The translations under genes and the position numbers were made by a program. This document shows positions 1 to 64,000 of a stretch of 64,000 nt of DNA, piece by piece. The notes under the pieces were generated by a model, which searched no databases, had not been told where the DNA came from, and saw nothing but the letters and a program-made list of their open reading frames with translations. Origin of the DNA: Ruminococcus sp. (GTDB lineage: Bacteria; Bacillota; Clostridia; Oscillospirales; Acutalibacteraceae); NCBI GenBank assembly GCA_017403985.1, contig JAFRDE010000012.1, forward strand, positions 17,742 through 81,741. Direction: 5' to 3'. How positions within the stretch are numbered: position 1 is the stretch's first letter; each line of letters begins with the position of its first letter.

Positions 1-2045
1 CCGCGCGCGAGGAATTCGCCGTTGACGTTGGGAGGGCACTCCTCCCCCGTCTCGGGATCGACAATCTTACACTCGATCTCAGGCAGTTCTTTTCCGACGG
101 TGTTGACGCGCACTTCGATCGAATCCTCGGTTGAGCTCATGGTACAGCCGGGAGAAGCCTCGGTCTGACCGTAAACGATGGTGATCTCGGTCATGTGCAT
201 CTTGTCGACGACCTCGCGCATTTTATCGATCGGGCAGGGAGAACCCGCCATGATACCGGTACGCATGTAGGAGAAGTCGGTCTTAGGGAAGTCGGGATGC
301 TCCAGCAGGGAGATAAACATCGTGGGAACGCCGTGGAAGGCGGTGATATGCTCGTTGTTGATACACGCAAGCGCGGGCTTCGGGCTGAAATACGGCAGCG
401 GCAGAACGGTCGCGCCGTGTGTCATGGAGGCGGTCATCGCCAGCACCATGCCGAAGCAGTGGAACATCGGTACCTGGATCATCATGCGGTCGGCAGTGGA
501 CAGATCCATGCGGTCGCCGATATTCTTGCCGTTGTTGACGATATTGTAGTGGGTCAGCATCACGCCCTTGGGGAAGCCGGTGGTGCCGGAGGTGTACTGC
601 ATATTGCAGACGTCGTCCTTGTCGACCGCCGCCGCCATGCGATAAACTTCGCTCTTCGGGGTCTTGGTGGCGTATTCCAAGGCTTTTTCCCATGTCAGAC
701 AGCCCTTCTGCTCAAAGCCGACGGTGATGACGTTGCGCAGGAACGGCAGACGCTTCGCGTGGAGCTGTTCGCCGTCCTTGACGTTTGCGAGCTCAGGACA
801 CAGGCGGGCGACGATCTCGCCGTAGCTGGTATCCTTCGCGCCCTCTGTGATGATCAGGGTATGGGTATCGCTCTGTTTAAGCAAATATTCAGCCTCATGG
901 ATCTTGTAGGCAGTGTTGACGGTGACCAGCACAGCGCCGAGCTTGACGGTCGCCCAGAAGGAGATATACCACTGGGGGACGTTGGAAGCCCAGACTGCGA
1001 CGTGAGAGCCGGCTTTCACGCCTAAGGAGATCAGAACGCGGGCGAATTCATCCACGTCGTCGCGGAACTCGCTGTAGGTGCGGGTATAATCGAGCGAGGT
1101 GTATTTGAACGCTAACTGATCGGGGAATTCCTCCACCATGCGGTCGAGGACGTCAGAGAAGGTCGCGTCGATCAGCGTTTCCTTCTTCCATACGAACTTT
1201 CCGGTATGGCGGTTGTTCCAGTACAGCGCGGATTCATTCTTGGAGGTATCAGCGAACTGCTTCATGTAGCTGATAAACTGGGCGAAGATGATATCCATAT
1301 CGTCGAGCTCAGGACACCACTTGGGATCCCACACCAGCGAGATAAAGCCGTCATAGTTGACTGAGCGCAGCGCCTTCATGGTCTCGGTAATCGGAAGATT
1401 TCCCTCGCCGACCAAACGGTATTCGATACCGTCGATGGTCTCGACAGCATCGTTAAGATGGACATGACGCACATACGCGCCGAGATTCGAGATGATCTTG
1501 GCGGGACTCTCGCCGACGGTGAAGTAGGCGGCGGACATATTCCACAGCGCCGCGACATAATCGGACGCAAAATACTCCAGCGTATCGCGCAGCAACGCTG
1601 TGTCAGCGTACATTCCGCGCGTTTCGATCAACAGCGAGATCTTCTCCTTTTCCGCCTCGGGCAGGACGGACTCGATCAGACGCTTGGTGTTTTTGACAGC
1701 TAATTTAACGTCAAAATGCGTTTCCGCTCTCAGGCGGATATTGGGGATATGAAGGTTAGAGGCGATCTGTAAACAGCGGCTGATCTCGGCGATCGCCGCG
1801 TCGAACTGATCCTCGTCGGCAATATCGTTGATGACGTCGATGCAGGGGATCTTCAACCCGCGGTCGTATAACATCCGCATCGTCGCCGCGGCGGAGTAAT
1901 CCTGAAAGACCCCGCTCTTTTCGGAGAATGCCGCGTTGTTGATATTATGAGGCTCAATGCCCTCGAATTTAAAGTATTCCGCAGCGTCGCAAAATTCTTC
2001 AAAAGAAATATCATGCCAGCCTTTGGTGGAAAATGAAAATTTCAT
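1..2045 (-). CDS. TIM-barrel (sugar-phosphate isomerase-like) / acyl-CoA synthetase fusion, C-terminus beyond the window
   Basis: An open frame of 681 codons starts at ATG 2043-2045 (MKFSFSTKGW) and leaves the window still open, so the C-terminus is missing. Residues about 1-270 look like a xylose-isomerase-like TIM barrel (AP-endonuclease-2 fold, as in sugar-phosphate isomerases/epimerases), with RHVHLND and FISLVWDPKW near the end of that part. From about residue 300 it is an AMP-binding acyl-CoA synthetase (adenylating enzyme): YTSGTTGFPKG, then FHGVPTMF, YGQTEAS and a final GEFLAR just before the edge. It follows the LeuA-like gene on the same strand after about 205 bp of repeats. The substrate is unknown; the context suggests a carboxylic acid linked to branched-chain amino acid metabolism. 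The fusion is read directly; the function is inference. Confidence 0.85.
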   Translation of the reverse strand, partial: MKFSFSTKGWHDISFEEFCDAAEYFKFEGIEPHNINNAAFSEKSGVFQDYSAAATMRMLYDRGLKIPCIDVINDIADEDQFDAAIAEISRCLQIASNLHIPNIRLRAETHFDVKLAVKNTKRLIESVLPEAEKEKISLLIETRGMYADTALLRDTLEYFASDYVAALWNMSAAYFTVGESPAKIISNLGAYVRHVHLNDAVETIDGIEYRLVGEGNLPITETMKALRSVNYDGFISLVWDPKWCPELDDMDIIFAQFISYMKQFADTSKNESALYWNNRHTGKFVWKKETLIDATFSDVLDRMVEEFPDQLAFKYTSLDYTRTYSEFRDDVDEFARVLISLGVKAGSHVAVWASNVPQWYISFWATVKLGAVLVTVNTAYKIHEAEYLLKQSDTHTLIITEGAKDTSYGEIVARLCPELANVKDGEQLHAKRLPFLRNVITVGFEQKGCLTWEKALEYATKTPKSEVYRMAAAVDKDDVCNMQYTSGTTGFPKGVMLTHYNIVNNGKNIGDRMDLSTADRMMIQVPMFHCFGMVLAMTASMTHGATVLPLPYFSPKPALACINNEHITAFHGVPTMFISLLEHPDFPKTDFSYMRTGIMAGSPCPIDKMREVVDKMHMTEITIVYGQTEASPGCTMSSTEDSIEVRVNTVGKELPEIECKIVDPETGEECPPNVNGEFLAR

Positions 2046-2132
2046 CGGTAATCACATACCTTTCAAATGTGTATAAACAAAAACAGTAACAGTGTCAATA
2101 ATTACGTTTAATGTGAGAGATAGGTGCAGTCC

Positions 2133-2230
2133 CTTTTTGTGGGATTGCCACGTCGCTTTGCTCCTCGCAATGACAGCGAATCTTTGTGGGATTCCCACGT
2201 CGGGACTCTGTCCCTCCTCGGAATGACACA
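2133..2230. repeat. Dispersed repeat family A, two tandem copies
   Basis: Two adjacent copies of a unit of about 40 bp built as GGGATTGCCACG, a short variable hairpin, then CGCAATGACA (second copy GGATTCCCACG ... CGGAATGACA). Related units occur at 4219-4255, 5404-5577, 14155-14204, 14309-14350 and 19252-19292. They fill the gap between the LeuA-like gene and the TIM-barrel fusion gene. No coding function is seen. Confidence 0.75.
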
Positions 2231-2250
2231 AGGAAAAAGGCACGCGTACC

Positions 2251-3621
2251 TTAATCCTCTTCGTAAACGATCTTGTTGACCGCGCTGATGTACGCGCGGA
2301 TGGACGCGCCGATAATATCCGTACTGAGACCGGTGCCGGAGTAAATGCGTCCGCCCACTCTCAGGCGTACCAGCGCGGAACCCATTGCTTCTTTCTCCTG
2401 TGTGACGGTCTGGATGGAGAAATCGTCAAGCTCAAAGCGTCTGCCGATGATCTGCTCGATCGCGTGGAAAGCGGCGTCGATCGGACCGTCGCCGATCGCG
2501 ATGCCCTGTACGGTCCTGCCTTCGCGGTTGAGTGAGATCTGCGCGGAGGAGCTGATGCGGTTGCCGCTGTTAATCACATAAGTCTCGAGATTGTAGGTCG
2601 AGGGAACCTGCAGCGCGACGGACGCGATGATCGCGTCGAGCTCCTTGATGCCGACATTTTTCTTGCGGGCGATACGCAGGAACTCCTCATATACCTTTTT
2701 GATATCCTCGTCGGACAGGTCGTAGCCTAACTTTTCGATGCTTTCGCGTACTGTGTCGATGGTATCGGTGGCAGCCAAACGGATGCCGTCGTCCACGATC
2801 TCACGCGCGACGACATTCTGCGCCTTACCGCTGATGATCCACTCGATCTGGTCGATGGTGCGGTGGAGCTCGGTGGTACGGATATCGGCAGAAATACCGT
2901 AATTCTCGCGGATATCTTTGATCAGCGCGCCGAATTCTCGCAGCGGAGTTGCTTCGCCGCCGATCGAAGTCTTGACGCAGGCAGCGCCGTTCTTGACAGC
3001 CAATATCGCCGCCGCGGTAGCGACGCCGTTTTTATTATTGCACATCACGCCGACCGGTACGTCGATATCCTCGGTCACTCTGATGACAAATGCCGCGAAA
3101 TCATCGGGCAGGAGAATCGCCGCGTCGTCGCACAGCGTTACCTTGGAGGCTCCCGCCGCGACAGCGCAGCGGATGGCTTCTTTGAGGAAGGCTTCTTCAG
3201 CGCGGGTCGCGTCGACTGCGGAAAACTCTACGTCGTCACAGACGGTTTTTGCCTTCGCGACCATCCGGCTGACGTAATCGCACATCTTATTCTGCTTCTT
3301 ATGCAGCGTATATTCCATGATAGAAGCCGTCATCGGCAGCTCGACGCGGATACGCGGACGCGCAGCCGTCGACAGCGCCTCAGCCGCGCGGTCGATCGCC
3401 TCGGGCGAAGAGGTCGCCGCTACGGAAAGGACCGAACCTTTCACAAAGGACGCCGCAGTACGCACCAGCAGGCTGTCCGCCTTTGTCACGCCGATCTCGG
3501 GAAGCTCGATCGCGTCAACGCCGAGTCGCTCTAATTTACGCGCGATCTCCAGCTTCTGCTTGAAAGATAAAGTCGATTTCGCGTCGGATAACGTCGTTTC
3601 GGCAATTTTGATGTGATTCAT
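2251..3621 (-). CDS. 2-isopropylmalate synthase-like protein with degenerate active site and LeuA regulatory domain
   Basis: 456 residues; ATG start with AGGAGG about 10 bases upstream. The N-terminal ~300 residues follow the DRE-TIM/HMGL fold of isopropylmalate and homocitrate synthases (DDVEFSAVDATR matches the DDVEFSCEDALR region of LeuA), and the last ~120 residues are the LeuA allosteric/dimerisation domain. The catalytic motifs are changed: the DTTLRDGEQ region reads ETTLSDAKS, and the HCHND metal-ligand motif reads MCNNK. It therefore probably lacks normal isopropylmalate synthase activity. A T-box leader with a probable Leu (CUC) specifier lies upstream, which supports a role tied to leucine. 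It could be a regulatory paralogue or an enzyme with different chemistry. The family is clear; the function is not. Confidence 0.8.
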   Translation of the reverse strand: MNHIKIAETTLSDAKSTLSFKQKLEIARKLERLGVDAIELPEIGVTKADSLLVRTAASFVKGSVLSVAATSSPEAIDRAAEALSTAARPRIRVELPMTASIMEYTLHKKQNKMCDYVSRMVAKAKTVCDDVEFSAVDATRAEEAFLKEAIRCAVAAGASKVTLCDDAAILLPDDFAAFVIRVTEDIDVPVGVMCNNKNGVATAAAILAVKNGAACVKTSIGGEATPLREFGALIKDIRENYGISADIRTTELHRTIDQIEWIISGKAQNVVAREIVDDGIRLAATDTIDTVRESIEKLGYDLSDEDIKKVYEEFLRIARKKNVGIKELDAIIASVALQVPSTYNLETYVINSGNRISSSAQISLNREGRTVQGIAIGDGPIDAAFHAIEQIIGRRFELDDFSIQTVTQEKEAMGSALVRLRVGGRIYSGTGLSTDIIGASIRAYISAVNKIVYEED

Positions 3622-3669
3622 AGTATGATTCCTCCTAAGTTGATAGAAGATATTAAGTATTATTGCTAA

Positions 3670-3783
3670 GGAAACAAGTGACCGGTGACAAGTTAATAGG
3701 GTCGCTTCGCTCCGATTTGATTTTTCGGGTGCGGGCAGCGCCCGCCATCAACCATTCACCATTCACCGTTCACCATTCACCAA
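3670..3783. repeat. Short-period inverted-arm repeat (family C)
   Basis: The left arm holds variants of GTGACCGGTGACAAGTT, the centre contains GGTCGCTTCGCTCCGA and a GGGCAGCGCCC hairpin, and the right arm is a run of CCATTCACC variants that pairs partly with the left arm. It lies between the T-box terminator and the start of the LeuA-like gene, so it would be in the 5' UTR. Related structures occur at 8868-9014, 11683-11783 and 59755-59847. Confidence 0.6.
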
Positions 3784-4090
3784 AAAATAAATCCCCGAGG
3801 TTCTAAAACCTCAGGGACGAATTTACTTCGCGGTACCACCCTGCTTGCCGTATAATACGGCCGCTCACCGGGCTCTGACAAGCCCTCTGCCATGATAACG
3901 GGACAATCCGGAAACACCTACTGGCAACTGCCATACGCGTAAAAAACGCGCACGCGCGTTCGGCGTTTCTGCTCCGAAATGAGACTCGCTATTACTTCCT
4001 AACCGTCTCACACCAACCGGCGGCTCTCTGAAAAGGGATGCTGTAAAAGCGATAATTTCTTCAACGCATTTAGCGGTTATTTTGCTGTTT
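3782..4090 (-). promoter_or_regulatory. T-box leader, probable leucine (CUC) specifier
   Basis: Minus-strand leader with the diagnostic AGGGTGGTACCGCG at 3829-3843, a Stem I AGAGAG/GGTTGGTG segment at about 4005-4032, and a terminator hairpin at 3791-3818 followed by a T-rich tail (3782-3790). In Stem I the 5' strand GAAG pairs with TTTC on the 3' side. The triplet one base 5' of TTTC is CUC (3981-3983) followed by A, the expected layout for a leucine specifier. The leader controls the LeuA-like gene. The T-box call is firm; the specifier was read by hand-folding. Confidence 0.9.
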
Positions 4091-4093
4091 AGT

Positions 4094-4122
4094 AATATAG
4101 CACAAGAGAAAGCAATTGTCAA
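4094..4122 (-). promoter_or_regulatory. Sigma-A promoter of the Leu T-box transcript
   Basis: TTGACA (4117-4122), a 17-bp spacer and TATATT (4094-4099) on the minus strand, just upstream of the T-box Stem I. Confidence 0.85.
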
Positions 4123-4218
4123 GCGCTTTAGTGTGTGAAAAGTTCCTTTTGTTTCAACTGACAAGGGAAGGATTATGCGTATGGATAATTATGGTGTTTT
4201 TGACAATGCCGTACTCCG

Positions 4219-4255
4219 ATTTTTGGGATTGCCGCGCTCTAACGCGCTTGCAACG
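4219..4255. repeat. Dispersed repeat family A copy
   Basis: GGGATTGCCGCG, a short CTCTAACGCG hairpin, then GCAACGACA. Same layout as the other family A units; it lies between the ilvE terminator and the Leu T-box promoter. Confidence 0.6.
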
Positions 4256-4267
4256 ACATCATCCGAT

Positions 4268-4296
4268 AGAAAAACGGCAGGGTCTCCCCTGCCGTC
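4268..4296 (-). terminator. Intrinsic terminator downstream of ilvE
   Basis: On the minus strand ACGGCAGGG-GAGA-CCCTGCCGT is followed by TTTTTC. It starts about 17 bp past the ilvE stop codon. Confidence 0.85.
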
Positions 4297-4312
4297 GTCA
4301 TATCTTATTCAA

Positions 4313-5377
4313 TTAAACCTCAACGGTCCAGCCGTACTTGTCCTCGATCTCGCCCCACTGGATACCGGTAACGGTATCGTAGAGGTGCTGGGACAGCTCG
4401 CCGATCTCGTTGTTGTTGACGGTGTACTTGTGCTCCTTGTAACACAGCTCGCCGATCGGAGAGATGACCGCCGCGGTACCGCAGCCCCATGCCTCTTCGA
4501 GAGTGCCGTCGGTCATCGCCTGAGCAAGCTCCTCAACGGGCAACAGGCGCTCGTTGATGTTGTAGCCCTCGTCCTTCAAAAGCTCGATGCAGGACTTTCT
4601 GGTGATACCGGGCAGGATGGAACCGGTCAGCTTGGGGGTGACGATCTCATCGCCGATCTTGAACATAACGTTCATCGCGCCGACTTCCTCGATGTACTTG
4701 CGCTCAACGCCGTCGAGCCACAGAACCTGAGAATAGCCCATCTGCTCGGCGCGCTCGCCTGCACGGTTGGAAGCGGCGTAGTTGCCGCCGCACTTCGCGT
4801 AGCCGGTACCGCCGCGCACCGCGCGGACGTCCTGATCCTCGATCATGATCTTGACCGGGTTCAGACCTTCTTTATAGTAGGAACCGACCGGAGAAGCGAT
4901 GATCAGGAACTCTGCATGATGTACCGCGTGAACGCCGAGGCTCTCGTCGTCGCCGAACATGAACGGACGCAGATACAGGGAGGTACCCTTATCGGCGGGA
5001 GTCCAATCCTGCTCCAAACGAACGAACTCGAGCAGCGCCTGCATCGCGTCGTCCTCAGGCATCTCAGGCAGGCAAAGACGCTCGGCGGAATTGTTCATAC
5101 GGCGGATGTTTTCGATCGGTCTGAAAAGCTGTACCTTACCGTCGGCACGGCGATATGCCTTCAGGCCCTCAAAAATCTCAGAGCCGTAATGCAGTACGGT
5201 GGAAGCAGGATGGATGGAAAGGCGCTCGAAAGGAACGATGCGGGCGTCATGCCAGCCCTGATCCTTATCCCATGTCCAGCGGAACATGTGATCGGTAAAA
5301 ATCTTGCCGAAGCCGAGGGTGGAGGTATCGGTGGGCTTTGCCTTCGGATTCGGGTTTAAGGTAACTTTGATATCCAT
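4313..5377 (-). CDS. ilvE: Branched-chain amino acid aminotransferase
   Basis: 354 residues, the usual length for class IV PLP-dependent BCAT enzymes that interconvert Leu, Ile or Val and their 2-oxoacids with glutamate/2-oxoglutarate. Visible family motifs are YAKCGGNYAAS (PLP-lysine region), EEVGAMNVMF and TGSILPGITRKS. The start ATG at 5375-5377 has GGAG nine bases upstream. It is the last gene before a strong terminator and follows the oxidoreductase operon on the same strand. In this context it would do the final transamination of 2-oxoisovalerate, 2-oxoisocaproate or 3-methyl-2-oxovalerate made by reductive carboxylation. The enzyme call is secure; the direction of flux is inference. 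Confidence 0.95.
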   Translation of the reverse strand: MDIKVTLNPNPKAKPTDTSTLGFGKIFTDHMFRWTWDKDQGWHDARIVPFERLSIHPASTVLHYGSEIFEGLKAYRRADGKVQLFRPIENIRRMNNSAERLCLPEMPEDDAMQALLEFVRLEQDWTPADKGTSLYLRPFMFGDDESLGVHAVHHAEFLIIASPVGSYYKEGLNPVKIMIEDQDVRAVRGGTGYAKCGGNYAASNRAGERAEQMGYSQVLWLDGVERKYIEEVGAMNVMFKIGDEIVTPKLTGSILPGITRKSCIELLKDEGYNINERLLPVEELAQAMTDGTLEEAWGCGTAAVISPIGELCYKEHKYTVNNNEIGELSQHLYDTVTGIQWGEIEDKYGWTVEV

Positions 5378-5403
5378 AATTATCTACTCCTTTACAGTAT
5401 CAA

Positions 5404-5577
5404 TTGTCATTCCGAGGAGGGCACAGCCCGACGTGGGAATCCCCCTGTGACTGAAACCGTTCACAATAACAGAAATATTGATTCTCTCTTTGTGGGATTG
5501 CCGCGCCCTAAAGGGCTCGCAATGACAGCGTGTAATTGTAGGATTGCCACGGGCTAAAGCCCTCGTAATGACATTTT
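5404..5577. repeat. Dispersed repeat family A, three copies
   Basis: The gap between ilvE and the oxidoreductase gamma subunit holds three units of family A, the first inverted relative to the other two (CATTCCGAGGAG ... CGTGGGAATCCC, then two GGATTGCC ... AATGACA units). No open frame or obvious promoter was seen here, so ilvE may be read through from upstream. Confidence 0.7.
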
Positions 5578-5584
5578 TATCTAA

Positions 5585-6120
5585 TTATTCAAACTCCGCG
5601 CCCATCTGGATCGCCTTGAAGTTGACGTCCTTCATGTTGGCGCGCTTGGCGGAGATGACCTTATCTAAAGCGGCACGGATGCCCTCGTCGGTATAGTCGC
5701 CGGTCTCTTTGAGGAGCTTGCCGACGATGATCATGTTGGCGAGATTGCCGAGCTTTTCATCGGAAGCCATCTTGGTCGCCGGAATATAGAATACAGTCAC
5801 GTCGTCGCGCTCGACCTTGCGCTCGATCAGCGTAGAATCCGCGAAGATCATGCCGCCGGGCTTGACCTTACTCTCGAATCTGTCTAAGGACGGCAGATTC
5901 ATGGCGACGAGGATATCGGGATTAGAAACGATCGGGGAACCGACGGGTGTGTCGGATACGATAACGGAGCAGGAAGCGGTACCGCCGCGCATCTCGGGAC
6001 CGTAGGAGGGCAGCCAGCTTACCTGCTTATCCTCGATCAGACCTTTGTAGGCGATGAACTTGCCGGCGAAAAGGATACCCTGACCGCCGAAGCCGGAGAA
6101 CAACATATTTTTAGCACTCA

Positions 6121-6121
<1 letters not shown>
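5585..6121 (-). CDS. vorC: 2-oxoacid:ferredoxin oxidoreductase, gamma subunit (VorC/KorC type)
   Basis: 178 residues. The N-terminal FSGFGGQGILFAGK and AILVAMN-type segments mark the pyruvate/2-oxoacid:ferredoxin oxidoreductase gamma family. The start codon overlaps the stop of the beta subunit (TAATG), showing translational coupling. It is the last of four oxidoreductase genes. These enzymes interconvert a 2-oxoacid plus CoA with acyl-CoA, CO2 and reduced ferredoxin. The neighbouring ilvE and T-box-controlled acyl-CoA synthetases favour branched-chain 2-oxoacids (VOR) over 2-oxoglutarate (KOR), but sequence alone does not settle this. Confidence 0.85.
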
Positions 6122-6878
<757 letters not shown>

Positions 6879-6879
<1 letters not shown>

Positions 6880-7943
6880 TACGCAATACCTCCGTTTACT
6901 TCTTTGATCGCGTTCAGCACCTGTTCCGGGTCGGGGATCATACCGCCGGCGCGGTTGCACAGGGAAACGGGACACTTGGATTCAATCGCGAGCTGAACGT
7001 CCTCGATCATCTGACCCATGTTCAGCTCGACGGAAATGAACGCCTTCGCGTGCTCGGCAGCCTTCTTGAAGGGCGCCTTCGGGAACGGCCAGAGGGTGAT
7101 CGGACGGATCAGACCGACCTTGATGCCGAGCTTTCTCGCCTCGTCTACAGCGTTCTTGGAAACGCGCGCGGCAATACCGAAAGCGGCGATGACGATATCG
7201 GCGTCCTCAACCTTGTACTCTTCATACATGGTCTCGTTCTCTTCGATGACCTTATAGCGGTCATAACGCTTGAAATTGAGCTCCTCTAATTCCTCGGGAA
7301 CCAGAGAGAGAGAGTTGACGATGTTATGCTCGCGCTCGAGCTTGGTGCCGGTGGTCGCCCACGGCTTTTCGGGAGCGGGCTTGACCTCGAGGTCTTCGAT
7401 GGATACGGGCTCCATCATCTGACCCATGGTACCGTCGGCAAGGACCATAGCGGTCACGCGGTATTGATCGGCGAGTTCAAAACCCTTGACGGTCAGCTCA
7501 GCCATTTCCTGTACGGAAGCGGGAGCGAGAACGATCATGTGATAGTCGCCGTGGCCGCCGCCGCGGGTAGACTGGAAGTAGTCGGACTGGGAAGGCTGGA
7601 TGCCGCCGAGACCCGGGCCGCCGCGCTGTACGTTAACAACCAGAGCGGGAAGATCGGAGCCGGCTAAGTAGGAGATACCCTCGCCCTTCAGCGATACGCC
7701 GGGAGAGGAAGAAGAGGTCATGACTCTTTTACCTGCCGAGGCGACGCCGTAGACCATGTTGATCGCGGCGATCTCGGACTCCGCCTGCAGGAAGGTACCG
7801 CCGATCTTCGGCATGACCTTCGCCATGTAAGCGGCAATCTCGGTCTGAGGGGTGATCGGATAACCGAAGTAATGCAGACAGCCCGCCTTGATCGCGGCTG
7901 CGGCGATGGCTTCGTTACCCTTCATCAAAATCTTATCTGCCAT
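6879..7943 (-). CDS. vorB: 2-oxoacid:ferredoxin oxidoreductase, alpha subunit (VorB/KorA type)
   Basis: 354 residues. MKGNEAIAAAAIKAGC at the N-terminus, then YPITPQTEI, FLQAESEIAAINM and SSSPGVSLKGEGISY are the conserved pyrimidine-domain motifs of this family. It pairs with the TPP subunit downstream and the ferredoxin subunit upstream (10-bp gap). In many clostridia this protein is named 3-methyl-2-oxobutanoate dehydrogenase subunit VorB. The genes run ferredoxin, alpha, beta, gamma, the common KorDABC/VorDABC arrangement. Confidence 0.9.
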
Positions 7944-7952
7944 GTTTTTTCA

Positions 7953-8159
7953 TCACCTTTCTACCTTAATGATACAGTCGGGGCACATCATATAGCAGGA
8001 TGCGCAGCCGATACATTCACTCATATCGGTGCACTCTACGGGATGGTGACCCTTCTTGTTGATCTTGTCTGTGGCGATACGCAGGATGCCCTTGGGGCAG
8101 GCGTCCACACACAGCGCGCAACCTTTACAGTTGTCGGTCTTGAATGTCAGTTTTGCCAT
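7953..8159 (-). CDS. vorD: 2-oxoacid:ferredoxin oxidoreductase, 2[4Fe-4S] ferredoxin-like delta subunit
   Basis: 68 residues from the preferred ATG at 8157-8159 (MAKLTFK); an ATG two codons upstream lies too close to the AAGGG ribosome binding site. Two 4Fe-4S motifs are visible, CKGCALCVDACP and CIGCASCYMMCP. The subunit carries electrons between the TPP centre and ferredoxin. First gene of the oxidoreductase quartet. Confidence 0.9.
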   Translation of the reverse strand: MAKLTFKTDNCKGCALCVDACPKGILRIATDKINKKGHHPVECTDMSECIGCASCYMMCPDCIIKVER

Positions 8160-8181
8160 ATACATTTTCCCTTCTTCTTAT

Positions 8182-8844
8182 TTATATCGGTTTCGCTTGA
8201 AGATGCAAGCGGAATAATGGGTTGATTTGATCTTTCAATTCATCATAGAGGCGATTCTCGACGGTGGTAAGCACCAACGGTAATCCTGACAGCTCGCAGA
8301 CTGCTTTCGCATAGTCGGCGGAGCCGAGAACATCCTTTGCGGAGGTCTCCCCCGCCAAGTTTGAATTGTTAATGATGCCGGTGAACGGGATACCGCACGC
8401 CGCTTCGATCTCGCGCATGACCTCGATAGTCGACGGCGCGTCGGGCGTCAGGGGGCGGAACTTGTTCACCACCATCAGCATTTCATAGTCATCTTCGGCA
8501 AGGATCGCGTCGCGCAGTCTGCCGAGAGCATAGGCTCCCCTGTCGTCGCCGCCGATATCCATGATCACGGAGAGACTTTTGTCGTCGGTGATGGAATACA
8601 GGTCGGCAGGCATGGACGGCAGATCGACGTTGGAGGACGCGAACTCGGAGCAGATCAGGCGGATACCGTGTGCTTTGAATTCATCCTCGCTGTCCTTGGA
8701 GCGGAAATAGGGATTGACGATATCGAGGTCGGCGATGGCGACGTTATCGCGCTGAGAAGCGAGATCAAGCGCCATGTTGACAGCGATGTTGGTCTTTCCC
8801 GAGCCGTAGTGACCGCAGAGGATGGTTAATCTCTTATATAACAT
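8182..8844 (-). CDS. P-loop NTPase of SIMIBI/ParA-like type, function unknown
   Basis: 220 residues. The start is placed at ATG 8842-8844 (MLYKRLTILC) with AAGGAT upstream; an in-frame upstream extension would run through an inverted repeat and is not credible. Walker A is GHYGSGKTN, followed by IADLDIVNPYF and IMDIGGDDRGA, like the deviant-Walker nucleotide-binding proteins of the MinD/ParA/CooC class. It sits between the acyl-CoA synthetase and the oxidoreductase ferredoxin subunit, which suggests a helper role for that enzyme, perhaps metallocentre maturation or regulation. That role is inference from context only. Confidence 0.7.
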   Translation of the reverse strand: MLYKRLTILCGHYGSGKTNIAVNMALDLASQRDNVAIADLDIVNPYFRSKDSEDEFKAHGIRLICSEFASSNVDLPSMPADLYSITDDKSLSVIMDIGGDDRGAYALGRLRDAILAEDDYEMLMVVNKFRPLTPDAPSTIEVMREIEAACGIPFTGIINNSNLAGETSAKDVLGSADYAKAVCELSGLPLVLTTVENRLYDELKDQINPLFRLHLQAKPI

Positions 8845-8867
8845 AGTAAACTTATCCTTCGATATAA

Positions 8868-9014
8868 TACACTGAAAAATGAATACTGAAAACTTAAAAC
8901 TGAAAAATGTTGGGTGGGACACCCACACCCGTTTTAAATTCTACCAATCCAAAACGCGAGAGCGTTTCCCAATATTATTCATTATTCAGTCTTCAGTCTT
9001 CAATTTTCAGTATC
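8868..9014. repeat. Inverted-arm repeat (family C, CTGAAAA type)
   Basis: The left arm repeats CTGAAAA/ATGAATA units and the right arm repeats CTTCAGT/TTTCAGT units; they are imperfect inverted copies around a GGGTGGGACACCCACACCCG core. It fills the space between acyl-CoA synthetase A and the P-loop ATPase. Confidence 0.7.
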
Positions 9015-11301
9015 ATAGCAGGTTCCTCTGTATCTTACCGCTCGTTGTCTTCGGCAGAGAATCGCGGAAGACGACGATACGCGGGTATTTATACGGAGCG
9101 GTGTGGGTCTTGACGTAATCCTGGATCTCTTTCTTCAGCGCTTCGGTGCCCTCGGTACCCTTCACCAGCACGATAGAAGCCTTGACGACCTGACCTCTTA
9201 CGGGGTCGGGAGCGGGAGAAACGCCGCACTCGAGCACATAAGGCAGCTCCATGATGACACTCTCGATCTCAAACGGTCCGATACGGTAGCCGGAGGACTT
9301 GATAACGTCGTCCGCACGTCCGACATACCAGAAGAAGCCGTCTTCATCGCGCCACGCGAGGTCGCCGGTGTGGTAATAGCCGTTGCGCCAGTTCTTGCGG
9401 GTCGCGTCGACGTCGTTATAGTAGTACATCGCCAGACCGCAGGGCATCCCGTCCGCAATATTGATCACGATCTCGCCGGGTTCGCCGTCGGGAACGTCAT
9501 TGCCGTCCTTATCGATCAGATGGATGTCATAGATCGGCGAGGGCTTGCCCATGGAGCCGATCTTATGCGGCGCGCCGATCATATTGCAGATAATAACGGC
9601 GGTCTCGGTCTGACCGAAGCCCTCCATGATCTGCAGACCGGTGAGCTTCTCGAACTGGTTGTATACCTCGGGATTCAGCGCCTCGCCCGCGGTGGTCATG
9701 CGCTTGACGGAGGAGAAATCGTACTTACTGATATCCTCCTTGATCATCATGCGCAGCATCGTAGGCGGTGCGCAGAAGGTTGTGATCTGATACTTTGCGA
9801 ACATCGGCAGGATGTCGTCGGCATGGAAGCGGTCGAAGTCGTAAACGAACATCGGCGCTTCACACAGCCACTGGCCGTAGAGCTTGCCCCACGCGGCTTT
9901 TGCCCAGCCGGTGTCGGAGATGGTAAAGTGCAGACCGTCGGGATCGACGTTGTGCCAGAAGTGGGCGGTCATGAAGTGACCCAGCGCCAGCTTATGGCTG
10001 TGGGCGGCGATCTTCGGATAACCGGAGGTGCCGGAGGTGAAATACATCAGCATGATATCGTCGCCGCAGGGGGTGCTTTCCTTACGCTCAAAGTGGGATG
10101 AGAACAGCTTATATTCTTCGTCGAAGTTGCGCCAACCCTCACGCACGCCGTTGACCATGATGCGCTTGAGCTGCGGATAATTCTCCATCGCCTTTTCGAC
10201 CTCTTCGGCACTGTAGCCGTCGCCGGTACAGATGATAGCGGAAACGCCCGCCGCCTTAAAGCGGTATTCGAGGTCGTGCGCCTGCAGCTGATTGGTCGCG
10301 GGGATCGCGATCGCGCCCAGCTTGTGCAGACCGATGATCGCGAACCAGAACTGGTAATGACGCTTCAATATCAGCATGACGCGGTCGCCTCTGCGGATAC
10401 CAAGGCTCTTGAAATAGTTCGCGCACTGGCAGGACGCGTGACGGATATCGGTAAAGGTGAAGCGGTGCTCCGTCTTGTCGTTGCCGACATGGATCATCGC
10501 CAGCTTGTCGGGGTCTTTATAGGAAATGGCGTCGATGACGTCATAGCCGAAGTTGAATTTTTCCGTATTCTTGAAAGTGACCTTGGTCGGCGTGCCGTTC
10601 TCGTTGACCTCATAGTCGACGAACTTCTTCCAGACGCGCTCCTTGGTGTCGATTTTTTCCACCTTGGCGGTGGCGATCGCCTTGGTCTGGGTCAGCTCGG
10701 GGATCGGCTCGCCCTTGGGATTGAGGACAATCGCGTAGAAGATACAATCCTGTTCGCCGACTGCCATTTCACCGTGAGGCGTATTGGAATCGAAATAAAT
10801 CGTATCGCCGGGTCCTAAGATCTCTTTATGATCGCCGACCTGTACCATCAGCTGACCTTCGATGACGATATCGATCTCCTGACCGTCGTGCGTCGTCAGC
10901 TCCATCGGCTTATTCTGTGCATCCGGATTATACTTGCTCTTGACATACAGAGGCTCCGCGATGCGGTTCTGGAACGCATAGGCAAGATTATAGTAGGTCA
11001 TGCCGTGCGCCTGAGATACCTTCTGACCGGTACCGCGTCGGGTCACGGTGTAGGATTTCAGATTCGGAGAAATACCCTCGATGATCTCGGTGACGTTGAC
11101 GTTCAGCGCCTGAGCAACGCGATAAATGAAAGCGAAGTTCAAGTCCTGTTCGCCGGATTCACAGGCGATATACTCCTCTTCGGTCACGTCGGTGAACGCC
11201 GCCATTTCCGCGACGGTCTTGCCCTCTAATTCGCGCAGTTCGCGAATACGGGAAGCCATTTCTTTGATTTTTGTGTCGATAGCAGTTGTGTTGTAATCCA
11301 T
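9013..11301 (-). CDS. HTH-cupin-acyl-CoA synthetase fusion A (probable branched short-chain acid:CoA ligase)
   Basis: 762 residues. Residues ~15-76 form an XRE-type helix-turn-helix, ~130-195 a cupin barrel (HDGQEIDIVIEG, GDTIYFDSNTPH), and ~235-762 an AMP-binding enzyme with YFTSGTSGYPK, GFGQTET, YHTGDLAWRDEDG, YVGRADDVIKSSGYRIGP and the C-terminal PKTTSGKIQRNLL lysine motif, closest to medium-chain ACSM-type ligases. The start ATG has AGAGGT upstream. Its transcript begins with a T-box that I read as Val (GUA). Downstream genes encode a 2-oxoacid oxidoreductase and IlvE, so isobutyrate is a reasonable substrate guess. The HTH-cupin part resembles stand-alone XRE-cupin regulators; whether it still binds DNA is unknown. 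Confidence 0.88.
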   Translation of the reverse strand: MDYNTTAIDTKIKEMASRIRELRELEGKTVAEMAAFTDVTEEEYIACESGEQDLNFAFIYRVAQALNVNVTEIIEGISPNLKSYTVTRRGTGQKVSQAHGMTYYNLAYAFQNRIAEPLYVKSKYNPDAQNKPMELTTHDGQEIDIVIEGQLMVQVGDHKEILGPGDTIYFDSNTPHGEMAVGEQDCIFYAIVLNPKGEPIPELTQTKAIATAKVEKIDTKERVWKKFVDYEVNENGTPTKVTFKNTEKFNFGYDVIDAISYKDPDKLAMIHVGNDKTEHRFTFTDIRHASCQCANYFKSLGIRRGDRVMLILKRHYQFWFAIIGLHKLGAIAIPATNQLQAHDLEYRFKAAGVSAIICTGDGYSAEEVEKAMENYPQLKRIMVNGVREGWRNFDEEYKLFSSHFERKESTPCGDDIMLMYFTSGTSGYPKIAAHSHKLALGHFMTAHFWHNVDPDGLHFTISDTGWAKAAWGKLYGQWLCEAPMFVYDFDRFHADDILPMFAKYQITTFCAPPTMLRMMIKEDISKYDFSSVKRMTTAGEALNPEVYNQFEKLTGLQIMEGFGQTETAVIICNMIGAPHKIGSMGKPSPIYDIHLIDKDGNDVPDGEPGEIVINIADGMPCGLAMYYYNDVDATRKNWRNGYYHTGDLAWRDEDGFFWYVGRADDVIKSSGYRIGPFEIESVIMELPYVLECGVSPAPDPVRGQVVKASIVLVKGTEGTEALKKEIQDYVKTHTAPYKYPRIVVFRDSLPKTTSGKIQRNLL

Positions 11302-11338
11302 AACATACCTCTATTCCCGGGATGCTTGCATTAAAAAA

Positions 11339-11640
11339 CGCTCATCCCAAAGTAATAACTTTGAGACGAGCGCATAACACCCGCGGTACCACTCAAATTG
11401 CAGGCTGAAACTCAGCTCTGCCGCTCTCAGAATCTTATACCGGTCCTATCGAAGCGCGGTATATAACCCCCAGACATTCACGCAGTCATCACGGAGGAGG
11501 TCTAATCACACATTACATGCTTTCTTCTCCCCGGCTCTGAAGCTACAAACACGGAAACCGTCACGGGAGCTTTCACCAACCGCTCCTTCTCTGAGTGACA
11601 AGAGAACCGCGCCCTCTTCGTCATAGCCTTTAACTCGTCT
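11339..11640 (-). promoter_or_regulatory. T-box leader, possible valine (GUA) specifier
   Basis: Minus-strand T-box sequence TGAGTGGTACCGCGG at about 11381-11395, Stem I features CAGAGAAGGAGC and GGTTGGTGAAA, and a terminator hairpin at 11341-11373 followed by TTTTTTAA. Base stem GGCT/AGCC and lower stem GAAG/CTTC can be drawn. The triplet one base 5' of CTTC is GUA (11544-11546), suggesting Val; UUU just before it (Phe) is the main alternative. It controls acyl-CoA synthetase A. The T-box is firm, the specifier less so. Confidence 0.9.
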
Positions 11641-11641
11641 T

Positions 11642-11670
11642 ATATTATCACATGATTCGTTATTTGTCAA
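11642..11670 (-). promoter_or_regulatory. Sigma-A promoter of the second T-box transcript
   Basis: TTGACA (11665-11670), a 17-bp spacer and TAATAT (11642-11647), minus strand. Confidence 0.85.
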
Positions 11671-11682
11671 CCCGTTTTTAGT

Positions 11683-11783
11683 GGCAAGTGACAAGTGACC
11701 GGTGACAAGTTATTTCAATATAATACAGGTGTGGGCGAAGCCCGCCAACAACTTGTCACTAACCACTGACCACTGGTCACTGG
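11683..11783. repeat. Inverted-arm repeat (family C, GTGACAAG type)
   Basis: Left arm AAGTGACAAGTGACC..., core GTGGGCGAAGCCCGCC, right arm CTTGTCACTAACCACTGACC..., roughly inverted. It lies between acyl-CoA synthetase B and the Val-type T-box promoter. A single arm of the same type is at about 16300-16338. Confidence 0.7.
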
Positions 11784-11784
11784 T

Positions 11785-14049
11785 TTACAGTTTATTTCTC
11801 TGGATCTTGCCGCTGATGGTCTTGGGCAGGCTGTCGCGGAAGACGACGATACGCGGATACTTGTAAGGAGCGGTATGCTGCTTGACGTAATCCTGGATCT
11901 CTTTCTTCAGCTCTTCGGAAGGCTCCTTGCCCTTGACGAGGACGATACTCGCCTTGACGACCTGACCGCGCACCTCATCGGGAGCCGCGGATACGCCGCA
12001 CTCAAGCACATACGGCAGTTCCATGATGACGGATTCGATCTCGAACGGTCCGATACGGTAGCCGGAGGATTTGATAACGTCGTCGGTACGTCCGACATAC
12101 CAGAAGTAGCCGTCCTCATCACGCCACGCGGTATCGCCTGTATGGTACATACCGTCATGCCACGCTTCATGCGTCGCTTCCTCGTTGCGGTAATAGCCTT
12201 TAAACAAGCCGCAGGGAACACGCTTGTCGGTACGAATAATGATCTCGCCGGGTTCGCCGTCGGGAACGGGATTGCCGTCCGGATCGACAATATCGATATC
12301 ATAGCCAGGGATGGGCTTGCCCATCGAGCCGAGCTTGGGCGTCGTGCCGAAGAGGTTGCCGATAGTGAGGGTGGTCTCGGTCTGACCGAAGCCCTCCATG
12401 ATCCTGAGACCCGTCGCCTTGCGGAACTGACGCCAGACCTCGGGATTCAGCGCCTCACCGGCAGTCGTCATATGGACAATGCTCGACAGATCGTACTTGC
12501 TCAGGTCCTCCTTGATCATCATGCGCAGCATGGTAGGCGGTGCGCAGAAGGTGGTGATATGGTATTTTTTAAACATCGGAAGGATGTCGTCGGCATGGAA
12601 GCGGTCAAAGTCATAGGTAAAGACCGCGCCCTCAGACAGCCACTGGCCGTAGAGCTTGCCCCACAGCGCCTTACCCCAGCCGGTGTCGGAGATGGTGAAG
12701 TGCAGACCGTCGGGATCGACGCCGTGCCAGTATTTGGCGGTCACATAATGACCGAGCGCATACTTGTAGCTGTGGTTGGCAATCTTGGGATAACCGGTCG
12801 TACCGGAGGTAAAGAACATGACCATCGTATCGTTGCCGCAGGGAGTATCGACGGTACGATAATAATGAGTGGAATACATCTCATATTCTGCGTCGAAGTC
12901 ACGCCAGCCGTCTCTCTGACCGCCCACCAAAACTTTAGTCGTCAGTGTCGGACAGGTCTTCTGCGCCTCGTCAACAGAGTCGGCAACAGCGCCGTCGGCA
13001 GTCGCGACAATCGCGGAAACGCCTGCCGACTGGAAGCGATATTCAAAATCATGCGCTAAGAGCTGATTGGTCGCGGGGATCGCGATCGCGCCCAGCTTAT
13101 GCAGCGCAAGCATAGAGAACCAGAACTGGTAATGGCGCTTCAGCACGAGCATAACACGGTCGCCTTTTTTGATACCGAGCGATTTGAAATAGTTCGCAGT
13201 CTGATTGGAACGGCGCTTCATATCGTTGAAGGTAAAGCGACGCTCGACCTTGTTCTTGTCGATATGGAGCATGGCGAGCTTTTCGGGCGTATTGTTCGCG
13301 ATGGCATCGACACAGTCGAAAGCAAAGTTGAACTTATCCTCATTCTTGAAGCTGATCGCTTTCAGACAGCCGTCCTCATCCTCAAGGGTACGGACAAACT
13401 GTGAGGCGATCTCGGATTTTTTCTTGACATGCGCCTTCATGACGTCGTCGTCGTGCTCTTCTACCTCTTTCTCGCCGGGGAGAATGATCGCGATGAACTT
13501 GACGTCCTCGCCGCCGATGGCGATCATGCCGTGAGGGGTGGAGGAATTGTAATAGATGCTGTCGCCCGCTTGCAGCTCCTCAAAATTGTTGCCGATCTGG
13601 ATTTTCATCTTGCCGGAGATGACATAATCGAATTCCTGACCGGCATGCTTGGTCAGATGGATCGGCTTGTTCTGGAGCGATTCATTATAGTCGTATTGGC
13701 AGAAGTAGGGCTCGGCAATTTTGTTCTTGAACATCGGTGCGACGTTCACGATAGAGATGCCTTCTTCCTCGGCAGTCTGTCTGCCGCCGCCGCGTCGGGT
13801 AACGGTGTAGCTCTTGAGTCTTGCCGACTCGCCCTCTAAGATATCGGTGATACCCAGACCGAATGCCAAAGCGCACTTATGGATAAAGGTAAAGGGGAAA
13901 TCCTCAGACCCGTTCTCATAAGCCTTGTACTCGGCGACGGTCACCTCGGTTTTTTCCGCCATTTCCTCAACAGAAAAGCCGGAAATCTCACGCATCTCGC
14001 GGATACGTTTTGCTACCTCGACTAATTTTTCATTATCAACTACTGACAT
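11785..14049 (-). CDS. HTH-cupin-acyl-CoA synthetase fusion B
   Basis: 754 residues from ATG 14047-14049 (MSVVDNEKL), chosen because GGAGG lies eight bases upstream; an upstream in-frame start lacks a binding site. It is a close paralogue of fusion A with the same order: XRE-type HTH (~10-75), cupin (~125-195, GQEFDYVISGK, GDSIYYNSSTPHG), then an AMP-binding ligase with FFTSGTTGYPK, GFGQTET, YHTGDTAWRDEDG and PKTISGKIQRNKL. Its own T-box reads as Ile (AUC), so 2-methylbutyrate is the suggested substrate. The pair probably arose by tandem duplication that included the leader. Confidence 0.88.
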   Translation of the reverse strand: MSVVDNEKLVEVAKRIREMREISGFSVEEMAEKTEVTVAEYKAYENGSEDFPFTFIHKCALAFGLGITDILEGESARLKSYTVTRRGGGRQTAEEEGISIVNVAPMFKNKIAEPYFCQYDYNESLQNKPIHLTKHAGQEFDYVISGKMKIQIGNNFEELQAGDSIYYNSSTPHGMIAIGGEDVKFIAIILPGEKEVEEHDDDVMKAHVKKKSEIASQFVRTLEDEDGCLKAISFKNEDKFNFAFDCVDAIANNTPEKLAMLHIDKNKVERRFTFNDMKRRSNQTANYFKSLGIKKGDRVMLVLKRHYQFWFSMLALHKLGAIAIPATNQLLAHDFEYRFQSAGVSAIVATADGAVADSVDEAQKTCPTLTTKVLVGGQRDGWRDFDAEYEMYSTHYYRTVDTPCGNDTMVMFFTSGTTGYPKIANHSYKYALGHYVTAKYWHGVDPDGLHFTISDTGWGKALWGKLYGQWLSEGAVFTYDFDRFHADDILPMFKKYHITTFCAPPTMLRMMIKEDLSKYDLSSIVHMTTAGEALNPEVWRQFRKATGLRIMEGFGQTETTLTIGNLFGTTPKLGSMGKPIPGYDIDIVDPDGNPVPDGEPGEIIIRTDKRVPCGLFKGYYRNEEATHEAWHDGMYHTGDTAWRDEDGYFWYVGRTDDVIKSSGYRIGPFEIESVIMELPYVLECGVSAAPDEVRGQVVKASIVLVKGKEPSEELKKEIQDYVKQHTAPYKYPRIVVFRDSLPKTISGKIQRNKL

Positions 14050-14154
14050 AATGTGTTCCTCCCATATAGATAGATTAGGGTTCAACAATCAATAAATCGA
14101 AGATTGTGTTGCAGTCGGCACGGCTTGGAAAAACAAGTCGCTGTGCGTAATGCT

Positions 14155-14204
14155 TATTCCGTTGAGATTGCCACGGCCCCTGTGGGGCTTCGCAATGACA
14201 AGGA
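14155..14204. repeat. Dispersed repeat family A copy
   Basis: GAGATTGCCACG, a GCCCCTGTGGGGC hairpin, then CGCAATGACA. It lies in the 5' UTR of fusion B, just past the T-box terminator. Confidence 0.7.
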
Positions 14205-14205
14205 A

Positions 14206-14552
14206 TAAAAAAAACACCCGTCTCAACATTGAGACGAGTGTGAAAATCACATCCGCGGTACCACTCAACTTGCAGTAATGCTACTGCCACTCTCGAGGTC
14301 TGTATATCGGTTGAGATTGCCACAGCTCCAATGGAGCTTCGCAATGACAATTTATATATCTAACCTCTATGCCTTTACGCAGCAATCACGGGGAGTATCT
14401 ACTCAGCATACACAAGTATCGCTTTTCGGGCTCCCGGCTCGGAAGGGATGGGTACTCAGGCTCATTTTATCGGCTTACACCTGCCGCCGACTCTCTGAAA
14501 AAACAACGCCCTGACCGTCTTCGTCACAGCCTTTATCAATTGTCTATGTCAA
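14206..14552 (-). promoter_or_regulatory. T-box leader, probable isoleucine (AUC) specifier, carrying a repeat insertion
   Basis: T-box sequence GAGTGGTACCGCGG at 14253-14266, terminator hairpin 14215-14241 followed by eight Ts, and Stem I motifs CAGAGAGTCGGC and GGCAGGTGTAAGCC. With base stem GGCT/AGCC and lower stem GAAG/CTTC, the triplet one base 5' of CTTC is AUC (14447-14449), an Ile codon, though the following base is C rather than the usual purine. A family A repeat copy (14309-14350) sits inside the leader between Stem I and the antiterminator. Confidence 0.9.
14309..14350. repeat. Family A repeat copy inside a T-box leader
   Basis: GAGATTGCCACAGC, TCCAATGGAGC hairpin, then CGCAATGACAA, located between Stem I and the antiterminator of the Ile-type T-box. 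Confidence 0.7.
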
Positions 14553-14580
14553 ATTGTAGCACATTTTTTGAAAAAGTCAA
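14553..14580 (-). promoter_or_regulatory. Sigma-A promoter of the third T-box transcript
   Basis: TTGACT (14575-14580), a 16-bp spacer and TACAAT (14553-14558), minus strand. The stretch from here to 14784 holds no gene that I can see. Confidence 0.8.
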
Positions 14581-14784
14581 TATGTTTATTATGACGATTA
14601 TCTGATATGGTGAACACAATATTTTATCCACTTTTCAAAGGGGATGTAAGAAATGACGCTTGCGATATCCCGCATGGCAGTTTCGTATCGCGCTTATCTG
14701 ATTTTTCGACGAAACAAAGTCTGTCATTTTTAACCTGCGTTTGATAGCAATGACAAGTCCAACCGCGGGACACAAGTCCCTCCC

Positions 14785-15675
14785 CTACAGATTGTCTCTG
14801 CCGCGTCTGTTGCTGAGCAAATAGTTCAAGATCGCCATACCGATGATAATGACGTAACCGATGATGCTCCAGACGTCCGGTACCTGCTGAAAGACGATCA
14901 GGCTCATCAAGGACGCAAAAATGATCTGACTGAAATCATAGACGGATATCTCCTTGGCTGGCGCACAGGTGTAAGCGGCGGTAATGGAAAACTGCGCCAA
15001 AGCTGCCGAGACACCGGCGCTGAGCAGATAGATCCACTGGAGCGCCGTCATCGGAACATAGCCGGCGATCGCGATCGGCGTGACGATCAGGGTCGAAGCG
15101 GTCGAGAAAAAGAACACGATATAAGGGTTCTTCTCCCCCATCAGTCCGAGCTTGCGTACGCATCCGTAGGCGGCTCCGGCGAACACGCCGCCCATGAATC
15201 CGACCAGAGCCGGGATAAACGCGGCGTTGGCAAAGCTCGGCTTGATCACGAACAGCGCGCCGAACAAAGCGCCGCCGAGGATCAGCCACTGATAGAGCCG
15301 CGGGCGCTCGTGGATAAAGATAAACGAGAACAGCACCGCGAAAAACGGCGACATCTTATTCAGGATCGACGCGTCGGACAGCACCAGCGTCTCGAGCGCG
15401 TAATAGTTGCACACGACGCCTGCCAAGCCGAAAACAGTCCGCAGGATCAAATACGGCATACTGCCCTTTACTGACGGCCGAAGCGGCATTTTATTCTTTA
15501 AAAGAACAATAAAAGCGATGACCGCCGCCATCGCGTTGCGGAAAAAGACCTTCTGAAACACCGGCAGCTCGTCGCCGCTGAGTTTGACAAACATATTCAT
15601 GCAGGCGAAGAAGAATGCCGACAAAATCAGAAGCAGGATCCCTTTGGTTCTTTTACTCACGATATCAAGCACCAA
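14785..15675 (-). CDS. EamA/DMT-family membrane transporter
   Basis: About 296 residues with ten predicted membrane segments in two repeated halves, typical of drug/metabolite transporters. FRNAMAA and LSDASILNKMSPFFAVLFS match EamA domain signatures. The first codon of the frame is TTG at 15673-15675; GTG at 15658-15660 (MSKRTKG) is an equally likely start. It lies downstream of the MazF gene on the opposite strand and upstream of the synthetase block. The substrate is unknown; amino acid or metabolite export is typical of the family. Confidence 0.85.
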   Translation of the reverse strand: MVLDIVSKRTKGILLLILSAFFFACMNMFVKLSGDELPVFQKVFFRNAMAAVIAFIVLLKNKMPLRPSVKGSMPYLILRTVFGLAGVVCNYYALETLVLSDASILNKMSPFFAVLFSFIFIHERPRLYQWLILGGALFGALFVIKPSFANAAFIPALVGFMGGVFAGAAYGCVRKLGLMGEKNPYIVFFFSTASTLIVTPIAIAGYVPMTALQWIYLLSAGVSAALAQFSITAAYTCAPAKEISVYDFSQIIFASLMSLIVFQQVPDVWSIIGYVIIIGMAILNYLLSNRRGRDNL

Positions 15676-15807
15676 TCATAAAATACTAATAATACAGTTA
15701 TTGTATCACAAGGCTGACCCTTTTTCAATAAAAACACATCACTGAATAATCATGAATCGATTTGTCAACAATACTACCGGAAGATACAAAAACAGGAGCG
15801 TGAACAA

Positions 15808-16155
15808 ATGAACGTCAAACGCGGAGATATTTATTACGCGGATCTCAGCCCGGTGGTAGGCTCGGAACAGGGAGGGATCAGACCGGTGCTGATCATCCAG
15901 AACGACGTCGGCAACCGCTACTCCCCCACCGTGATCGCGGCGGCGATCACCAGCCGCACGGATAAGACCAAGCTGCCGACGCATATCCCCATCGAAGCCC
16001 GCGACTGCGGACTGCAAAAAGACAGCGTCGTCCTGCTCGAGCAGGTGCGTACATTAGACAAGCGCAGACTCAGAGAAAGGATGGGCTCGGTCAGTATCCG
16101 TGCGATGAAAGAAATCAATCAGGCGCTGTCCGTATCCTTCGGGCTGATCGGCTGA
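15808..16155 (+). CDS. MazF/PemK-type endoribonuclease toxin (NdoA-like)
   Basis: 115 residues, the normal size for chromosomal MazF/NdoA proteins that cut mRNA at short specific sites. [29 protein letters not shown] and [11 protein letters not shown] are characteristic. AGGAG sits nine bases before the ATG. No antitoxin frame lies directly upstream or downstream, so it is an apparent orphan here; its antitoxin may be elsewhere. A strong terminator follows. Confidence 0.93.
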
Positions 16156-16163
16156 CCGCGCAA

Positions 16164-16206
16164 TAAGCCCGGGGGTTCGTCAACAGACTGTGCCCCCGGG
16201 CTTTTG
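16164..16206 (+). terminator. Intrinsic terminator after mazF-like gene
   Basis: AAGCCCGGGGG ... CCCCCGGGCTT followed by TTTG on the plus strand, eight bases past the stop codon. Confidence 0.85.
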
Positions 16207-16342
16207 AAATTATAAACAACTATTCTGGTGTAAGCACCAAAGTGTTTGCCGATCACTTTACCCACGCTTTGATTGTGCAAATTATTAGACACATCATAAC
16301 CGACTACTGGTCACTTGCCACTTGTCACTGGTCACTAAACAA

Positions 16343-17992
16343 TCAGCCTTCCGCATCCGTAACCGAAGCCGAGATTTTATCGGGTACTGATTCTTTGGCA
16401 GCAGACTTTTTGTTATTACCGTCAGCCGCAGACGGATCCGATTTCTCCTCCCGGAAAACGAGCAGAAGCAAAACGGGCGTTATGACAAACGAATAATAGA
16501 ACAGTCGGTAATCATCGCCGCTGAGGAGCAGCATGGTGCCGAAGTTATACAGCAGCATCGCCAGCACCGGCAGGATACGCTTCCATTCGGCTTTTACTCT
16601 GAATCTGAATTTCGCGAACGCCGCGACGATCAAGATCAGATTCATCGCACCGATATACCAGAATATCCATTTCATAAAGGTATTCAGACGATCCGTGACA
16701 AACGAAGCGATACCGTTCGCGACCGGATTGTACTGATAGGTGATACCGAATTCGTTTCCGACGATACCGGGTCTGAAGTCGCTCCAGTGGGAGTCGTCGG
16801 CGCTGAGGGTATACACCATATCGGTCGCCGCGATCAAGCCGGTGAAGGCTTCCTTGGGCGATTTGACGAAGCATCTGAGCATATAGCCGATCACCTTCGG
16901 AGCACCCGCTTCGCTGATCTTATGATAATCCGTACCGGCGCGGAATTTCACGGTATTGAAGTTACCCATAATATAACCGTCCGTCCATGATTCTGACGGC
17001 GCCACGGAGTAGATAAACTCCTTTACATCATCATCCAGCGCGGACGGATTGCGCGCGGCGACAGCGCCGATCACGGAAACAGGCACGCCGAGCATCTCCG
17101 TCTCTCTGTCACCGGGCTGCTCCACGTTCAACAGCGCGTAGAACGGTCCTTCGATCAGGATGACCGCCGCGACAAAGCACACTGCCGTGATGACAGCCGC
17201 TTTGCGTTTGAGGTACAGCAGCATCGCGATCAGCATCGGAAGCGTGAACAGCAGCGCGTTATGTCGGAATACCGTCGCCAGTACCAGAACGATAACGACT
17301 GCGGCGATATGACTGCGCTTTTTCAGCCACTCGCCCTTGGTAAAATACGCGTTAGCCGCATAGGCGGCGGCAAGCAGCGCGGTGATCGCAAACGGGACGT
17401 CCTTCCACGGGTACACCGATATGAAGGCTGTAGCCGGGCTGATCAATATAAACGCAAGGGACAGCACGGCGTAAGGAATATTGCTGTGCCGCAAGACCGT
17501 ATAAGCGGCATAAGCGGCGGCAAGAGAAAACGCGATCAGCTGGAACAAAACGACCGATCCTGTCCACCCGCCGGTCAGCTTCAGCGGAATCGTAAAGCCG
17601 AGCAACGTATGCAGAACGGGATGCCAGTTATTATACTCGCCGGTCACCGCCTGCCTGTACTGTGTAACGGAATCCGCCGAAAAAGCGCCCGGATAATAAG
17701 CGGCATAATAGATACCGAAAACCGCCGCGCACACGAGGAAAAACAGCGTAAACCAGCAGATCTTACTCTTTTTCGTTTTCAGGACCGCCTTATAGCGTAT
17801 TCCGATACGCCGACACAGCTTGATCAATGCGGGACAAATAATCACTGCTCCGATCAGGATCAGGATATACAGCCACACTTTGACCTTGTCGGAATAATCG
17901 GACAGAAAAACGTCCGCTCCGACAATAAACGTTACATAGAGAATCAGGAGAATCCCTTTGATCCCCTCCAGATAATCCCATACTTTCTTCAT
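16343..17992 (-). CDS. Polytopic membrane protein, probable DUF6020 / glycosyltransferase-39-like
   Basis: 549 residues with roughly 11-13 hydrophobic segments and one long extracellular loop (about 300-420). YYPGAFSADSVTQY and NWHPVLHTLL early in the protein resemble DUF6020 and related GT-C-type polytopic enzymes, which use lipid-linked sugars at the cell surface. The C-terminal ~50 residues are polar. The start is four bases after the metK stop, so it is cotranscribed with metK and falls under the SAM riboswitch, although a role in methionine metabolism is not obvious. The family assignment is tentative. Confidence 0.65.
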   Translation of the reverse strand: MKKVWDYLEGIKGILLILYVTFIVGADVFLSDYSDKVKVWLYILILIGAVIICPALIKLCRRIGIRYKAVLKTKKSKICWFTLFFLVCAAVFGIYYAAYYPGAFSADSVTQYRQAVTGEYNNWHPVLHTLLGFTIPLKLTGGWTGSVVLFQLIAFSLAAAYAAYTVLRHSNIPYAVLSLAFILISPATAFISVYPWKDVPFAITALLAAAYAANAYFTKGEWLKKRSHIAAVVIVLVLATVFRHNALLFTLPMLIAMLLYLKRKAAVITAVCFVAAVILIEGPFYALLNVEQPGDRETEMLGVPVSVIGAVAARNPSALDDDVKEFIYSVAPSESWTDGYIMGNFNTVKFRAGTDYHKISEAGAPKVIGYMLRCFVKSPKEAFTGLIAATDMVYTLSADDSHWSDFRPGIVGNEFGITYQYNPVANGIASFVTDRLNTFMKWIFWYIGAMNLILIVAAFAKFRFRVKAEWKRILPVLAMLLYNFGTMLLLSGDDYRLFYYSFVITPVLLLLVFREEKSDPSAADGNNKKSAAKESVPDKISASVTDAEG

Positions 17993-17993
17993 C

Positions 17994-19172
17994 TTATACC
18001 AAAGCCGCCTTCAATTCCTCAGTCTTGTCGGTGATCTCCCAGCGCACGCCGAGTTCTTCTCTGCCCATGTGACCGTAGGCGGAGAGCGGCGCGTAGGAAG
18101 TGTTCAGCAGATCGAGCGTGCGGATGATAGACGACGGACGCGCGTCGAACACCTTGTTGACCGCTTCAGCGATCTGTTCATTCGTATACTTGGAAGTACC
18201 GAACGTTTCCACCATAACGGAAACGGGCTTTGCGACGCCGATCGCGTAGGCGAGCTGGACCTCAGCCTTTTTCGCGATACCCGCGGCGACGATGTTCTTC
18301 GCGATATAGCGGGCGAAATACGCAGCGCTTCTGTCGACCTTGGTCGGATCCTTGCCGGAGAAAGCGCCGCCGCCGTGGCGCGCGTAGCCGCCGTAGGTAT
18401 CGACGATGATCTTGCGTCCGGTCAGACCGGAGTCGCCCTCGGGACCGCCGACGACGAATCTGCCGGTAGGATTGACAAATATCTTGGTATTATCGTCCAT
18501 CAAGCCCTCGGGAATGATCGGACGGATGACTTCTTTGATCAGATCCTCTCGGATCTTTTCGAGAGGCGTTTCGGCGTCATGCTGGGTAGACACAACGACG
18601 GTATCCACACGCTTTGCCCTGTCGCCGTCATATTCGACGGTGACCTGCGTCTTGCCGTCGGGGCGCAGATAAGGCAGATCGCCGTTCTTGCGTACTTCAG
18701 TCAAACGGTACGCCATCTTCTGTGCCAGAGAGATCGCCAGCGGCATCAGTTCGGGAGTCTCATCACAGGCGTAACCGAACATCATGCCCTGATCGCCCGC
18801 GCCGAGCTGATTATCGGCGTTATCCTCGCCGTCCTTGAGCTCATACGAAGCGTTGACGCCCATCGCGATATCGGGGCTCTGGGTATCCAGAAACACATTG
18901 ACCTCGCAGGTGTTGCCGTCAAAGGTCGCCGCCTCGCTGTCGTAGCCGATGTCGCAGACAGCCTTGCGGATGACCGCCTCATAATCCACCTTTGCGGTCG
19001 TGGAGATCTCTCCCATAACGTTGACTCTGCCGGTGGTCGCGGTGGTCTCGCAGGCGACATGCGCGTTCTTATCCTGAGACAGGATCGCGTCGAGGATCGA
19101 GTCGGACACGCGGTCGCACAGTTTATCGGGATGACCCTCGGTAACGGATTCGGACGTAAAGAAATAGCTCAT
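17994..19172 (-). CDS. metK: S-adenosylmethionine synthetase
   Basis: 392 residues, full length for MetK, which makes S-adenosylmethionine from methionine and ATP. Diagnostic motifs: [13 protein letters not shown] at the start, [12 protein letters not shown] (ATP-binding hexapeptide region) and [19 protein letters not shown] (P-loop-like region). GAGG precedes the ATG. A SAM-I riboswitch with terminator lies upstream, matching feedback control by the product. Confidence 0.98.
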
Positions 19173-19251
19173 AATAATACCTCATTCCTCAACTTTTCAA
19201 ATCATATCAGGCGGTACAATCGGCACAGGCTTTGCAAACAGAAGCATTAAA

Positions 19252-19292
19252 TGGTTGAGATTGCCGCAGACTGAAGCCCTCACAACGACAAT
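19252..19292. repeat. Dispersed repeat family A copy (diverged)
   Basis: GAGATTGCCGCAGACTGAAG then CCCTCACAACGACA, in the metK 5' UTR just past the riboswitch terminator. Confidence 0.55.
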
Positions 19293-19297
19293 TCATA

Positions 19298-19330
19298 ATA
19301 AAAAACTCCGCGCGGCTTACCGTGCGGAGC
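19298..19330 (-). terminator. SAM-I riboswitch expression-platform terminator
   Basis: CTCCGCACGG-TAAG-CCGCGCGGAG followed by TTTTTTATT on the minus strand, directly after the aptamer. Confidence 0.9.
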
Positions 19331-19335
19331 AAAAA

Positions 19336-19427
19336 CTCATCTCTCGGTCATACCGCAGGATTTAGCACCTTACATATCGCAGGTTGCCGGACTTCACAGG
19401 GCCTGTCCCTCAGTCGCTCTTGATAAG
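19336..19427 (-). promoter_or_regulatory. SAM-I (S-box) riboswitch aptamer
   Basis: Minus strand starts CTTATCAAGAG and contains GAGGGACAGGCCC, GAAGTCCGGCAACC, AAGGTGCTAAATCC and ACCGAGAGATGAG in order, which are the S-box consensus blocks. It lies upstream of metK. SAM binding should favour the following terminator. Confidence 0.96.
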
Positions 19428-19481
19428 TGTATCAGTTATTTAGTAAAGGGAGGAGCAAGCTCCTCCCTCACTGCTTTTTTG

Positions 19482-19510
19482 ATTATAATACATACGACAA
19501 AAAATGTCAA
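19482..19510 (-). promoter_or_regulatory. Consensus sigma-A promoter of the metK transcript
   Basis: TTGACA (19505-19510), 17-bp spacer, TATAAT (19482-19487). Between it and the aptamer is a GGGAGGAGC/GCTCCTCCC hairpin. Confidence 0.92.
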
Positions 19511-19529
19511 TATACTATACGGGATCGTT

Positions 19530-19823
19530 TCAAGCGATCTCCTCTAAAGAACAGCCGCAGTCGATGCTGTGCTTGACTCTGTCCTGAACCTCGGCGCGCT
19601 TCGCGTCGTTGAAGCGATCTACGGTACCTACGAGGTAGCCGGTGATGCGGCGGATGCGCTCGAAGGGAACGTTATCATAGGTGTAGCTCATATCGACATA
19701 GTCGCCGTCAACGGTGAAGGTCACGGAGGTGATCAGCTTGTCGGGATTCTGTTCTTTGATCTGAGATACGTACGCGTTGATTTCTGTTTTTGTCAGGCTG
19801 CCGCCGTTTACTGTTACTGTCAT
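19530..19823 (-). CDS. Small protein resembling the C-terminal tail of anaerobic ribonucleotide reductase
   Basis: 97 residues from ATG 19821-19823 (MTVTVNGGSL), chosen for the GAGGAG six bases upstream; a longer frame would run through a repeat. RRITGYLVGTVDRFNDAKRA resembles the segment near the C-terminus of NrdD, and CGC close to the end could be a metal or redox site. It is too short to be an enzyme on its own. It has its own promoter. The similarity is from memory of the family and needs a profile search; otherwise treat as hypothetical. Confidence 0.6.
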   Translation of the reverse strand: MTVTVNGGSLTKTEINAYVSQIKEQNPDKLITSVTFTVDGDYVDMSYTYDNVPFERIRRITGYLVGTVDRFNDAKRAEVQDRVKHSIDCGCSLEEIA

Positions 19824-19879
19824 GTTAATCTCCTCATTTCCTAAAGTTTTATTGGATTCAATACAATAATTTGGTTTCT

Positions 19880-19945
19880 CGCTGTCGCTCAAGCAACGAT
19901 ACAATTCCTCAGCCGCTTCGCGGCAGCTCCCTTTCCCAAAGGGAG
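19880..19945. repeat. Dispersed repeat family B copy
   Basis: Contains CCTCAGCCGCTTCGCGGCAG and CTCCCTTTCCCAAAGGGAGC, a pair of hairpins. A related unit is at 24866-24912 (CCTCAGTTGCCTGAGG, CTCCCTTGGAAAAGGGAG). It lies in the 5' UTR of the NrdD-tail-like gene. Confidence 0.6.
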
Positions 19946-19985
19946 CCAGCAGGTCAAAACACACTTTATCTTGATTGCAGTTCAA

Positions 19986-20014
19986 ATAATAGCACAATAT
20001 ATAGTGGTTTGCAA
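19986..20014 (-). promoter_or_regulatory. Sigma-A promoter for the NrdD-tail-like gene
   Basis: TTGCAA (20009-20014), 17-bp spacer, TATTAT (19986-19991), minus strand. Confidence 0.65.
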
Positions 20015-20178
20015 GTAACAAAACTATATTTTTTAGTTACAAGTTTTTAACTTATTTTGTATCTCCCGTCACCAGGGGCGCTATATATAGTATTATACAG
20101 CATCATTGTATAATTATATTGCGAATCGGGAAAAATAAAATATAAATATTTATTCAGAAAATAGGGAGGTTAATGAAT

Positions 20179-20313
20179 ATGATCGGATTTCTGATCGGCT
20201 TGGTCGTCGGAGGTATCTTCGGCGTGATCGTGATGGCGTTGATGAACGCGGCGAGTGAAGCGGATGATCATGCAGAAAAGCAGCATAAAATATGGCAGGA
20301 TAAAACCGTATAG
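20179..20313 (+). CDS. DUF3789-like one-helix membrane miniprotein
   Basis: 44 residues from ATG 20179 (MIGFLIGLVVGG), eight bases after GGAGG; an ATG at 20173 is too close to that site. One N-terminal membrane helix with glycines (FLIGLVVGGIFGVIVMALM), then a short charged tail ending WQDKTV. Small proteins of this shape are grouped as DUF3789 in Firmicutes; function unknown. Confidence 0.7.
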   Translation: MIGFLIGLVVGGIFGVIVMALMNAASEADDHAEKQHKIWQDKTV

Positions 20314-20331
20314 CTTATATGCGTTCTCTGT

Positions 20332-20372
20332 AAATGGCAAGGGACAGTTCAAAATCAACTGCCCCTTGCCAT
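20332..20372. terminator. Bidirectional terminator hairpin
   Basis: AATGGCAAGGGACAGTT and its near complement AACTGCCCCTTGCCATT around a 7-base loop, with T- and A-rich flanks. It separates the convergent miniprotein and 174-residue membrane protein genes. Confidence 0.75.
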
Positions 20373-20380
20373 TCATATTT

Positions 20381-20905
20381 TTATCTCATTTTTTCCTTGA
20401 GGATCATCCGAGGAATATTGACAGCAGCAAGCACAGCAAATGCCATTGCTAAGCCATAAACAAAATACACCGTTTCAAATGTCCGGGCGGTCAAAGCGTT
20501 TGCCGTATGAAGCAACTCATCATATCCGACAAGAGCTCCGCTCAAACTCCATAAGAAAGTTGACGATAACAGTCCGAGTAAATTAACAACGATGTTCTTC
20601 AATACTGACGCCGCATGATCGTAACAAATCATAAAGAATCCCAAATGAGACACCGTAAGCGCCAGAATCAACGCAGGCATCGCCGAAAGACTCAGTTTAT
20701 AAAAAAAACACAACATTAGGAGCATAGGAGAAAAACAGTAGAATATTACGCTGACAACACGAAGCCTTAAGCGTGTTCCGCTTTTTTTCACACCTTGCAT
20801 GACAAAGGTCATTCCCACTCCCACAGCGGCAGGAAGAAGTGATGAAAGCAGCATTATCATTAGATTACGTAACAATCCTGAAATGATTATATAACTGTTT
20901 TCCAT
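20381..20905 (-). CDS. Hypothetical membrane protein
   Basis: 174 residues with about four to five membrane segments (around 10-35, 47-70, 75-100, 105-130, 140-165). I do not recognise the family; parts look loosely like ABC-permease N-termini, but no permease signature is visible. It is the last gene of the DUF1836-NfeD-stomatin cluster, 11 bp after the stomatin stop. Confidence 0.7.
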   Translation of the reverse strand: MENSYIIISGLLRNLMIMLLSSLLPAAVGVGMTFVMQGVKKSGTRLRLRVVSVIFYCFSPMLLMLCFFYKLSLSAMPALILALTVSHLGFFMICYDHAASVLKNIVVNLLGLLSSTFLWSLSGALVGYDELLHTANALTARTFETVYFVYGLAMAFAVLAAVNIPRMILKEKMR

Positions 20906-20916
20906 CTCTTATCTCC

Positions 20917-21822
20917 TTATTCTTTCGGTTTGGTGATCATTTCCTTGAGGGACGTCGCAACCGTCGCAAGGTTCGACATATTCGAAGGAACGATCAGCTT
21001 GGTCGCCTTGCCGTCGGCTACCTTCGCGAGCGCCTCGAGCGATTTCAGCTCGATGACCTTATCGCTGGGGTTGGCTTCACTCAGCATACGCAGCGCGTCG
21101 GCGTTCGCCTTCTGTACGGTCAGGATCGCCTGCGCCTCGCCTTCCGCCTCGCGGATCTTACTTTCCTTCACAGCGTCAGCCTTGAGGATCGCGCTTTCCT
21201 TCAGACCTTCGGCGACGAGGATCTGGGATCTCTTCTCACCCTCAGCGTCGAGGATACGAGCGCGGCGCTCGCGCTCCGCCTTCATCTGCTTCTCCATGGC
21301 GTCCTGGATCTCGCGCGGAGGCAGGATGTTCTTCAGCTCTACGCGGATCACGCGGATGCCCCACGCGTCGGTCGCCTCATCGAGGATGATGCGGATCTTG
21401 TCGTTGATGGTGTCGCGGGAGGTCAGGGTGGAGTCGAGCTCGAGGTCGCCGATGATATTACGCAGAGTGGTGGCGGTCAGGTTCTCGATCGCGCTCAAAG
21501 GACGCTCTACGCCGTAGGTGTACAGCTTCGGATCGGTGATCTCGAAGTACACGACGGTGTCGATCTGCATCGTGACGTTATCACGGGTGATAACCGGCTG
21601 GGGCGGGAAGTCCACGACCTGCTCTTTTAACGATACCTTCTTGGAAATACGGTCGATAAAGGGCACCTTGAGGTGCAGACCGGTTCCCCAAGTCTGATGA
21701 TACGCGCCGAGACGCTCGATGACGAACGCGTGTGCCTGCGGCACGATCTTGATGTTGCGCGCGACGATGATCACAACGATCAGCGCGATAACAGCAATAA
21801 TGATTAATGATACGATTGACAT
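20917..21822 (-). CDS. SPFH/Band 7 stomatin-like protein (QmcA type)
   Basis: 301 residues: an N-terminal membrane segment (~5-25), then an SPFH domain (~25-180) with FVIERLGAYHQTWGTGLH and VVYFEITDPKLYTYGVE, then a charged coiled-coil stretch (~180-240) rich in EGEKRSQILVAEG-type repeats. Stomatins form membrane-associated oligomers. Pairing with NfeD immediately upstream is the typical arrangement. Confidence 0.93.
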   Translation of the reverse strand: MSIVSLIIIAVIALIVVIIVARNIKIVPQAHAFVIERLGAYHQTWGTGLHLKVPFIDRISKKVSLKEQVVDFPPQPVITRDNVTMQIDTVVYFEITDPKLYTYGVERPLSAIENLTATTLRNIIGDLELDSTLTSRDTINDKIRIILDEATDAWGIRVIRVELKNILPPREIQDAMEKQMKAERERRARILDAEGEKRSQILVAEGLKESAILKADAVKESKIREAEGEAQAILTVQKANADALRMLSEANPSDKVIELKSLEALAKVADGKATKLIVPSNMSNLATVATSLKEMITKPKE

Positions 21823-21873
21823 AATGCTTTCCTTTCAAAATACAGTTGATAGTTATTAGTATTAAGTTATCAG

Positions 21874-22311
21874 CTAATGGTTATTCTTACTTACCATCAG
21901 CTTGACGCCTTCGATGGCGGTAACGGTCACGCTCTCGCCCTCGGGGATCACCTCTCCGTTGACGCTGCGCGCCGTCCACTTTTCGGTATCGACCTTGACC
22001 ATTCCCTGCGCCTTATCGTTGTCGATCCCGGTCAGCACGATCGCGGTCTTGCCGATATAGCGGTCGGCGTTGGTCGCTTCCGCCTTATTTTTTCTCAGCT
22101 TTTTGACCAGCGGGCGCGTTACGGCGAGCGAGATCGCCGATACGACGACAAAAACCGCTCCCTGAATGATGATATTATCCGTAAACAGCGAGGTGATACA
22201 CGCCGCGATACCGCCGATGGTGAACCAGATCGACACCAGCTGCACGGTGATCGCTTCGAGCAGCGCCATCGCTACGGCGAGCACCAGCCATATGATTGTC
22301 ATAGTATTCAT
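21874..22311 (-). CDS. NfeD-family membrane protein
   Basis: 145 residues: three membrane helices (~5-70) followed by a C-terminal OB-fold (~85-145, IGKTAIVLTGIDNDKAQGMVK ... WTARSVNGEVIPEGESVTV). This is the short NfeD form without the protease domain. AGGAGG six bases upstream of its ATG. It is the operon partner of the stomatin gene. Confidence 0.92.
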   Translation of the reverse strand: MNTMTIIWLVLAVAMALLEAITVQLVSIWFTIGGIAACITSLFTDNIIIQGAVFVVVSAISLAVTRPLVKKLRKNKAEATNADRYIGKTAIVLTGIDNDKAQGMVKVDTEKWTARSVNGEVIPEGESVTVTAIEGVKLMVSKNNH

Positions 22312-22314
22312 GGA

Positions 22315-22440
22315 TTACCTCCTGAAGAAGAATCCGCCCGGCGGTCTCATGAAAACATGAGGACGCGGCATCGGTCTGAAGAACAGAAACGGAGCCGGGA
22401 AACGCCTCGGATGCATCATCCTGAATAAATTAAACATCAT
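22315..22440 (-). CDS. Candidate 41-residue Phe/Pro/Arg/Met-rich small ORF
   Basis: ATG at 22438-22440 overlaps the end of the preceding gene, and the stop lies just before the NfeD start, whose ribosome binding site is contained in its last codons. It encodes MMFNLFRMMHPRRFPAPF and a Pro/Arg-rich tail. Close packing on both sides suggests real translation by coupling, but there is no strong binding site of its own and composition is odd. It could equally be spacer. Confidence 0.4.
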   Translation of the reverse strand: MMFNLFRMMHPRRFPAPFLFFRPMPRPHVFMRPPGGFFFRR

Positions 22441-22738
22441 GATCTTTAAATAACGCCTCCTTGTTTTCGTGCGGTTCGACGGGCATATTCTGTCTGTCGG
22501 CTCTGCGGGCGACGAAGAAAGAGATAACCAGCAGGACGAACAGCGGGATGAATATGACCATCATCAGGTTATTGCCGGTAAAGATGCCGATCAGCATCAG
22601 GACGAATGTCACTAAGCACAGTACTGCGCTGACCGTCGTATTGGTAGATTTTTTCTGAGACCCGTAAACGTCTTTATACTGATTTGCCTGAGCCGCTACG
22701 GGTCGGTTCTTCATAAAATCGGTTTGATTATTTTCCAT
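22430..22738 (-). CDS. Small two-helix membrane protein
   Basis: 102 residues from ATG 22736-22738 (MENNQTDFMK), chosen because AGGAG lies between it and an upstream ATG that overlaps the previous stop. A polar N-terminus (~35 residues) is followed by two membrane helices (~37-75) and a charged tail. Family not recognised. It lies between the DUF1836 regulator and NfeD. Confidence 0.7.
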   Translation of the reverse strand: MENNQTDFMKNRPVAAQANQYKDVYGSQKKSTNTTVSAVLCLVTFVLMLIGIFTGNNLMMVIFIPLFVLLVISFFVARRADRQNMPVEPHENKEALFKDHDV

Positions 22739-22755
22739 TTTATTATCTCCTGTCA

Positions 22756-23292
22756 TTAGATCGTTTCATTGAATAATTTGTCTGCCTCACTCTTACAGCA
22801 GCTCGCCGCATACGCGTAAGCCATGATCCGCAAAGCGCAGACTATCTTCTCTTTGTCTGAGGCGGACATATCCGCCAGAGATTCGTCGACCGCGGCGGTG
22901 ACCTCCCCTACCCTGTTCAGCGGGAGTTGACCCTGATCCAGCTGATCGGCGATCACACAGAAGACGTCGTATAGCCGTTCTTCGGTAATGATATCGTCGC
23001 TTTCATCGTCGGTGTCGCCGTTGATATAGGTGAGCAATCCGCCGATACGCTCGATCGCCATACATTCCCTCAGTTCGGAGATCAGCAGGATCCGCGCCAG
23101 ATGGCGCTCGCTGTACTTCTTCATAACGGGATGCGGCACATAACCGCGCTTGATCCAGTTCTGGATCGTAGTCGGCTCCAGATCGCTCAGCCTGCATATC
23201 TGACCGAGCGTCAAGCCGTCAGCCGCCTTGATCAGCGGAAGATAATCGGCGATCCTGCCGCGTTTCTTTTCCATGGTTTTTGCGTCAGTCAT
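22756..23292 (-). CDS. DUF1836 protein with MerR-like helix-turn-helix
   Basis: 178 residues; GGGAGG seven bases before ATG. LTLGQICRLSDLEPTTIQNWIKRGYVPHP is a DNA-binding helix-turn-helix of the kind seen in DUF1836 proteins, followed by a helical C-terminal domain. First gene of the cluster leading to NfeD and stomatin, and its promoter has a palindrome in the spacer, so autoregulation is plausible. Confidence 0.8.
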   Translation of the reverse strand: MTDAKTMEKKRGRIADYLPLIKAADGLTLGQICRLSDLEPTTIQNWIKRGYVPHPVMKKYSERHLARILLISELRECMAIERIGGLLTYINGDTDDESDDIITEERLYDVFCVIADQLDQGQLPLNRVGEVTAAVDESLADMSASDKEKIVCALRIMAYAYAASCCKSEADKLFNETI

Positions 23293-23320
23293 AATCCGCC
23301 TCCCTTCTCGAGTTTACATG

Positions 23321-23349
23321 ATTATATCACAGGTTCATGTGACTGTCAA
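23321..23349 (-). promoter_or_regulatory. Consensus promoter with internal palindrome upstream of the DUF1836 gene
   Basis: TTGACA (23344-23349), 17-bp spacer, TATAAT (23321-23326). The spacer contains TCACA-TGAACC-TGTGA, an inverted repeat that could be an operator. Confidence 0.88.
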
Positions 23350-23379
23350 TACTTTTCGCACGAATATTTAAAATTTTTT

Positions 23380-23408
23380 CAAAAGAAAAGCCCGCCGTAA
23401 GGCGAGCT
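23380..23408 (-). terminator. Intrinsic terminator downstream of the lipoprotein gene
   Basis: GCTCGCC-TTAC-GGCGGGC followed by TTTTCTTTT on the minus strand. Confidence 0.85.
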
Positions 23409-23442
23409 CTCAAAATCATACCTTTATTATTGCCGTCTAATA

Positions 23443-23913
23443 CTATTCAAAAACCTTTTCGGTGATCAATGAACCGTCGTCGTTGAGATAGCTCACCTTA
23501 ACCTTCGGGTTTTCTGTATTGACATACTGACGCAGTTCCTCAACAACGTCGCCGTAGACCTCCGTGCTGGTGCTGTCGGACAGCGCGCTGTCGATCCTCT
23601 CCTTCATTGCGGCGACTTGATCATCCGCAAAATGGTCTACATAGGTATATTCATACACCAGTGTATCGTCTTGTGCATATACCGCCATCTTAACGACCGA
23701 CTCATCGCCCTCTGACTGCTCTTTGATCCGCTCCTGTACCTGAGGATTATTGAGATAATCCTCAACAGTCGCGAATTGCTTCACGGGAGCGGCAGTAGCC
23801 GCAGCGGAATCGGCGCTGTCTTTCGTCGCGCCGTTCTCACTGCTCTTTTCACCGCAAGCCGCAAGGGATACACAGAATAATAATGCCAATAATAAACAAA
23901 TCAACTTTTTCAT
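23443..23913 (-). CDS. Lipoprotein, DUF4854-like
   Basis: 156 residues from ATG 23911-23913 (MKKLICLLLA) with GGAGC upstream. A lipoprotein signal peptide ends at LAAC-G (about residue 20), followed by a Ser/Ala/Thr-rich linker to ~50 and a compact domain (VEDYLNNPQVQERIKEQ ... SEGDESVVKMAVYAQDDT) that fits DUF4854. It is anchored outside the membrane; function unknown. Last gene of the operon starting with the acyl-CoA synthetase at 27382. Confidence 0.8.
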   Translation of the reverse strand: MKKLICLLLALLFCVSLAACGEKSSENGATKDSADSAAATAAPVKQFATVEDYLNNPQVQERIKEQSEGDESVVKMAVYAQDDTLVYEYTYVDHFADDQVAAMKERIDSALSDSTSTEVYGDVVEELRQYVNTENPKVKVSYLNDDGSLITEKVFE

Positions 23914-23934
23914 ATTATAATGCTCCAAAGACAA

Positions 23935-24831
23935 TTATTGATAATCAAAGCCGCTGGGTTCACAGATCGGCTTGTCAAGGATCTCGGGATTCTCACAAAT
24001 ATACTGCACGAGCTTTAAGCTGCGGGCAAAGTAGAAGCCGTCGCCGATACGCTCGTCGAGCGTCGCGCCGATATCGCACATCTTGCGGATCTGCTTGGTG
24101 CCGTCGGGCATCAGGCGTTCCTCGTCGTGGATCGTGCCGATGGTAATCATCAGGCTGTTGGTGCCGTAGTTGTTCAGATGGTGATAGACGGCGGGACATT
24201 TGATCGAACCGAGGTTGGACAGGAAGATCGAGGAATAATGCGGATCGCCGTCGGAAAACGCCTTTGGGGTCTTGCCCCAGTAATCCAGCCAGCGCGCGAT
24301 CTTGCAGATGAACATCACGATCGGTCTGGGCAGAGCGCCGATCTTATCGAGCGTATCGTCGATCCCGCCCTTTTTGTTCGCGTCCCTGCGCACCTTTCTG
24401 ACTTTATCGACGACCAGTCTGCTGACGTTGTCGACGGTGTCGGTTGCTTTGGGCACAAAGAACAGCAGCGCCTCTTCCGCGTGATCGTCAAACGCCAGCT
24501 TCGCCGCGAAGGCACAGCTGATCTCATAGCGCTCATAGGTGCGTCCCGCCTGAACGAAACGGTTCATCAGCGGGCGCTCGTTCACCATCTTGGCGCACGC
24601 GGCGATCACACAGTGGAAAAAGGTCGTTTTGATCTCGGGATTTTCGATATTCTTCTTCTCAACAAACTCGAGCATCTTCGTCACGTCGATCGAATCGTGC
24701 AGATACACCTCACAGTCGGTGCGCTTGGGCCACAGGCATGACATGATCGTCTGCAGTCCGGGAACCTTGACGCGCCTGCCGTCCCATCGATCGCCCCATT
24801 TGCGTTTATATCCGTTGATTACTTTTGCCAT
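23935..24831 (-). CDS. 2-oxoacid dehydrogenase E2 / CAT-fold acyltransferase-like protein with altered active site
   Basis: 298 residues from ATG 24829-24831 (MAKVINGYKR), with GGGGGAT upstream. The fold-level pattern is that of the chloramphenicol-acetyltransferase/E2 catalytic domain, including a C-terminal ATLDERIGDGFYFA. In active enzymes this site reads DHRxxDG; here the histidine position is E, so classic acyl transfer is doubtful. There are no lipoyl or subunit-binding domains. It lies 22 bp before the lipoprotein gene and follows the MBL hydrolase. Confidence 0.7.
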   Translation of the reverse strand: MAKVINGYKRKWGDRWDGRRVKVPGLQTIMSCLWPKRTDCEVYLHDSIDVTKMLEFVEKKNIENPEIKTTFFHCVIAACAKMVNERPLMNRFVQAGRTYERYEISCAFAAKLAFDDHAEEALLFFVPKATDTVDNVSRLVVDKVRKVRRDANKKGGIDDTLDKIGALPRPIVMFICKIARWLDYWGKTPKAFSDGDPHYSSIFLSNLGSIKCPAVYHHLNNYGTNSLMITIGTIHDEERLMPDGTKQIRKMCDIGATLDERIGDGFYFARSLKLVQYICENPEILDKPICEPSGFDYQ

Positions 24832-24865
24832 AGTATCATCCCCCATATCAATATCGGTTAAGTTC

Positions 24866-24912
24866 CATTGGAACCCTCAGTTGCCTGAGGCGACAGCTCC
24901 CTTGGAAAAGGG
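24866..24912. repeat. Dispersed repeat family B copy
   Basis: CCTCAGTTGCCTGAGG hairpin followed by CTCCCTTGGAAAAGGGAG hairpin. Same layout as 19880-19945. Confidence 0.6.
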
Positions 24913-24923
24913 AGGCGAAAGAA

Positions 24924-25703
24924 TTATATTTCATATACCTTCCCGAATTCCATCGCGGCGGTCGGTATACCTTCCTTTGTCAGCCGATAGGTAAAAAGAG
25001 CGGTTTCAATCCGCGAGGACATCGGCGGGAAAGTATCGTCGTAATGGTCGAGAAAGATGCTTTTAGGTTCTAACTTGTTAATGATCGGCTTTACGGTCCG
25101 CGCGGGATCCCCCGTACCCTGGAACGGCAGGATCAGCACGTCGGCGCCCGTCGGATAAAGCGTATCGATATCCAGACCCATGCTGCCCATCAGCTGGATC
25201 CTCTTCCCCTCCGCTTCGATCTCATAAAAGAGCGTTTCGCGGTTTTCATCAAACCGACGGTTCAATTTTATCAGCTCATAGAGGCGCTTCGGATGCAGAA
25301 GCGTTTCCTTTTTGAACACGGTTTTCATCACTATGCCCGCGTCGAAACGGCAGTGCCGTCCCTGATACACGCGTATCTTGAAGCCGCCGAGCTGAAAACT
25401 GACGCCGGGCGCGATCAGCTTCAGTTTTTCTTTCGGAAGATCGTGTTCGATCAGCGTCTGACACGGTGTAATAGTAGCGTGTATCTTTACATCGGCGTCC
25501 TTGTACAGGCGCGGGATATCCAGAATGTGATCAAAGTGACCGTGCGTCACCAGCACCGCGTCAGCCGTACGGAATTTGATCGCGCGCAGCTTGCGGCGAC
25601 AAAGCGATTCGTTGAGCGGGATCCCTAAAAACGGATCGAACACCAGACGGTATCCGTCCGATTCGAGCATGACGGCAGCCGTGCCATACCAACTCAGCTT
25701 CAT
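24924..25703 (-). CDS. MBL-fold metallo-hydrolase
   Basis: 259 residues with the metallo-beta-lactamase signature VLVTHGHFDHI (HxHxDH, ~53-60) and a later FLDHYDDTF that supplies a second histidine. UlaG/YycJ-like proteins have similar length. Its ATG overlaps the stop of the acyl-CoA synthetase (ATGA), so the two are coupled. Substrate unknown; a thioester or lactone would fit the neighbour. Confidence 0.85.
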   Translation of the reverse strand: MKLSWYGTAAVMLESDGYRLVFDPFLGIPLNESLCRRKLRAIKFRTADAVLVTHGHFDHILDIPRLYKDADVKIHATITPCQTLIEHDLPKEKLKLIAPGVSFQLGGFKIRVYQGRHCRFDAGIVMKTVFKKETLLHPKRLYELIKLNRRFDENRETLFYEIEAEGKRIQLMGSMGLDIDTLYPTGADVLILPFQGTGDPARTVKPIINKLEPKSIFLDHYDDTFPPMSSRIETALFTYRLTKEGIPTAAMEFGKVYEI

Positions 25704-27382
25704 GCGTTCTCCTCCTCGGCGTTCGCCTCATCCTCTAACTTGCGGTAGGCGACCTTGCCGACCAGCGTCTTAGGCAGCTCATCGCGGAAGACGATCTCCT
25801 TCGGCAGCGCGTAGACCGCTATGTTCAGCTTTAAGACGTCCATGATCTTCTGCTTCATGTCTTCGGTCGGCTCCACGCCGTCGTGCAGCACAACGTAAGC
25901 GCGTACCCGCTGCATGCGCCGCGGATCCCTGACGCCGATCACACAGCTGTACGCGACCTCGTCCACGCCGTCGATCAGGTTCTCGATGGGACCGGGGTAA
26001 ACATTGTAGCCGTTGGTGATGATCATACGCTTGATGCGCTGTTTGAAATAGACGTAGCCGTCCTCATCCATCGAGCCGAGATCGCCCGTATAGAGCCAGA
26101 TATTGCCGTCGGCTAACTGCCGCAGCGTATTCGCGGTCTCTTCGGGATTTTTCAGATAACGCGTCATCACCGAGGGTCCGCGCAGGATGATCTCGCCCTC
26201 CTCGCCGAAGGGCAGAACGTCGTCGGTGCCGGGTCTGACGATCTGGTAATAGGTGTCGGGATACGGCAGACCGATACTGTTCTCGCGGTATTCGTTCTTC
26301 GGCGTCAGACAGCTGGCGGTCACGCATTCCGTCAGGCCGTAGCCCTCGCGCACCTGTATATCAGCGTGATGCTCCTTGAGAAATTTATCGATCTTCTTCT
26401 TGAGTTCAACGGACAGCGAGTCGCCGCCGCAGAACATGCCGAGCAGATAGGACAGATCCTTGCCCTCGAGCTCCGGTAAATGCAGGAGCGCCTCAAAGAT
26501 GGTCGGAACGCCCGCGATAAAGTTGGGGCGCTTCTGCACCAGCGCCTTGGCATAAGTGTGCTTGTTGAAGGTCGGCATCAGCATACAGCACGCGCCGTAG
26601 ATGAGCGGGACATGGATATTGATGCCCAAGCCGAAGCCGTGGAACATCGGCATACAGCTGAGCACTCTCATCCCGCGGGTGATCTCGATATCCATCGCCG
26701 TTTTTGACTGCATGGCGCAGGCGTTGAAGTTCAGATCGGTCAGGCAGATGCCCTTGGGCAGTCCCGAGGTGCCGCCGCTGTAAAGGATCGCCGCGGTACG
26801 GTCTTTCTCATAGCCGACGACAGGAGCGCTGTCAACCTTTTCGGCGCCTTTGAGGAAGTTCCGATACAAAATACTGTTTTCGGTGTTGGGATATTTCAGA
26901 TAGCTTTTGCCCTTTTTCAGCAGATAGACCGCCGCCAGATGCAGAGGCAGCTCGTTCTGCATGCGGCAGATGATCGCCGTCACCGCGTGATCGGCATTCT
27001 TGATCGCCCTGGAAACGTTTTCAAAGAACAGATCCACCGTAACGATAGCTTTGCTCTCGCTGACGTCCAGATAATAGGTGATCTCCTTCTGCGCCGATTG
27101 GGGATGCACCATATTGCAGATCGCTCCGATACGGTTCAGCGCGTAGAAGCACTCCAGCGTCTGCGGGATGTTCGGCAGACAGAGGGTAACAGCATCGCCC
27201 TTACCGATACCCATGGCGGTAAAAGCCTTCGCGCAGCGTTCGATGCGCTTCATCAGCTCTTTATAGGTGATATATTTTCCGTAGAACTCTATCGCGGCGT
27301 CGTCGGGGTATTCCTTCACCGTCCGCTCGACCATCTGATACATGGTCAGCGCGGGGTAATCGATCATCAATTTATCACTCAT
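25700..27382 (-). CDS. AMP-dependent acyl-CoA synthetase (long-chain-type)
   Basis: 560 residues from ATG 27380-27382 (MSDKLMIDYP), with GAGG upstream. Adenylation motifs: LYSGGTSGLPKG, EGYGLTE, YTGDLGSMDEDGYVYF, RMIITNGYNVYPG, and PKTLVGKVAYRKL with the C-terminal lysine. It activates a carboxylic acid to acyl-AMP and then acyl-CoA. Unlike the two fusions near 9-14 kb it has no HTH-cupin part and no T-box. Operon with the MBL hydrolase, E2-like protein and lipoprotein. Confidence 0.9.
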   Translation of the reverse strand: MSDKLMIDYPALTMYQMVERTVKEYPDDAAIEFYGKYITYKELMKRIERCAKAFTAMGIGKGDAVTLCLPNIPQTLECFYALNRIGAICNMVHPQSAQKEITYYLDVSESKAIVTVDLFFENVSRAIKNADHAVTAIICRMQNELPLHLAAVYLLKKGKSYLKYPNTENSILYRNFLKGAEKVDSAPVVGYEKDRTAAILYSGGTSGLPKGICLTDLNFNACAMQSKTAMDIEITRGMRVLSCMPMFHGFGLGINIHVPLIYGACCMLMPTFNKHTYAKALVQKRPNFIAGVPTIFEALLHLPELEGKDLSYLLGMFCGGDSLSVELKKKIDKFLKEHHADIQVREGYGLTECVTASCLTPKNEYRENSIGLPYPDTYYQIVRPGTDDVLPFGEEGEIILRGPSVMTRYLKNPEETANTLRQLADGNIWLYTGDLGSMDEDGYVYFKQRIKRMIITNGYNVYPGPIENLIDGVDEVAYSCVIGVRDPRRMQRVRAYVVLHDGVEPTEDMKQKIMDVLKLNIAVYALPKEIVFRDELPKTLVGKVAYRKLEDEANAEEENA

Positions 27383-27489
27383 AATGTTTTCCTCGTCTGT
27401 ATATCTATGCACATACAGTCATATTTTAATGGAAAATCATGCTCTTGTCAATTTATTTATGCAATCCCGCGGTTTTCATAAAAACAAAA

Positions 27490-27521
27490 CGCTCCCCGTT
27501 CACAAAAAGCAAACGGGGAGA
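27490..27521 (-). terminator. Intrinsic terminator after the 1403-residue dockerin gene
   Basis: CTCCCCGTT-TGCTTTTTGTG-AACGGGGAG followed by CGTTTTGTTTT on the minus strand. Confidence 0.8.
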
Positions 27522-27542
27522 TAAAAATGATATTCAGTTTGA

Positions 27543-30500
27543 TCAGGTTGTTATCGTCTTACCGATCTCATACGGAACGCTCATTCCGGCGAGATATCTT
27601 TGAATATAGGTAGCGTCAATGATATCTACTGTACCGCTTCCGTCGACGTCGCCTGCCGCATCGTTATAAGTTTTTGTAACACTCATATCGGCAAGCTCAC
27701 GCTGGATCCATGATACGTCGATGACCGTCACAACACCGTCTCCGTCAACATCGCCGAGGATATAGGGATCGGCGGGTTTATCGCTGATATAACGCATAGT
27801 AACGATATCGGAGGTCACGCTGTAGTTGCCGCAGATAACCACACAGCGCACGCCCTTATCGACATAGCTGCCCTTATCGTTACCGTCGATATCGATGCTG
27901 TATTCGCTGTGGAACACCTCTTCGCTGTCGACTGTCTTGTTGGGCTGAGACACTGTTTCGGTTTTGACCGTCTGCCATTTATCCGTCGCCTCATCAAATC
28001 GCTGCCAGCAGAAATCCATCGTGCTGTCGATGTCAACCGTCTTTACGGCGTCTATGCCGAAGGTCGCGGTCTCATCGGCGGTATTCTCCGCCATCCAGTA
28101 GGTTTTCGGCTGCTGCGTGATTTTGATCTTGCCGTTGGTATTCTGTTCGATACTGCCGGTCGAAATTGAATCCGTTAGGATGCCTTCGGTCACGATCACC
28201 GTACCGTCCTGCTCACTCTGCACCGTTGCGGGAGCAAGATAGAACCTTTCTTCATCACTGTAAGTGTTCTTAGCCAAATGAACGGTATAAAGCGTGTAAT
28301 CGGAGTTTTGATCCGGTTTGATCACCATCTCTTTGTTCTGGAGATGGATCATGTTGTTGCCGGTGTTTGCGTCGGACATATAGATGTTATAGCCGGTCGC
28401 CCTACGCTCGGGATTGCGGTTTTTGCTCTTCCACATCAGGGTGATATCCGCAGAGCCGTCGTCGTACTTCTTCATCGACTGGATCGTGAAATTCTCAGGT
28501 TGTTCGGGCGGAAGATCATAGTTCTCCGTGAAGTAGCTCAGCGCGTAGACGTCTGTGTTGGCGCTCATATCGACATTATCGTCGTCGATCCCCTCACGGT
28601 CGATCTCAAAGCCTTCCATCTTGTAGCAGACTGAGGTCGCTGTGTAATTGTACAGAGAACCGCTTTCGGGATCGTAATGACGGATCTGGCTGTTGACCTT
28701 AGTATACTCATTATCCTGAGGAAGATCGGAAAAGCTCACACCGTCAGGCAATGTGCGGACCGGGGAGTTGTAGATTGTGGTGAAGGTCACACCGTCGGAG
28801 TTGGTTCTGCCGGCTGTGCCGCCGATCTGAGCCGTAAAATTACCCGTAACACTGCTGCCTCCCTTGAAGATCAACGCGTTCGCCTTGAAGCCGAATTTGA
28901 CCGATAGCGAAAAGTTGCCTGTTACGCTGCCGGAATTATCGGTTTCGGTCGCGAAGGTCAGGCTCGCGCCCTTCATAACCTCATTTTTATTATTTTCGAC
29001 GTCAACGGCAACCATACCGCAGTCAGTTTCGCTCACATCACCGATCGTGGTCTTGCCGATCGCGTCGGGCAGATTGTGGTCATACAGAGAGGGATCGCCG
29101 TAACAGGATTTGGCGAGCTTATCCCTGTCGATCATCTTGGCAGAGGTATCGGGGGGCAGGGTGTCTTCGGTTTGCGGCGTACCGTCGATGGCAGTCTGAA
29201 GCGCCGTATTGTACTGATCGATCGTCAGAGAGGAAAAGACAGGATCCTGTGCTTCGCTGAACTCCACGATCTCAGGCTCCTCGTCAGGATTCTTGGTTTT
29301 GACGACCTCATAGACATTGACGATGATCGGTATGACATAGCATATAACGCAGTCATCGGGAGAGTCTATCATAATGCTCTTGGTAAGCTCCCTCTGGTGG
29401 GCGCAGGAATGGCTGAAAACAAAGTCGAGTCCGGCGGAGATCGACGTTTCAACTTCCGATTCTGCTACCACCGCGCCGAATGAAACCTCTTCGGAATAAC
29501 CTGCCGCAATTCCCACTCCGACATTCAACCCGGAATAGTTGCTCAGACCGGTCGTGATATCGAACTCGTAGTTGTAGAGCGAATTCACTTCCGGATAATA
29601 GGGAGGAACCTGCATGACGGCATACAGCACCGGAGCGGAGTAGGTAGCATAGGAGCCCGCCCAGCGGTAGTAGTAGGTATCCTCCTCCGTGTTCATGAAG
29701 TTGACAAACAGCGTGGTACCGTAGTCGTCCTCGTTTCTCTTGCTGAAATAGTCGTTATACGCCTTGTATGACCAATGATCATCATCGTTGGAATCGGTAT
29801 CCGAAATGATGGAGATATCCATATAGACGTTATCATCGTTCGCGTCGACGGGGTCGGAGGATACGATCGCAATCTGATCGACGGCGGAATCGTTGAAGAA
29901 ATGGCCCGATGCACAGGTGCTCAGCCACATGGTACTGTCTTCGGGATCCTTGTCGGCGCAGACATGCTCGCTCAGATCATAGCAGTACTCCTTGCTGAAG
30001 GAGACGTTGCTGCCGAAATTCTCGATATCATGTCCCGGCTGGGTGTCTGCGATATAGTAGAGCGGCGTACCGTCCGTTTTCTTGTCGGTATAGACGGGCG
30101 TGCCGGTGACCTTGGCGTTCTGACAGTCGAGGATCACGCCCTGGATGCAGAGCTGATCCTTTGTACCGGGCGAATCATAGAGATAATGACCGGCGCACAT
30201 CGCCGTCGGCTCGATCGCGCTGTAATGATTGATGCCGAGGTTGCCGGGAGCGGCTACCTCCATCGGCGCAGCCCAGACCATTTGATACTCCGTGCCGGTA
30301 TAGGTGATGATATTGACATAGTTGGACGATTGATCGAAGGAACCGTAGCGGCGATTTTCATCATTCGCACCTTCGGGCTTAGTCATATCCTTTTCTTTGA
30401 GACCCGCGACAACGAGCTCCTTGAAGCCGTCGCCGTTGAGGTCGGCGTCACAGGAGTTGACGTAATTCATACGCTTGGTGTTGTTGTCGAACGGCAGATA

Positions 30501-31754
30501 CTCGTAGCGGAACATCTGAACAAATTTGTTGTCCTCTGCGCTGTCCTTATCATAGCTGAATATCTTGGTGATAGAGTTGATATCCAGGTTTTTATTCTTA
30601 TAATGACGCGGAACGGAGACCGTGATCACCAGGTCGTCGTGCGTTTTGTACTGCGTCGCGCCCGTGGAGGAGTGTTTATCCTCGCCCAGACGGATCGAGG
30701 TAGTAGACAGAGCAACGGTAGGCAAGTACCAATCCTCTCCCATATGGGAGTAATCGTCAGTGAAATCCTTGATATGGATATTGCCAAGCTCAGTGTGAGA
30801 GAAGTTGCCGCTGCTGTCCTTATTGAACTTCATGATGACGACGCGCGCATCATTTGCGTCGCCGTCGTTCTTTTTATCGGGCATATAATAGGCGATCTCT
30901 TCCAAGCCGTCGTCGTCATAGTCGCCCACAGCCAGCGGTACATAGCCTCTGCTCTCGCCGACGGGGATATCGCGGACATAATCACCGGACTGCATATAGA
31001 CGGTGTACTCGTCGACTTTATTCCATTTGAACTTGTCGCCGTCCGCGACTCTGTCAAACAGCTCCATACGGATCGAGGAACCTTTATTGGGATCGTCTTC
31101 CTTATAGCACAGGCTGTAATATGCCAGCTCATCCAAGCCGTCGCCGTCAACGTCGATACCCATACCGTTGCTGGTCTGGATATCCCAGCTGTCGCTGTCG
31201 TCATGCCAGTAATAGTAATCGGTCTCTCTGGCGAGACTGGTCAGATTATCGTTCAGATCCGCCGCGTTGCCGATATTGACGTCGTTGTAGGTGTTGATGT
31301 ACGCTTCATAGTGATCGTGATGGTCGGTATCACACACCAGCAGCTCGTTCGGGTTGACAAAGGTGAAGCCCGACATCGGGTTCTGGTACTGTGCGTCGGT
31401 TGCGTATTCCTGCGCCTTCGCCGACAAAGCGGCAGAGTCAAAATTCAATGAATCATAGACGCTGCTGTCACAGGAAAGAGAGATAAAGTTCTCATCATAA
31501 TCCTCCTGACCCTGCTGTACATAGCTGAGCGCCTCGCTGCCGTCCAGCTCGCTGGATTTTCCGGTATGCGGAACCAGAAGCGAGGTTTCCAGATCGTCCG
31601 TGCTGTACTGTCCGAAGCCGGCGTCGCCTTCAAATACAGGCTCGCTGTTCTCCGGGTATTCCAGAGCAGAAACGCTGACGCTCATGCCGAAAGCGGATAT
31701 AATGATCAGTACGGAAAGTACGATCGCTAACAGTTTTTTGCCGAATCGCAACAT
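27543..31754 (-). CDS. Very large secreted dockerin protein with FG-GAP/VCBS-like repeats
   Basis: 1403 residues; signal peptide of ~30 residues (LLAIVLSVLIIISAFG). FG-GAP-like calcium loops appear as DVDGDGLDELAYY, GDYDDDGLEEIAYY and DADLNGDGFKELVVAG in the N-terminal ~450 residues. The middle (~700-1000) is beta-rich (GIAAGYSEEVSFGAVVAESE, FSLSVKFGFKANALIFKG) and I do not recognise it. A fibronectin-III-like segment follows (~1080-1180), then a type I dockerin at the C-terminus with two copies of DVDGxGxVxxIDxxxIQR. The dockerin would attach it to a cohesin scaffold (cellulosome/amylosome-like). Enzymatic activity is unknown. AAGGAGG precedes the start. Confidence 0.85.
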   Translation of the reverse strand: MLRFGKKLLAIVLSVLIIISAFGMSVSVSALEYPENSEPVFEGDAGFGQYSTDDLETSLLVPHTGKSSELDGSEALSYVQQGQEDYDENFISLSCDSSVYDSLNFDSAALSAKAQEYATDAQYQNPMSGFTFVNPNELLVCDTDHHDHYEAYINTYNDVNIGNAADLNDNLTSLARETDYYYWHDDSDSWDIQTSNGMGIDVDGDGLDELAYYSLCYKEDDPNKGSSIRMELFDRVADGDKFKWNKVDEYTVYMQSGDYVRDIPVGESRGYVPLAVGDYDDDGLEEIAYYMPDKKNDGDANDARVVIMKFNKDSSGNFSHTELGNIHIKDFTDDYSHMGEDWYLPTVALSTTSIRLGEDKHSSTGATQYKTHDDLVITVSVPRHYKNKNLDINSITKIFSYDKDSAEDNKFVQMFRYEYLPFDNNTKRMNYVNSCDADLNGDGFKELVVAGLKEKDMTKPEGANDENRRYGSFDQSSNYVNIITYTGTEYQMVWAAPMEVAAPGNLGINHYSAIEPTAMCAGHYLYDSPGTKDQLCIQGVILDCQNAKVTGTPVYTDKKTDGTPLYYIADTQPGHDIENFGSNVSFSKEYCYDLSEHVCADKDPEDSTMWLSTCASGHFFNDSAVDQIAIVSSDPVDANDDNVYMDISIISDTDSNDDDHWSYKAYNDYFSKRNEDDYGTTLFVNFMNTEEDTYYYRWAGSYATYSAPVLYAVMQVPPYYPEVNSLYNYEFDITTGLSNYSGLNVGVGIAAGYSEEVSFGAVVAESEVETSISAGLDFVFSHSCAHQRELTKSIMIDSPDDCVICYVIPIIVNVYEVVKTKNPDEEPEIVEFSEAQDPVFSSLTIDQYNTALQTAIDGTPQTEDTLPPDTSAKMIDRDKLAKSCYGDPSLYDHNLPDAIGKTTIGDVSETDCGMVAVDVENNKNEVMKGASLTFATETDNSGSVTGNFSLSVKFGFKANALIFKGGSSVTGNFTAQIGGTAGRTNSDGVTFTTIYNSPVRTLPDGVSFSDLPQDNEYTKVNSQIRHYDPESGSLYNYTATSVCYKMEGFEIDREGIDDDNVDMSANTDVYALSYFTENYDLPPEQPENFTIQSMKKYDDGSADITLMWKSKNRNPERRATGYNIYMSDANTGNNMIHLQNKEMVIKPDQNSDYTLYTVHLAKNTYSDEERFYLAPATVQSEQDGTVIVTEGILTDSISTGSIEQNTNGKIKITQQPKTYWMAENTADETATFGIDAVKTVDIDSTMDFCWQRFDEATDKWQTVKTETVSQPNKTVDSEEVFHSEYSIDIDGNDKGSYVDKGVRCVVICGNYSVTSDIVTMRYISDKPADPYILGDVDGDGVVTVIDVSWIQRELADMSVTKTYNDAAGDVDGSGTVDIIDATYIQRYLAGMSVPYEIGKTITT

Positions 31755-31788
31755 AGTACGATCCCTCCTTCTATTATTGTTACTCTAT

Positions 31789-31817
31789 ACTATAATAAAA
31801 AAGAGTCAGTTTGACAA
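31789..31817 (-). promoter_or_regulatory. Sigma-A-type promoter of the large dockerin gene
   Basis: TTGTCA (31812-31817), 17-bp spacer, TATAGT (31789-31794), minus strand. The rest of 31818-32122 is AT-rich with no gene seen. Confidence 0.65.
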
Positions 31818-32122
31818 GAGTTTAACAACATTTTTATGCAATATTCCAATATGAATCCGCAAAACTCTACGCAGTATTCAGTTGTTCACTTTCTCACAGC
31901 TTGACAGGAAACGGAATCATCCGGAAAAGCTCAAAGCGGCAGAAATTATTCTTCGCCGCTTTAACGATACTTGCAATCGCAGTCAAAGCCTTTGAGATAT
32001 GCCGGCTTGCGATTTATTCACGAAACAACAAAAATGTTGAGAAAGTTTAGAATACATATTAAAAAGAATTGATAATTCTGTTACCATTCGAAGTGTAATC
32101 GATATAACAGCATAGAGGTTTT

Positions 32123-32980
32123 ATGATGAAAAGCATATTCAAACGCGGATTATCCCTGCTGATCAGCCTGATCCTGATCTGTTCTTTAGTACAGGGCGCG
32201 GCTGCGGCAACGCTCAACGGAACCGGTACCGGGTTCGTCAACAAAGCAAAGCGTACGATCCTGTTCTATGTCTGCGGCAGCGATCTCGAAACGGAATCGG
32301 GACTCGCCTCGTTCAATATCAGGCAGATTCTGAAATCGAATTTCAGCGCCGATGACAACGTAAAGTTTATTGTGCTGACCGGCGGTTCGCTGCTATGGAA
32401 TCTCGAAAGCGAATATCTCTGCGATCCGAACGGTCTCGGTCTATCGACAGACGAAGAAACCGGCGAGTATACCGTCAGCAGCGAGTATAACCAGCTTTGG
32501 GAAGCCAAGGGTGCCGACGCTGCCGAGAATGCCGGTAAGCTCGTATTGCTTGACGCGGACGGTATCACGGGCGCGGACGGCGATGATCTCTGTCTGAAAG
32601 TGACGCATTACGGCGAGACGCTGGAGGAAGGATTGGATTATACATGGGAGAAGAAGAATCCCAATGATGATCTGACGGTCCCCGGAGAATATGAGATCGT
32701 ACTGATCGGCAAGAGCAAATATGTCAGAAGAGCGACCAAAACGATCACCGTCAAGACGGGACTTCTGGGCGACGCGAATCTCGACGGCGTTGTGGACATC
32801 ACCGACGCGACGACGATCCAGCGGTATGATATAGGGATGATCGAACTCAGCGACGCGGCTTTGACCCTCGGCGATGTTGACGGCGACAACGACGTCTGTA
32901 TCATCGACGCGACATGGCTACAGCGCTTCGACGCAGGGATGAAAGCGCCCGACGGTATCGGGAAACCGATCAATCAATAA
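32123..32980 (+). CDS. Secreted dockerin protein with truncated clostripain-like (C11) N-terminus
   Basis: 285 residues; signal peptide ending near GAAAAT (~30). Residues ~40-125 (RTILFYVCGSDLETESGLASF ...) match the first part of clostripain-family C11 cysteine peptidases, but the catalytic His and Cys regions are absent. Residues ~150-215 (LCLKVTHYGETLEEGLDYTW) look like a small Ig-like repeat, then a type I dockerin follows (GDANLDGVVDITDATTIQRY and GDVDGDNDVCIIDATWLQRF). Probably an internally deleted peptidase or a binding module. AGAGG lies upstream of the ATG. Confidence 0.82.
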   Translation: MMKSIFKRGLSLLISLILICSLVQGAAAATLNGTGTGFVNKAKRTILFYVCGSDLETESGLASFNIRQILKSNFSADDNVKFIVLTGGSLLWNLESEYLCDPNGLGLSTDEETGEYTVSSEYNQLWEAKGADAAENAGKLVLLDADGITGADGDDLCLKVTHYGETLEEGLDYTWEKKNPNDDLTVPGEYEIVLIGKSKYVRRATKTITVKTGLLGDANLDGVVDITDATTIQRYDIGMIELSDAALTLGDVDGDNDVCIIDATWLQRFDAGMKAPDGIGKPINQ

Positions 32981-33065
32981 ATCGACTCCAAAGGAGTCAC
33001 AATCAAATAAAAAAAGCAGCAGATCCACCAAACCGGTGCTTCTGCCAATTGTTCAGCTTAACGAT

Positions 33066-33111
33066 AAAAAGAGTCCGAAAAATTCGGACTCTTTTTTGGT
33101 GCGCCCGACAT
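33066..33111 (-). other. Duplicate tRNA-Leu 3' end plus terminator (remnant)
   Basis: The 14 bases TGTCGGGCGCACCA (minus strand, 33098-33111) are identical to the 3' end of the split tRNA-Leu at 33331 and, as there, are followed by a terminator hairpin (AAGAGTCCGAA/TTCGGACTCTT, 33066-33097). No tRNA body precedes them. A plus-strand TTCAAATCCTCTCGGGC at 33257-33273 is a third, inverted resemblance. This looks like debris of earlier integration at the same tRNA gene. Confidence 0.6.
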
Positions 33112-33295
33112 CCGTTTGGTTCATTGGAAATGTATGACGTCGTTTATTACACACTGCTCCCGTACCTATGTATTATCTGCTCTCTCCTTAAAAACAGTCC
33201 TCAGGACTGTTTTTACCTTCGTCTCTTCGTGCGGCTTGAGACTCGGCACAGTCGCCTTCAAATCCTCTCGGGCACACTTAGATTGTACAGATCAA

Positions 33296-33326
33296 TAAAA
33301 GGATACCCGAATGGGTATCCTTTTAT
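33296..33326 (-). terminator. Terminator of the tRNA-Leu 3' half / element tRNA array
   Basis: AAAAGGATACCC-ATTCG-GGGTATCCTTTTATT on the minus strand, five bases past the tRNA 3' end. Confidence 0.85.
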
Positions 33327-33330
33327 TGAA

Positions 33331-33380
33331 TGGTGCGCCCGACAGGATTTGAACCTGCACCCTTGCGGACCGGAACCTAA
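33331..33380 (-). pseudogene. tRNA-Leu(UAG) 3' half, split by the mobile element
   Basis: Minus strand from TTAGGT through TCCGG (3' anticodon stem), a Leu-type long variable arm, the T arm (CAGGTTCAAATCCTG) and CGGGCGC-A-CCA. No matching 5' half is adjacent. Joined to 59709-59747 at the shared TTAGGT it gives anticodon stem CCGGA/TCCGG, acceptor GCGCCCG/CGGGCGC and anticodon UAG, a complete class II tRNA-Leu. Confidence 0.93.
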
Positions 33381-33390
33381 TGGTAACGTC

Positions 33391-33402
33391 ACCTCGGTGG
33401 AA
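33391..33402 (-). repeat. Left-end inverted repeat of the element
   Basis: TTCCACCGAGGT on the minus strand, 10 bases inside the TTAGGT core; matched by 59691-59702 on the plus strand. Probable recombinase arm site. Confidence 0.85.
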
Positions 33403-33455
33403 GAATAATCTAAGTCAAAATCTCATATTACATCAGGTGCTTGTTGCCCAGCTTT

Positions 33456-33531
33456 TGGTGGCGCCTGCGGGATTTGAACCCTGCATTACCGGATTGAAAG
33501 CCCGGTGTCCTAACCATTAGACTAAGGCGTC
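33456..33531 (-). tRNA. tRNA-Glu(UUC)
   Basis: Cloverleaf with acceptor GACGCCT/AGGCGCC (one A-C mismatch), D arm with AATGGTTAGGAC, anticodon loop CTTTCAA (UUC), T arm GTTCAAAT with one stem mismatch, and encoded CCA. The mismatches suggest relaxed selection. Last of four tRNA genes at the left end, transcribed toward the tRNA-Leu 3' half. Confidence 0.88.
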
Positions 33532-33548
33532 ATATAAGGTTATATTTA

Positions 33549-33625
33549 TGGCGGCTCGGACGGGACTCGAACCCGCAACCTCCCGATAGACAGTCGGGTA
33601 TTCTGCTCATTTGAATTACCGAGCC
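33549..33625 (-). tRNA. tRNA-Asp(GUC)
   Basis: Acceptor GGCTCGG/CCGAGCC with G-CCA, anticodon loop CTGTCTA (GUC), T arm GCGGGTTCGAGTCCCGT. The D loop lacks the usual GG, and position 37 is U instead of a purine, so it is a divergent tRNA. Confidence 0.83.
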
Positions 33626-33630
33626 GTATG

Positions 33631-33705
33631 TGGTAGCTCCTGCGGGAATTGAACCCGCGTTTCCGGATTGAGAATCCGGCGTCGTAACCACTTGACTAAG
33701 GAGCC
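33631..33705 (-). tRNA. tRNA-Glu(CUC)
   Basis: Acceptor GGCTCCT/AGGAGCT, anticodon stem CCGGA/TCCGG around loop TTCTCAA (CUC), T arm CGGGTTCAATTCCCG, encoded CCA. Confidence 0.87.
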
Positions 33706-33710
33706 TTATT

Positions 33711-33785
33711 TGGTACTCCGGGATGGACTGGAACCAATCATCAAGCGATTATAAGTCGCTCGTTTTGCCTTTAAACTACCGGAGC
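33711..33785 (-). tRNA. tRNA-Ile(UAU)
   Basis: Acceptor GCTCCGG/CCGGAGT, anticodon stem GCGA/TCGC around loop CTTATAA, anticodon UAU (AUA codons), T-loop GTTCCAGTC, encoded CCA. Bacteria usually read AUA with a lysidine-modified CAU tRNA, so a UAU tRNA-Ile is uncommon. No clear promoter was seen; a TTGACA lies about 17 bases upstream of CATATG at its 5' edge but would start inside the tRNA. Confidence 0.87.
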
Positions 33786-33849
33786 ATATGCTCTCGTCTG
33801 TCCGAGATGTCAACCGTCTTTCCGATTTGCCGTGATATTGATAAACACT

Positions 33850-34077
33850 TTATGAATAAACTAAAATGTTGTTGATATTTGTATTGAACAATACAGACAG
33901 AATTACCATATTGTCCAAAGTAGGCAATGCTGTACCGCGCTGCCATTTGTAAATCGCCTGCGGTGTTGAAAAGCCGAAAATCTGCTGCAGATTACCGACT
34001 GTTAAGCCCGCGTTTACTCTCAGCCGCTGAATATTTTGACCTGTCGCGGTCATATTGATTACAGGATAGGCAGACAT
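33850..34077 (-). CDS. Small XRE-family helix-turn-helix protein
   Basis: 75 residues from ATG 34075-34077 (MSAYPVINMT) with GGAGG eight bases upstream. GQNIQRLRVNAGLTVGNLQQIFGFSTPQAIYKWQRG is a Cro/C1-type helix-turn-helix. It probably regulates element genes; target unknown. A terminator separates it from the small ORF upstream. Confidence 0.85.
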   Translation of the reverse strand: MSAYPVINMTATGQNIQRLRVNAGLTVGNLQQIFGFSTPQAIYKWQRGTALPTLDNMVILSVLFNTNINNILVYS

Positions 34078-34126
34078 CTCTTTCACCTCCGAAAATTCAT
34101 ATTTGTCTGTTTTCAAGCACACAAAA

Positions 34127-34157
34127 ACCGCCTGCCCAACATGAGAGGCAGGCGGTG
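34127..34157 (-). terminator. Terminator hairpin between two small element genes
   Basis: CCGCCTGCC-TCTCATGTT-GGCAGGCGG followed by TTTTTGTG on the minus strand. Confidence 0.8.
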
Positions 34158-34175
34158 AATTTTCGCACGCAAAGG

Positions 34176-34310
34176 TTATTCGGGCGCGTTCAACCGTTTC
34201 AATTTACCACTCTCATATGGGCGCAATTCATTAATGCCCTCACGTTCTGCGTAGGACACGAAATCTCGCTCATATTCAGCTATGGCAAATGTGTAACGAA
34301 GATTGAACAT
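34176..34310 (-). CDS. Hypothetical 44-residue protein
   Basis: ATG at 34308-34310 (MFNLRYTFAIAEYERDF) with AAAGGA eight bases upstream, ending LNAPE. Polar and acidic/basic, no membrane segment, no recognised family. Own consensus-like promoter and terminator, which supports it being a real gene. Confidence 0.6.
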   Translation of the reverse strand: MFNLRYTFAIAEYERDFVSYAEREGINELRPYESGKLKRLNAPE

Positions 34311-34354
34311 TTGAATTTCCTTTCCGAGGTCTTACCTCTCTGTTTTCTGTAATC

Positions 34355-34383
34355 ATCTTAACACACAACAAGCTGCGTGTCAA
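34355..34383 (-). promoter_or_regulatory. Promoter upstream of the 44-residue ORF
   Basis: TTGACA (34378-34383), 17-bp spacer, TAAGAT (34355-34360), minus strand; followed by a small GAGGTAAGACCTC hairpin in the leader. Confidence 0.75.
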
Positions 34384-34526
34384 TAAACCTGTAGTATAAT
34401 TTCTTCCCTTGTGTCAACCCTATGATTCTCACCGGATGACCATGTATCTTTTGATGTTATTTTTATTATATCAGATATTCCGTTATAATGTGTCGTTTGC
34501 AAAGCGACAAATCTTTGATGATATAT

Positions 34527-35243
34527 TTACCGGTGTTTGTACAAAGATAAAACCGGGAAGTATTCATTCATACTGATGAACTTTTGATAATACAGTCTGT
34601 TTGTTTTTAGCGTAATATCAAATCTGTTTTTATTAAGCTCATATACTGTCGCTTTAAGTTTATCTGCGGAAGCAACGTCAAAGCCGTTTCGGTTAAAATA
34701 TGCAAGAGTGATGTGCGGCGTAAGATACGGATAAGGGCAAACCCTTACCTTGTTTATCGTATCATATATTTGTTGCAGCTTATTCCATTCGTTTCCATCG
34801 GCAGGAATCAAGGCGAGCACAAGGCTTGTGCTGACCATATTAATGATATAATTGGTTCTCATTCTTATTACCGTGATCTGTTGCGGCAAATCTCTGAGTA
34901 TACGCAATAATTTGATTTCGTTGCTGAAAACATCTGCCGCTATGTTTTCAAGCTCATCTGACGCGCTCAAATCGTGGAGCGTCAGATGAATAGTATCCGT
35001 TTTTATTTTCTCGCAAAAGCACTCGGGCGCGGCATTGTAAAGTGTTTTTATTTCTTTTTCAATTTTTGCCTTTGTGCGGCTGTCAAGGTCAAAAACGACC
35101 GTATCGCCGTAAAAAGGTTTAAAACGATTATCTTGATTAACCTTTTCAAATACTCTTTTGTCGGGCTTAAAAGAGCCTTCTCCGAGCTGTAATTCCGCCT
35201 GCTGATAGCTGATTCTTTTAATAAAATCTTTATAGGCTTCCAT
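34527..35243 (-). CDS. 2H phosphoesterase (LigT/CPDase superfamily)
   Basis: 238 residues from ATG 35241-35243 (MEAYKDFIKR) with AGGAGA upstream. The paired HxT motifs of the 2H superfamily are HLT at 86-88 and HIT at 177-179, the second in TPHITLAYF. These enzymes open 2',3'-cyclic phosphates at RNA ends or ligate RNA 2'-5'. It lies right after HD-Pnk and RNA ligase, so opening cyclic phosphates on cut RNA fits. Function from motif plus context, not measured. Confidence 0.82.
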   Translation of the reverse strand: MEAYKDFIKRISYQQAELQLGEGSFKPDKRVFEKVNQDNRFKPFYGDTVVFDLDSRTKAKIEKEIKTLYNAAPECFCEKIKTDTIHLTLHDLSASDELENIAADVFSNEIKLLRILRDLPQQITVIRMRTNYIINMVSTSLVLALIPADGNEWNKLQQIYDTINKVRVCPYPYLTPHITLAYFNRNGFDVASADKLKATVYELNKNRFDITLKTNRLYYQKFISMNEYFPVLSLYKHR

Positions 35244-35254
35244 TTTTCTATCTC

Positions 35255-36424
35255 CTAAACACAAATCCAATCAACCTCATGCGCCTCAAAGCGTTCGGGA
35301 GGGATCAGCTTTGAGAGCATCTTCTCTATTACATATCGAGGAACACAGTCATCTCTGCCGATATTTCTTCTGAGGTTTTCATTCCAGCTTGTTTCCAGAA
35401 ATACTACGCGGACATACGCCTTATAAGACATCCACAGACTAATCATCTTTGAACGGATATCGGGAGTAATATTTGTCGCATTAAAAACAAAATCCCGCTT
35501 TTTTCTCAGCATTTCTGTCATACGCGATTTCGCGATTCTTATTACTTCACTTTGACTGCCTATCGGAGGGATTCCGAATTCGGAGCGTATATCGTCGAGC
35601 GAAATCATTTTATAGTCAAAATAGCGTTCTTTGATAAACGTATCCTTTCCCGTACCGGGAAGACCGCATATCATAACAGCTCTGCACGCGCAGTCGTTAT
35701 AAAGTTCGGTATCTGGGGTAACGTTTTTCCCCGATAAATAGGCGTATTCCGTAAATGGTGACGAAAACACGGGCGGAACGTCAAAGCATGCAAGTTCCTC
35801 GGCAAGCTGAGCGCAAAGCTCGTGCTTTTCTGTGCCCATTGAATCTTCTTTACATAGTCTTCCGGACGAATCCGCGACGGAAAGAGCAGTCAGCAGCTTT
35901 ATTGAAAAATCAGGCGCTAGCTCGCCCGCAGAAGCTGTACGGATTATCCGTTTCTCTGAGTCCTTTGCTTCAAGCATATACGGCGGAGTCATATGATATC
36001 TCACCAGAAAACAAATGGTTTCTCTGAAGTTCTGTAAATCGGGCTCGCCGCACACACCATACTCTCTCCAGAGCATTTCCCGGACAAAGTTTGCGCCAAC
36101 CTCCGCGTGGCGCGGGGAATGCCAGTCTCCGTCCTCAAATCTTGTTGTACTCGCCTTTCCGATATCATGGAACAGCGCCGCCAAAAACAGCTCCTGCTGC
36201 TGTTTCTCGGAAAGGCTTCTAAATGTGTTTGAAGCGGCAAGGCTTTCACACACCATTTCGGTATGGACCCATACGTCGCCTTCAGCATGGTATTTCGGAC
36301 TCTGCTTTGTGTTTTTCAACGATTCAACAAACGGTCTCATGACAGTTCTTTTTATCATTGACCAATTAATAACATATTCCGGAGCTTCGGGAACAACGGC
36401 GATAAGCTCGTCAATTCTGTTCAT
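35255..36424 (-). CDS. HD-Pnk-like RNA/DNA end-healing enzyme (HD phosphoesterase + P-loop kinase)
   Basis: 389 residues. N-terminal HD phosphohydrolase domain with H54, HD at 86-87 (LFHDIGK) and D184; C-terminal kinase domain with Walker A GLPGTGKD at 254-261. This is the architecture described for Runella HD-Pnk, where the HD part removes 2',3'-phosphates and the kinase part phosphorylates 5'-OH ends. The start ATG lies inside the end of the RNA ligase gene (14-bp overlap, GAGG upstream), showing tight coupling. It would turn 2',3'-cyclic-P/5'-OH breaks into ends a ligase can seal. Confidence 0.88.
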   Translation of the reverse strand: MNRIDELIAVVPEAPEYVINWSMIKRTVMRPFVESLKNTKQSPKYHAEGDVWVHTEMVCESLAASNTFRSLSEKQQQELFLAALFHDIGKASTTRFEDGDWHSPRHAEVGANFVREMLWREYGVCGEPDLQNFRETICFLVRYHMTPPYMLEAKDSEKRIIRTASAGELAPDFSIKLLTALSVADSSGRLCKEDSMGTEKHELCAQLAEELACFDVPPVFSSPFTEYAYLSGKNVTPDTELYNDCACRAVMICGLPGTGKDTFIKERYFDYKMISLDDIRSEFGIPPIGSQSEVIRIAKSRMTEMLRKKRDFVFNATNITPDIRSKMISLWMSYKAYVRVVFLETSWNENLRRNIGRDDCVPRYVIEKMLSKLIPPERFEAHEVDWICV

Positions 36425-37223
36425 AACTCACCTCAAACAGCGAATCTATCGGAACGGCAAGCTTGTTTGGAACAATCGGTCGCTCAAGCCAATGGGTTTC
36501 GGACGCGTCAACAGTCTGCAAAAATGACGCGCGGACAAATTTCATTCTTTCAACAACCTCTCCGTTTTCCTCAACCTTAATATATAAGCCTTCCATCAGA
36601 TTTGAATTATCTGTTTCTCTGATTTGGCGCTCAACATCAAGACCAAACCTTTCACTTTCTTTTCTCAGATTTTCCAGATGCTTTTCTGTAATATAATTCG
36701 ACCTCCCCAACAGCTTAAGCAGCTCCTCTCTGCTCTGAAAAACGCCCCTTTTCAAAACAGGCACTGAGCACACGGGCAAATCCTTAATCAACTTGTATCT
36801 TGAGTCGGTATCGAGATATTTTCCGCTTTTTCTGTCAAAAATATCAAATTCCAGAAAGTAGTGTGGCAAAGCGTCGTAATAAACTGTGTGCTTAGCGTAA
36901 AGCCATTCGCCGTACATAATATAGCGCGAACCGAGAACACAATACAGGCTGTCTTTTTGAACGCTCGCCCATTGCTTTAATAGATTATAGTGCTTCTCTC
37001 TGTAACCGCCTTCAATGTAGTGCCCTCTGCTCTGAAGCAGCAGTTCACCGTCGGGTGAAAAAGAGATTGCGGTGTTCGCGCCGTCAACCTTTTCTTCCAC
37101 GACAATGTATTTTCCTTGTATGACCCTAAAAGGGATTTGTGATAAATCCTCGTCACCCGGCTGAAGGCGCGAGCCTTCAATATGCGGCGTACGGGGATAT
37201 TTAATTAATTTTAATTCTTCCAT
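36411..37223 (-). CDS. RNA ligase (nucleotidyltransferase superfamily)
   Basis: 270 residues, ligase core only. Motif I KVDG at 45-48 (Lys45 would carry AMP), then YGEWLYAKHTVYY (motif III region), MEGLYIKVE (motif IV) and MKFVR (motif V). The layout matches the RNA ligase family PF09414 (Rnl2/DRB0094-like). ATP-dependent joining of 3'-OH and 5'-phosphate RNA ends is expected. It starts just after the methyltransferase stop and overlaps HD-Pnk, so the three are one operon. Confidence 0.88.
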   Translation of the reverse strand: MEELKLIKYPRTPHIEGSRLQPGDEDLSQIPFRVIQGKYIVVEEKVDGANTAISFSPDGELLLQSRGHYIEGGYREKHYNLLKQWASVQKDSLYCVLGSRYIMYGEWLYAKHTVYYDALPHYFLEFDIFDRKSGKYLDTDSRYKLIKDLPVCSVPVLKRGVFQSREELLKLLGRSNYITEKHLENLRKESERFGLDVERQIRETDNSNLMEGLYIKVEENGEVVERMKFVRASFLQTVDASETHWLERPIVPNKLAVPIDSLFEVSYEQN

Positions 37224-37227
37224 AATT

Positions 37228-37908
37228 TTATTCTTTAGCCGCGGTCATAAACAAATGACCGTTCACACCGTTAAAATTCAGTTTCTTTGCTCCTGCCTCT
37301 GTAAACATCGCGGCGAGCTTGTTTTTGGTAAGTAAATGAATGTGTTCAGGATTATTGTCGGGCTTAGAAGGTACCGAGACAACAACATATCTCCTTGCAA
37401 GTCTGACAGCATTTGCGACTGCCTGCTCAACTTCGGGAATATGCTCCAAAACCTCGAGCATCGTGACAACGTCAAAGCTGCTGTCGGGAGCGTTCCAAGT
37501 GCAAATGTTCTCCTGCAACGCGTCAAGCCGCTCAATACCACCCCGACGAATCGTATTTAAAAAATCAATCCTGTGCGGTAAAATATCAAGAGCCGTAACC
37601 TCAGCGTACGGAAAGTCTATTAAAAAAGGGAACAGGAATACGCCCCTGCCGCTTCCGACATCGAGAAGGCTTTCGGGGTAAACCGCCTTAAGAAAACCCA
37701 TAGCCATCTTTACACGTGGCAAATCATCCTTCTCTTTGAAGCGATACATTTTTAAGCCCATACGATTGCCGTAATCAATTAACTTATTGATTTGATCATC
37801 TGACAATTGTTCCAGCGGAGCGTCAATGAGTCCTCTGCTCAAATCTCCGCCGTTTTTTATTACATATCCGCGGACATATGCCGCCGAAAGTTGTTGAAAT
37901 TCGGTCAT
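37228..37908 (-). CDS. Class I SAM methyltransferase, Hen1-like
   Basis: 226 residues. SAM-binding LLDVGSGRG at 81-89; then EVLEH at 152-156 with a histidine pair at 189 and 191 (EHIHLLT). The ExxEH ... H pattern matches the metal ligands of Hen1 RNA 3'-terminal 2'-O-methyltransferases. In bacterial Pnkp/Hen1 systems this methylation marks the repaired junction so that it cannot be cut again. The first ~70 residues are not typical Hen1. The methyltransferase call is firm; Hen1-type specificity is inferred from these residues and from the neighbours. Confidence 0.75.
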   Translation of the reverse strand: MTEFQQLSAAYVRGYVIKNGGDLSRGLIDAPLEQLSDDQINKLIDYGNRMGLKMYRFKEKDDLPRVKMAMGFLKAVYPESLLDVGSGRGVFLFPFLIDFPYAEVTALDILPHRIDFLNTIRRGGIERLDALQENICTWNAPDSSFDVVTMLEVLEHIPEVEQAVANAVRLARRYVVVSVPSKPDNNPEHIHLLTKNKLAAMFTEAGAKKLNFNGVNGHLFMTAAKE

Positions 37909-37981
37909 AGTTCATTTCCCTCATAATCAGTGTAAGCTTATGAACAAAGTGTGCTCATTTCTGGGCTGCAAATCAAAAGCA

Positions 37982-38636
37982 TTATTTTTTATACGCAATC
38001 AAAAACAAGGAGCCGTTTGTGTCCTTAAATTCTATTTTTGCGATACCTGCAGCTACAAATGCTGCCGCGAGGTTTTCTTTTGTAAGTTGGTTGTCGGAGG
38101 GCTTTTTCGAAACCGACACCAAAACATAACGCCTTGCAAGCCGAACGGCGTTTTGTATTGCCTTTTTGTAATCAGGCGTAAATCTCAGCACCTCCAACAT
38201 AGTTACAACATCGAAAATGTTATCGGGAGCATCCCATATACATATGTCTTTTTGCAATGCGTTCATCCAATCTAAACCGCCCAACCTCATAGCGTGGAGG
38301 AAATTTATCCTGGGTTTAGAGATATCCTTCTGTTTCGGGAAAGTCTCGCAAAAAGCGGAACAGAAATTCTCCTTTGCCACTGCCGACATCAAGCAGATTC
38401 CCGGGATTGACTTTCTTCAAAAAGCTCAGAGCTTCGTTAACATACGGTAAACCTACAATTTCATTAAACCGAAACATTCTCAAACCGTTTATATTTCCGT
38501 CTTCTATAATCTCATCGGCTTGCTTTTCTGTTATGGATACAAGCGGTGTGCCTGTCAGCTCATAACGTAGCTTAAGTTTGTTTTTTTCGGAGCAGCCACG
38601 GACATAGGCCGAAGCTAAAACTTTAAAATAATCCAT
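37982..38636 (-). pseudogene. Frameshifted second copy of the Hen1-like methyltransferase
   Basis: Two overlapping frames together align to the intact methyltransferase: the N-terminal part (from ATG 38636, LLDVGSGKG retained) breaks at about 38316-38340 and the C-terminal part continues in another frame to 37982. The catalytic EVLEH has become EVLRF and the later histidines are lost. Shared N-terminal AYVRG and overall layout show it arose by duplication. It lies just upstream of the intact copy. Confidence 0.85.
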
Positions 38637-38686
38637 ATTTCTTTTTTTGATTAATAAGCAGTGATAATGTGCCTAACAAATCAGTA

Positions 38687-39070
38687 TTATTTCATAAACC
38701 TTTCGTCGCGCTCGTCGGCGTCATCTGCCAATTCCAATATTTGTTCGGTATACTCATCGATCTGCTCGTCTGAAAATTTGAGGAATTCAAGTGTTTCCTC
38801 ATTTGTCCCTTTGAAGATTTGCGATGTGATATTATAATTAGAATCCACCCGTCTGACGCCGAGGCTTAGTCGGCGCAGGCTGCCGTCTCCGAGAACATCA
38901 TATTTGTATAACAGAAACGCAATGTTTCTTGTCCCGCTCAGCAAAAAGGAAACGCGATAACCTGTGAATTTTCCTTTTGAGGGTATTTCATTAATGATTT
39001 TGTCAGCCATCATTTCACTTGATTCCCACAAAAGTTTATTTATTTCCTTAATATGTTCTTCCCTCGTCAT
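38687..39070 (-). CDS. Hypothetical protein, paralogue of the upstream 123-residue protein
   Basis: 127 residues, acidic, no membrane segment. IFKGTNEETLEFLKF mirrors DFVGTNEEFLEYVRK in the gene upstream, and both have a beta-rich middle, so they share a fold. AAGGAG precedes the ATG. Family not recognised. First genes of the RNA-repair operon, so an RNA-linked role is possible. Confidence 0.7.
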   Translation of the reverse strand: MTREEHIKEINKLLWESSEMMADKIINEIPSKGKFTGYRVSFLLSGTRNIAFLLYKYDVLGDGSLRRLSLGVRRVDSNYNITSQIFKGTNEETLEFLKFSDEQIDEYTEQILELADDADERDERFMK

Positions 39071-39087
39071 AACCCTTGTACTCCTTT

Positions 39088-39459
39088 TTAACTGTAATAA
39101 TCATCCAATTTGTCTGACATTGCCGTGATTCTGCCGTAAAGCCGGTTTAAATCATATTTTGGTTTTCTGACATATTCTAAAAATTCCTCGTTTGTTCCAA
39201 CAAAATCAAACTGAGTTAAATCTCTGTCCGCGCCTCTTTTGCGGACCGTTAATGTCAGGGTGAAAACATCGGCAGGATCTCCGTTTATGTGTGTGTATGC
39301 AATACGACAGCCGTTATCTGTTGAGCAGAGCTCCAAATACGCAGCCAAATCGATGCCTTCTTCCTTTTTGCCCGCTTCTATATCATCTGCCAAGCCAGAC
39401 ATAGCGTTTTGAATATAGCACTTAATTGTTGCTTCGTTCTTTTTTGTGATTCTTTTCAT
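39088..39459 (-). CDS. Hypothetical protein, paralogue of the downstream 127-residue protein
   Basis: 123 residues, predicted soluble, starting MKRITKKNEA, with GGAGAA upstream. Shares the GTNEEFLEY motif and general layout with the downstream gene. Function unknown. It is the first gene of the cluster that continues into the methyltransferases, RNA ligase, HD-Pnk and 2H phosphoesterase; no clear promoter could be picked out upstream. Confidence 0.7.
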   Translation of the reverse strand: MKRITKKNEATIKCYIQNAMSGLADDIEAGKKEEGIDLAAYLELCSTDNGCRIAYTHINGDPADVFTLTLTVRKRGADRDLTQFDFVGTNEEFLEYVRKPKYDLNRLYGRITAMSDKLDDYYS

Positions 39460-39533
39460 AACATCTTCTCCGTTTATTCTACAATAGAAAAATACAACTT
39501 ATAGTAATATTTAAAAATTAAGGTCATTTAGCA

Positions 39534-39574
39534 ATATTCGGAAAGCCCAAGTCAAACTCACGGCTTTCCGAATA
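39534..39574. terminator. Long inverted repeat / terminator between the two cargo operons
   Basis: TATTCGGAAAGCC and GGCTTTCCGAATA are perfect inverse copies around a 14-base loop. It separates the HerA operon from the RNA-repair operon. Confidence 0.75.
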
Positions 39575-39634
39575 TCGTTCATTATAAGAAAACTGCCCGT
39601 CAGATTATGATGTTGTTATTACGCTTCTGACAGT

Positions 39635-42600
39635 CTATCTTTGCGAAATCGCTTTGTAAACCATTTGAAGAATCAAAATGATATTGTTCTTGACATAATC
39701 CGAAGGAGGATATACAAACAGCTCCTGCCAAACACCTGCCAGCAAAGCATCAAAAAATTCTGCGGTCAGGTTATCTTCATTGGTAATATCAATTTCGGAA
39801 TCGTCAATCAGCACTGATAATCTCAAAATCAAGTCTGTATAAATAGAATAGAATCCGCAAAGCATTGCAATACCCTTTGCCTGCGCGCCTGAATTGCGAT
39901 TTTTTATCTCTATCTGACTATGCAGAACATCCGCTCTGAACTCAGAGAGTATCTCGATTTCTTTCCTTTTGATATCGCCCGTCGAAATCAGCTCGCAGAA
40001 ACGTCTTGAGAACAATAGCATTTGGAGAATAAATCGGTTGCTCCAGCTTCCGTCCGCCTCAAGACTCTTCTTGATGCCGTCGCTTAACAGCATCAAATAG
40101 AACTGCCTGTCCGAATTTGCCGAAATTTCCGAAAAGCCGTGCAGGTAGAGCAGCCTTTCAAGTTCCTTGATGATTGCCAAGAAGAACCGCTTTGAATTGT
40201 TCAAATCGTCAAAGAGCAAATTGTTTACAAACTTATTCGACAAAGCGATAAATTCATCTCGGAATCCTTCGTTGTTCATAATAAAGTCAACGTTCGAGAT
40301 GTTTTCCAAGCCATCTCCGGAGGATTTGTATTCATACTTTGCACCGCTGTCTTTGACACCGCTCTTATTGATTCTGATTTTTATTGGTTTTTCCATTCCC
40401 TCGGTTCTTACGACCGCATCGCCCTGATTCAAGGCGGAAATGACAAATGACAGATCGTCCATCAAAAGCGACTTTTCGATCATTTCGATGTCTGTTTTGT
40501 TGTCAAGACGGTGAATGATCTTTGTGCTGGAATTGCTAACAACATCCTGTGATACCTTTCCGGGACTTTGATCAACTATGATAAAGCCCTCGCCATACGC
40601 ACGGATTTCCGCCATCATATTAGACAGAGTTTCCACAAGCTGCATTTCGGGAGCGGCAACCTCCTGATTGGAACTGTTTTGTCCGCTGTTCTTAAACAAT
40701 CTGTGAGCTTCTTCAACAACAACAATATGATTGAGTTTGTTATTCAATTTTTTTGAGTTTTTAACGCACTGGAAATACTGCATTATCAGCGAACCCATCA
40801 CTATGCTTTTATCGGCGTCGTCAGCTAAGCCGTCAAGTTCGATAACGTGCCTTGTATTGATCCAGCTTTCAAAAACAGGATGATTAGTTGTATTTAACAG
40901 TACTCCTTTTATGCCTGTTGTAAAAGATTTTAACCTTGACAGCAAAGCGCCCTGATAACTGCTTAACGATTCTCCCTGAAAATCGCTGTTATTAAGATAC
41001 AATTCAATTTCTTCGCACAAATCGCTGAACGTGGGATACAGATAGTCCTCGGGTACCAAATCCGCAAAAACATTAACGCTGTTTACAACATTCCAGCCTT
41101 TTTTTACATAGCAGTTATAAATGCACTGTTCAAGGATATTAGGCATAGCGGCGTAAAGCGAAAACGCAGAGCTGATGATTTTTTTGATCGCGTCCATATG
41201 GAAAGGCAGCGATCCCTCCGGCGGGAACCAGAACGGATTGAGCTGAATCACGCCGTCCTGCTGAGCGTTCATATGATGGATTTCCAAATCATCATATTTG
41301 TTTTTCAATATCTTATACTCGCTTTTGACCGGCTCGATAACCATAAACGGAACATCTGTCTGCTCGAGAATGCTGAAAACGGTATTGCTCTTTCCGCAGC
41401 CCGTCATACCGAACACCGACATATGTCTGTTCAGCTTGTTTCTGTCAATGCAGAATTGTCTGTCGGTTTGATTGGAATTCCAGTATATCTTTCCGAGCTC
41501 GAGGTCGCCCGTTTCATCCGGAGTGTTGACGGCAAGCTCCTCGTTTTTCTTTCTTTCAAAGCCCGGAAAATCAGACTTGGGCAGGCAGAAAAACTTTGAC
41601 GCGCTTCCGCAGGGAACTTCGGCGGCAAACTTTGCGGTCTTTCCGTCTATCCACCTAACCGCATAATCCTTTTTGGACAACGCCGTTGAGATGACCGAGG
41701 TGACGACCTGATAGTCCGCGTAGTTTTCGGCTTGGCAGAAAATCGAGATATTTTTCATACCGCCCGAAAGACCGCGGGTCAGTTCCTTTAATTCATCGTC
41801 AATAATATCGGAAAGTACTTTGACGACGGCGATACGGCTGAGCTGAGAAAGAGACGCGGATATGCTGTCTCCGTTGGTTGAACCGAAGGTCTTATGATTC
41901 GCCAGATTTTTGGGGTTAAAAGAACCCTTAACCTTGTTTTCGGATTCGTTTTCGGTACAGCCGATCGTGATATTCAGATTGAGGTTATTAATGGCTTCGA
42001 GCTCCTTTTGGAGTTCGGTAAGCTTTTTAATTTTTTCTTTGATAAAAAATTCCGATGTTTTATCCGCACTCAGCGTGACGCGGTATTTTCCGCGGATATC
42101 GGCGGCAATCAGCGCCGATATCCAATTAGTCAGCTCATTTTCGTTTTTTTGATTGTTTTTAGAGTAAAAGCATTTTGCGCTGCCCGAAAAGCTGTATTTT
42201 TCACCTACAAAGCTGCTTTTTTCAATACGCTCTGTTTCGGCATAATCGTTCCAAGCCATAAGCGCTGATTTTACAGCCTGCTCGGGCATATCTTTTCCTC
42301 CGCAAATAACTCCGGTTTCGTTTGCGTTCTTATGGAGTATCATCTCGAAGGAATCGTTTGAATTGACCAAGGTGTTAACGGAATTGTCAAGCCGTCTTAC
42401 ATCTTCATCTTCGGCATTGCCTGATCTTGACCAGAACTTGCCGATCTTTTTGAGCTTGTAGTAAAATTTGTTTCCTCCGGAAAAGCTTTCGTCATTTTCG
42501 AGCAGAGCATCTATAGTTTTTTTGATCAGCTTTGCCGAATCGTAATTATAAATATTCGTTTGCCCGTCCGGACTTGCAAAAGCATAGTACAGCGCTTCAA

Positions 42601-42658
42601 TATTAGTCGAATCAAAACCGTCTAACTGAAGAAAATCCAGTTTATTTATATCGATCAA
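39635..42658 (-). CDS. HerA-like ATPase, large
   Basis: 1007 residues. The ATPase core has Walker A FGMTGCGKS with Lys423 and Walker B VVVEEAHRLF near residue 648, typical of HerA/FtsK-like (DUF87) hexameric translocases. The N-terminal ~390 and C-terminal ~250 residues are not recognised. HerA-type proteins pump DNA and many are parts of anti-phage systems (with Sir2, NurA or DUF4297 partners), none of which is seen here. It overlaps the dynamin-like gene by 4 bases (ATGA). Last gene of the five-gene operon. Confidence 0.85.
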   Translation of the reverse strand: MIDINKLDFLQLDGFDSTNIEALYYAFASPDGQTNIYNYDSAKLIKKTIDALLENDESFSGGNKFYYKLKKIGKFWSRSGNAEDEDVRRLDNSVNTLVNSNDSFEMILHKNANETGVICGGKDMPEQAVKSALMAWNDYAETERIEKSSFVGEKYSFSGSAKCFYSKNNQKNENELTNWISALIAADIRGKYRVTLSADKTSEFFIKEKIKKLTELQKELEAINNLNLNITIGCTENESENKVKGSFNPKNLANHKTFGSTNGDSISASLSQLSRIAVVKVLSDIIDDELKELTRGLSGGMKNISIFCQAENYADYQVVTSVISTALSKKDYAVRWIDGKTAKFAAEVPCGSASKFFCLPKSDFPGFERKKNEELAVNTPDETGDLELGKIYWNSNQTDRQFCIDRNKLNRHMSVFGMTGCGKSNTVFSILEQTDVPFMVIEPVKSEYKILKNKYDDLEIHHMNAQQDGVIQLNPFWFPPEGSLPFHMDAIKKIISSAFSLYAAMPNILEQCIYNCYVKKGWNVVNSVNVFADLVPEDYLYPTFSDLCEEIELYLNNSDFQGESLSSYQGALLSRLKSFTTGIKGVLLNTTNHPVFESWINTRHVIELDGLADDADKSIVMGSLIMQYFQCVKNSKKLNNKLNHIVVVEEAHRLFKNSGQNSSNQEVAAPEMQLVETLSNMMAEIRAYGEGFIIVDQSPGKVSQDVVSNSSTKIIHRLDNKTDIEMIEKSLLMDDLSFVISALNQGDAVVRTEGMEKPIKIRINKSGVKDSGAKYEYKSSGDGLENISNVDFIMNNEGFRDEFIALSNKFVNNLLFDDLNNSKRFFLAIIKELERLLYLHGFSEISANSDRQFYLMLLSDGIKKSLEADGSWSNRFILQMLLFSRRFCELISTGDIKRKEIEILSEFRADVLHSQIEIKNRNSGAQAKGIAMLCGFYSIYTDLILRLSVLIDDSEIDITNEDNLTAEFFDALLAGVWQELFVYPPSDYVKNNIILILQMVYKAISQR

Positions 42659-45330
42659 CTCAACCCCTCCTTACTCTGCAGATCATTGATCATATCCTGA
42701 AAGCCGCTCAAAAGCATTGAGAAATTGACGTCCTCAATATTTTTCAGCTCGTTTTTATATTCAGGCTGATTTTTGATTTGATTTACAGCATATTCGATAC
42801 CGATTCCGGTGTTTACCGTTGCCCTTAATTCCTTCAGCATTGCGAAATTCTTTCTCTCTAAAGCTTCTATTGCTCCGATTTCGCTGCTGTTGGACGGATC
42901 AAGCACGGTGATCATATATGTTATCCTGTTATTCAGGATATTAAGCGGAGCGTTTAACGCTTTCTTTTTATGATCAGCCGCGTCAATGCATCCCTTCTTA
43001 ACAGGCAATTTGGGATTGATCGTTTCTATGTACATTTTTTGATGAGCTTTCGTCAATACAAAAACTGTTTCTATCGTTTTCAGCATTTCAGCCTTATTAA
43101 CGCAATAGGTGTGTGTTCTCCATGTGCCGAAGTGTTCAAGCTTTTCGGCAAACGATTTTGTGATTTCCTTGAAAACCTCGTTAAGCGCATCTTGATTTCC
43201 TTTAACATCGTCAACCAACGTCTGGGTCAATTCATCAAGCGTATCCTGTGAACCGATATTGGCCTCGATATCATTCAGGCATACAAGAACATAGTTCCTG
43301 AACTGATCGTTGATTTGTTCGAGGAATTTGACGGAGTTCTCATAAATCAGCTCTGTCTGCTCATCGCTCTTTGAATTTTCTTCTATTTTCTCACGGAGTT
43401 TCTTTTTAGTTAATTCAATTGTCTTAGTAATCTCTTTGTCGATCTTATCAAACTCTTCGGTTAAAGACTCGATAATATCAGCGTCGATTTCGCTGTATTT
43501 TTCACGTATTTCGTTAACCACTCTTTTGAGGAATGTTGTATATTTCGAGAACGGCTTGGCAAACTGGAAGTTTTTGATTCTGTTGTTCAGTTTGACCCAA
43601 TTTGAATAATTAGGGTTTACATATTCTTTATACTCTCTGCCCTTTTTCTTCTTTAGGTAATAAAGTACAACATTGCCGTTGATATTCTTTTCAAGGTTGC
43701 TTTTCGCGGCTTTATAGCTTTTTTCCCTAAGCTCTTTGATTTCGTCATTTAAGCCTGAGATCAATTCATCGTCAGCTTCTTGAAATCGGCCGTCGCCAAA
43801 ATTCTCGAATGCCTTATCGATTTTTTGGTTTGCATTTGTAACAAAATTTGTAAGTATCTGATTGAGAAGATTTTCCAACGCTGATTTTATTATAACATTG
43901 GTTTCCGAGACGTTTCCGCTTGTAGCGCTGTATAAGTCAATCAGTGACTTTAATTCGTCTGCCGCCTCTTCTACAAGCATATACAGGCTCCTGACAAACT
44001 CCAGCGTATTTGTAACAACCGAATTATCGGCATAATCGTTGAGCGCCTTAAGGAAAGGTTCGCCAGGATAATCCTCGTTATTGAACTCCAGTACATCATC
44101 AATGTCCTGAGTAACCACGATTTTTCCGTTTCTGATTCTCATACATTGATTCGCGGTAAATGTATTGGGCGAATCAATAATGCCATTGTCAACATACCGC
44201 TTTTCGCCGTATGTCAGCGCGGATATCGGATAAATCTTGGGCTCAAGATTAAACTTCTTTAAACTTACCTCTGCAGTGCCGACGGATACCTTAATTTGCG
44301 TGGGATCTAATCCGTCAACCTTGTTAAGCGCAACTACAACTCTATCCTGCTTGGATTTTAAATCACGGATAGCTTCCGTGTTAAGCATTTGAGCAACCGC
44401 GTCCAAACCGGCGGCATCAACCTCTTTCTTGAAGATGTATAGCATAGACTGAACTTCTTCAAGAGCCATCTCGGTTATATCCTTATGAGACAAATAACCG
44501 TTTTGCGAGATGTTGTCTGAACCCAATCCGGGTAAATCGTAAAACACAAGACCCTTTTTCAGCAAGGGAGAATCCCAGTATACGGTAACGGTATAGCATT
44601 TTTCGTCGTCCTTAAGTCCGATTGCTCTCAGCAATTCCTGCTGCATCGTTCTAGACTCGATATGAGTTTGTGACAAGACCTCCTCTTCCTCATTGTTTTG
44701 CATATATGCGCACATTGCAGTCAGAAGAAGCATCGCTACGTGTTTCGGATCATTCTCGTTAAGGGTCAGATCCGCCGCTGTAATTTTACGTTCGCTGTTT
44801 TCGTATTCCTTCATCGGACGCTTTGTAAAATATGTTACATTTCCCAAAGCCAAGACCTCGCGGCAAATCGCGAAGTAATCGACAAGCTTTTTAAACAATC
44901 CTTCTTTCAACGAGCCTTTCGAACAAGGGACGGAGAAAGATCTGATATCCTTTAACTTGTTTTTTCCGTTATTTTCTATAACCTCCTGCACGGTCACTTC
45001 AATTTTTATCTCTCCACCGTATCTGATAACTGTGGGAACGCATGTGGTTGCAATATCGCAAAACGGAAGCAGGGGATATTCCAAAACAAAAGCATTAGTA
45101 ACAGATGACTTTCCCGCCGACTGGCCTGCCGCTACTGCGATACGATACTCAAGGGTCTGTAGCCTTCTGTATTTTTCAAAGGTTCTTTTGTATAAAACCG
45201 GCGCATAAGTGCTAAGTAGCGCTCTCATATCATCGGTTTCAAAGAAAGCCATTATCTCTTTGCTGTTTTTGAGCACCTGCTCTCTTAACTCACCGGGAGT
45301 AATAGGTTTTGTAATTATGTTATCTCTCAT
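42655..45330 (-). CDS. Dynamin-like large GTPase
   Basis: 891 residues. GTPase motifs: G1 GQSAGKSS (69-76), G3 DLPGLG (265-270), G4 NKVD (336-339). Long helical C-terminal region (~450-800) with coiled-coil character, as in bacterial dynamin-like proteins. No clear membrane segment. Bacterial dynamins act on membranes and some protect against phage. Coupled to HerA downstream and to the 312-residue protein upstream. Confidence 0.87.
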   Translation of the reverse strand: MRDNIITKPITPGELREQVLKNSKEIMAFFETDDMRALLSTYAPVLYKRTFEKYRRLQTLEYRIAVAAGQSAGKSSVTNAFVLEYPLLPFCDIATTCVPTVIRYGGEIKIEVTVQEVIENNGKNKLKDIRSFSVPCSKGSLKEGLFKKLVDYFAICREVLALGNVTYFTKRPMKEYENSERKITAADLTLNENDPKHVAMLLLTAMCAYMQNNEEEEVLSQTHIESRTMQQELLRAIGLKDDEKCYTVTVYWDSPLLKKGLVFYDLPGLGSDNISQNGYLSHKDITEMALEEVQSMLYIFKKEVDAAGLDAVAQMLNTEAIRDLKSKQDRVVVALNKVDGLDPTQIKVSVGTAEVSLKKFNLEPKIYPISALTYGEKRYVDNGIIDSPNTFTANQCMRIRNGKIVVTQDIDDVLEFNNEDYPGEPFLKALNDYADNSVVTNTLEFVRSLYMLVEEAADELKSLIDLYSATSGNVSETNVIIKSALENLLNQILTNFVTNANQKIDKAFENFGDGRFQEADDELISGLNDEIKELREKSYKAAKSNLEKNINGNVVLYYLKKKKGREYKEYVNPNYSNWVKLNNRIKNFQFAKPFSKYTTFLKRVVNEIREKYSEIDADIIESLTEEFDKIDKEITKTIELTKKKLREKIEENSKSDEQTELIYENSVKFLEQINDQFRNYVLVCLNDIEANIGSQDTLDELTQTLVDDVKGNQDALNEVFKEITKSFAEKLEHFGTWRTHTYCVNKAEMLKTIETVFVLTKAHQKMYIETINPKLPVKKGCIDAADHKKKALNAPLNILNNRITYMITVLDPSNSSEIGAIEALERKNFAMLKELRATVNTGIGIEYAVNQIKNQPEYKNELKNIEDVNFSMLLSGFQDMINDLQSKEGLS

Positions 45331-45344
45331 TTATAATCCCTCCG

Positions 45345-46283
45345 TCATTTTAATATTTCATCCGCAATGCAGACCTCTTCCAAAAATCGGCAAATGTTTT
45401 CCGAAGTATACTGCTCCGCGCCGCAGGGTAACCCATATTTATCCCACATTGCAAATTCACGGTTCAGGCGAAGCTCATCTGCGGAAGAAGCGGATGAACT
45501 TAACGCGCGAAACAGAAGCTCATATTTCATACTGCACATATAAAATTCCTTGAACGAAACGGGAAGATCCCAGTTGTTTTCATTCAAAACACGGATAACA
45601 GCCTCCTTTTCGCGCTGAGAGTGAATCGCTTTTATCGGCGCGCAATCGATCTTATTATAAATCAAAGTCAGCTTGTACCTTGCTCCGTCAACAACCGGAA
45701 CGGCAAAGTCTTTGGGTTCGGCTCCGATAATGACGATCCGGCGCGCATATTCCTTTTTCTGCGGCAAGTCTTTTAAATCGCAAACCTCAAAGTGGTATTC
45801 CGGATTAAGCTCCGCCAACACATCTGCAGTGGTTTTTCTTCCGACATGCTTACGTGCGGAAGTGATTAACACGATATTGCTTTGCAGCCACCTCAGCTTT
45901 TCAATTTCATCCGGAATCTGCGACGCGATATTTTGAACGTCGTCACAAATAACCGTCAGGTCTTTTTTTGTATTGGCAAGCTTCTGTCTGAACGAGGAAA
46001 CTGCGATCTCTCTGACTTTTTTGCCCGAATTTTCCGTATCGACAATCAAAATCAGCCACTGTTCAACATCTTTTGCGTTTCTGATCATATCGCACTGGCG
46101 CTTAAGCGCGATATCGCTGATACTCGACACATAGATACCCATATTGCTTTTGGGAGGAACCAGCTCGCCCAGCTCCTGCCCGATTTGCTGCTCACAAATC
46201 GAAAAACTGTTTTCTTTGAGAACCTTTTTTATCGGCTCAATGTCAATGAAAGTACAGTTGTGGTCAATTATCGCAAAACCCAT
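45345..46283 (-). CDS. Hypothetical protein of the dynamin-HerA operon
   Basis: 312 residues from ATG 46281-46283 (MGFAIIDHNC), eight bases after GAGG; a TTG two codons earlier is less likely. Alternating beta-strand/helix pattern (IVDTENSGK, VLITSARKHVGRKT, RRIVIIGAEP) suggests a Rossmann- or P-loop-like fold, but no firm motif is visible. The start falls at the stop of the gene upstream. Confidence 0.65.
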   Translation of the reverse strand: MGFAIIDHNCTFIDIEPIKKVLKENSFSICEQQIGQELGELVPPKSNMGIYVSSISDIALKRQCDMIRNAKDVEQWLILIVDTENSGKKVREIAVSSFRQKLANTKKDLTVICDDVQNIASQIPDEIEKLRWLQSNIVLITSARKHVGRKTTADVLAELNPEYHFEVCDLKDLPQKKEYARRIVIIGAEPKDFAVPVVDGARYKLTLIYNKIDCAPIKAIHSQREKEAVIRVLNENNWDLPVSFKEFYMCSMKYELLFRALSSSASSADELRLNREFAMWDKYGLPCGAEQYTSENICRFLEEVCIADEILK

Positions 46284-46285
46284 TA

Positions 46286-47035
46286 TCAATCCCTCACTTT
46301 ACTCAATATATCGTCAAACATTGTTTGCATCCATTTTTTCAGGGAATCTGCATTTATTTCTGCGCTCTCCTTTATTGAGGATATACAAATGCTCTTGATG
46401 ATCTGGGTTTGATCGACCTGTTTTTGGGCAGAGCCTGTCCGTTCATTGCTCCGATTATCTTTACCCGAATAACCCCTGACGTATTTCACGCCCTCGTAAA
46501 CTAAGCCTCCTGCACCAACTCCGATCAATACTACTTTAGCCACAGGCGGCAGCGGAGCAGCAGCTCCGCATATAATTACCGCGGCGCTTCCGCCGGATAC
46601 CGCCCAATCAGACGCGGATGGCTTATAGCCGCTTCTGCGTTGCCTGGCGCCCGTGCCTGCCGCAGCGGACTGTGACTTTGGCGGTACGGCCGAAAAGTCA
46701 AAATCAGCCTGCAGCGGAATCAGCTCAGGCCTGTCCACTTCACCCTCGGCTAAATACCAATATGACATCGCAACCGATTCGTTTTCCTCTCCGGCGCTTT
46801 TCATTGAAGCAATCATTTGTTCTCGCATTTTGCTCTGCAGCGTTTTCAGATAGTCCAAGAAAAATACTTGCTCCTCCTTGGCAACTATCCCTTTCATAAG
46901 CGATGTATCGTAGTATTCGGCAATCTTTTGAAATACTGCGTTCGCGTATCCCATTTTAAATGACTTATCAATATAATCCGACAATTCGGTTTTAGCAGTC
47001 TCAAACTCATTGATCAGTAAGCTTTTATCCATCAT
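46286..47035 (-). CDS. Hypothetical membrane protein of the dynamin-HerA operon
   Basis: 249 residues: a helical N-terminal half (~1-100), a basic/proline linker, then one or two hydrophobic segments (~140-185, AAVIICGAAAPLPPVAKVVLIGVGAGGL) and a polar C-terminus. Probably membrane-anchored, a possible target or partner for the dynamin-like GTPase. GGAGG precedes the ATG. Confidence 0.7.
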   Translation of the reverse strand: MMDKSLLINEFETAKTELSDYIDKSFKMGYANAVFQKIAEYYDTSLMKGIVAKEEQVFFLDYLKTLQSKMREQMIASMKSAGEENESVAMSYWYLAEGEVDRPELIPLQADFDFSAVPPKSQSAAAGTGARQRRSGYKPSASDWAVSGGSAAVIICGAAAPLPPVAKVVLIGVGAGGLVYEGVKYVRGYSGKDNRSNERTGSAQKQVDQTQIIKSICISSIKESAEINADSLKKWMQTMFDDILSKVRD

Positions 47036-47047
47036 ATGTTCCTCCTT

Positions 47048-48160
47048 TTATGATAAACGCTGATATCCGAGTTCCTCGGGTACTGTAATAAGCTTTGTAA
47101 GCGATCCAAACGAAATATCCGCCGCGCCTTTAGATGCAGTTTCGGTATCATAAAGATACATTGTATTGTCAGAGTCGGCGTCTATCTCCGTTGAGGTCAA
47201 GATTTTCTTAAAATAATCTGTCTGCATATGAGCGTAAGTTTCCATTGGTCCGCTGATATAATCAATATAATCGCTTCTGTTCTTGGACTTGTTAAATTCG
47301 ACCGGATTATCAGTAATGGATGACATAATATCCTCACGCCACTCCTTTTGCATTTCGGCATATGTAAAAGTGGTTCCGCCTTCACACACCGACTGCTGCT
47401 GCATTGCATGAATCACCTCATGATAGAGCGTACTAATTGCGTCGTGAAAGTTATAATTCGGATCCAAAAGATGATTTTCGTTAAAGGATATTATGATCGG
47501 CATATCCTGATAAATTTTTCCGTCCTCTGTCGCATTTACAAAAATATTAACCGCCGCATTGGTTTCCTCTCCGGGCCTGTCTCCGAAATCCCTTGGAAGC
47601 ACAATTCCCGAGTCAATAGCTTCTTGGGGTATGCACGCCTCTTCGGCAATGATCTCAAACGCTTTGTTGAGCATATCCACCCTATCCTCAAACGAGCCTT
47701 CCGCCCATTTTTCAGCAGAAAAAGTTTCGCTATCTTCAACTATACGCAGAGCGACATCCGCAGGAAGCTTTGCGGGATGCCTTTCTATCTTTAGCATTTC
47801 ATTTTCAGCCTCTGATTTAGCAAGGGCGTTAACAAGTTCGCCTGAATTATTATAATTCCCAAGCTCACCCGCCCAAGGAAATTCTTTTTCGATATTGCCC
47901 TTAAATGAGATTTCACTGTTCTTAAAGAAGTTTTTCTCGGAAATATCCTTTGTTTCATTTAAAATCAGTTTTGCTTTTGCCTCGTCAATAAGGTGCGGAA
48001 GGAATTTTTCTCCTGCAAGGGCAAGTTTACAAAGTCCGCCGGACATACGGCTGAATCCCAAATCAGAAGATCTTAGAATGGTTTTTTCGCCTTCTTTCGC
48101 CAATTGTTCAATTGCCTTTTTTTCTATAGCTTTTAATGCTATTTTTTCTAAAGCTACCAT
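47048..48160 (-). CDS. HExxH zinc metallopeptidase-like protein, first gene of the dynamin-HerA operon
   Basis: 370 residues with HEVIH at 247-251 (LYHEVIHAMQQ), a gluzincin-type zinc site. The first ~130 residues are helical and charged. A conserved glutamate downstream is plausible (EDIMSSITDNP or PMETYAHMQ region) but not certain. AGGAGG lies upstream. Expected to be a protease; a suicide-type effector activated by infection is one possibility. No signal peptide, so cytoplasmic. Confidence 0.8.
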   Translation of the reverse strand: MVALEKIALKAIEKKAIEQLAKEGEKTILRSSDLGFSRMSGGLCKLALAGEKFLPHLIDEAKAKLILNETKDISEKNFFKNSEISFKGNIEKEFPWAGELGNYNNSGELVNALAKSEAENEMLKIERHPAKLPADVALRIVEDSETFSAEKWAEGSFEDRVDMLNKAFEIIAEEACIPQEAIDSGIVLPRDFGDRPGEETNAAVNIFVNATEDGKIYQDMPIIISFNENHLLDPNYNFHDAISTLYHEVIHAMQQQSVCEGGTTFTYAEMQKEWREDIMSSITDNPVEFNKSKNRSDYIDYISGPMETYAHMQTDYFKKILTSTEIDADSDNTMYLYDTETASKGAADISFGSLTKLITVPEELGYQRLS

Positions 48161-48202
48161 ATTCTCTCCTCCTAAAAAATTAGTTTTTTTGATTATGACA
48201 TA

Positions 48203-48246
48203 ATTTTATCTTATCTTACATTTTTTGACAAGGTACACGCTGTACC
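48203..48246 (-). promoter_or_regulatory. Promoter and palindromic operator of the dynamin-HerA operon
   Basis: TTGTCA (48226-48231), 17-bp spacer and TAAAAT (48203-48208); directly upstream of the -35 is GGTACA-GCG-TGTACC (48232-48246), a perfect inverted repeat. The regulator gene ends next to it, so repressor control is likely. Confidence 0.8.
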
Positions 48247-48247
48247 T

Positions 48248-48718
48248 TTATTTATAGAATTTAATCGCTTCGTTTTTGCAGTTATTATCAAGGAGAAGAA
48301 TGTAGGTTTGATTTATTGTGAGTCCGTTATTCAGTGCGAAATAGTAAATCAATTCGCTTAATACCGAAGTATTGAGCGAATAGCCTGCAGCACTCATAAA
48401 TATACTAATAAAATCCCCATGAATATTTGTCAGCAAGCCGAACTTTATCCAAAGCTCCTTTGAAGGGAAGCGTGTTCCGCTCTTGATCTTTTTTATTGTT
48501 TCCGTACTGACGCCGCACTTCTCCGCAGTATGTTCAATACCTCCGACAAGGCTGATAACCTCTTCGACGACTTTTGAGGTGATCAGTTCCCTGCGGGAAA
48601 CATATCGCTTTCCTTTTGCGTTAATGTAGCTGTTCAAATCAGCCAGCGAGTCGATCTTCATAACAAGAAGTTCTGCGCTTGCAATGTTCACCAGCAAATT
48701 TACTAAATTTTGATTCAT
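48248..48718 (-). CDS. Putative HTH regulator of the dynamin-HerA operon
   Basis: 156 residues; AAAGGAA before ATG. GGIEHTAEKCGVSTETIKKIKSGTRFP is a helix-turn-helix in the middle (~60-90), with helical regions on both sides. It lies just upstream of the palindromic operator on the same strand. Binding to that operator is inference. Confidence 0.75.
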   Translation of the reverse strand: MNQNLVNLLVNIASAELLVMKIDSLADLNSYINAKGKRYVSRRELITSKVVEEVISLVGGIEHTAEKCGVSTETIKKIKSGTRFPSKELWIKFGLLTNIHGDFISIFMSAAGYSLNTSVLSELIYYFALNNGLTINQTYILLLDNNCKNEAIKFYK

Positions 48719-48793
48719 AGCTTCCTTTAACCCCTATTTATTTACAACTCAACTGCAATTGCAAATGAATAATTTTGCTATTATTTACTAAAT

Positions 48794-48822
48794 ATTTTAT
48801 CATATTTTGTCGAAAGTTTCAA
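48794..48822 (-). promoter_or_regulatory. Promoter of the HTH regulator gene
   Basis: TTGAAA (48817-48822), 17-bp spacer, TAAAAT (48794-48799), minus strand. The rest of 48719-49018 is AT-rich without a convincing gene. Confidence 0.7.
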
Positions 48823-49018
48823 CACGTTTAAATATATTTCGTATATATAATCGAATCAACTATTCAACCGCTAACGTAAAATCAGAATACCATACTTCAA
48901 TAATCAAAAAAACCACCCTGATCTTATAAACCTCGGCGACCGCAATGATTTGAGTATTTTCTTTATCTACCAGACTGATAGTTGGAACTATGAGCAGCGA
49001 AAGACCTAACGCGCCCTG

Positions 49019-49108
49019 TTTCGCCCCGTGTCGCGCGAAAGAAAAAAATCGGGTAAGTACCCGACCTCGCCAAGCAAAGCCCACACATCCGATTTGTCGC
49101 GGTTTGTG
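49019..49108. repeat. 90-bp direct repeat, copy 1
   Basis: Begins TTTCGCCCCGTGTCGCG and ends CCGATTTGTCGCGGTTTGTG; same length and order as 49888-49977 with the ends well conserved and the middle less so. The two copies flank the HepT/MntA module. Confidence 0.85.
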
Positions 49109-49116
49109 GGCAGAAA

Positions 49117-49148
49117 AACGGCAGGCGCACCAATTGGTGCGTCTGCCG
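49117..49148 (-). terminator. Terminator downstream of hepT-like gene
   Basis: CGGCAGACGCACC/AATT-GGTGCGCCTGCCG followed by TTTTTCTG on the minus strand. Confidence 0.75.
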
Positions 49149-49153
49149 AAAAT

Positions 49154-49489
49154 TTAGACTAAGTTTTTTATGCTATTTATTAAATCGTCCATTTCTTCAA
49201 ATACGACTTCTACGATGATTGACCAGTTAATTCCATCATAATCGTGAACCAATCTGTGGCGTAAACCTGAGACTACGCTCCACGGAATATCGGGGTGTGC
49301 TTTTTTGAATTCGGGATTGAGCATATACACCTGCTCGCCGATATTATACAGTGGCGTTGTAACCGCCCATTGAGAGAACTCATCGTTCAAAAGCAATTCT
49401 CTTGTAATGTGATGTTCGTCCACTTGCTTTTGAATAGAAGTCCACGTATTTACAATCTTTTTGATGCGTTCTTTATCGGAAATCTTCAT
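49154..49489 (-). CDS. hepT: HepT-like HEPN toxin (DUF86)
   Basis: 111 residues. The HEPN ribonuclease motif R-x4-H is present as RHRLVHDYDG (~86-95). HepT is the RNase or otherwise toxic partner of MntA-type nucleotidyltransferases, which neutralise it by AMPylation. Its ATG overlaps the mntA stop (ATGA). Some HEPN toxins cut tRNA or mRNA, which is interesting next to RNA-repair genes. Confidence 0.88.
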   Translation of the reverse strand: MKISDKERIKKIVNTWTSIQKQVDEHHITRELLLNDEFSQWAVTTPLYNIGEQVYMLNPEFKKAHPDIPWSVVSGLRHRLVHDYDGINWSIIVEVVFEEMDDLINSIKNLV

Positions 49490-49776
49490 GCGATTTTAAC
49501 TCCTTCTTTCATAAGGTTATCATAAAAAGGAGTGTCCTTGTTGACTTCGCTGATTTCAAATACATCCGCGTTTTTGCCAAGCGCTTCACGCAATTCCTCT
49601 GCAAAGGCAAAGATATTTGATTTCTTAAAATTCTCTCCGCCGAAAACGACAACATCAATATCGGAATCGGGAGTTTCCTCGCCACGAGCATATGAACCGA
49701 AAAGGAGAGCGTATTCGGCATTATAGCGAACAAGCAAATATTTAATTGTTTTTTCGATATCTAATCTTGTAGGCAA
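49486..49776 (-). CDS. mntA: MntA-like nucleotidyltransferase antitoxin
   Basis: 96 residues beginning at TTG 49774-49776 with AAGGAG upstream. The minimal nucleotidyltransferase signature GSYARGEETPDSDIDVVVF (GSxxRG ... DxD) is complete. It is first in the two-gene operon with hepT. Autorepression is plausible because the promoter spacer is palindromic. Confidence 0.9.
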   Translation of the reverse strand: MPTRLDIEKTIKYLLVRYNAEYALLFGSYARGEETPDSDIDVVVFGGENFKKSNIFAFAEELREALGKNADVFEISEVNKDTPFYDNLMKEGVKIA

Positions 49777-49830
49777 AACAGCAGCTCCTTTCCGTTAGTA
49801 TTTGAATTTCAAATTATTATATCTGTTTTC

Positions 49831-49859
49831 ATTATAATAATTCCATATTGGAATGTCAA
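49831..49859 (-). promoter_or_regulatory. Consensus promoter with palindromic operator of mntA-hepT
   Basis: TTGACA (49854-49859), 17-bp spacer, TATAAT (49831-49836); the spacer is the palindrome TTCCA-ATA-TGGAA (49841-49853). Confidence 0.88.
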
Positions 49860-49887
49860 GTAAACGCACGGCATATAACCAAATTGT

Positions 49888-49977
49888 TTTCGCCCCGTGT
49901 CGCGAGAAATAAAAAACCGAGAACTGTACCTGACCTAACCAAACAAAGCCCACACAGCCGATTTGTCGCGGTTTGTG
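49888..49977. repeat. 90-bp direct repeat, copy 2
   Basis: Second copy of the unit at 49019-49108. The 0.8 kb between the copies holds the mntA-hepT operon. Confidence 0.85.
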
Positions 49978-49998
49978 TGCAACGTTTCATGGAACGAC

Positions 49999-50033
49999 GA
50001 AGGTGCAGCGGAATTGCTCTGCTGCACCTTCGT
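49999..50033. repeat. Hairpin at the end of the polymerase-like operon
   Basis: GAAGGTGCAGC and GCTGCACCTTC are inverse copies around a 12-base loop. There is no long T run on the minus strand, so it may be a weak terminator. Confidence 0.6.
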
Positions 50034-50870
50034 TTATAATAATTGTTTCAGTTTTTCATGGAGTGAATAGCGCGAAACGCCGTTGCTTTGAGGGTCGCGA
50101 ATAATGACAGAATCGAGCTCTTTCGGCAGCCACTTCTTGCTGAAATTGCCGTTGCCAAAGTACGCGTCGATATTTGTTATTGGTAAAACGACCTTGTCTG
50201 TATCATCAGGCTTGTTGACGATATAATACTTTACCAACAGTTCGGCGGATCGGGCGGAGGAAGTCAAAACGTTCTTCTGAATATAATCTTTTATACCGTC
50301 AGGAAGAGAAAAATCGTTATTCTTTAATTTGCCCAATTCCAGTGCATCTGCCAGAATATCATCAAAACGCAATATCCACGAGCCTTTGGTTGACGATGAA
50401 AAAATCGGAACCTGAAATCGGATAACTTTCTTTTCCCATTCCTTGTCAAAGCCCTTTTTCAGCGTATCACATTTTTTGATGGCCGTTTTACTGACGGAAT
50501 CTGGATCACATTTGACAAAATCACAGATGTTGTGAACATGACGGTAAAACCAACCGCAGCCGTCTTTATCAACCAATTCGGGGAAGATATCATAAAGCTC
50601 ACTGAAATTGGTGTTTGCTTTCCAATCGTCTTTCTTTTCTGTCGGTAAGCTGCACCACGCCTGCAACGCACACCTTGTGCGTTCAATATCTGGCGTATCG
50701 GTCGCATACATATAACCTCGCGCAATGTTCGTCAGAACTCTGTGCAGCCCGATTTGTTTTATCAGCATATCAAAGGTGAACCTCCCGAGAAATGACATAT
50801 CACGTTTGCCGTTAGCATTGTACTTCGGGAATTGCGTATATGCCTTGAATTCTTCGATTTCATTCAGCAT
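50034..50870 (-). CDS. Hypothetical partner of the DFDGD polymerase-like protein
   Basis: 278 residues, soluble, start ATG overlapping the end of the polymerase-like gene by about 11 bases. No recognised motif; mixed helical composition, with a C-terminal part ending VSRYSLHEKLKQLL. Translational coupling suggests it works with the 1000-residue protein. Confidence 0.7.
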   Translation of the reverse strand: MLNEIEEFKAYTQFPKYNANGKRDMSFLGRFTFDMLIKQIGLHRVLTNIARGYMYATDTPDIERTRCALQAWCSLPTEKKDDWKANTNFSELYDIFPELVDKDGCGWFYRHVHNICDFVKCDPDSVSKTAIKKCDTLKKGFDKEWEKKVIRFQVPIFSSSTKGSWILRFDDILADALELGKLKNNDFSLPDGIKDYIQKNVLTSSARSAELLVKYYIVNKPDDTDKVVLPITNIDAYFGNGNFSKKWLPKELDSVIIRDPQSNGVSRYSLHEKLKQLL

Positions 50871-53862
50871 TTCGTTTCACCGCCAATACATGAGAATAAA
50901 CCGCGTCGGGCAGTAGCTCCCACAGCAAATCGCGCTTTCCGAGCGCCACCACATACGGCACCGCCTTTTTCGGTTTTGTGATTTTATCCATTAACCCTCG
51001 GCACGCAACGGCAACCGCTTGCCTATAGCTTTGCGCGTGAGATTTATTCAAATATGCCTGCATCATTTCTGTAAACTCCTTCGAGTCGTTTGACCGGAGG
51101 AGTTTTTTTCGTTCTGTTGCATTGTTTTCGTCATCAATGTCACAGATCAGGTCACCGAGCACACGGTAACCTCCAAAGCGGAAATCTGCAAGTAAATCGA
51201 AATATTCCTCGTATTCGGAAAGATAATCCGTCAGGAAATCGCGCCGCGTATCCTTGTCCATCAAATGCCATGACTGATTTGTCAGTTCACCACGGATTGA
51301 CGACATTCTCTCAGGTGATAGCTTTGAAAACTCAGCGTAGAGAGCGTCGCTATCGATCAAATCTTCCTGCCCGCGTGAATACAAAATACGGTCGATATCA
51401 TTCTGCCTTGATTTATTCTTGATCGGTGCGCGGCAGGCGCGGATTCGGGATAAAACCGCCTCGTATTGCTGTAACAAAAACCCAACAAAAAATAAAATAT
51501 CCGCGTCTAAGCTATCCTTCCAATCAGGCTTGACGGCAAATGTGAACAGCTCGCTGTCCTTTGCAGGCTTTGGATTCAGACGTTTTGTATGTTCCTTTAA
51601 TTGCTTCGCAAGATAAGGCAACCGCTCTACGTTTGAGGTCACCTTGCTCCAATCGGTAGATTCAAAAAAGTTCTTGATTTTCTTTTGCGGCGAATCCTCG
51701 TACCAAGCGTGATTCCGGTCAAGCTCCAACAGGGATTTGTATTTAAGAAACAGATTGTGCGCTCTGCGCTCCTTAACAAGATATTCCGTCAAATCAGGCT
51801 TCACACCGCTTTTCGCCGAATCAATCTCCAAGCCTGTCAGAATCGACAGCACCTCCGTTTGCTGACGGCAGCGCTCGCGCTCCTCTGCGTCGGAGTTTTC
51901 ATCGTAGGCAATAATGCTCCTGTCAAACGCCGCGTTGCAGATTTGTCCGACGCGCGAGGAAAAAGTATCTCTCACGGTCACAAAACGTTCATACCAGTCG
52001 TTGGCATTTCGGGTGACAGGTTCTTCCGAAGGAATATACAGGAGCGGAAGATTGCTGCGGTCATTCAGGTCGTCATATTCATAATTTCGCTTGACGCATT
52101 CGTTAAGAAGGTTATCGGCAATCGTTTTTATCATATCGCCGTCGAAATCCGCGCCGCCCAAACGCTGTGCCGCAAGGCTCTCTGGGTCAATCATCACCAC
52201 ATCCGTTAGTTTTGAAAGATAATGATTTCTCATATTGGTTGACTTGCCGTATAGTTTTAGCTGAATCTCCTCGTTGCGCGCGATATGCGGATTGCGCAGA
52301 AGCGTGCAAACCGCGTCGGCATCATAGGACGCTCCCGGTGAGTAAAAGCTGTTTTTGTTAAATCTCTCGGTCATTGCAACCGACCAAAATGTTCTTTCCT
52401 TACGGTTGCGTTTTGCTCCGTTGTCAATCAAAAAAATCAGCAGGTCGAGAATATCATCGGAGAGAAAACGGTTGTCGCCTTTTACGAGCAGCCTTCCCAG
52501 ACTGTATTGCCGAATCAGCTTGTCGGCATTGTCGTTGAGCTCTTTTACGCAGGCTTTTTCATTGACGAATAAAGGATTCTTTTTCATACATTTGCCAAGA
52601 GCAATATTTTTATCAATAAAATACTGCCTGCGGAAATCTTCATTTTGACAGAAATCAAAATACCGCTGCTCGGTTGTTTTGGTAATCCATTCTCTTTTGT
52701 CATCAGAAGGACTGCTCTTCCAACCGTCGGGCAAATCGGCAGGACGGAATTCTTCCGCAGTCATAGACAACGTATTCAAAAACTGATAGTTGAGCTCCGT
52801 GTGATTGTCGGGCTTTACCTTGCTGACGTTCGTGATGTAGAGCGCGTGATTGTATTTCTCGAATACGCGCAGATAATCGTTCCAATCCATCCCGTTTTCT
52901 GTCAGCCAGCCATAGCCCTTGAACATACTTTGCGTAAGAATAATATCAACGTCATCAACCGGATGACGGACGCCCCAAATATCGGTAATATACTTTGAGC
53001 CTGCACTGAAAAAGAAATCATGAAAATGAACTTCGTGCAGCATACCCTTGACAAACGGCATACGGATTTGAAAGGAATGATGAATATGTTTGCCGCAAAA
53101 TATTTTATCAATGATTCCGGCAAGCTCCTTTGAAATCAAGCCCTCGCCGTCATGGCGTAGGACGGTAATATCCCTCACATCTACTTTTCGGGAATACTTT
53201 TTGACAGCCTCATTAGCGCCGTCTCCCTCTACCGTAATGACTTTTGTTCGAGCGCGGTAGGTTTCGTTTTTTACGACAATCACGCGGTGAGGTTTTGCTA
53301 AATTGATTCCGTCGATCCGAACACCGCCCGAGAGCATCAATCCATTGTAAGCGTAGAGCTTAGAGAGCTGACAGTTGCCCACTTCCATATCAAGCATGAT
53401 CCGTCTGCGCACTTCATCATGAACATCAGCGCGGATAAACGACAGCTTCGCCTGACGGCTCATACTGCCCGAACGCTCAAAGGCGAGGTAACGGTGAGCG
53501 CCGTTTCCAAAGTCCAATGTTATTCCTTCAGGACGGAACATTGATTCCGCCTTTTTCTGCCGTTCCAACATCTTCGGAGAACTGCCTCTGTCAAATATTC
53601 CGTTGAAGTCAACATAGAATATGACATCCTGCAAATCTGCCAAAGCCATCTCGTTTTTCGGCGGTTCAATATTTTGCCTTTTCAGAACGCACATCGTCTG
53701 ATAAAACAACGCGTTATCATCCTGTTCGTCGGCAGCATCACGCATAATACATTTCCGTGTATCAATCATACTGAGTCGAAATGAATACTGTTCGTTTTCC
53801 AACCGCGCATAGCTGATGATAGCACGGGCAGAAAGCGTGTGAATCATATATCTGACATTCAT
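50860..53862 (-). CDS. Single-subunit RNA polymerase-like protein (RdRP/YonO-type double-psi barrel)
   Basis: 1000 residues. GGADFDGD places the catalytic aspartates at D572, D574 and D576, the DxDGD signature shared by multisubunit RNAP beta-prime, eukaryotic-type RdRPs and phage YonO. RNPHIARNEE about 50 residues upstream and DVVMIDPESLAAQ just before it match the RdRP/YonO order (RNP ... DVVV ... GxDxDGD). Other domains are not recognised. It could be a primer-making polymerase for element replication, a transcription enzyme, or an RdRP. It is divergent from the DUF927 gene, and the two may act together in replication. Confidence 0.75.
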   Translation of the reverse strand: MNVRYMIHTLSARAIISYARLENEQYSFRLSMIDTRKCIMRDAADEQDDNALFYQTMCVLKRQNIEPPKNEMALADLQDVIFYVDFNGIFDRGSSPKMLERQKKAESMFRPEGITLDFGNGAHRYLAFERSGSMSRQAKLSFIRADVHDEVRRRIMLDMEVGNCQLSKLYAYNGLMLSGGVRIDGINLAKPHRVIVVKNETYRARTKVITVEGDGANEAVKKYSRKVDVRDITVLRHDGEGLISKELAGIIDKIFCGKHIHHSFQIRMPFVKGMLHEVHFHDFFFSAGSKYITDIWGVRHPVDDVDIILTQSMFKGYGWLTENGMDWNDYLRVFEKYNHALYITNVSKVKPDNHTELNYQFLNTLSMTAEEFRPADLPDGWKSSPSDDKREWITKTTEQRYFDFCQNEDFRRQYFIDKNIALGKCMKKNPLFVNEKACVKELNDNADKLIRQYSLGRLLVKGDNRFLSDDILDLLIFLIDNGAKRNRKERTFWSVAMTERFNKNSFYSPGASYDADAVCTLLRNPHIARNEEIQLKLYGKSTNMRNHYLSKLTDVVMIDPESLAAQRLGGADFDGDMIKTIADNLLNECVKRNYEYDDLNDRSNLPLLYIPSEEPVTRNANDWYERFVTVRDTFSSRVGQICNAAFDRSIIAYDENSDAEERERCRQQTEVLSILTGLEIDSAKSGVKPDLTEYLVKERRAHNLFLKYKSLLELDRNHAWYEDSPQKKIKNFFESTDWSKVTSNVERLPYLAKQLKEHTKRLNPKPAKDSELFTFAVKPDWKDSLDADILFFVGFLLQQYEAVLSRIRACRAPIKNKSRQNDIDRILYSRGQEDLIDSDALYAEFSKLSPERMSSIRGELTNQSWHLMDKDTRRDFLTDYLSEYEEYFDLLADFRFGGYRVLGDLICDIDDENNATERKKLLRSNDSKEFTEMMQAYLNKSHAQSYRQAVAVACRGLMDKITKPKKAVPYVVALGKRDLLWELLPDAVYSHVLAVKRNAE

Positions 53863-53931
53863 TTTCTATCACCTGACAGTGATTCTATCACAATTCTTCC
53901 TGAAAATCAATAGAATAACAAATATGAATAC

Positions 53932-53958
53932 TACTCCCACTTTTAACAAGGCGGGAGT
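53932..53958 (+). promoter_or_regulatory. Terminator-like hairpin in the leader of the DUF927 gene
   Basis: ACTCCCACTT-TTAAC-AAGGCGGGAGT followed by TTTG, upstream of the ribosome binding site; possible attenuator. No confident promoter was identified. Confidence 0.5.
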
Positions 53959-53995
53959 TTTGTATTCGCAAAAATATTTTAAGGAGGAATTACAG

Positions 53996-55762
53996 ATGAG
54001 TAATTCAAGCACAAGCCTTGTACAGTATCCGTTGCCGTACAAGGCTGTCGACGGCTGTCTCTTTGTTGAGAAAGCCAACAAAAACGGAACAACCACAAAG
54101 AAGCTCTGCAACTTTCTTCCGTATCTCAAGTACGATATCAATGTGGACGACGGTGTGGAGCTGACGAGAACATTTCGTATAGCGGGTGTTCACGAAAGCG
54201 GACGATTGCTGCCAGAGATCGAGGTCACCGTAAAGGAGTTCGGCAAAATGGATTGGGTGCTCGAACGCTGGGGAGCCGAATGCGTTATTGAGCCCGGGAA
54301 CAGCAACAGAGAGAACATCTGCTGTGCCATTCTGAAAACAGTGGGAAACGCTGAAAAAAAGAACGTGTACCGAACAACAGGCTGGCAACTGATTGACGGC
54401 AAGTGGGAATATCTCTTGCCGAATGACGGAAAACACGACGTCAGGCTGTTCGGAAAGCTCAGACATTATGAGATGGCAACCCATTGGTCGGATTCGGATT
54501 TGAAAACGGTGTGGTCGATGATGAAGGACAGGCTGATCGCGACGAAGGCAATCATCTGGACGCTGATAGCTTTCGTTTTCCTGACGCCGCTAAACGAGTT
54601 TTTCCGTCAGGTATTCTACGAGCCGAAATTTGTTCTGTGTCTGATTGGCAAAACAGGCTCACGCAAAAGTACGCTGGCGGCGTTGTTCCTATCGTTCTTC
54701 GGAAGGTTCAGCGGTACGGATTTGCCGTTGTCATTCAGTGATACGTTAAACAGCATTCTCACCAACATCAATACGCTCAAGGATGTGCTGACCTGCATCG
54801 ACGACTTCCACCCCGGTACCCGGGCAGCCGAGAAAAGGGATACCAACATCGCCCAAGGTATCGACCGCGCCTTTGGTGACCGCATCGGTAAAGGTCGGTT
54901 GACTTCCGATTGTACACCGATGGAAGCCCGACCTCCGCAGGGCAACGCTATCGTGACAGGCGAGACTGTTCCCGACGTCGGCGAGAGCGGCACCGCCAGA
55001 ACCTTCACGCTGGAGATAAAGCGCGGAGATGTAGATTTGAAAAATCTCAGCTACTTTCAGAGTGAAGCGAAAAACGGAACGCTGATGAGTTGTCTGCTTT
55101 CATATACGGAGTGGATCAAGGGCATCTACCTGCACAATGAATCCGCACAGGGAATTTTGCTCGAGGATTTGCGTGAGAGCTTTGAAGCCTACCGCGACGA
55201 ATTCATCAAAACAGACAGTCGCAGTCACGGCAGAGTATCTGAGATAGTTGCATGGTTGACGATCGGTATGAAATACTTTCTGGAGTTTCTGTATATCCGC
55301 AGCATCATTGAAGAGACGGAAAAGGAATCTGTCCTGTGGGAGTATCGCGAAATTCTATTTGACTTAGCGAAAGGTCAAAGCGACAGCATCGAGCAGGATA
55401 ATCCTGTGGTAACGTTCATTCAGAAGCTTTACTCACTTCTCGGAAGCGGACAGGCGGTTGTGTTGGACAGAACGAAACCGATCGAGTATATGCCGGTAAA
55501 CTTTATCGGATATGAAGATGAAAAGTATTACTGTCTGAACGCGGACATGGCTCACAGGGCGGTCGTGCAGCTGTGCAGGGAACAGGGAGAATCCTTTACT
55601 CTCAACAAGAAATCTTTGATCAAAGCACTGGCTGAGGAAGGCTTGCTGGATTCGGATAAAGGCAAAAATGTTAAGTCCGTCAACGTATATGGAAAGGGAA
55701 GTATAAAGCTGCTCTGCATCGACAAGGAGAAAGCCGACCAAATCATAGCCTTGTCCGAATAA
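53996..55762 (+). CDS. DUF927-type P-loop ATPase (element replication helicase-like)
   Basis: 588 residues from ATG 53994-53998 region (start 53996, MSNSSTSLVQ), eight bases after AAGGAGG; an upstream extension through the leader hairpin is rejected. Walker A GKTGSRKST at 218-226 followed by a Walker B-like LTCIDDFHPG. Proteins with this DUF927 core accompany primases in mobile elements and probably unwind DNA. It opens the plus-strand module that includes mobilization genes. Confidence 0.8.
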   Translation: MSNSSTSLVQYPLPYKAVDGCLFVEKANKNGTTTKKLCNFLPYLKYDINVDDGVELTRTFRIAGVHESGRLLPEIEVTVKEFGKMDWVLERWGAECVIEPGNSNRENICCAILKTVGNAEKKNVYRTTGWQLIDGKWEYLLPNDGKHDVRLFGKLRHYEMATHWSDSDLKTVWSMMKDRLIATKAIIWTLIAFVFLTPLNEFFRQVFYEPKFVLCLIGKTGSRKSTLAALFLSFFGRFSGTDLPLSFSDTLNSILTNINTLKDVLTCIDDFHPGTRAAEKRDTNIAQGIDRAFGDRIGKGRLTSDCTPMEARPPQGNAIVTGETVPDVGESGTARTFTLEIKRGDVDLKNLSYFQSEAKNGTLMSCLLSYTEWIKGIYLHNESAQGILLEDLRESFEAYRDEFIKTDSRSHGRVSEIVAWLTIGMKYFLEFLYIRSIIEETEKESVLWEYREILFDLAKGQSDSIEQDNPVVTFIQKLYSLLGSGQAVVLDRTKPIEYMPVNFIGYEDEKYYCLNADMAHRAVVQLCREQGESFTLNKKSLIKALAEEGLLDSDKGKNVKSVNVYGKGSIKLLCIDKEKADQIIALSE

Positions 55763-56132
55763 GGGGTGATACGGGGAATAACGGTTCGAAAACGGCATGG
55801 ACACTGGATTTATTCCTTTCTCTGTTGGGGTGAGCTTCGGGTGAGAAAATCCCCTTAGCTTCCCCGAGCGGATTTCTCAAAAGTCTCATGGAATCTGGTT
55901 TTTCTTCAATTCTCCCCCTAATCCCCCCGAAAAAACCAGTACCCCTATTCTACAAAAACCGCATATCAAATTCAAGCGGATTTTGTCGAAGCGAGGGAAA
56001 GTTTTTAAGCCTACTTTTCCTCTTTATTGCCAGTTTCGCCTTCGTATTACGACCGCCGGTTTCCGGCGGCCGCGAAGGCAGATGCGGGCAAGGCCCGCAC
56101 CCCTTTAAAAAACTATTTGGAGGTATATTTTT
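55763..56132. other. Candidate oriT / mobilization region
   Basis: 370 bp without a gene between the DUF927 and MobC genes, the usual place for oriT. It contains GGTGAGCTTCGGGTGAGAAAATCC repeats in short form, a CTTCCCCGAGCGG segment, and CCGCCGG-TTT-CCGGCGG (56049-56066). The nick site cannot be set by eye. Confidence 0.5.
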
Positions 56133-56450
56133 ATGAAAAAACAAGCGAAAACAAAAATTCTCTCCTGCCGTGTCACGCCCGAGCAGAGAGAAATGATTGA
56201 AGAAAAGGCGTATTCTTCCTACCGAACGCCGAGCATGTATCTGCGTGACTGCGCGCTTGACAAGAAGATCGTTGTCATAAACGGCATCGACGAGCTCACG
56301 GTTGAGCTGAGAAGAATCGGCAACAATCTCAACCAACTAACGCGCGCGGTCAACTCCGGTTACGCTTACGAGGTTGATTTGCGCGAGACGAGAGAGGAGG
56401 TAGCACGGATATGGCAATCGTTAAATTCGCTCCTGCAGGAAGTCCGCTGA
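56133..56450 (+). CDS. mobC: MobC-family relaxosome accessory protein
   Basis: 105 residues; GGAGG nine bases upstream. N-terminal ribbon-helix-helix-like part (ILSCRVTPEQREMIEEKA) and the family signature RRIGNNLNQLTRAVNSG. MobC opens DNA at oriT for the relaxase. Its end overlaps the relaxase start by 40 bases. Confidence 0.9.
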   Translation: MKKQAKTKILSCRVTPEQREMIEEKAYSSYRTPSMYLRDCALDKKIVVINGIDELTVELRRIGNNLNQLTRAVNSGYAYEVDLRETREEVARIWQSLNSLLQEVR

Positions 56451-57391
56451 ACAATATTTTTGATTATGTCATGCGCGACGAAGCGACAGAGGACAAGCTC
56501 ATCAGCGGTGTGAACTGTTCTCCCGAGAGCGCTCTCGATGAATTCCGGTTCGTCAAGAAGCGTTTTCACAAGGAGGACGGCAGGAGTTACTACCACATCG
56601 TTCAGTCATTCTCGCCCGACGACGACCTCACTCCCGAGACGGCTCACGAGATCGGCTTGAAATTTGCGGAGTACTTTCCGGGCTTTCAGATCGTTGTCGC
56701 CACGCACGTTAACACCAATGCCATCCACAACCACCTGATCATGAACAGCGTCAACTACGAGAACGGCAAGATGTTTCACCAGAGCCGCAACGAAATGCTG
56801 CAGGCAAAGGAGTACTCTAATCAGCTCTGCCGTGAATATGGTCTAAGCGTTACCGAGGTCAAAACGAAGAATCCGCGGCACGCAAAATGGAAACGTGACC
56901 TGCTTCAAGTCGCGGAATATGCTCTCGGACACTCCTCGACGAAAGAAGAATTCATCGATTATATGCGTTATCACGGCTACGATGTGCAGTGGGAGGACAA
57001 GTATAAATATATCACTTTCACCTCGCCGGAGGGCTGGAAGGTGCGAGACAACAAGCTCTTTGACGAGCGGTTCCTCAAGGATAACCTCGAAATATATTTT
57101 GCCTTGGGCGGCTGCGACAGCGCGATAATCGACCCGTACTTCGACTACGTTACACCGAATCACCCTGACTGCTATACCATGACGTACAGCGACGGTCTGA
57201 TCAATCTCCTTGGTGATTTGCTCTCAACCGTGCCCGATGATTACTATTATCAGCCGCAGTATATCGATGAAATGAGTACGGCAGAAAAAGAAAGAATCGA
57301 AAAAATCCTCGGAAGAAGGATCTGCAACGAGGCGTTTTACACCTACTGTACCCGTGAGGACTACGAGCGCGAGCAGGGAATTTCTATGTAA
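56411..57391 (+). CDS. mobA: MobA/VirD2-family relaxase
   Basis: 326 residues. The relaxase domain has a candidate catalytic tyrosine at Y19 (IFDYVMR) and the histidine triad H99, H106, H108 in THVNTNAIHNHLIMN. It nicks oriT and pilots the strand into a recipient. Shorter than many relaxases (no primase part). Transfer would need conjugation genes from a helper. Confidence 0.92.
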   Translation: MAIVKFAPAGSPLNNIFDYVMRDEATEDKLISGVNCSPESALDEFRFVKKRFHKEDGRSYYHIVQSFSPDDDLTPETAHEIGLKFAEYFPGFQIVVATHVNTNAIHNHLIMNSVNYENGKMFHQSRNEMLQAKEYSNQLCREYGLSVTEVKTKNPRHAKWKRDLLQVAEYALGHSSTKEEFIDYMRYHGYDVQWEDKYKYITFTSPEGWKVRDNKLFDERFLKDNLEIYFALGGCDSAIIDPYFDYVTPNHPDCYTMTYSDGLINLLGDLLSTVPDDYYYQPQYIDEMSTAEKERIEKILGRRICNEAFYTYCTREDYEREQGISM

Positions 57392-57514
57392 AAAATCTAT
57401 CAAATGAAAGGATTGATGACAAATATGAATCGGTTTGATTTCAGAATCTACTACCATATTATCAGAATTATAAAAACAATTCGCCGACTTTACTACGGCG
57501 GGGAAAGGAGTTAT

Positions 57515-57676
57515 ATGGCGAGAAACGCTGATCCGATTATTATTTCCACGGTTGAATTCGACTACATCGGAACCGATGAGCAGTTCAACACGTTCTTGAA
57601 ATCCGTAGTCAAAGACTACATTTCCGAAAACAATTTACTGCCGGACGAGGATTTTTGTTTGGAAAAATCTGCGTAA
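57515..57676 (+). CDS. Small hypothetical element protein
   Basis: 53 residues from ATG 57515 (MARNADPIII) with AAAGGAG just upstream. The frame stays open to 57404, so a 90-residue form is possible. IISTVEFDYIGTDEQFNTFL has no recognised family. It lies between the relaxase and the recombinase. Confidence 0.6.
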   Translation: MARNADPIIISTVEFDYIGTDEQFNTFLKSVVKDYISENNLLPDEDFCLEKSA

Positions 57677-57771
57677 TTTGTCTGGATATTCAATAAAAAC
57701 TGTGATATGTTGTGGTTGCACAGAGGTAGCGCGACCACAACATTCACGCGAGAAACGAAAGGAGAATACAC

Positions 57772-59379
57772 ATGAGAGTATGGTTATACTACCGTTTGTC
57801 ACGCGACGATGACGCTGAGCAGAACTCGCTGACAAACCAAAGAAATATTTTAGTAGAGTACGCAAAAGCACGCAATCATCAAATCGTCGGAGAATCCTTT
57901 GATGATAACGTCAGCGGAATGACCTTCGAGCGCGAAGGCATTGAGAAAATCTATGAGCAGTTCGATAAGAAATCTATCGACGCGGTAGTCGTCAAAGACC
58001 TGTCGCGGCTCGGCAGACACCGAACACAGACGATGGTTTTCATCGACGAGCTGCGCCGTCATAATATCCGCGTGCTGTCGGTTACGGAAAACATCGACTC
58101 ATTCAACGAAGCGGACGATTTGACGATCGGCTTCAAGGGAATCATCAATGATATGTACTGCAAGGATACCTCGCGCAGAATCGCTGCCGGCTATCTTCAA
58201 AAGCAGCGTGAGGGAATCGTCTTGTCCGTTCCGCTCGGTTATTTCAAGGACAAAAACACCGACGAGGTCGTCATTATTGAGGAAGAAGCAGAGATCGTCA
58301 GAAGGATTTACGACCTCTACCTGCAAGGCTACGGTCTGAAAAGTATTGCAGATAAGCTCAATTCAGAGGGAGTCAAATCACCGCTTTACTACCAAACAAC
58401 GAAACTGAAAAAGAAACCAATGCGCACTGCGCCGAAAATCACCAAGCGGTTTCTGTGGAACGGTACGACGGTCAAACGAGTCTTAACCAACGAGTTTTAC
58501 AAAGGAACGCTCGTCTGTCACAAAACACACACTAATAAAATATATCATACCCGCGAAGTGCTTCCTGTTGAGGAAAACTTTGTGCATGAGGATTTTGTAC
58601 CTGCTATCATTTCAAAAGAGAAATGGGAGCAGGTACAAACTATTTTTGAGCAGAAAAAGAAGAATGTCAGAGCGAGCTCAGGCAAACCCTGTCACCGTTA
58701 TACCGGACTGCTTCGCTGCGAGGAATGCGGCTGTAACTTTGTATGTAAAATCAGACGTTGGGCTGGATTGCCTGACCGTTACGAGTACAACTGCACCAGT
58801 TATCACCGCTACGGCAAGAATTATTGCACGCCTCACAGGATAAATGAATCTATGCTCGACGAACTGATTTACAAGGAATTGTTATCCATAAAGGATAGGG
58901 CAATTGCAAATTATCAGTCCATTGAAACCGACGTCAAGCGGTGGATGAAATCGAAAAGCAATGTCAGCAACAAGCTTGATGAACTGGACAGGACGCTCCG
59001 TCAGCGCATGACTGACCAAGAAGGAATCCTGCTCGAACGCATCCGCGACAAAGAACATACTGAGATTTACACGCGTATGTTGAAGCTCTGTGAGGATGAT
59101 ATCAAGCGGTTGAAAAAGGAAATCGCCGCCATAACCGACTACAGCGCGACCATCAAAAAGCGCAAGGCAGAGTTGAAAGAGAGCGTCGATCTAATTGAGC
59201 AAATCATTCAGGAAGGTGCTATCAGCGACGCCAACCTCCGATTGCTGGTAGACAGTATCGTTATCTCAGAAAAAGATAAAAAGCTCCACATCAAAATCAA
59301 CCTCAACGCCAAATTTGATTGTCATAAAGATTGCTATGATACGGAGGGAAATTTGACGGAGAGAATGTTTATTGCATAA
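57772..59379 (+). CDS. Large serine recombinase, probable integrase of the element
   Basis: 535 residues. Resolvase catalytic domain with the nucleophile S10 (YYRLSRDDD) and VKDLSRLGRH; recombinase domain; zinc-ribbon cysteines CEECGCNFVC and later C residues (~322-365); coiled-coil segment (~400-490). AAAGGAG precedes the ATG. It lies close to the right end, like TnpX/TndX-type integrases. Insertion in a tRNA anticodon loop by this class is unusual. It should excise the element through the TTCCACCGAGGT-flanked ends. Confidence 0.93.
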   Translation: MRVWLYYRLSRDDDAEQNSLTNQRNILVEYAKARNHQIVGESFDDNVSGMTFEREGIEKIYEQFDKKSIDAVVVKDLSRLGRHRTQTMVFIDELRRHNIRVLSVTENIDSFNEADDLTIGFKGIINDMYCKDTSRRIAAGYLQKQREGIVLSVPLGYFKDKNTDEVVIIEEEAEIVRRIYDLYLQGYGLKSIADKLNSEGVKSPLYYQTTKLKKKPMRTAPKITKRFLWNGTTVKRVLTNEFYKGTLVCHKTHTNKIYHTREVLPVEENFVHEDFVPAIISKEKWEQVQTIFEQKKKNVRASSGKPCHRYTGLLRCEECGCNFVCKIRRWAGLPDRYEYNCTSYHRYGKNYCTPHRINESMLDELIYKELLSIKDRAIANYQSIETDVKRWMKSKSNVSNKLDELDRTLRQRMTDQEGILLERIRDKEHTEIYTRMLKLCEDDIKRLKKEIAAITDYSATIKKRKAELKESVDLIEQIIQEGAISDANLRLLVDSIVISEKDKKLHIKINLNAKFDCHKDCYDTEGNLTERMFIA

Positions 59380-59518
59380 ATACAGCTTGGCAGACGCGAA
59401 ACAATGCAACCATTTTTATTGTAAGATATACACAAATACCTCAAATGGTATTTGTTGAACACTTACCAAACTTCGTAACATGCAGATAACGAGTCTGCCA
59501 AGATTTTTAGCAATGAAA

Positions 59519-59556
59519 AAAGCCCAAAAAGCCAGTGTTTATCAGCTTTTTGGGCT
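59519..59556 (-). terminator. Terminator of the element tRNA-Leu
   Basis: AAGCCCAAAAAGC and GCTTTTTGGGCTT around TGATAAACACTG, followed by TTTTTTCA on the minus strand, right after the tRNA 3' end. Confidence 0.85.
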
Positions 59557-59641
59557 TGGTGCGGGTAACAGGACTTGAACCTGCACGGAGTATTCCGCAA
59601 GAACCTAAATCTTGTGCGTCTGCCAGTTCCGCCATACCCGC
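59557..59641 (-). tRNA. Element-borne tRNA-Leu(UAG)
   Basis: Class II tRNA with acceptor GCGGGTA/TACCCGC, anticodon stem CAAGA/TCTTG around TTTAGGT (UAG), a long variable arm, T arm CAGGTTCAAGTCCTG and encoded CCA. Same anticodon as the split gene but a different body. It lies inside the element, 68 bases downstream of the stranded tRNA-Leu 5' half, so the chromosomal promoter at 59858 can transcribe it. This makes it a likely replacement for the disrupted tRNA. Confidence 0.95.
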
Positions 59642-59690
59642 ATTTCTAAAAATCAGGTCGTGAAACCCGAAGTTATTACATATTCAATTT

Positions 59691-59702
59691 TTCCACCGAG
59701 GT
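59691..59702 (+). repeat. Right-end inverted repeat of the element
   Basis: TTCCACCGAGGT on the plus strand, six bases inside the TTAGGT core copy. Matches the left end. Confidence 0.85.
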
Positions 59703-59708
59703 ATCGTC

Positions 59709-59747
59709 ACCTAAATCCGGCGCGTCTGCCAATTCCGCCACGGGCGC
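59709..59747 (-). pseudogene. tRNA-Leu(UAG) 5' half, split by the mobile element
   Basis: Acceptor 5' strand GCGCCCG, D arm GGCGGAATTGGCAGACGC, anticodon stem CCGGA and loop TTTAGGT; the sequence then leaves the tRNA. The 3' half is 26.3 kb away at 33331-33380. Confidence 0.93.
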
Positions 59748-59754
59748 TTATCAA

Positions 59755-59847
59755 ATTGAAAGTTGAAAATGAAAAATTCACTAAGGTTTAATCGGAGCGA
59801 AGCGACCCTGAATTTTCAACTTTCCATTTTCAATTATCCATTTTTAC
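59755..59847. repeat. Inverted-arm repeat (family C, TTGAAA type) in the tRNA-Leu leader
   Basis: Arm AATTGAAAGTTGAAAATG and its inverse CATTTTCAATT with CAACTTTCC around a GGAGCGAAGCGACC core. It lies between the tRNA-Leu promoter and the tRNA 5' half, so it is transcribed with the tRNA. Confidence 0.7.
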
Positions 59848-59857
59848 GTCGATTTGT

Positions 59858-59886
59858 ATTATACCCATATCGGCTGAGATTGTCAA
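59858..59886 (-). promoter_or_regulatory. Consensus promoter of the chromosomal tRNA-Leu
   Basis: TTGACA (59881-59886), 17-bp spacer, TATAAT (59858-59863), minus strand. After integration it would drive the element tRNA-Leu at 59641. Confidence 0.92.
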
Positions 59887-59896
59887 TAAAGAACTG

Positions 59897-61600
59897 TTAA
59901 GGTAACGGTTCCTTGCTGTCGATCTCTTCTTTGATTCTATCAAAGGTCACGCCGTATTTTTTTGCGATATCGGCGGCGTAGCTGACGCCCTGCGGCGGCG
60001 CGATACTGACCTTGAAGCTGCGTTCGCCGTCATGCACGCCGGTGATCAGACTTTCGGCGAGGCTGTCGCCTTCGACAGCGGCGTTGATCTCCCCTACCGA
60101 GCAAGCCAGCTCATGCATGTGGGTGTTGAAGATCGCGCGGCAGCCGAGGTACCGCATGGATTTGACGACGTCCTTCGCGATAAACACGCCCTCGGCGACG
60201 CTGGTGGTCGCGAGGCTTTCGTTGAGCAGCAGCAGGCTATATCGTGTCGCGACCTTGAAGATGCCGGAGAGCCGCTGACTCTCCTCCCCCAGTCTGCCTA
60301 AATCGACGGTGTCGTTCTCATCGGCGGGAAAATGGGTGTAGATATTGTCGCACGGGCTGACAGAAGCCGCGCTCGCAGGGATATATACGCCCCACTGCGC
60401 CATCAGCATCGCGAGTCCGATCGCCTGAGTGAAGATCGTCTTGCCGCCGCGGTTGGGTCCGGTCAGGATATAGATGCGGCGCTCGTCGTTGAAATCGAAA
60501 TCATTGGTGATGATATTGATCTCTTCGCCGCGTATCTTGTTGATCGCTAACTTGAGGTTGTAAACGTCCTTGAAGGTGCAATTGCGGTCGTCGGGCTCGG
60601 TGATTTCGGGCTTACAGACAGGCATACCGGTCGCCTGCAGCTTTTCCGTCAGCTCCGCCCAGCGGTTATAAAAGAGTATCTCCGGCATGAGGCTGATCAG
60701 CGAATAGCCGTTGATCTTAACATACTTCTTGATTTTGGATTTGATCTCATTGACGGTATGGCGCATGATCTCGGTCACCTGCTTGCGCATCGCGTCGGAA
60801 AGCGGGTCCTTGCCGGTCGCGCCGTTATCCTGCAGTTGGATATCGTGAGTAGAGCCCTCCGTCACCACCATTCCCATCGATATCTTCGAGGAGGAAGGGG
60901 TCGTCGCGTGAAAACGGTGATTATCTCCCAAGTTCGCGCCGTGGCGCAGATCATCCTTTTTATCTGTAAAGCCTTTGAAGCGGCTCATCAGCCCCGAATC
61001 TGTGAACTTGGTATCGTTCAGGGATACGATGCCCGCGAACTCCGGTCGAAGGAGTTTATCCAGATTAACGCCGATGGTAACGCTCTTAAGGCGCTGCGCC
61101 TTCATCATGGTCTCGTCTATATCCGCTTTCAGCTCATCAAAGCCGCTTTCGCGGTCGATCGACGTGACGAGATCGCGCAGATCGCGCATACCCTGCGAGG
61201 TAATATCCATCGAATTCAGCGTATCTTTGATCATCCTGATACAGGCGATATAGTCGTCGATCTCGCGCAGGCGGTTGATCAGCGACCAGAGCGCGGAAGA
61301 ATCTCTGTCCATCTGGAAGCGTTCGAGATCGCGCAGATCGGCGAGCTTCAGCACCAGCTCGGACATCGCCTCTCTGAGCTGCGGAAAGCGCAGGAAATCT
61401 TCAAAAATATCATGACGGAAACGGATGATCTCGGGATCCATCGGGATCCGCGTCAGCATACCGCGCAGATGGGGGCGCTCGTTTTGTTTATCGGTGAGTG
61501 CATCCAGAATAAAGTCGATCGACAAATCGTTTTCCGCTTCAGGCGGCAAAACCCGATAGGATTTCTCCGTGCCGTTCGGATTCATCAAGCTGAATTTCAT
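59897..61600 (-). CDS. MutS-family ATPase lacking the mismatch-recognition domain
   Basis: 567 residues from ATG 61598-61600 (MKFSLMNPNG), with GGAGG upstream. Core and ATPase domains only: clamp/lever region (~90-330), then Walker A TGPNRGGKT and LLLLNESLATTS in the Walker B position, where Asp is replaced by Asn, and FNTHMHELA. No mismatch-binding or connector domain at the N-terminus, so it is not canonical mismatch repair. Related MutS-like proteins of Firmicutes share this NES form. Role unknown. Confidence 0.85.
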   Translation of the reverse strand: MKFSLMNPNGTEKSYRVLPPEAENDLSIDFILDALTDKQNERPHLRGMLTRIPMDPEIIRFRHDIFEDFLRFPQLREAMSELVLKLADLRDLERFQMDRDSSALWSLINRLREIDDYIACIRMIKDTLNSMDITSQGMRDLRDLVTSIDRESGFDELKADIDETMMKAQRLKSVTIGVNLDKLLRPEFAGIVSLNDTKFTDSGLMSRFKGFTDKKDDLRHGANLGDNHRFHATTPSSSKISMGMVVTEGSTHDIQLQDNGATGKDPLSDAMRKQVTEIMRHTVNEIKSKIKKYVKINGYSLISLMPEILFYNRWAELTEKLQATGMPVCKPEITEPDDRNCTFKDVYNLKLAINKIRGEEINIITNDFDFNDERRIYILTGPNRGGKTIFTQAIGLAMLMAQWGVYIPASAASVSPCDNIYTHFPADENDTVDLGRLGEESQRLSGIFKVATRYSLLLLNESLATTSVAEGVFIAKDVVKSMRYLGCRAIFNTHMHELACSVGEINAAVEGDSLAESLITGVHDGERSFKVSIAPPQGVSYAADIAKKYGVTFDRIKEEIDSKEPLP

Positions 61601-61678
61601 ACTGACCTCCGGCGAAATGTTATGATCTAATGATACACTAACGACTATCACATTTCAAGTCAAAGATCAGGGTTTGAA

Positions 61679-61718
61679 CAAAAATATAAATCCCCTTACA
61701 ACAAAGTCATAAGGGGAT
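61679..61718 (-). terminator. Intrinsic terminator after the DUF1846 gene
   Basis: ATCCCCTTA-TGACTTTGTTG-TAAGGGGAT followed by TTATATTTTTG on the minus strand. Confidence 0.82.
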
Positions 61719-61732
61719 ACGGTTATCTATTA

Positions 61733-63214
61733 TCAGCCGCGGTAGAGCTTCTTTGTCTCGTACTTCGGCTCGGTGGTCAGGAGGATGCCTAACTTCTTCA
61801 GCGTACGGGTATCGGTCTCGGAAAGGATGACCGTCGCGTGAGCCTCCGCGCCGTGGAGCTTTTCGAGCTGCTGCATCGCGAGGCGGGCGGTCGGGTTGGT
61901 AACGGCGCTGATTGACAGAGCGATCAGGATCTCGTCCGTATGCAGACGGGGATTGACGGAGCCGAAGCTGTCGACCTTGAGCTTCTGGATCGGCTCGATA
62001 ACGGCGGCGTCGATCAGATCAACGCCCTTCGGAATGTTGCCCAGATACTTCATCGCGTTGAGCAGCATCGCGGAGCACGCGCCTAAAAGGTCAGATGTCT
62101 TACCGGTGATGATGGTACCGTCCTCGAGCTCGATCGCGGCGGCGGGACTGCCGGTTTCCTCTTCCCTATTCAGCGCGGCGGCGATCACGGGACGGTCGTC
62201 GGCAGATAGCTTGTTCTGCTTCATCAGCAGACCGATCTTATACGCCTCGTCTGCGGGGCCGTTGCCCTTGGTGTGGTTGCACATCGCCGTGTAATAGCGG
62301 CGGATGATCTCCTGATTCGCGGCGGCGCAGGTCGCCTCGTCGTCGACGATGCAGTTGCCCGCCATATTGACGCCCATATCGGTCGGCGACTTGTACGGAG
62401 ATGCGCCGAGGATGGTCTCGAACATGGTGTTCAGCACCGGGAAGATCTCGATGTCGCGGTTATAGTTGACGGTGGTCTCACCGTAAGCCTCCAGATGAAA
62501 GGGGTCGATCATGTTCACGTCGTTGAGATCGGCGGTAGCGGCTTCATAAGCGACGTTGACAGGATGCTTGAGCGGCAGGTTCCAGATCGGGAAGGTCTCA
62601 AACTTCGCGTAGCCCGCCTTCACGCCGCGCTTGTTCTCGTGATAGAGCTGAGAAAGGCAGACAGCCATCTTGCCCGAGCCGGGACCGGGTGCGGTGATGA
62701 CAACCAGACGGCGGGAGGTCTCCACATAGTCGTTCCTGCCGTAGCCGTTATCGCTGACGATCAGGTCGATGTCCGAGGGATAGTTCGGGATACTGAAATG
62801 GTGATAGACCTTGATATCATTCTCGGTCAATTTCTCGGCGAACTTGCATGCCGCCGGCTGATCGGCAAAGCGGGTCAGCACGACGCTGCCGACATACAGA
62901 CCGCGGCTGCGGAAGACGTCGATCAGACGGAAAACGTCAAGATCGTAGGTGATACCGAGGTCGCCGCGCACTTTGTTCTTTTCGATATCGTCGGCGTTGA
63001 TGACGATGACGATCTCCGCCTCATCCTTGAGCTGCATGAGCATCTGCAGCTTGGAGTCGGGCTTGAAGCCCGGCAGGACGCGGGACGCGTGGTAATCGTC
63101 AAAGAGCTTTCCGCCGAACTCCAGATAGAGCTTGTCGCCGAACTGCGCGATGCGGTCGCGGATGTGCTGGCTTTGCATGTCCAGATACTTTTGATTGTCG
63201 AATCCGATTTTCAT
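61733..63214 (-). CDS. DUF1846 family protein
   Basis: 493 residues, full length for the family. MKIGFDNQKYLDMQSQHI, APGPGSGKMAVCLSQLYHE and FETFPIWNLPLKHPVNVAYEAAT are characteristic blocks. DUF1846 proteins have a P-loop-like GPGSGK segment; crystal structures exist but no settled function. It is cytoplasmic and has its own terminator. Confidence 0.93.
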   Translation of the reverse strand: MKIGFDNQKYLDMQSQHIRDRIAQFGDKLYLEFGGKLFDDYHASRVLPGFKPDSKLQMLMQLKDEAEIVIVINADDIEKNKVRGDLGITYDLDVFRLIDVFRSRGLYVGSVVLTRFADQPAACKFAEKLTENDIKVYHHFSIPNYPSDIDLIVSDNGYGRNDYVETSRRLVVITAPGPGSGKMAVCLSQLYHENKRGVKAGYAKFETFPIWNLPLKHPVNVAYEAATADLNDVNMIDPFHLEAYGETTVNYNRDIEIFPVLNTMFETILGASPYKSPTDMGVNMAGNCIVDDEATCAAANQEIIRRYYTAMCNHTKGNGPADEAYKIGLLMKQNKLSADDRPVIAAALNREEETGSPAAAIELEDGTIITGKTSDLLGACSAMLLNAMKYLGNIPKGVDLIDAAVIEPIQKLKVDSFGSVNPRLHTDEILIALSISAVTNPTARLAMQQLEKLHGAEAHATVILSETDTRTLKKLGILLTTEPKYETKKLYRG

Positions 63215-63387
63215 AATACCATTCCCCTATGTTCAAATTACAAAAATACACAATTAATATAGCACAACAAAAACGAGCTATAAATATGTAAAAGAAATTT
63301 GACGAATTTTTATCGCAATCGTACTGCGGCGTAGACAAAGCGCATCTTTTATGTTAAAATCTGTATCAAATCCAAAGGAGGTGTGTG

Positions 63388-63984
63388 ATGAAAAAGAGAA
63401 CGCTGATCGGCTTGATCTGCGTCGTCGTCCTGACGGTCACAGCGGTCGTCCTTCTCCCTACCGTTTACACCTCCCCCGCCGTCGCCGACGAAAACGAACC
63501 TCCTGCGGTTTGTTTCATCAACGAAGATGATAACGAGATCGCCGCGCAGGAAGATCAACAATGCGCCGCCTATGCCGCCGCTTACGTCATGCGTCATTTC
63601 GGAGAAGAAGTCAGCGGCAGCGATCTGGCGCCGCAAATCAAACGTGTTTTCGGTTTTGTATCGCCGAGCTGTACCGTTAAACTGTTCAAGGATCACGGCT
63701 ATGAAGTGAAGGCATATCACGGCGATATCCTTACCCTGAAGCAAGCTGTCGCCGAAGGAACACCCGTCGTCGTCTTTATCAGGATTCCGCACGATACACA
63801 TTACGCGGCGGTAACGGGATATGATGAAGATTTCATCTATCTGGCAGATTCGATGACGGAGAATACCAACGCCGACGAATTGAGCTACAACAGAAAAGTG
63901 CATATCGAAGAATTTGAAAAGCTGTGGAAAACCGGCACGCTCACAGCGAACAACGTATATATCACCGTAAAGGAAAGACGCTGA
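63388..63984 (+). CDS. Secreted C39-like cysteine peptidase
   Basis: 198 residues from ATG 63388 (MKKRTLIGLI), seven bases after AAAGGAG; a GTG one codon earlier is less likely. Signal peptide or membrane anchor (~5-27). Papain-like fold elements: DQQCAAYAAAYVMRHFG with the catalytic Cys, THYAAVTGYDED with the His, and LADS for the third residue. C39_2-type peptidases are of this size. Substrate unknown; cell-surface processing is plausible. Confidence 0.82.
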   Translation: MKKRTLIGLICVVVLTVTAVVLLPTVYTSPAVADENEPPAVCFINEDDNEIAAQEDQQCAAYAAAYVMRHFGEEVSGSDLAPQIKRVFGFVSPSCTVKLFKDHGYEVKAYHGDILTLKQAVAEGTPVVVFIRIPHDTHYAAVTGYDEDFIYLADSMTENTNADELSYNRKVHIEEFEKLWKTGTLTANNVYITVKERR

Positions 63985-64000
63985 ACGAAACCCGTTCAGC

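Follow-up and report, generated by a model that had tools for sequence, protein, structure and literature searches.

The anticodon loop of a tRNA-Leu(UAG) gene in Ruminococcus sp. (GTDB lineage Bacteria; Bacillota; Clostridia; Oscillospirales; Acutalibacteraceae) very probably holds an inserted integrative and mobilizable element which brings a replacement gene of the same isoacceptor. The window, that is the whole stretch analysed, comprises 64,000 nt (assembly GCA_017403985.1, contig JAFRDE010000012.1, positions 17,742 to 81,741 of the forward strand). The two tRNA-Leu halves are separated by a mobilizable element of 26.3 kb, which encodes a large serine recombinase and a relaxase, along with defence-like cargo and a tRNA-Leu(UAG) of its own. 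Judged from sequence comparisons, related elements split tRNA-Leu genes in the same way in other gut bacteria and leave trails of broken halves behind.

Features of the split locus

33331..33380 (-) 3' half of the broken host tRNA-Leu(UAG), with the shared core TTAGGT as its first bases
33381..33402 (-) left attachment arm (TTCCACCGAGGTGACGTTACCA)
33456..33785 (-) tRNA-Glu(UUC), Asp(GUC), Glu(CUC) and Ile(UAU) inside the left end (ARAGORN, Rfam)
35255..37908 (-) RNA-repair-like cluster: HD plus polynucleotide-kinase-like AAA_33, RNA ligase, methyltransferase (PF13671, PF01966, PF09414, PF08241)
39635..42658 (-) HerA-like ATPase (PF01935, PADLOC HerA)
42655..45330 (-) dynamin-like protein (PF00350)
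49154..49776 (-) HepT-like gene (49154-49489, PF01934) and adjoining 96-aa ORF (49486-49776)
50034..50870 (-) 278-aa partner of the RNA-dependent RNA polymerase (RdRP)
50860..53862 (-) RdRP-like cargo protein, 1000 aa (PF05183, E 1.1e-11)
56411..57391 (+) relaxase, 326 aa (PF03432, E 5.4e-38)
57404..57676 (+) 90-aa protein upstream of the recombinase, no Pfam match
57772..59379 (+) large serine recombinase, 535 aa
59520..59557 (-) terminator-like hairpin 3' of the replacement tRNA, 15 pairs and a T run
59557..59641 (-) replacement tRNA-Leu(UAG) of the element (ARAGORN, Rfam RF00005)
59642..59708 (-) 67-nt spacer with right attachment arm (GACGATACCTCGGTGGAA...) and leader hairpin (59670-59653)
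59709..59747 (-) 5' half of the broken host tRNA-Leu(UAG), with the shared core TTAGGT (59714-59709) as its last bases
59858..59886 (-) chromosomal tRNA-Leu promoter, after the split in line with the element's own tRNA

A split tRNA-Leu gene and its empty site

The two halves, with TTAGGT common to both, lie where the initial annotation had placed them. Fused at this core they form an 83-nt tRNA-Leu(UAG) with encoded CCA and paired acceptor and anticodon stems which is recognised by ARAGORN, while the same program finds no tRNA at either element junction; the earlier claims that the halves make one complete tRNA and that neither junction restores one thus both hold. The perfect fit also answers the concern that the halves might derive from different tRNA genes. 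Relatives with an uninterrupted gene at this locus had been set beforehand as the check, and two same-genus genomes (G012 and G017) carry an intact tRNA-Leu gene with window-homologous flank on both sides. Since the intact tRNAs of relatives are 89-95% identical to the joined sequence, chance cannot realistically account for the halves. The empty site was reached with the joined tRNA as query, which performed better than MutS synteny: no tRNA was present around the MutS gene in 29 relatives' loci. Among the class-II-length tRNA matches of the assembly there is no further tRNA-Leu(UAG). tRNA-Leu(UAA) is likewise missing from the assembly, whose tRNA content is therefore incomplete.

Recombinase, relaxase and cargo

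The recombinase carries the Resolvase, Recombinase and Zn_ribbon_recom Pfam domains in one protein, as expected for the serine-recombinase element first proposed, and its structurally solved relatives are TnpX, YokA and the TP901-1 integrase. A homologue of the 90-aa protein adjoins the recombinase in relatives, and we would guess that this protein is a directionality factor. Having both its own recombinase and a relaxase, the element probably classifies as integrative and mobilizable. Among 20 window ORFs scanned with Pfam, neither a tyrosine integrase nor a phage structural domain was found, nor was a conjugation-machinery domain, small ORFs lying outside the scan. The 278-aa partner has an adjoining homologue in seven of eight other RdRP loci, the eighth being cut by the contig end; a literature search on the RdRP cargo returned nothing judged specific. 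The HepT-like gene and the adjoining 96-aa ORF are presumably a toxin-antitoxin-like pair. None of the other element loci scanned showed the Glu, Asp, Glu and Ile tRNAs.

Attachment arms and the probable exchange site

The inverted repeats initially described just inside both element ends were located at each: TTCCACCGAGGT occurs at 59691-59702 (+) and 33391-33402 (-). The form of the left arm is common to the left ends in G035, G021, G209, G015 and G088; left-end matches were obtained in seven genomes, and one with three mismatches (G011) was set aside on its letters alone. The right arm and spacer are kept in related elements. We infer that the crossover dinucleotide covers position 33 and the wobble base 34. 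It would be TT for UAG and TC in the sole CAG case; TC had been predicted for a CAG element before one was found, and was then seen. In four elements the joined ends are near-palindromic (16-18 of the 22 positions), consistent with recombination on paired attachment sites.

The replacement tRNA and its probable promoter

An element tRNA-Leu(UAG) is indeed present near the stranded 5' half, the gap being 67 nt rather than the 68 first given. It is 99% identical to the replacements of G015 and G021 and 71% identical to the split gene of its own host. The intact chromosomal promoter reported at this place stands, with TTGACA, a 17-nt spacer and TATAAT (59886-59858, minus strand) matching the sigma-70 consensus at 12 of 12 positions. 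It is the sole promoter-like site reported in 59400-59950; shuffled versions of this interval have a mean of 1.3 sites at the looser 9-of-12 threshold. Where a terminator was described after the element tRNA, a terminator-like hairpin is present. A weaker terminator-like hairpin (59670-59653), absent from the initial annotation, sits between the promoter and the replacement tRNA. In relatives this spacer hairpin recurs with a different sequence and in several cases lacks a T run, which makes termination unlikely as its shared role.

The replacement tRNA is most likely driven by the captured chromosomal promoter. Of the original proposal that the element breaks a tRNA gene and supplies a substitute from a captured promoter, the break and the substitute stand, and both are seen again in two further complete elements; the conjectural part is expression from the captured promoter, which has a hairpin in its path. 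The dependence of the host on the element, also proposed, should hold for the duration of the insertion, although the original gene would be re-formed by precise excision. Stub-bearing genomes in which no recombinase was detected suggest that dependence would become permanent with decay of the element.

Related elements and stub arrays

Three elements are complete: that of the window and those of G088 and G249. In each of the latter two the outer halves match each other and a replacement of the split isoacceptor lies at the same end, the pairing being UAG for UAG in the window and G088 and CAG for CAG in G249. Nineteen loci have a recombinase at ~55% identity or more, a count that leaves out two recombinase remnants (G035, G021). 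Seventeen of these loci also carry a tRNA-Leu; in the remaining two the contig stops soon after the recombinase gene. In the recombinase tree, whose outgroups are very distant and whose rooting is unsure, the CAG recombinases (two, plus one of unknown target, 94/99) fall among the UAG ones. Viral contigs yielded no recombinase relatives. Records from the phage (14) and plasmid (30) collections each show <60% identity to the recombinase, and the best of them, a Subdoligranulum plasmid recombinase at 52%, lacks a tRNA-Leu and recognisable arms within 10 kb (21.6 kb read).

The stub pattern matched 28 family genomes, nine of which hold an intact tRNA when the letters are read and were dropped; at the order level it matched 10, and one with an intact tRNA (G661) was dropped. 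The loci examined contain 48 tRNA-Leu 5' stubs; for 42 of them an intact tRNA lies within the next 2.5 kb, a leucine tRNA every time. The isoacceptor is that of the stub in 38 of these pairs (six with a decayed stub loop) and differs in four. Within the order, several families have such pairs, with one mismatch (G464) among the seven order-level pairs. Stem pairing, scored in 24 pairs, is 288/288 between the replacement's own halves and 254/288 between the stub and the replacement 3' half. As full pairing between the stub and the 3' half downstream of it is impossible in 15 of the 24, whole tRNAs appear to have come in; in the other nine, stub and replacement are so similar that whole replacement and half exchange are indistinguishable. 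Arrays reach four stubs, some with one gene between stubs, and suggest serial replacement. In G035, which has four stubs, one lone 3' half was found, and nested insertion predicts up to four; a sequence pattern for lone 3' halves gave zero matches, missing the known ones too. Seventeen family genomes with stubs were searched for the recombinase at E 1e-60, and 12 of them gave no match. G021 carries a ~1.7 kb unit with both ends and without a recombinase.

A model for tRNA replacement and its alternatives

We propose that the large serine recombinase inserts the element into the host tRNA-Leu(UAG) gene at the anticodon loop, exchange occurring at two bases, positions 33-34, inside TTAGGT. Because this overlap between element and target is too short to rebuild the tRNA, insertion would break the gene. 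The whole tRNA-Leu of the same isoacceptor carried at the very end of the element would then land in line behind the promoter of the broken gene. The replacement retains the anticodon-loop target, so later elements could insert there, and decay of an element would leave the stub together with the replacement as the resident gene. A more speculative and rather doubtful extension is that the tRNA-Leu locus acts as a gene-capture platform: downstream of a single tRNA promoter, serine recombinases would stack elements and recombinase-less small units, each contributing a gene plus a replacement tRNA, in an integron-like array whose essential far-end tRNA keeps the captured genes transcribed.

The assembly consists of 63 contigs and contains the right junction region twice, as might be expected of an assembly artefact or of unrelated tRNA fragments on one contig. 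However, the halves complement each other perfectly, both flanks meet in relatives and independently assembled genomes show the same arrangement, making an artefact extremely improbable. Carriage of the tRNA for codon supply or against tRNA-cutting defences, its position beside the insertion site being incidental, would fit the four extra tRNAs and the RNA-repair-like cluster aboard. It is quite improbable, since the other complete elements match the split isoacceptor with a replacement at the same end and the extra tRNAs are peculiar to this locus among those scanned.

The source of expression and the origin of the arrays leave more room for other readings. A promoter within the element might drive the replacement tRNA, none being captured: the terminator-like hairpin separates the chromosomal promoter from the tRNA, and in the available text on mycobacteriophages (PMC10865867) a phage tRNA has its own promoter. 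The 67-nt spacer is without a reported promoter-like site and the hairpin probably has a role other than termination, so that we consider an internal promoter possible, though somewhat doubtful. The stub arrays might come mainly from small-cassette capture or 5'-half exchange instead of serial insertion and decay of whole elements. This is suggested by the lone genes between stubs, the shortfall of lone 3' halves in G035, the stub genomes without a recombinase and the small G021 unit, yet it is an unlikely main route given the 15 mispairing stubs, the unfailing pairing of replacement halves and the existence of three complete elements.

Significance and relation to known systems

The inferred crossover over the wobble base yields a simple rule for isoacceptor choice that can be tested. 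Replacement followed by decay would be a route by which a mobile element's copy could permanently supplant an essential host gene, each exchange being recorded by a stub; partial tRNA genes in these bacteria may be insertion scars. In practical terms, the data suggest serine recombinases with natural tRNA-gene targets.

The closest precedent is the tRNA-dependent lysogeny of mycobacteriophages (Guerrero-Bustamante and Hatfull 2024, PMC10865867). As described in the available part of that paper, it shares insertion in a tRNA gene, a short core (six bases here) and a tRNA that is not rebuilt; it involves temperate phages with a tyrosine integrase, and the phage tRNA's own promoter was demonstrated. 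In contrast, the window element encodes a relaxase besides its large serine recombinase, shows no phage genes among the scanned proteins and probably uses a captured promoter. The same text speculates that the carried tRNA might act as a second target; the stub arrays found in nature belong to the serine-recombinase family. The strategy of breaking a tRNA and bringing a new one is thus widened beyond tyrosine-integrase phages to include a serine recombinase, and reaches mobilizable elements with defence genes in several families of one order.

The element resembles Tn4451-type integrative and mobilizable elements in its serine recombinase and relaxase, very short shared core and Firmicute host. 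In the accessible portion of a review (PMC5704250), site-specific elements with serine recombinases disrupt dispensable genes, whereas the window element interrupts a tRNA gene and supplies a substitute for it. With Islander genomic islands it shares the tRNA-gene target, the anticodon-loop sublocation and tandem insertions; as far as the excerpted 2014 paper goes, those islands restore the gene by a fragment and use tyrosine integrases, and serine recombinases were not known to target tRNA genes (PMC4383910). Neither junction here has a restored tRNA according to ARAGORN.

From general knowledge, the likeness to integrons concerns the arrays only, with single genes lined up in one orientation downstream of a fixed promoter. 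Integrons are defined by the IntI tyrosine integrase and attC cassettes. Here, by contrast, the units end in tRNA halves, the last has a whole tRNA, and the recombinase is of the serine type.

Structure of the split tRNA-Leu gene

Both halves of the split host tRNA-Leu(UAG) gene lie where the initial annotation had placed them, separated by 26,328 bases. Joined at TTAGGT they form an 83-nt tRNA-Leu(UAG) accepted by ARAGORN, which detects no tRNA at either junction. The inverted repeats inside both element ends, the chromosomal promoter (12/12 match) and the terminator-like hairpin after the replacement tRNA, all described in that annotation, are also present. The element's own tRNA-Leu(UAG), likewise detected by ARAGORN, is close downstream of the stranded 5' half (the stub) as claimed, at a distance of 67 nt rather than 68 bp.

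Features of the element and its ends (window positions)
33380-33331 (-): 3' half of the split tRNA-Leu(UAG)
33456-33785 (-): four tRNA genes just inside the left end, including tRNA-Ile(UAU) and tRNA-Glu(UUC)
34527-37908 (-): RNA-repair-like cluster of an HD/polynucleotide-kinase-like protein, an RNA ligase, a methyltransferase and a 247-aa protein without Pfam match
56411-57391: relaxase (backbone)
57772-59379 (+): large serine recombinase (backbone)
59557-59641: replacement tRNA-Leu(UAG)
59642-59708 (-): spacer between stub and replacement
59747-59709 (-): 5' half (stub)
59886-59858: chromosomal promoter

The stretch 56731-64000 occurs on two contigs of the window's own assembly, C62 and C42 (7,270 bases, 99.99% identical, to the window's end). 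C42 starts within the relaxase gene, and the right junction is present there a second time. We take this as a single locus assembled twice; the other reading is two strain variants that diverge inside the element.

The annotation had also expected an empty site with an intact tRNA, and relatives provide one. Intact same-genus relatives of the joined tRNA occur in genomes G035 (95%), G017 and G012 (both 92%) and G006 (89%), and G012 and G017 match the window on both flanks of the intact gene. Upstream, 71 bases (59778-59709, of which 39 are tRNA) match at 90% and 86%, respectively; downstream, besides the tRNA 3' half itself, stretches within 33380-33095 match at 75-79%. The MutS gene adjoining the window locus sits on other contigs in these two genomes, so the synteny shown is that of the immediate flanks.

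Gene content

The backbone, common in whole or in part to related elements, comprises the recombinase, the relaxase, a 90-aa protein and a small ORF. Solved-structure relatives of the recombinase include TnpX, YokA and the TP901-1 integrase. No conjugation-machinery domain was found among 20 window ORFs scanned (small ORFs lay outside the scan), and we file the element as a putative integrative and mobilizable element. Its cargo includes a PF05183-family RNA-dependent RNA polymerase (RdRP), a HepT-like gene, dynamin-like and HerA-like proteins and the RNA-repair-like cluster, which might possibly repair cut tRNAs. Among the left-end tRNA genes, tRNA-Ile(UAU) is unusual in bacteria and tRNA-Glu(UUC) has no second copy among the genome's anticodons read, a subset of its tRNA matches.

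The RdRP-like protein adjoins a 278-aa protein for which Pfam and NCBIfam give no match (50034-53862, -). The pair is present in seven of eight other RdRP loci compared, the eighth being cut, and several pair loci have unrelated recombinase or relaxase neighbours. RdRP relatives were found in 13 of 200 family genomes, the window's included, and in one IMG/VR contig. Rfam matches elsewhere in the window are a chromosomal T-box leader (3810-4073, -) and a SAM riboswitch (19334-19429, -), both unrelated to the element.

Related elements and stubs

With two remnants left out, 19 loci have a recombinase whose identity, along the portion present, is about 55% or higher. A tRNA-Leu is found on the same locus in 17; L119 and L223, which show none, are cut short by a contig end within 0.4 and 1.4 kb. 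No tRNA-Leu lies near three more distant recombinase relatives (loci L120 and L121 at 32%, L237 at 52%) in the DNA examined. Two further elements are complete, in G088 (about 22 kb, UAG) and G249 (about 21 kb, CAG); in each the outer halves join into an ARAGORN-accepted tRNA and the replacement isoacceptor is the split one. Defence genes of other kinds occur in related loci, which encode Thoeris-like proteins (L224, L117), AbiLi-like ATPases (G088, G249) and a dCTP-deaminase-like protein (G249). In G293 (L179:2136-7225), Gabija-like gajA and gajB genes and a type II restriction enzyme-like gene lie beside an array of four CAG stubs.

A stub script, run on 37 loci selected for recombinase, stub pattern or tRNA similarity, returned 48 stubs from 32 sources. 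Downstream of 42 of them, within 2.5 kb, an intact tRNA lies on the same strand, and it is a leucine tRNA in every case: 25 pairs are UAG to UAG, seven CAG to CAG, six match with a decayed stub loop and four mismatch. Five stubs have no downstream tRNA in the DNA examined and one has a tRNA 2,519 bases away.

Among 398 family genomes, 28 contain the stub pattern when as many as three mismatches are allowed; nine of these have intact tRNAs by sequence reading. Of the 19 stub genomes left, all except G139 were confirmed by the script, and a reversed-pattern control gave zero among the results shown. A stricter pattern occurs in 10 of 394 genomes of the order, eight of them outside the family; G661 was rejected as a carrier, having an intact tRNA instead. 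Seven out-of-family genomes, from four other families, have stubs followed by tRNA-Leu(CAG), and in one (G464) the stub is UAG-type.

Attachment sites

Left ends read ...CC(A/T) TT AGGTTC in the window, G035, G021, G209, G015 and G088, and in typical stubs ...T TT AGGT precedes the right arm. On the simplest reading, strand exchange would take place at TT, tRNA positions 33-34. In CAG genes the equivalent dinucleotide is TC, an expectation recorded before a CAG end was inspected; the single one found (G249) reads ...ATCA TC AGGTCC, as expected. Paired serine-recombinase half sites are expected to be near-palindromic when joined. The joined arms are so about the crossover dinucleotide, at 16 to 18 of 22 positions in four elements compared, the G209 arms coming from different contigs. 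The wobble base would fall within this dinucleotide. That could account for the tendency of UAG and CAG elements to stay with their own isoacceptor.

Replacement and expression of the tRNA

In 24 of the 42 pairs, stem pairing was compared. Within the intact tRNA, the two halves are paired at 288/288 stem positions; when the stub supplies the 5' half, the figure falls to 254/288, with mispairs in 15 pairs and sequences too similar to distinguish in nine. Whole tRNA genes thus appear to be replaced. The window replacement shares 99% identity with the G015 and G021 replacements and 71% with the split gene of its own host, so it moves with the element. In G088, split gene and replacement are identical.

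The initial annotation proposed that the substitute is expressed from a captured promoter. The perfect chromosomal promoter and a spacer with no promoter-like site before the replacement favour this reading; a terminator-like hairpin in the spacer speaks against it. A hairpin of varying sequence ends 6 to 19 nt upstream of the tRNA in all 15 spacers compared, is better than simple shuffles at 5% in only six and lacks a T run in several; we interpret it as a leader structure. The spacer, near-constant at 67-70 nt in many relatives, may, as a guess, insulate the replacement from pairing with the stub.

The genome's class-II-length tRNA matches include Leu CAA, CAG and GAG and no tRNA-Leu(UAG) outside the element; Leu(UAA) is also absent and the assembly is incomplete for tRNAs. 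CUA codons are in use: ten ORFs of the window that lie outside the element contain 8 in 6,118 codons.

Proposed serial insertion and decay, and passengers

G035 has four stubs, then one intact tRNA and a recombinase remnant, and G293 has four consecutive CAG stubs. A separate G035 contig carries a tRNA 3' half with homologous chromosomal flank, the one found against up to four predicted by nested insertion. In G021, a unit of ~1.7 kb has both ends, a tRNA and DNA resembling the window's HepT region, with no recombinase inside.

A recombinase search (E 1e-60 or better) covered 17 of the 19 family genomes with stubs; it gave a match in five, on another contig in G293, and none in 12. We read the latter as elements that probably decayed, leaving stub and replacement; other recombinases or incomplete assemblies are the alternatives. 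After such decay the element's tRNA would be the resident gene.

Seventeen longer spacers (stub to next stub or tRNA) were chosen from maps. Twelve contain an ORF of at least 100 aa, the longest being co-directional with the tRNA in all except L182, where it is opposite; the other five lack any ORF reaching 60 aa. Homologous passengers at different loci form four pairs, two between genera (G035 and G422, 52%; G021 and G293, 57%) and two within a genus (G035 and G001, 65%; G355 and G405, 97%). One passenger family is a 23S-rRNA-intervening-sequence protein. Co-directional, recurring passengers are the basis of a bolder reading, not established, in which the stub arrays would be integron-like.

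Comparison with known systems

Site-specific serine-recombinase IMEs disrupt dispensable genes, according to part of an IME review (PMC5704250), and by term search the main text of a large serine recombinase survey (PMC10083194) contains no word starting with tRNA. The closest precedent is tRNA-dependent lysogeny, as described in portions of PMC10865867. A short core and a same-isotype tRNA are common to both; unlike the element, that system involves phages, tyrosine integrases and a phage tRNA with its own promoter. In searches of an open-access library we recognised no serine-recombinase version; subscription papers may contain one. We judge the element a variant of a known principle, that of the tyrosine-integrase phages, and its serine-recombinase form appears to be new.
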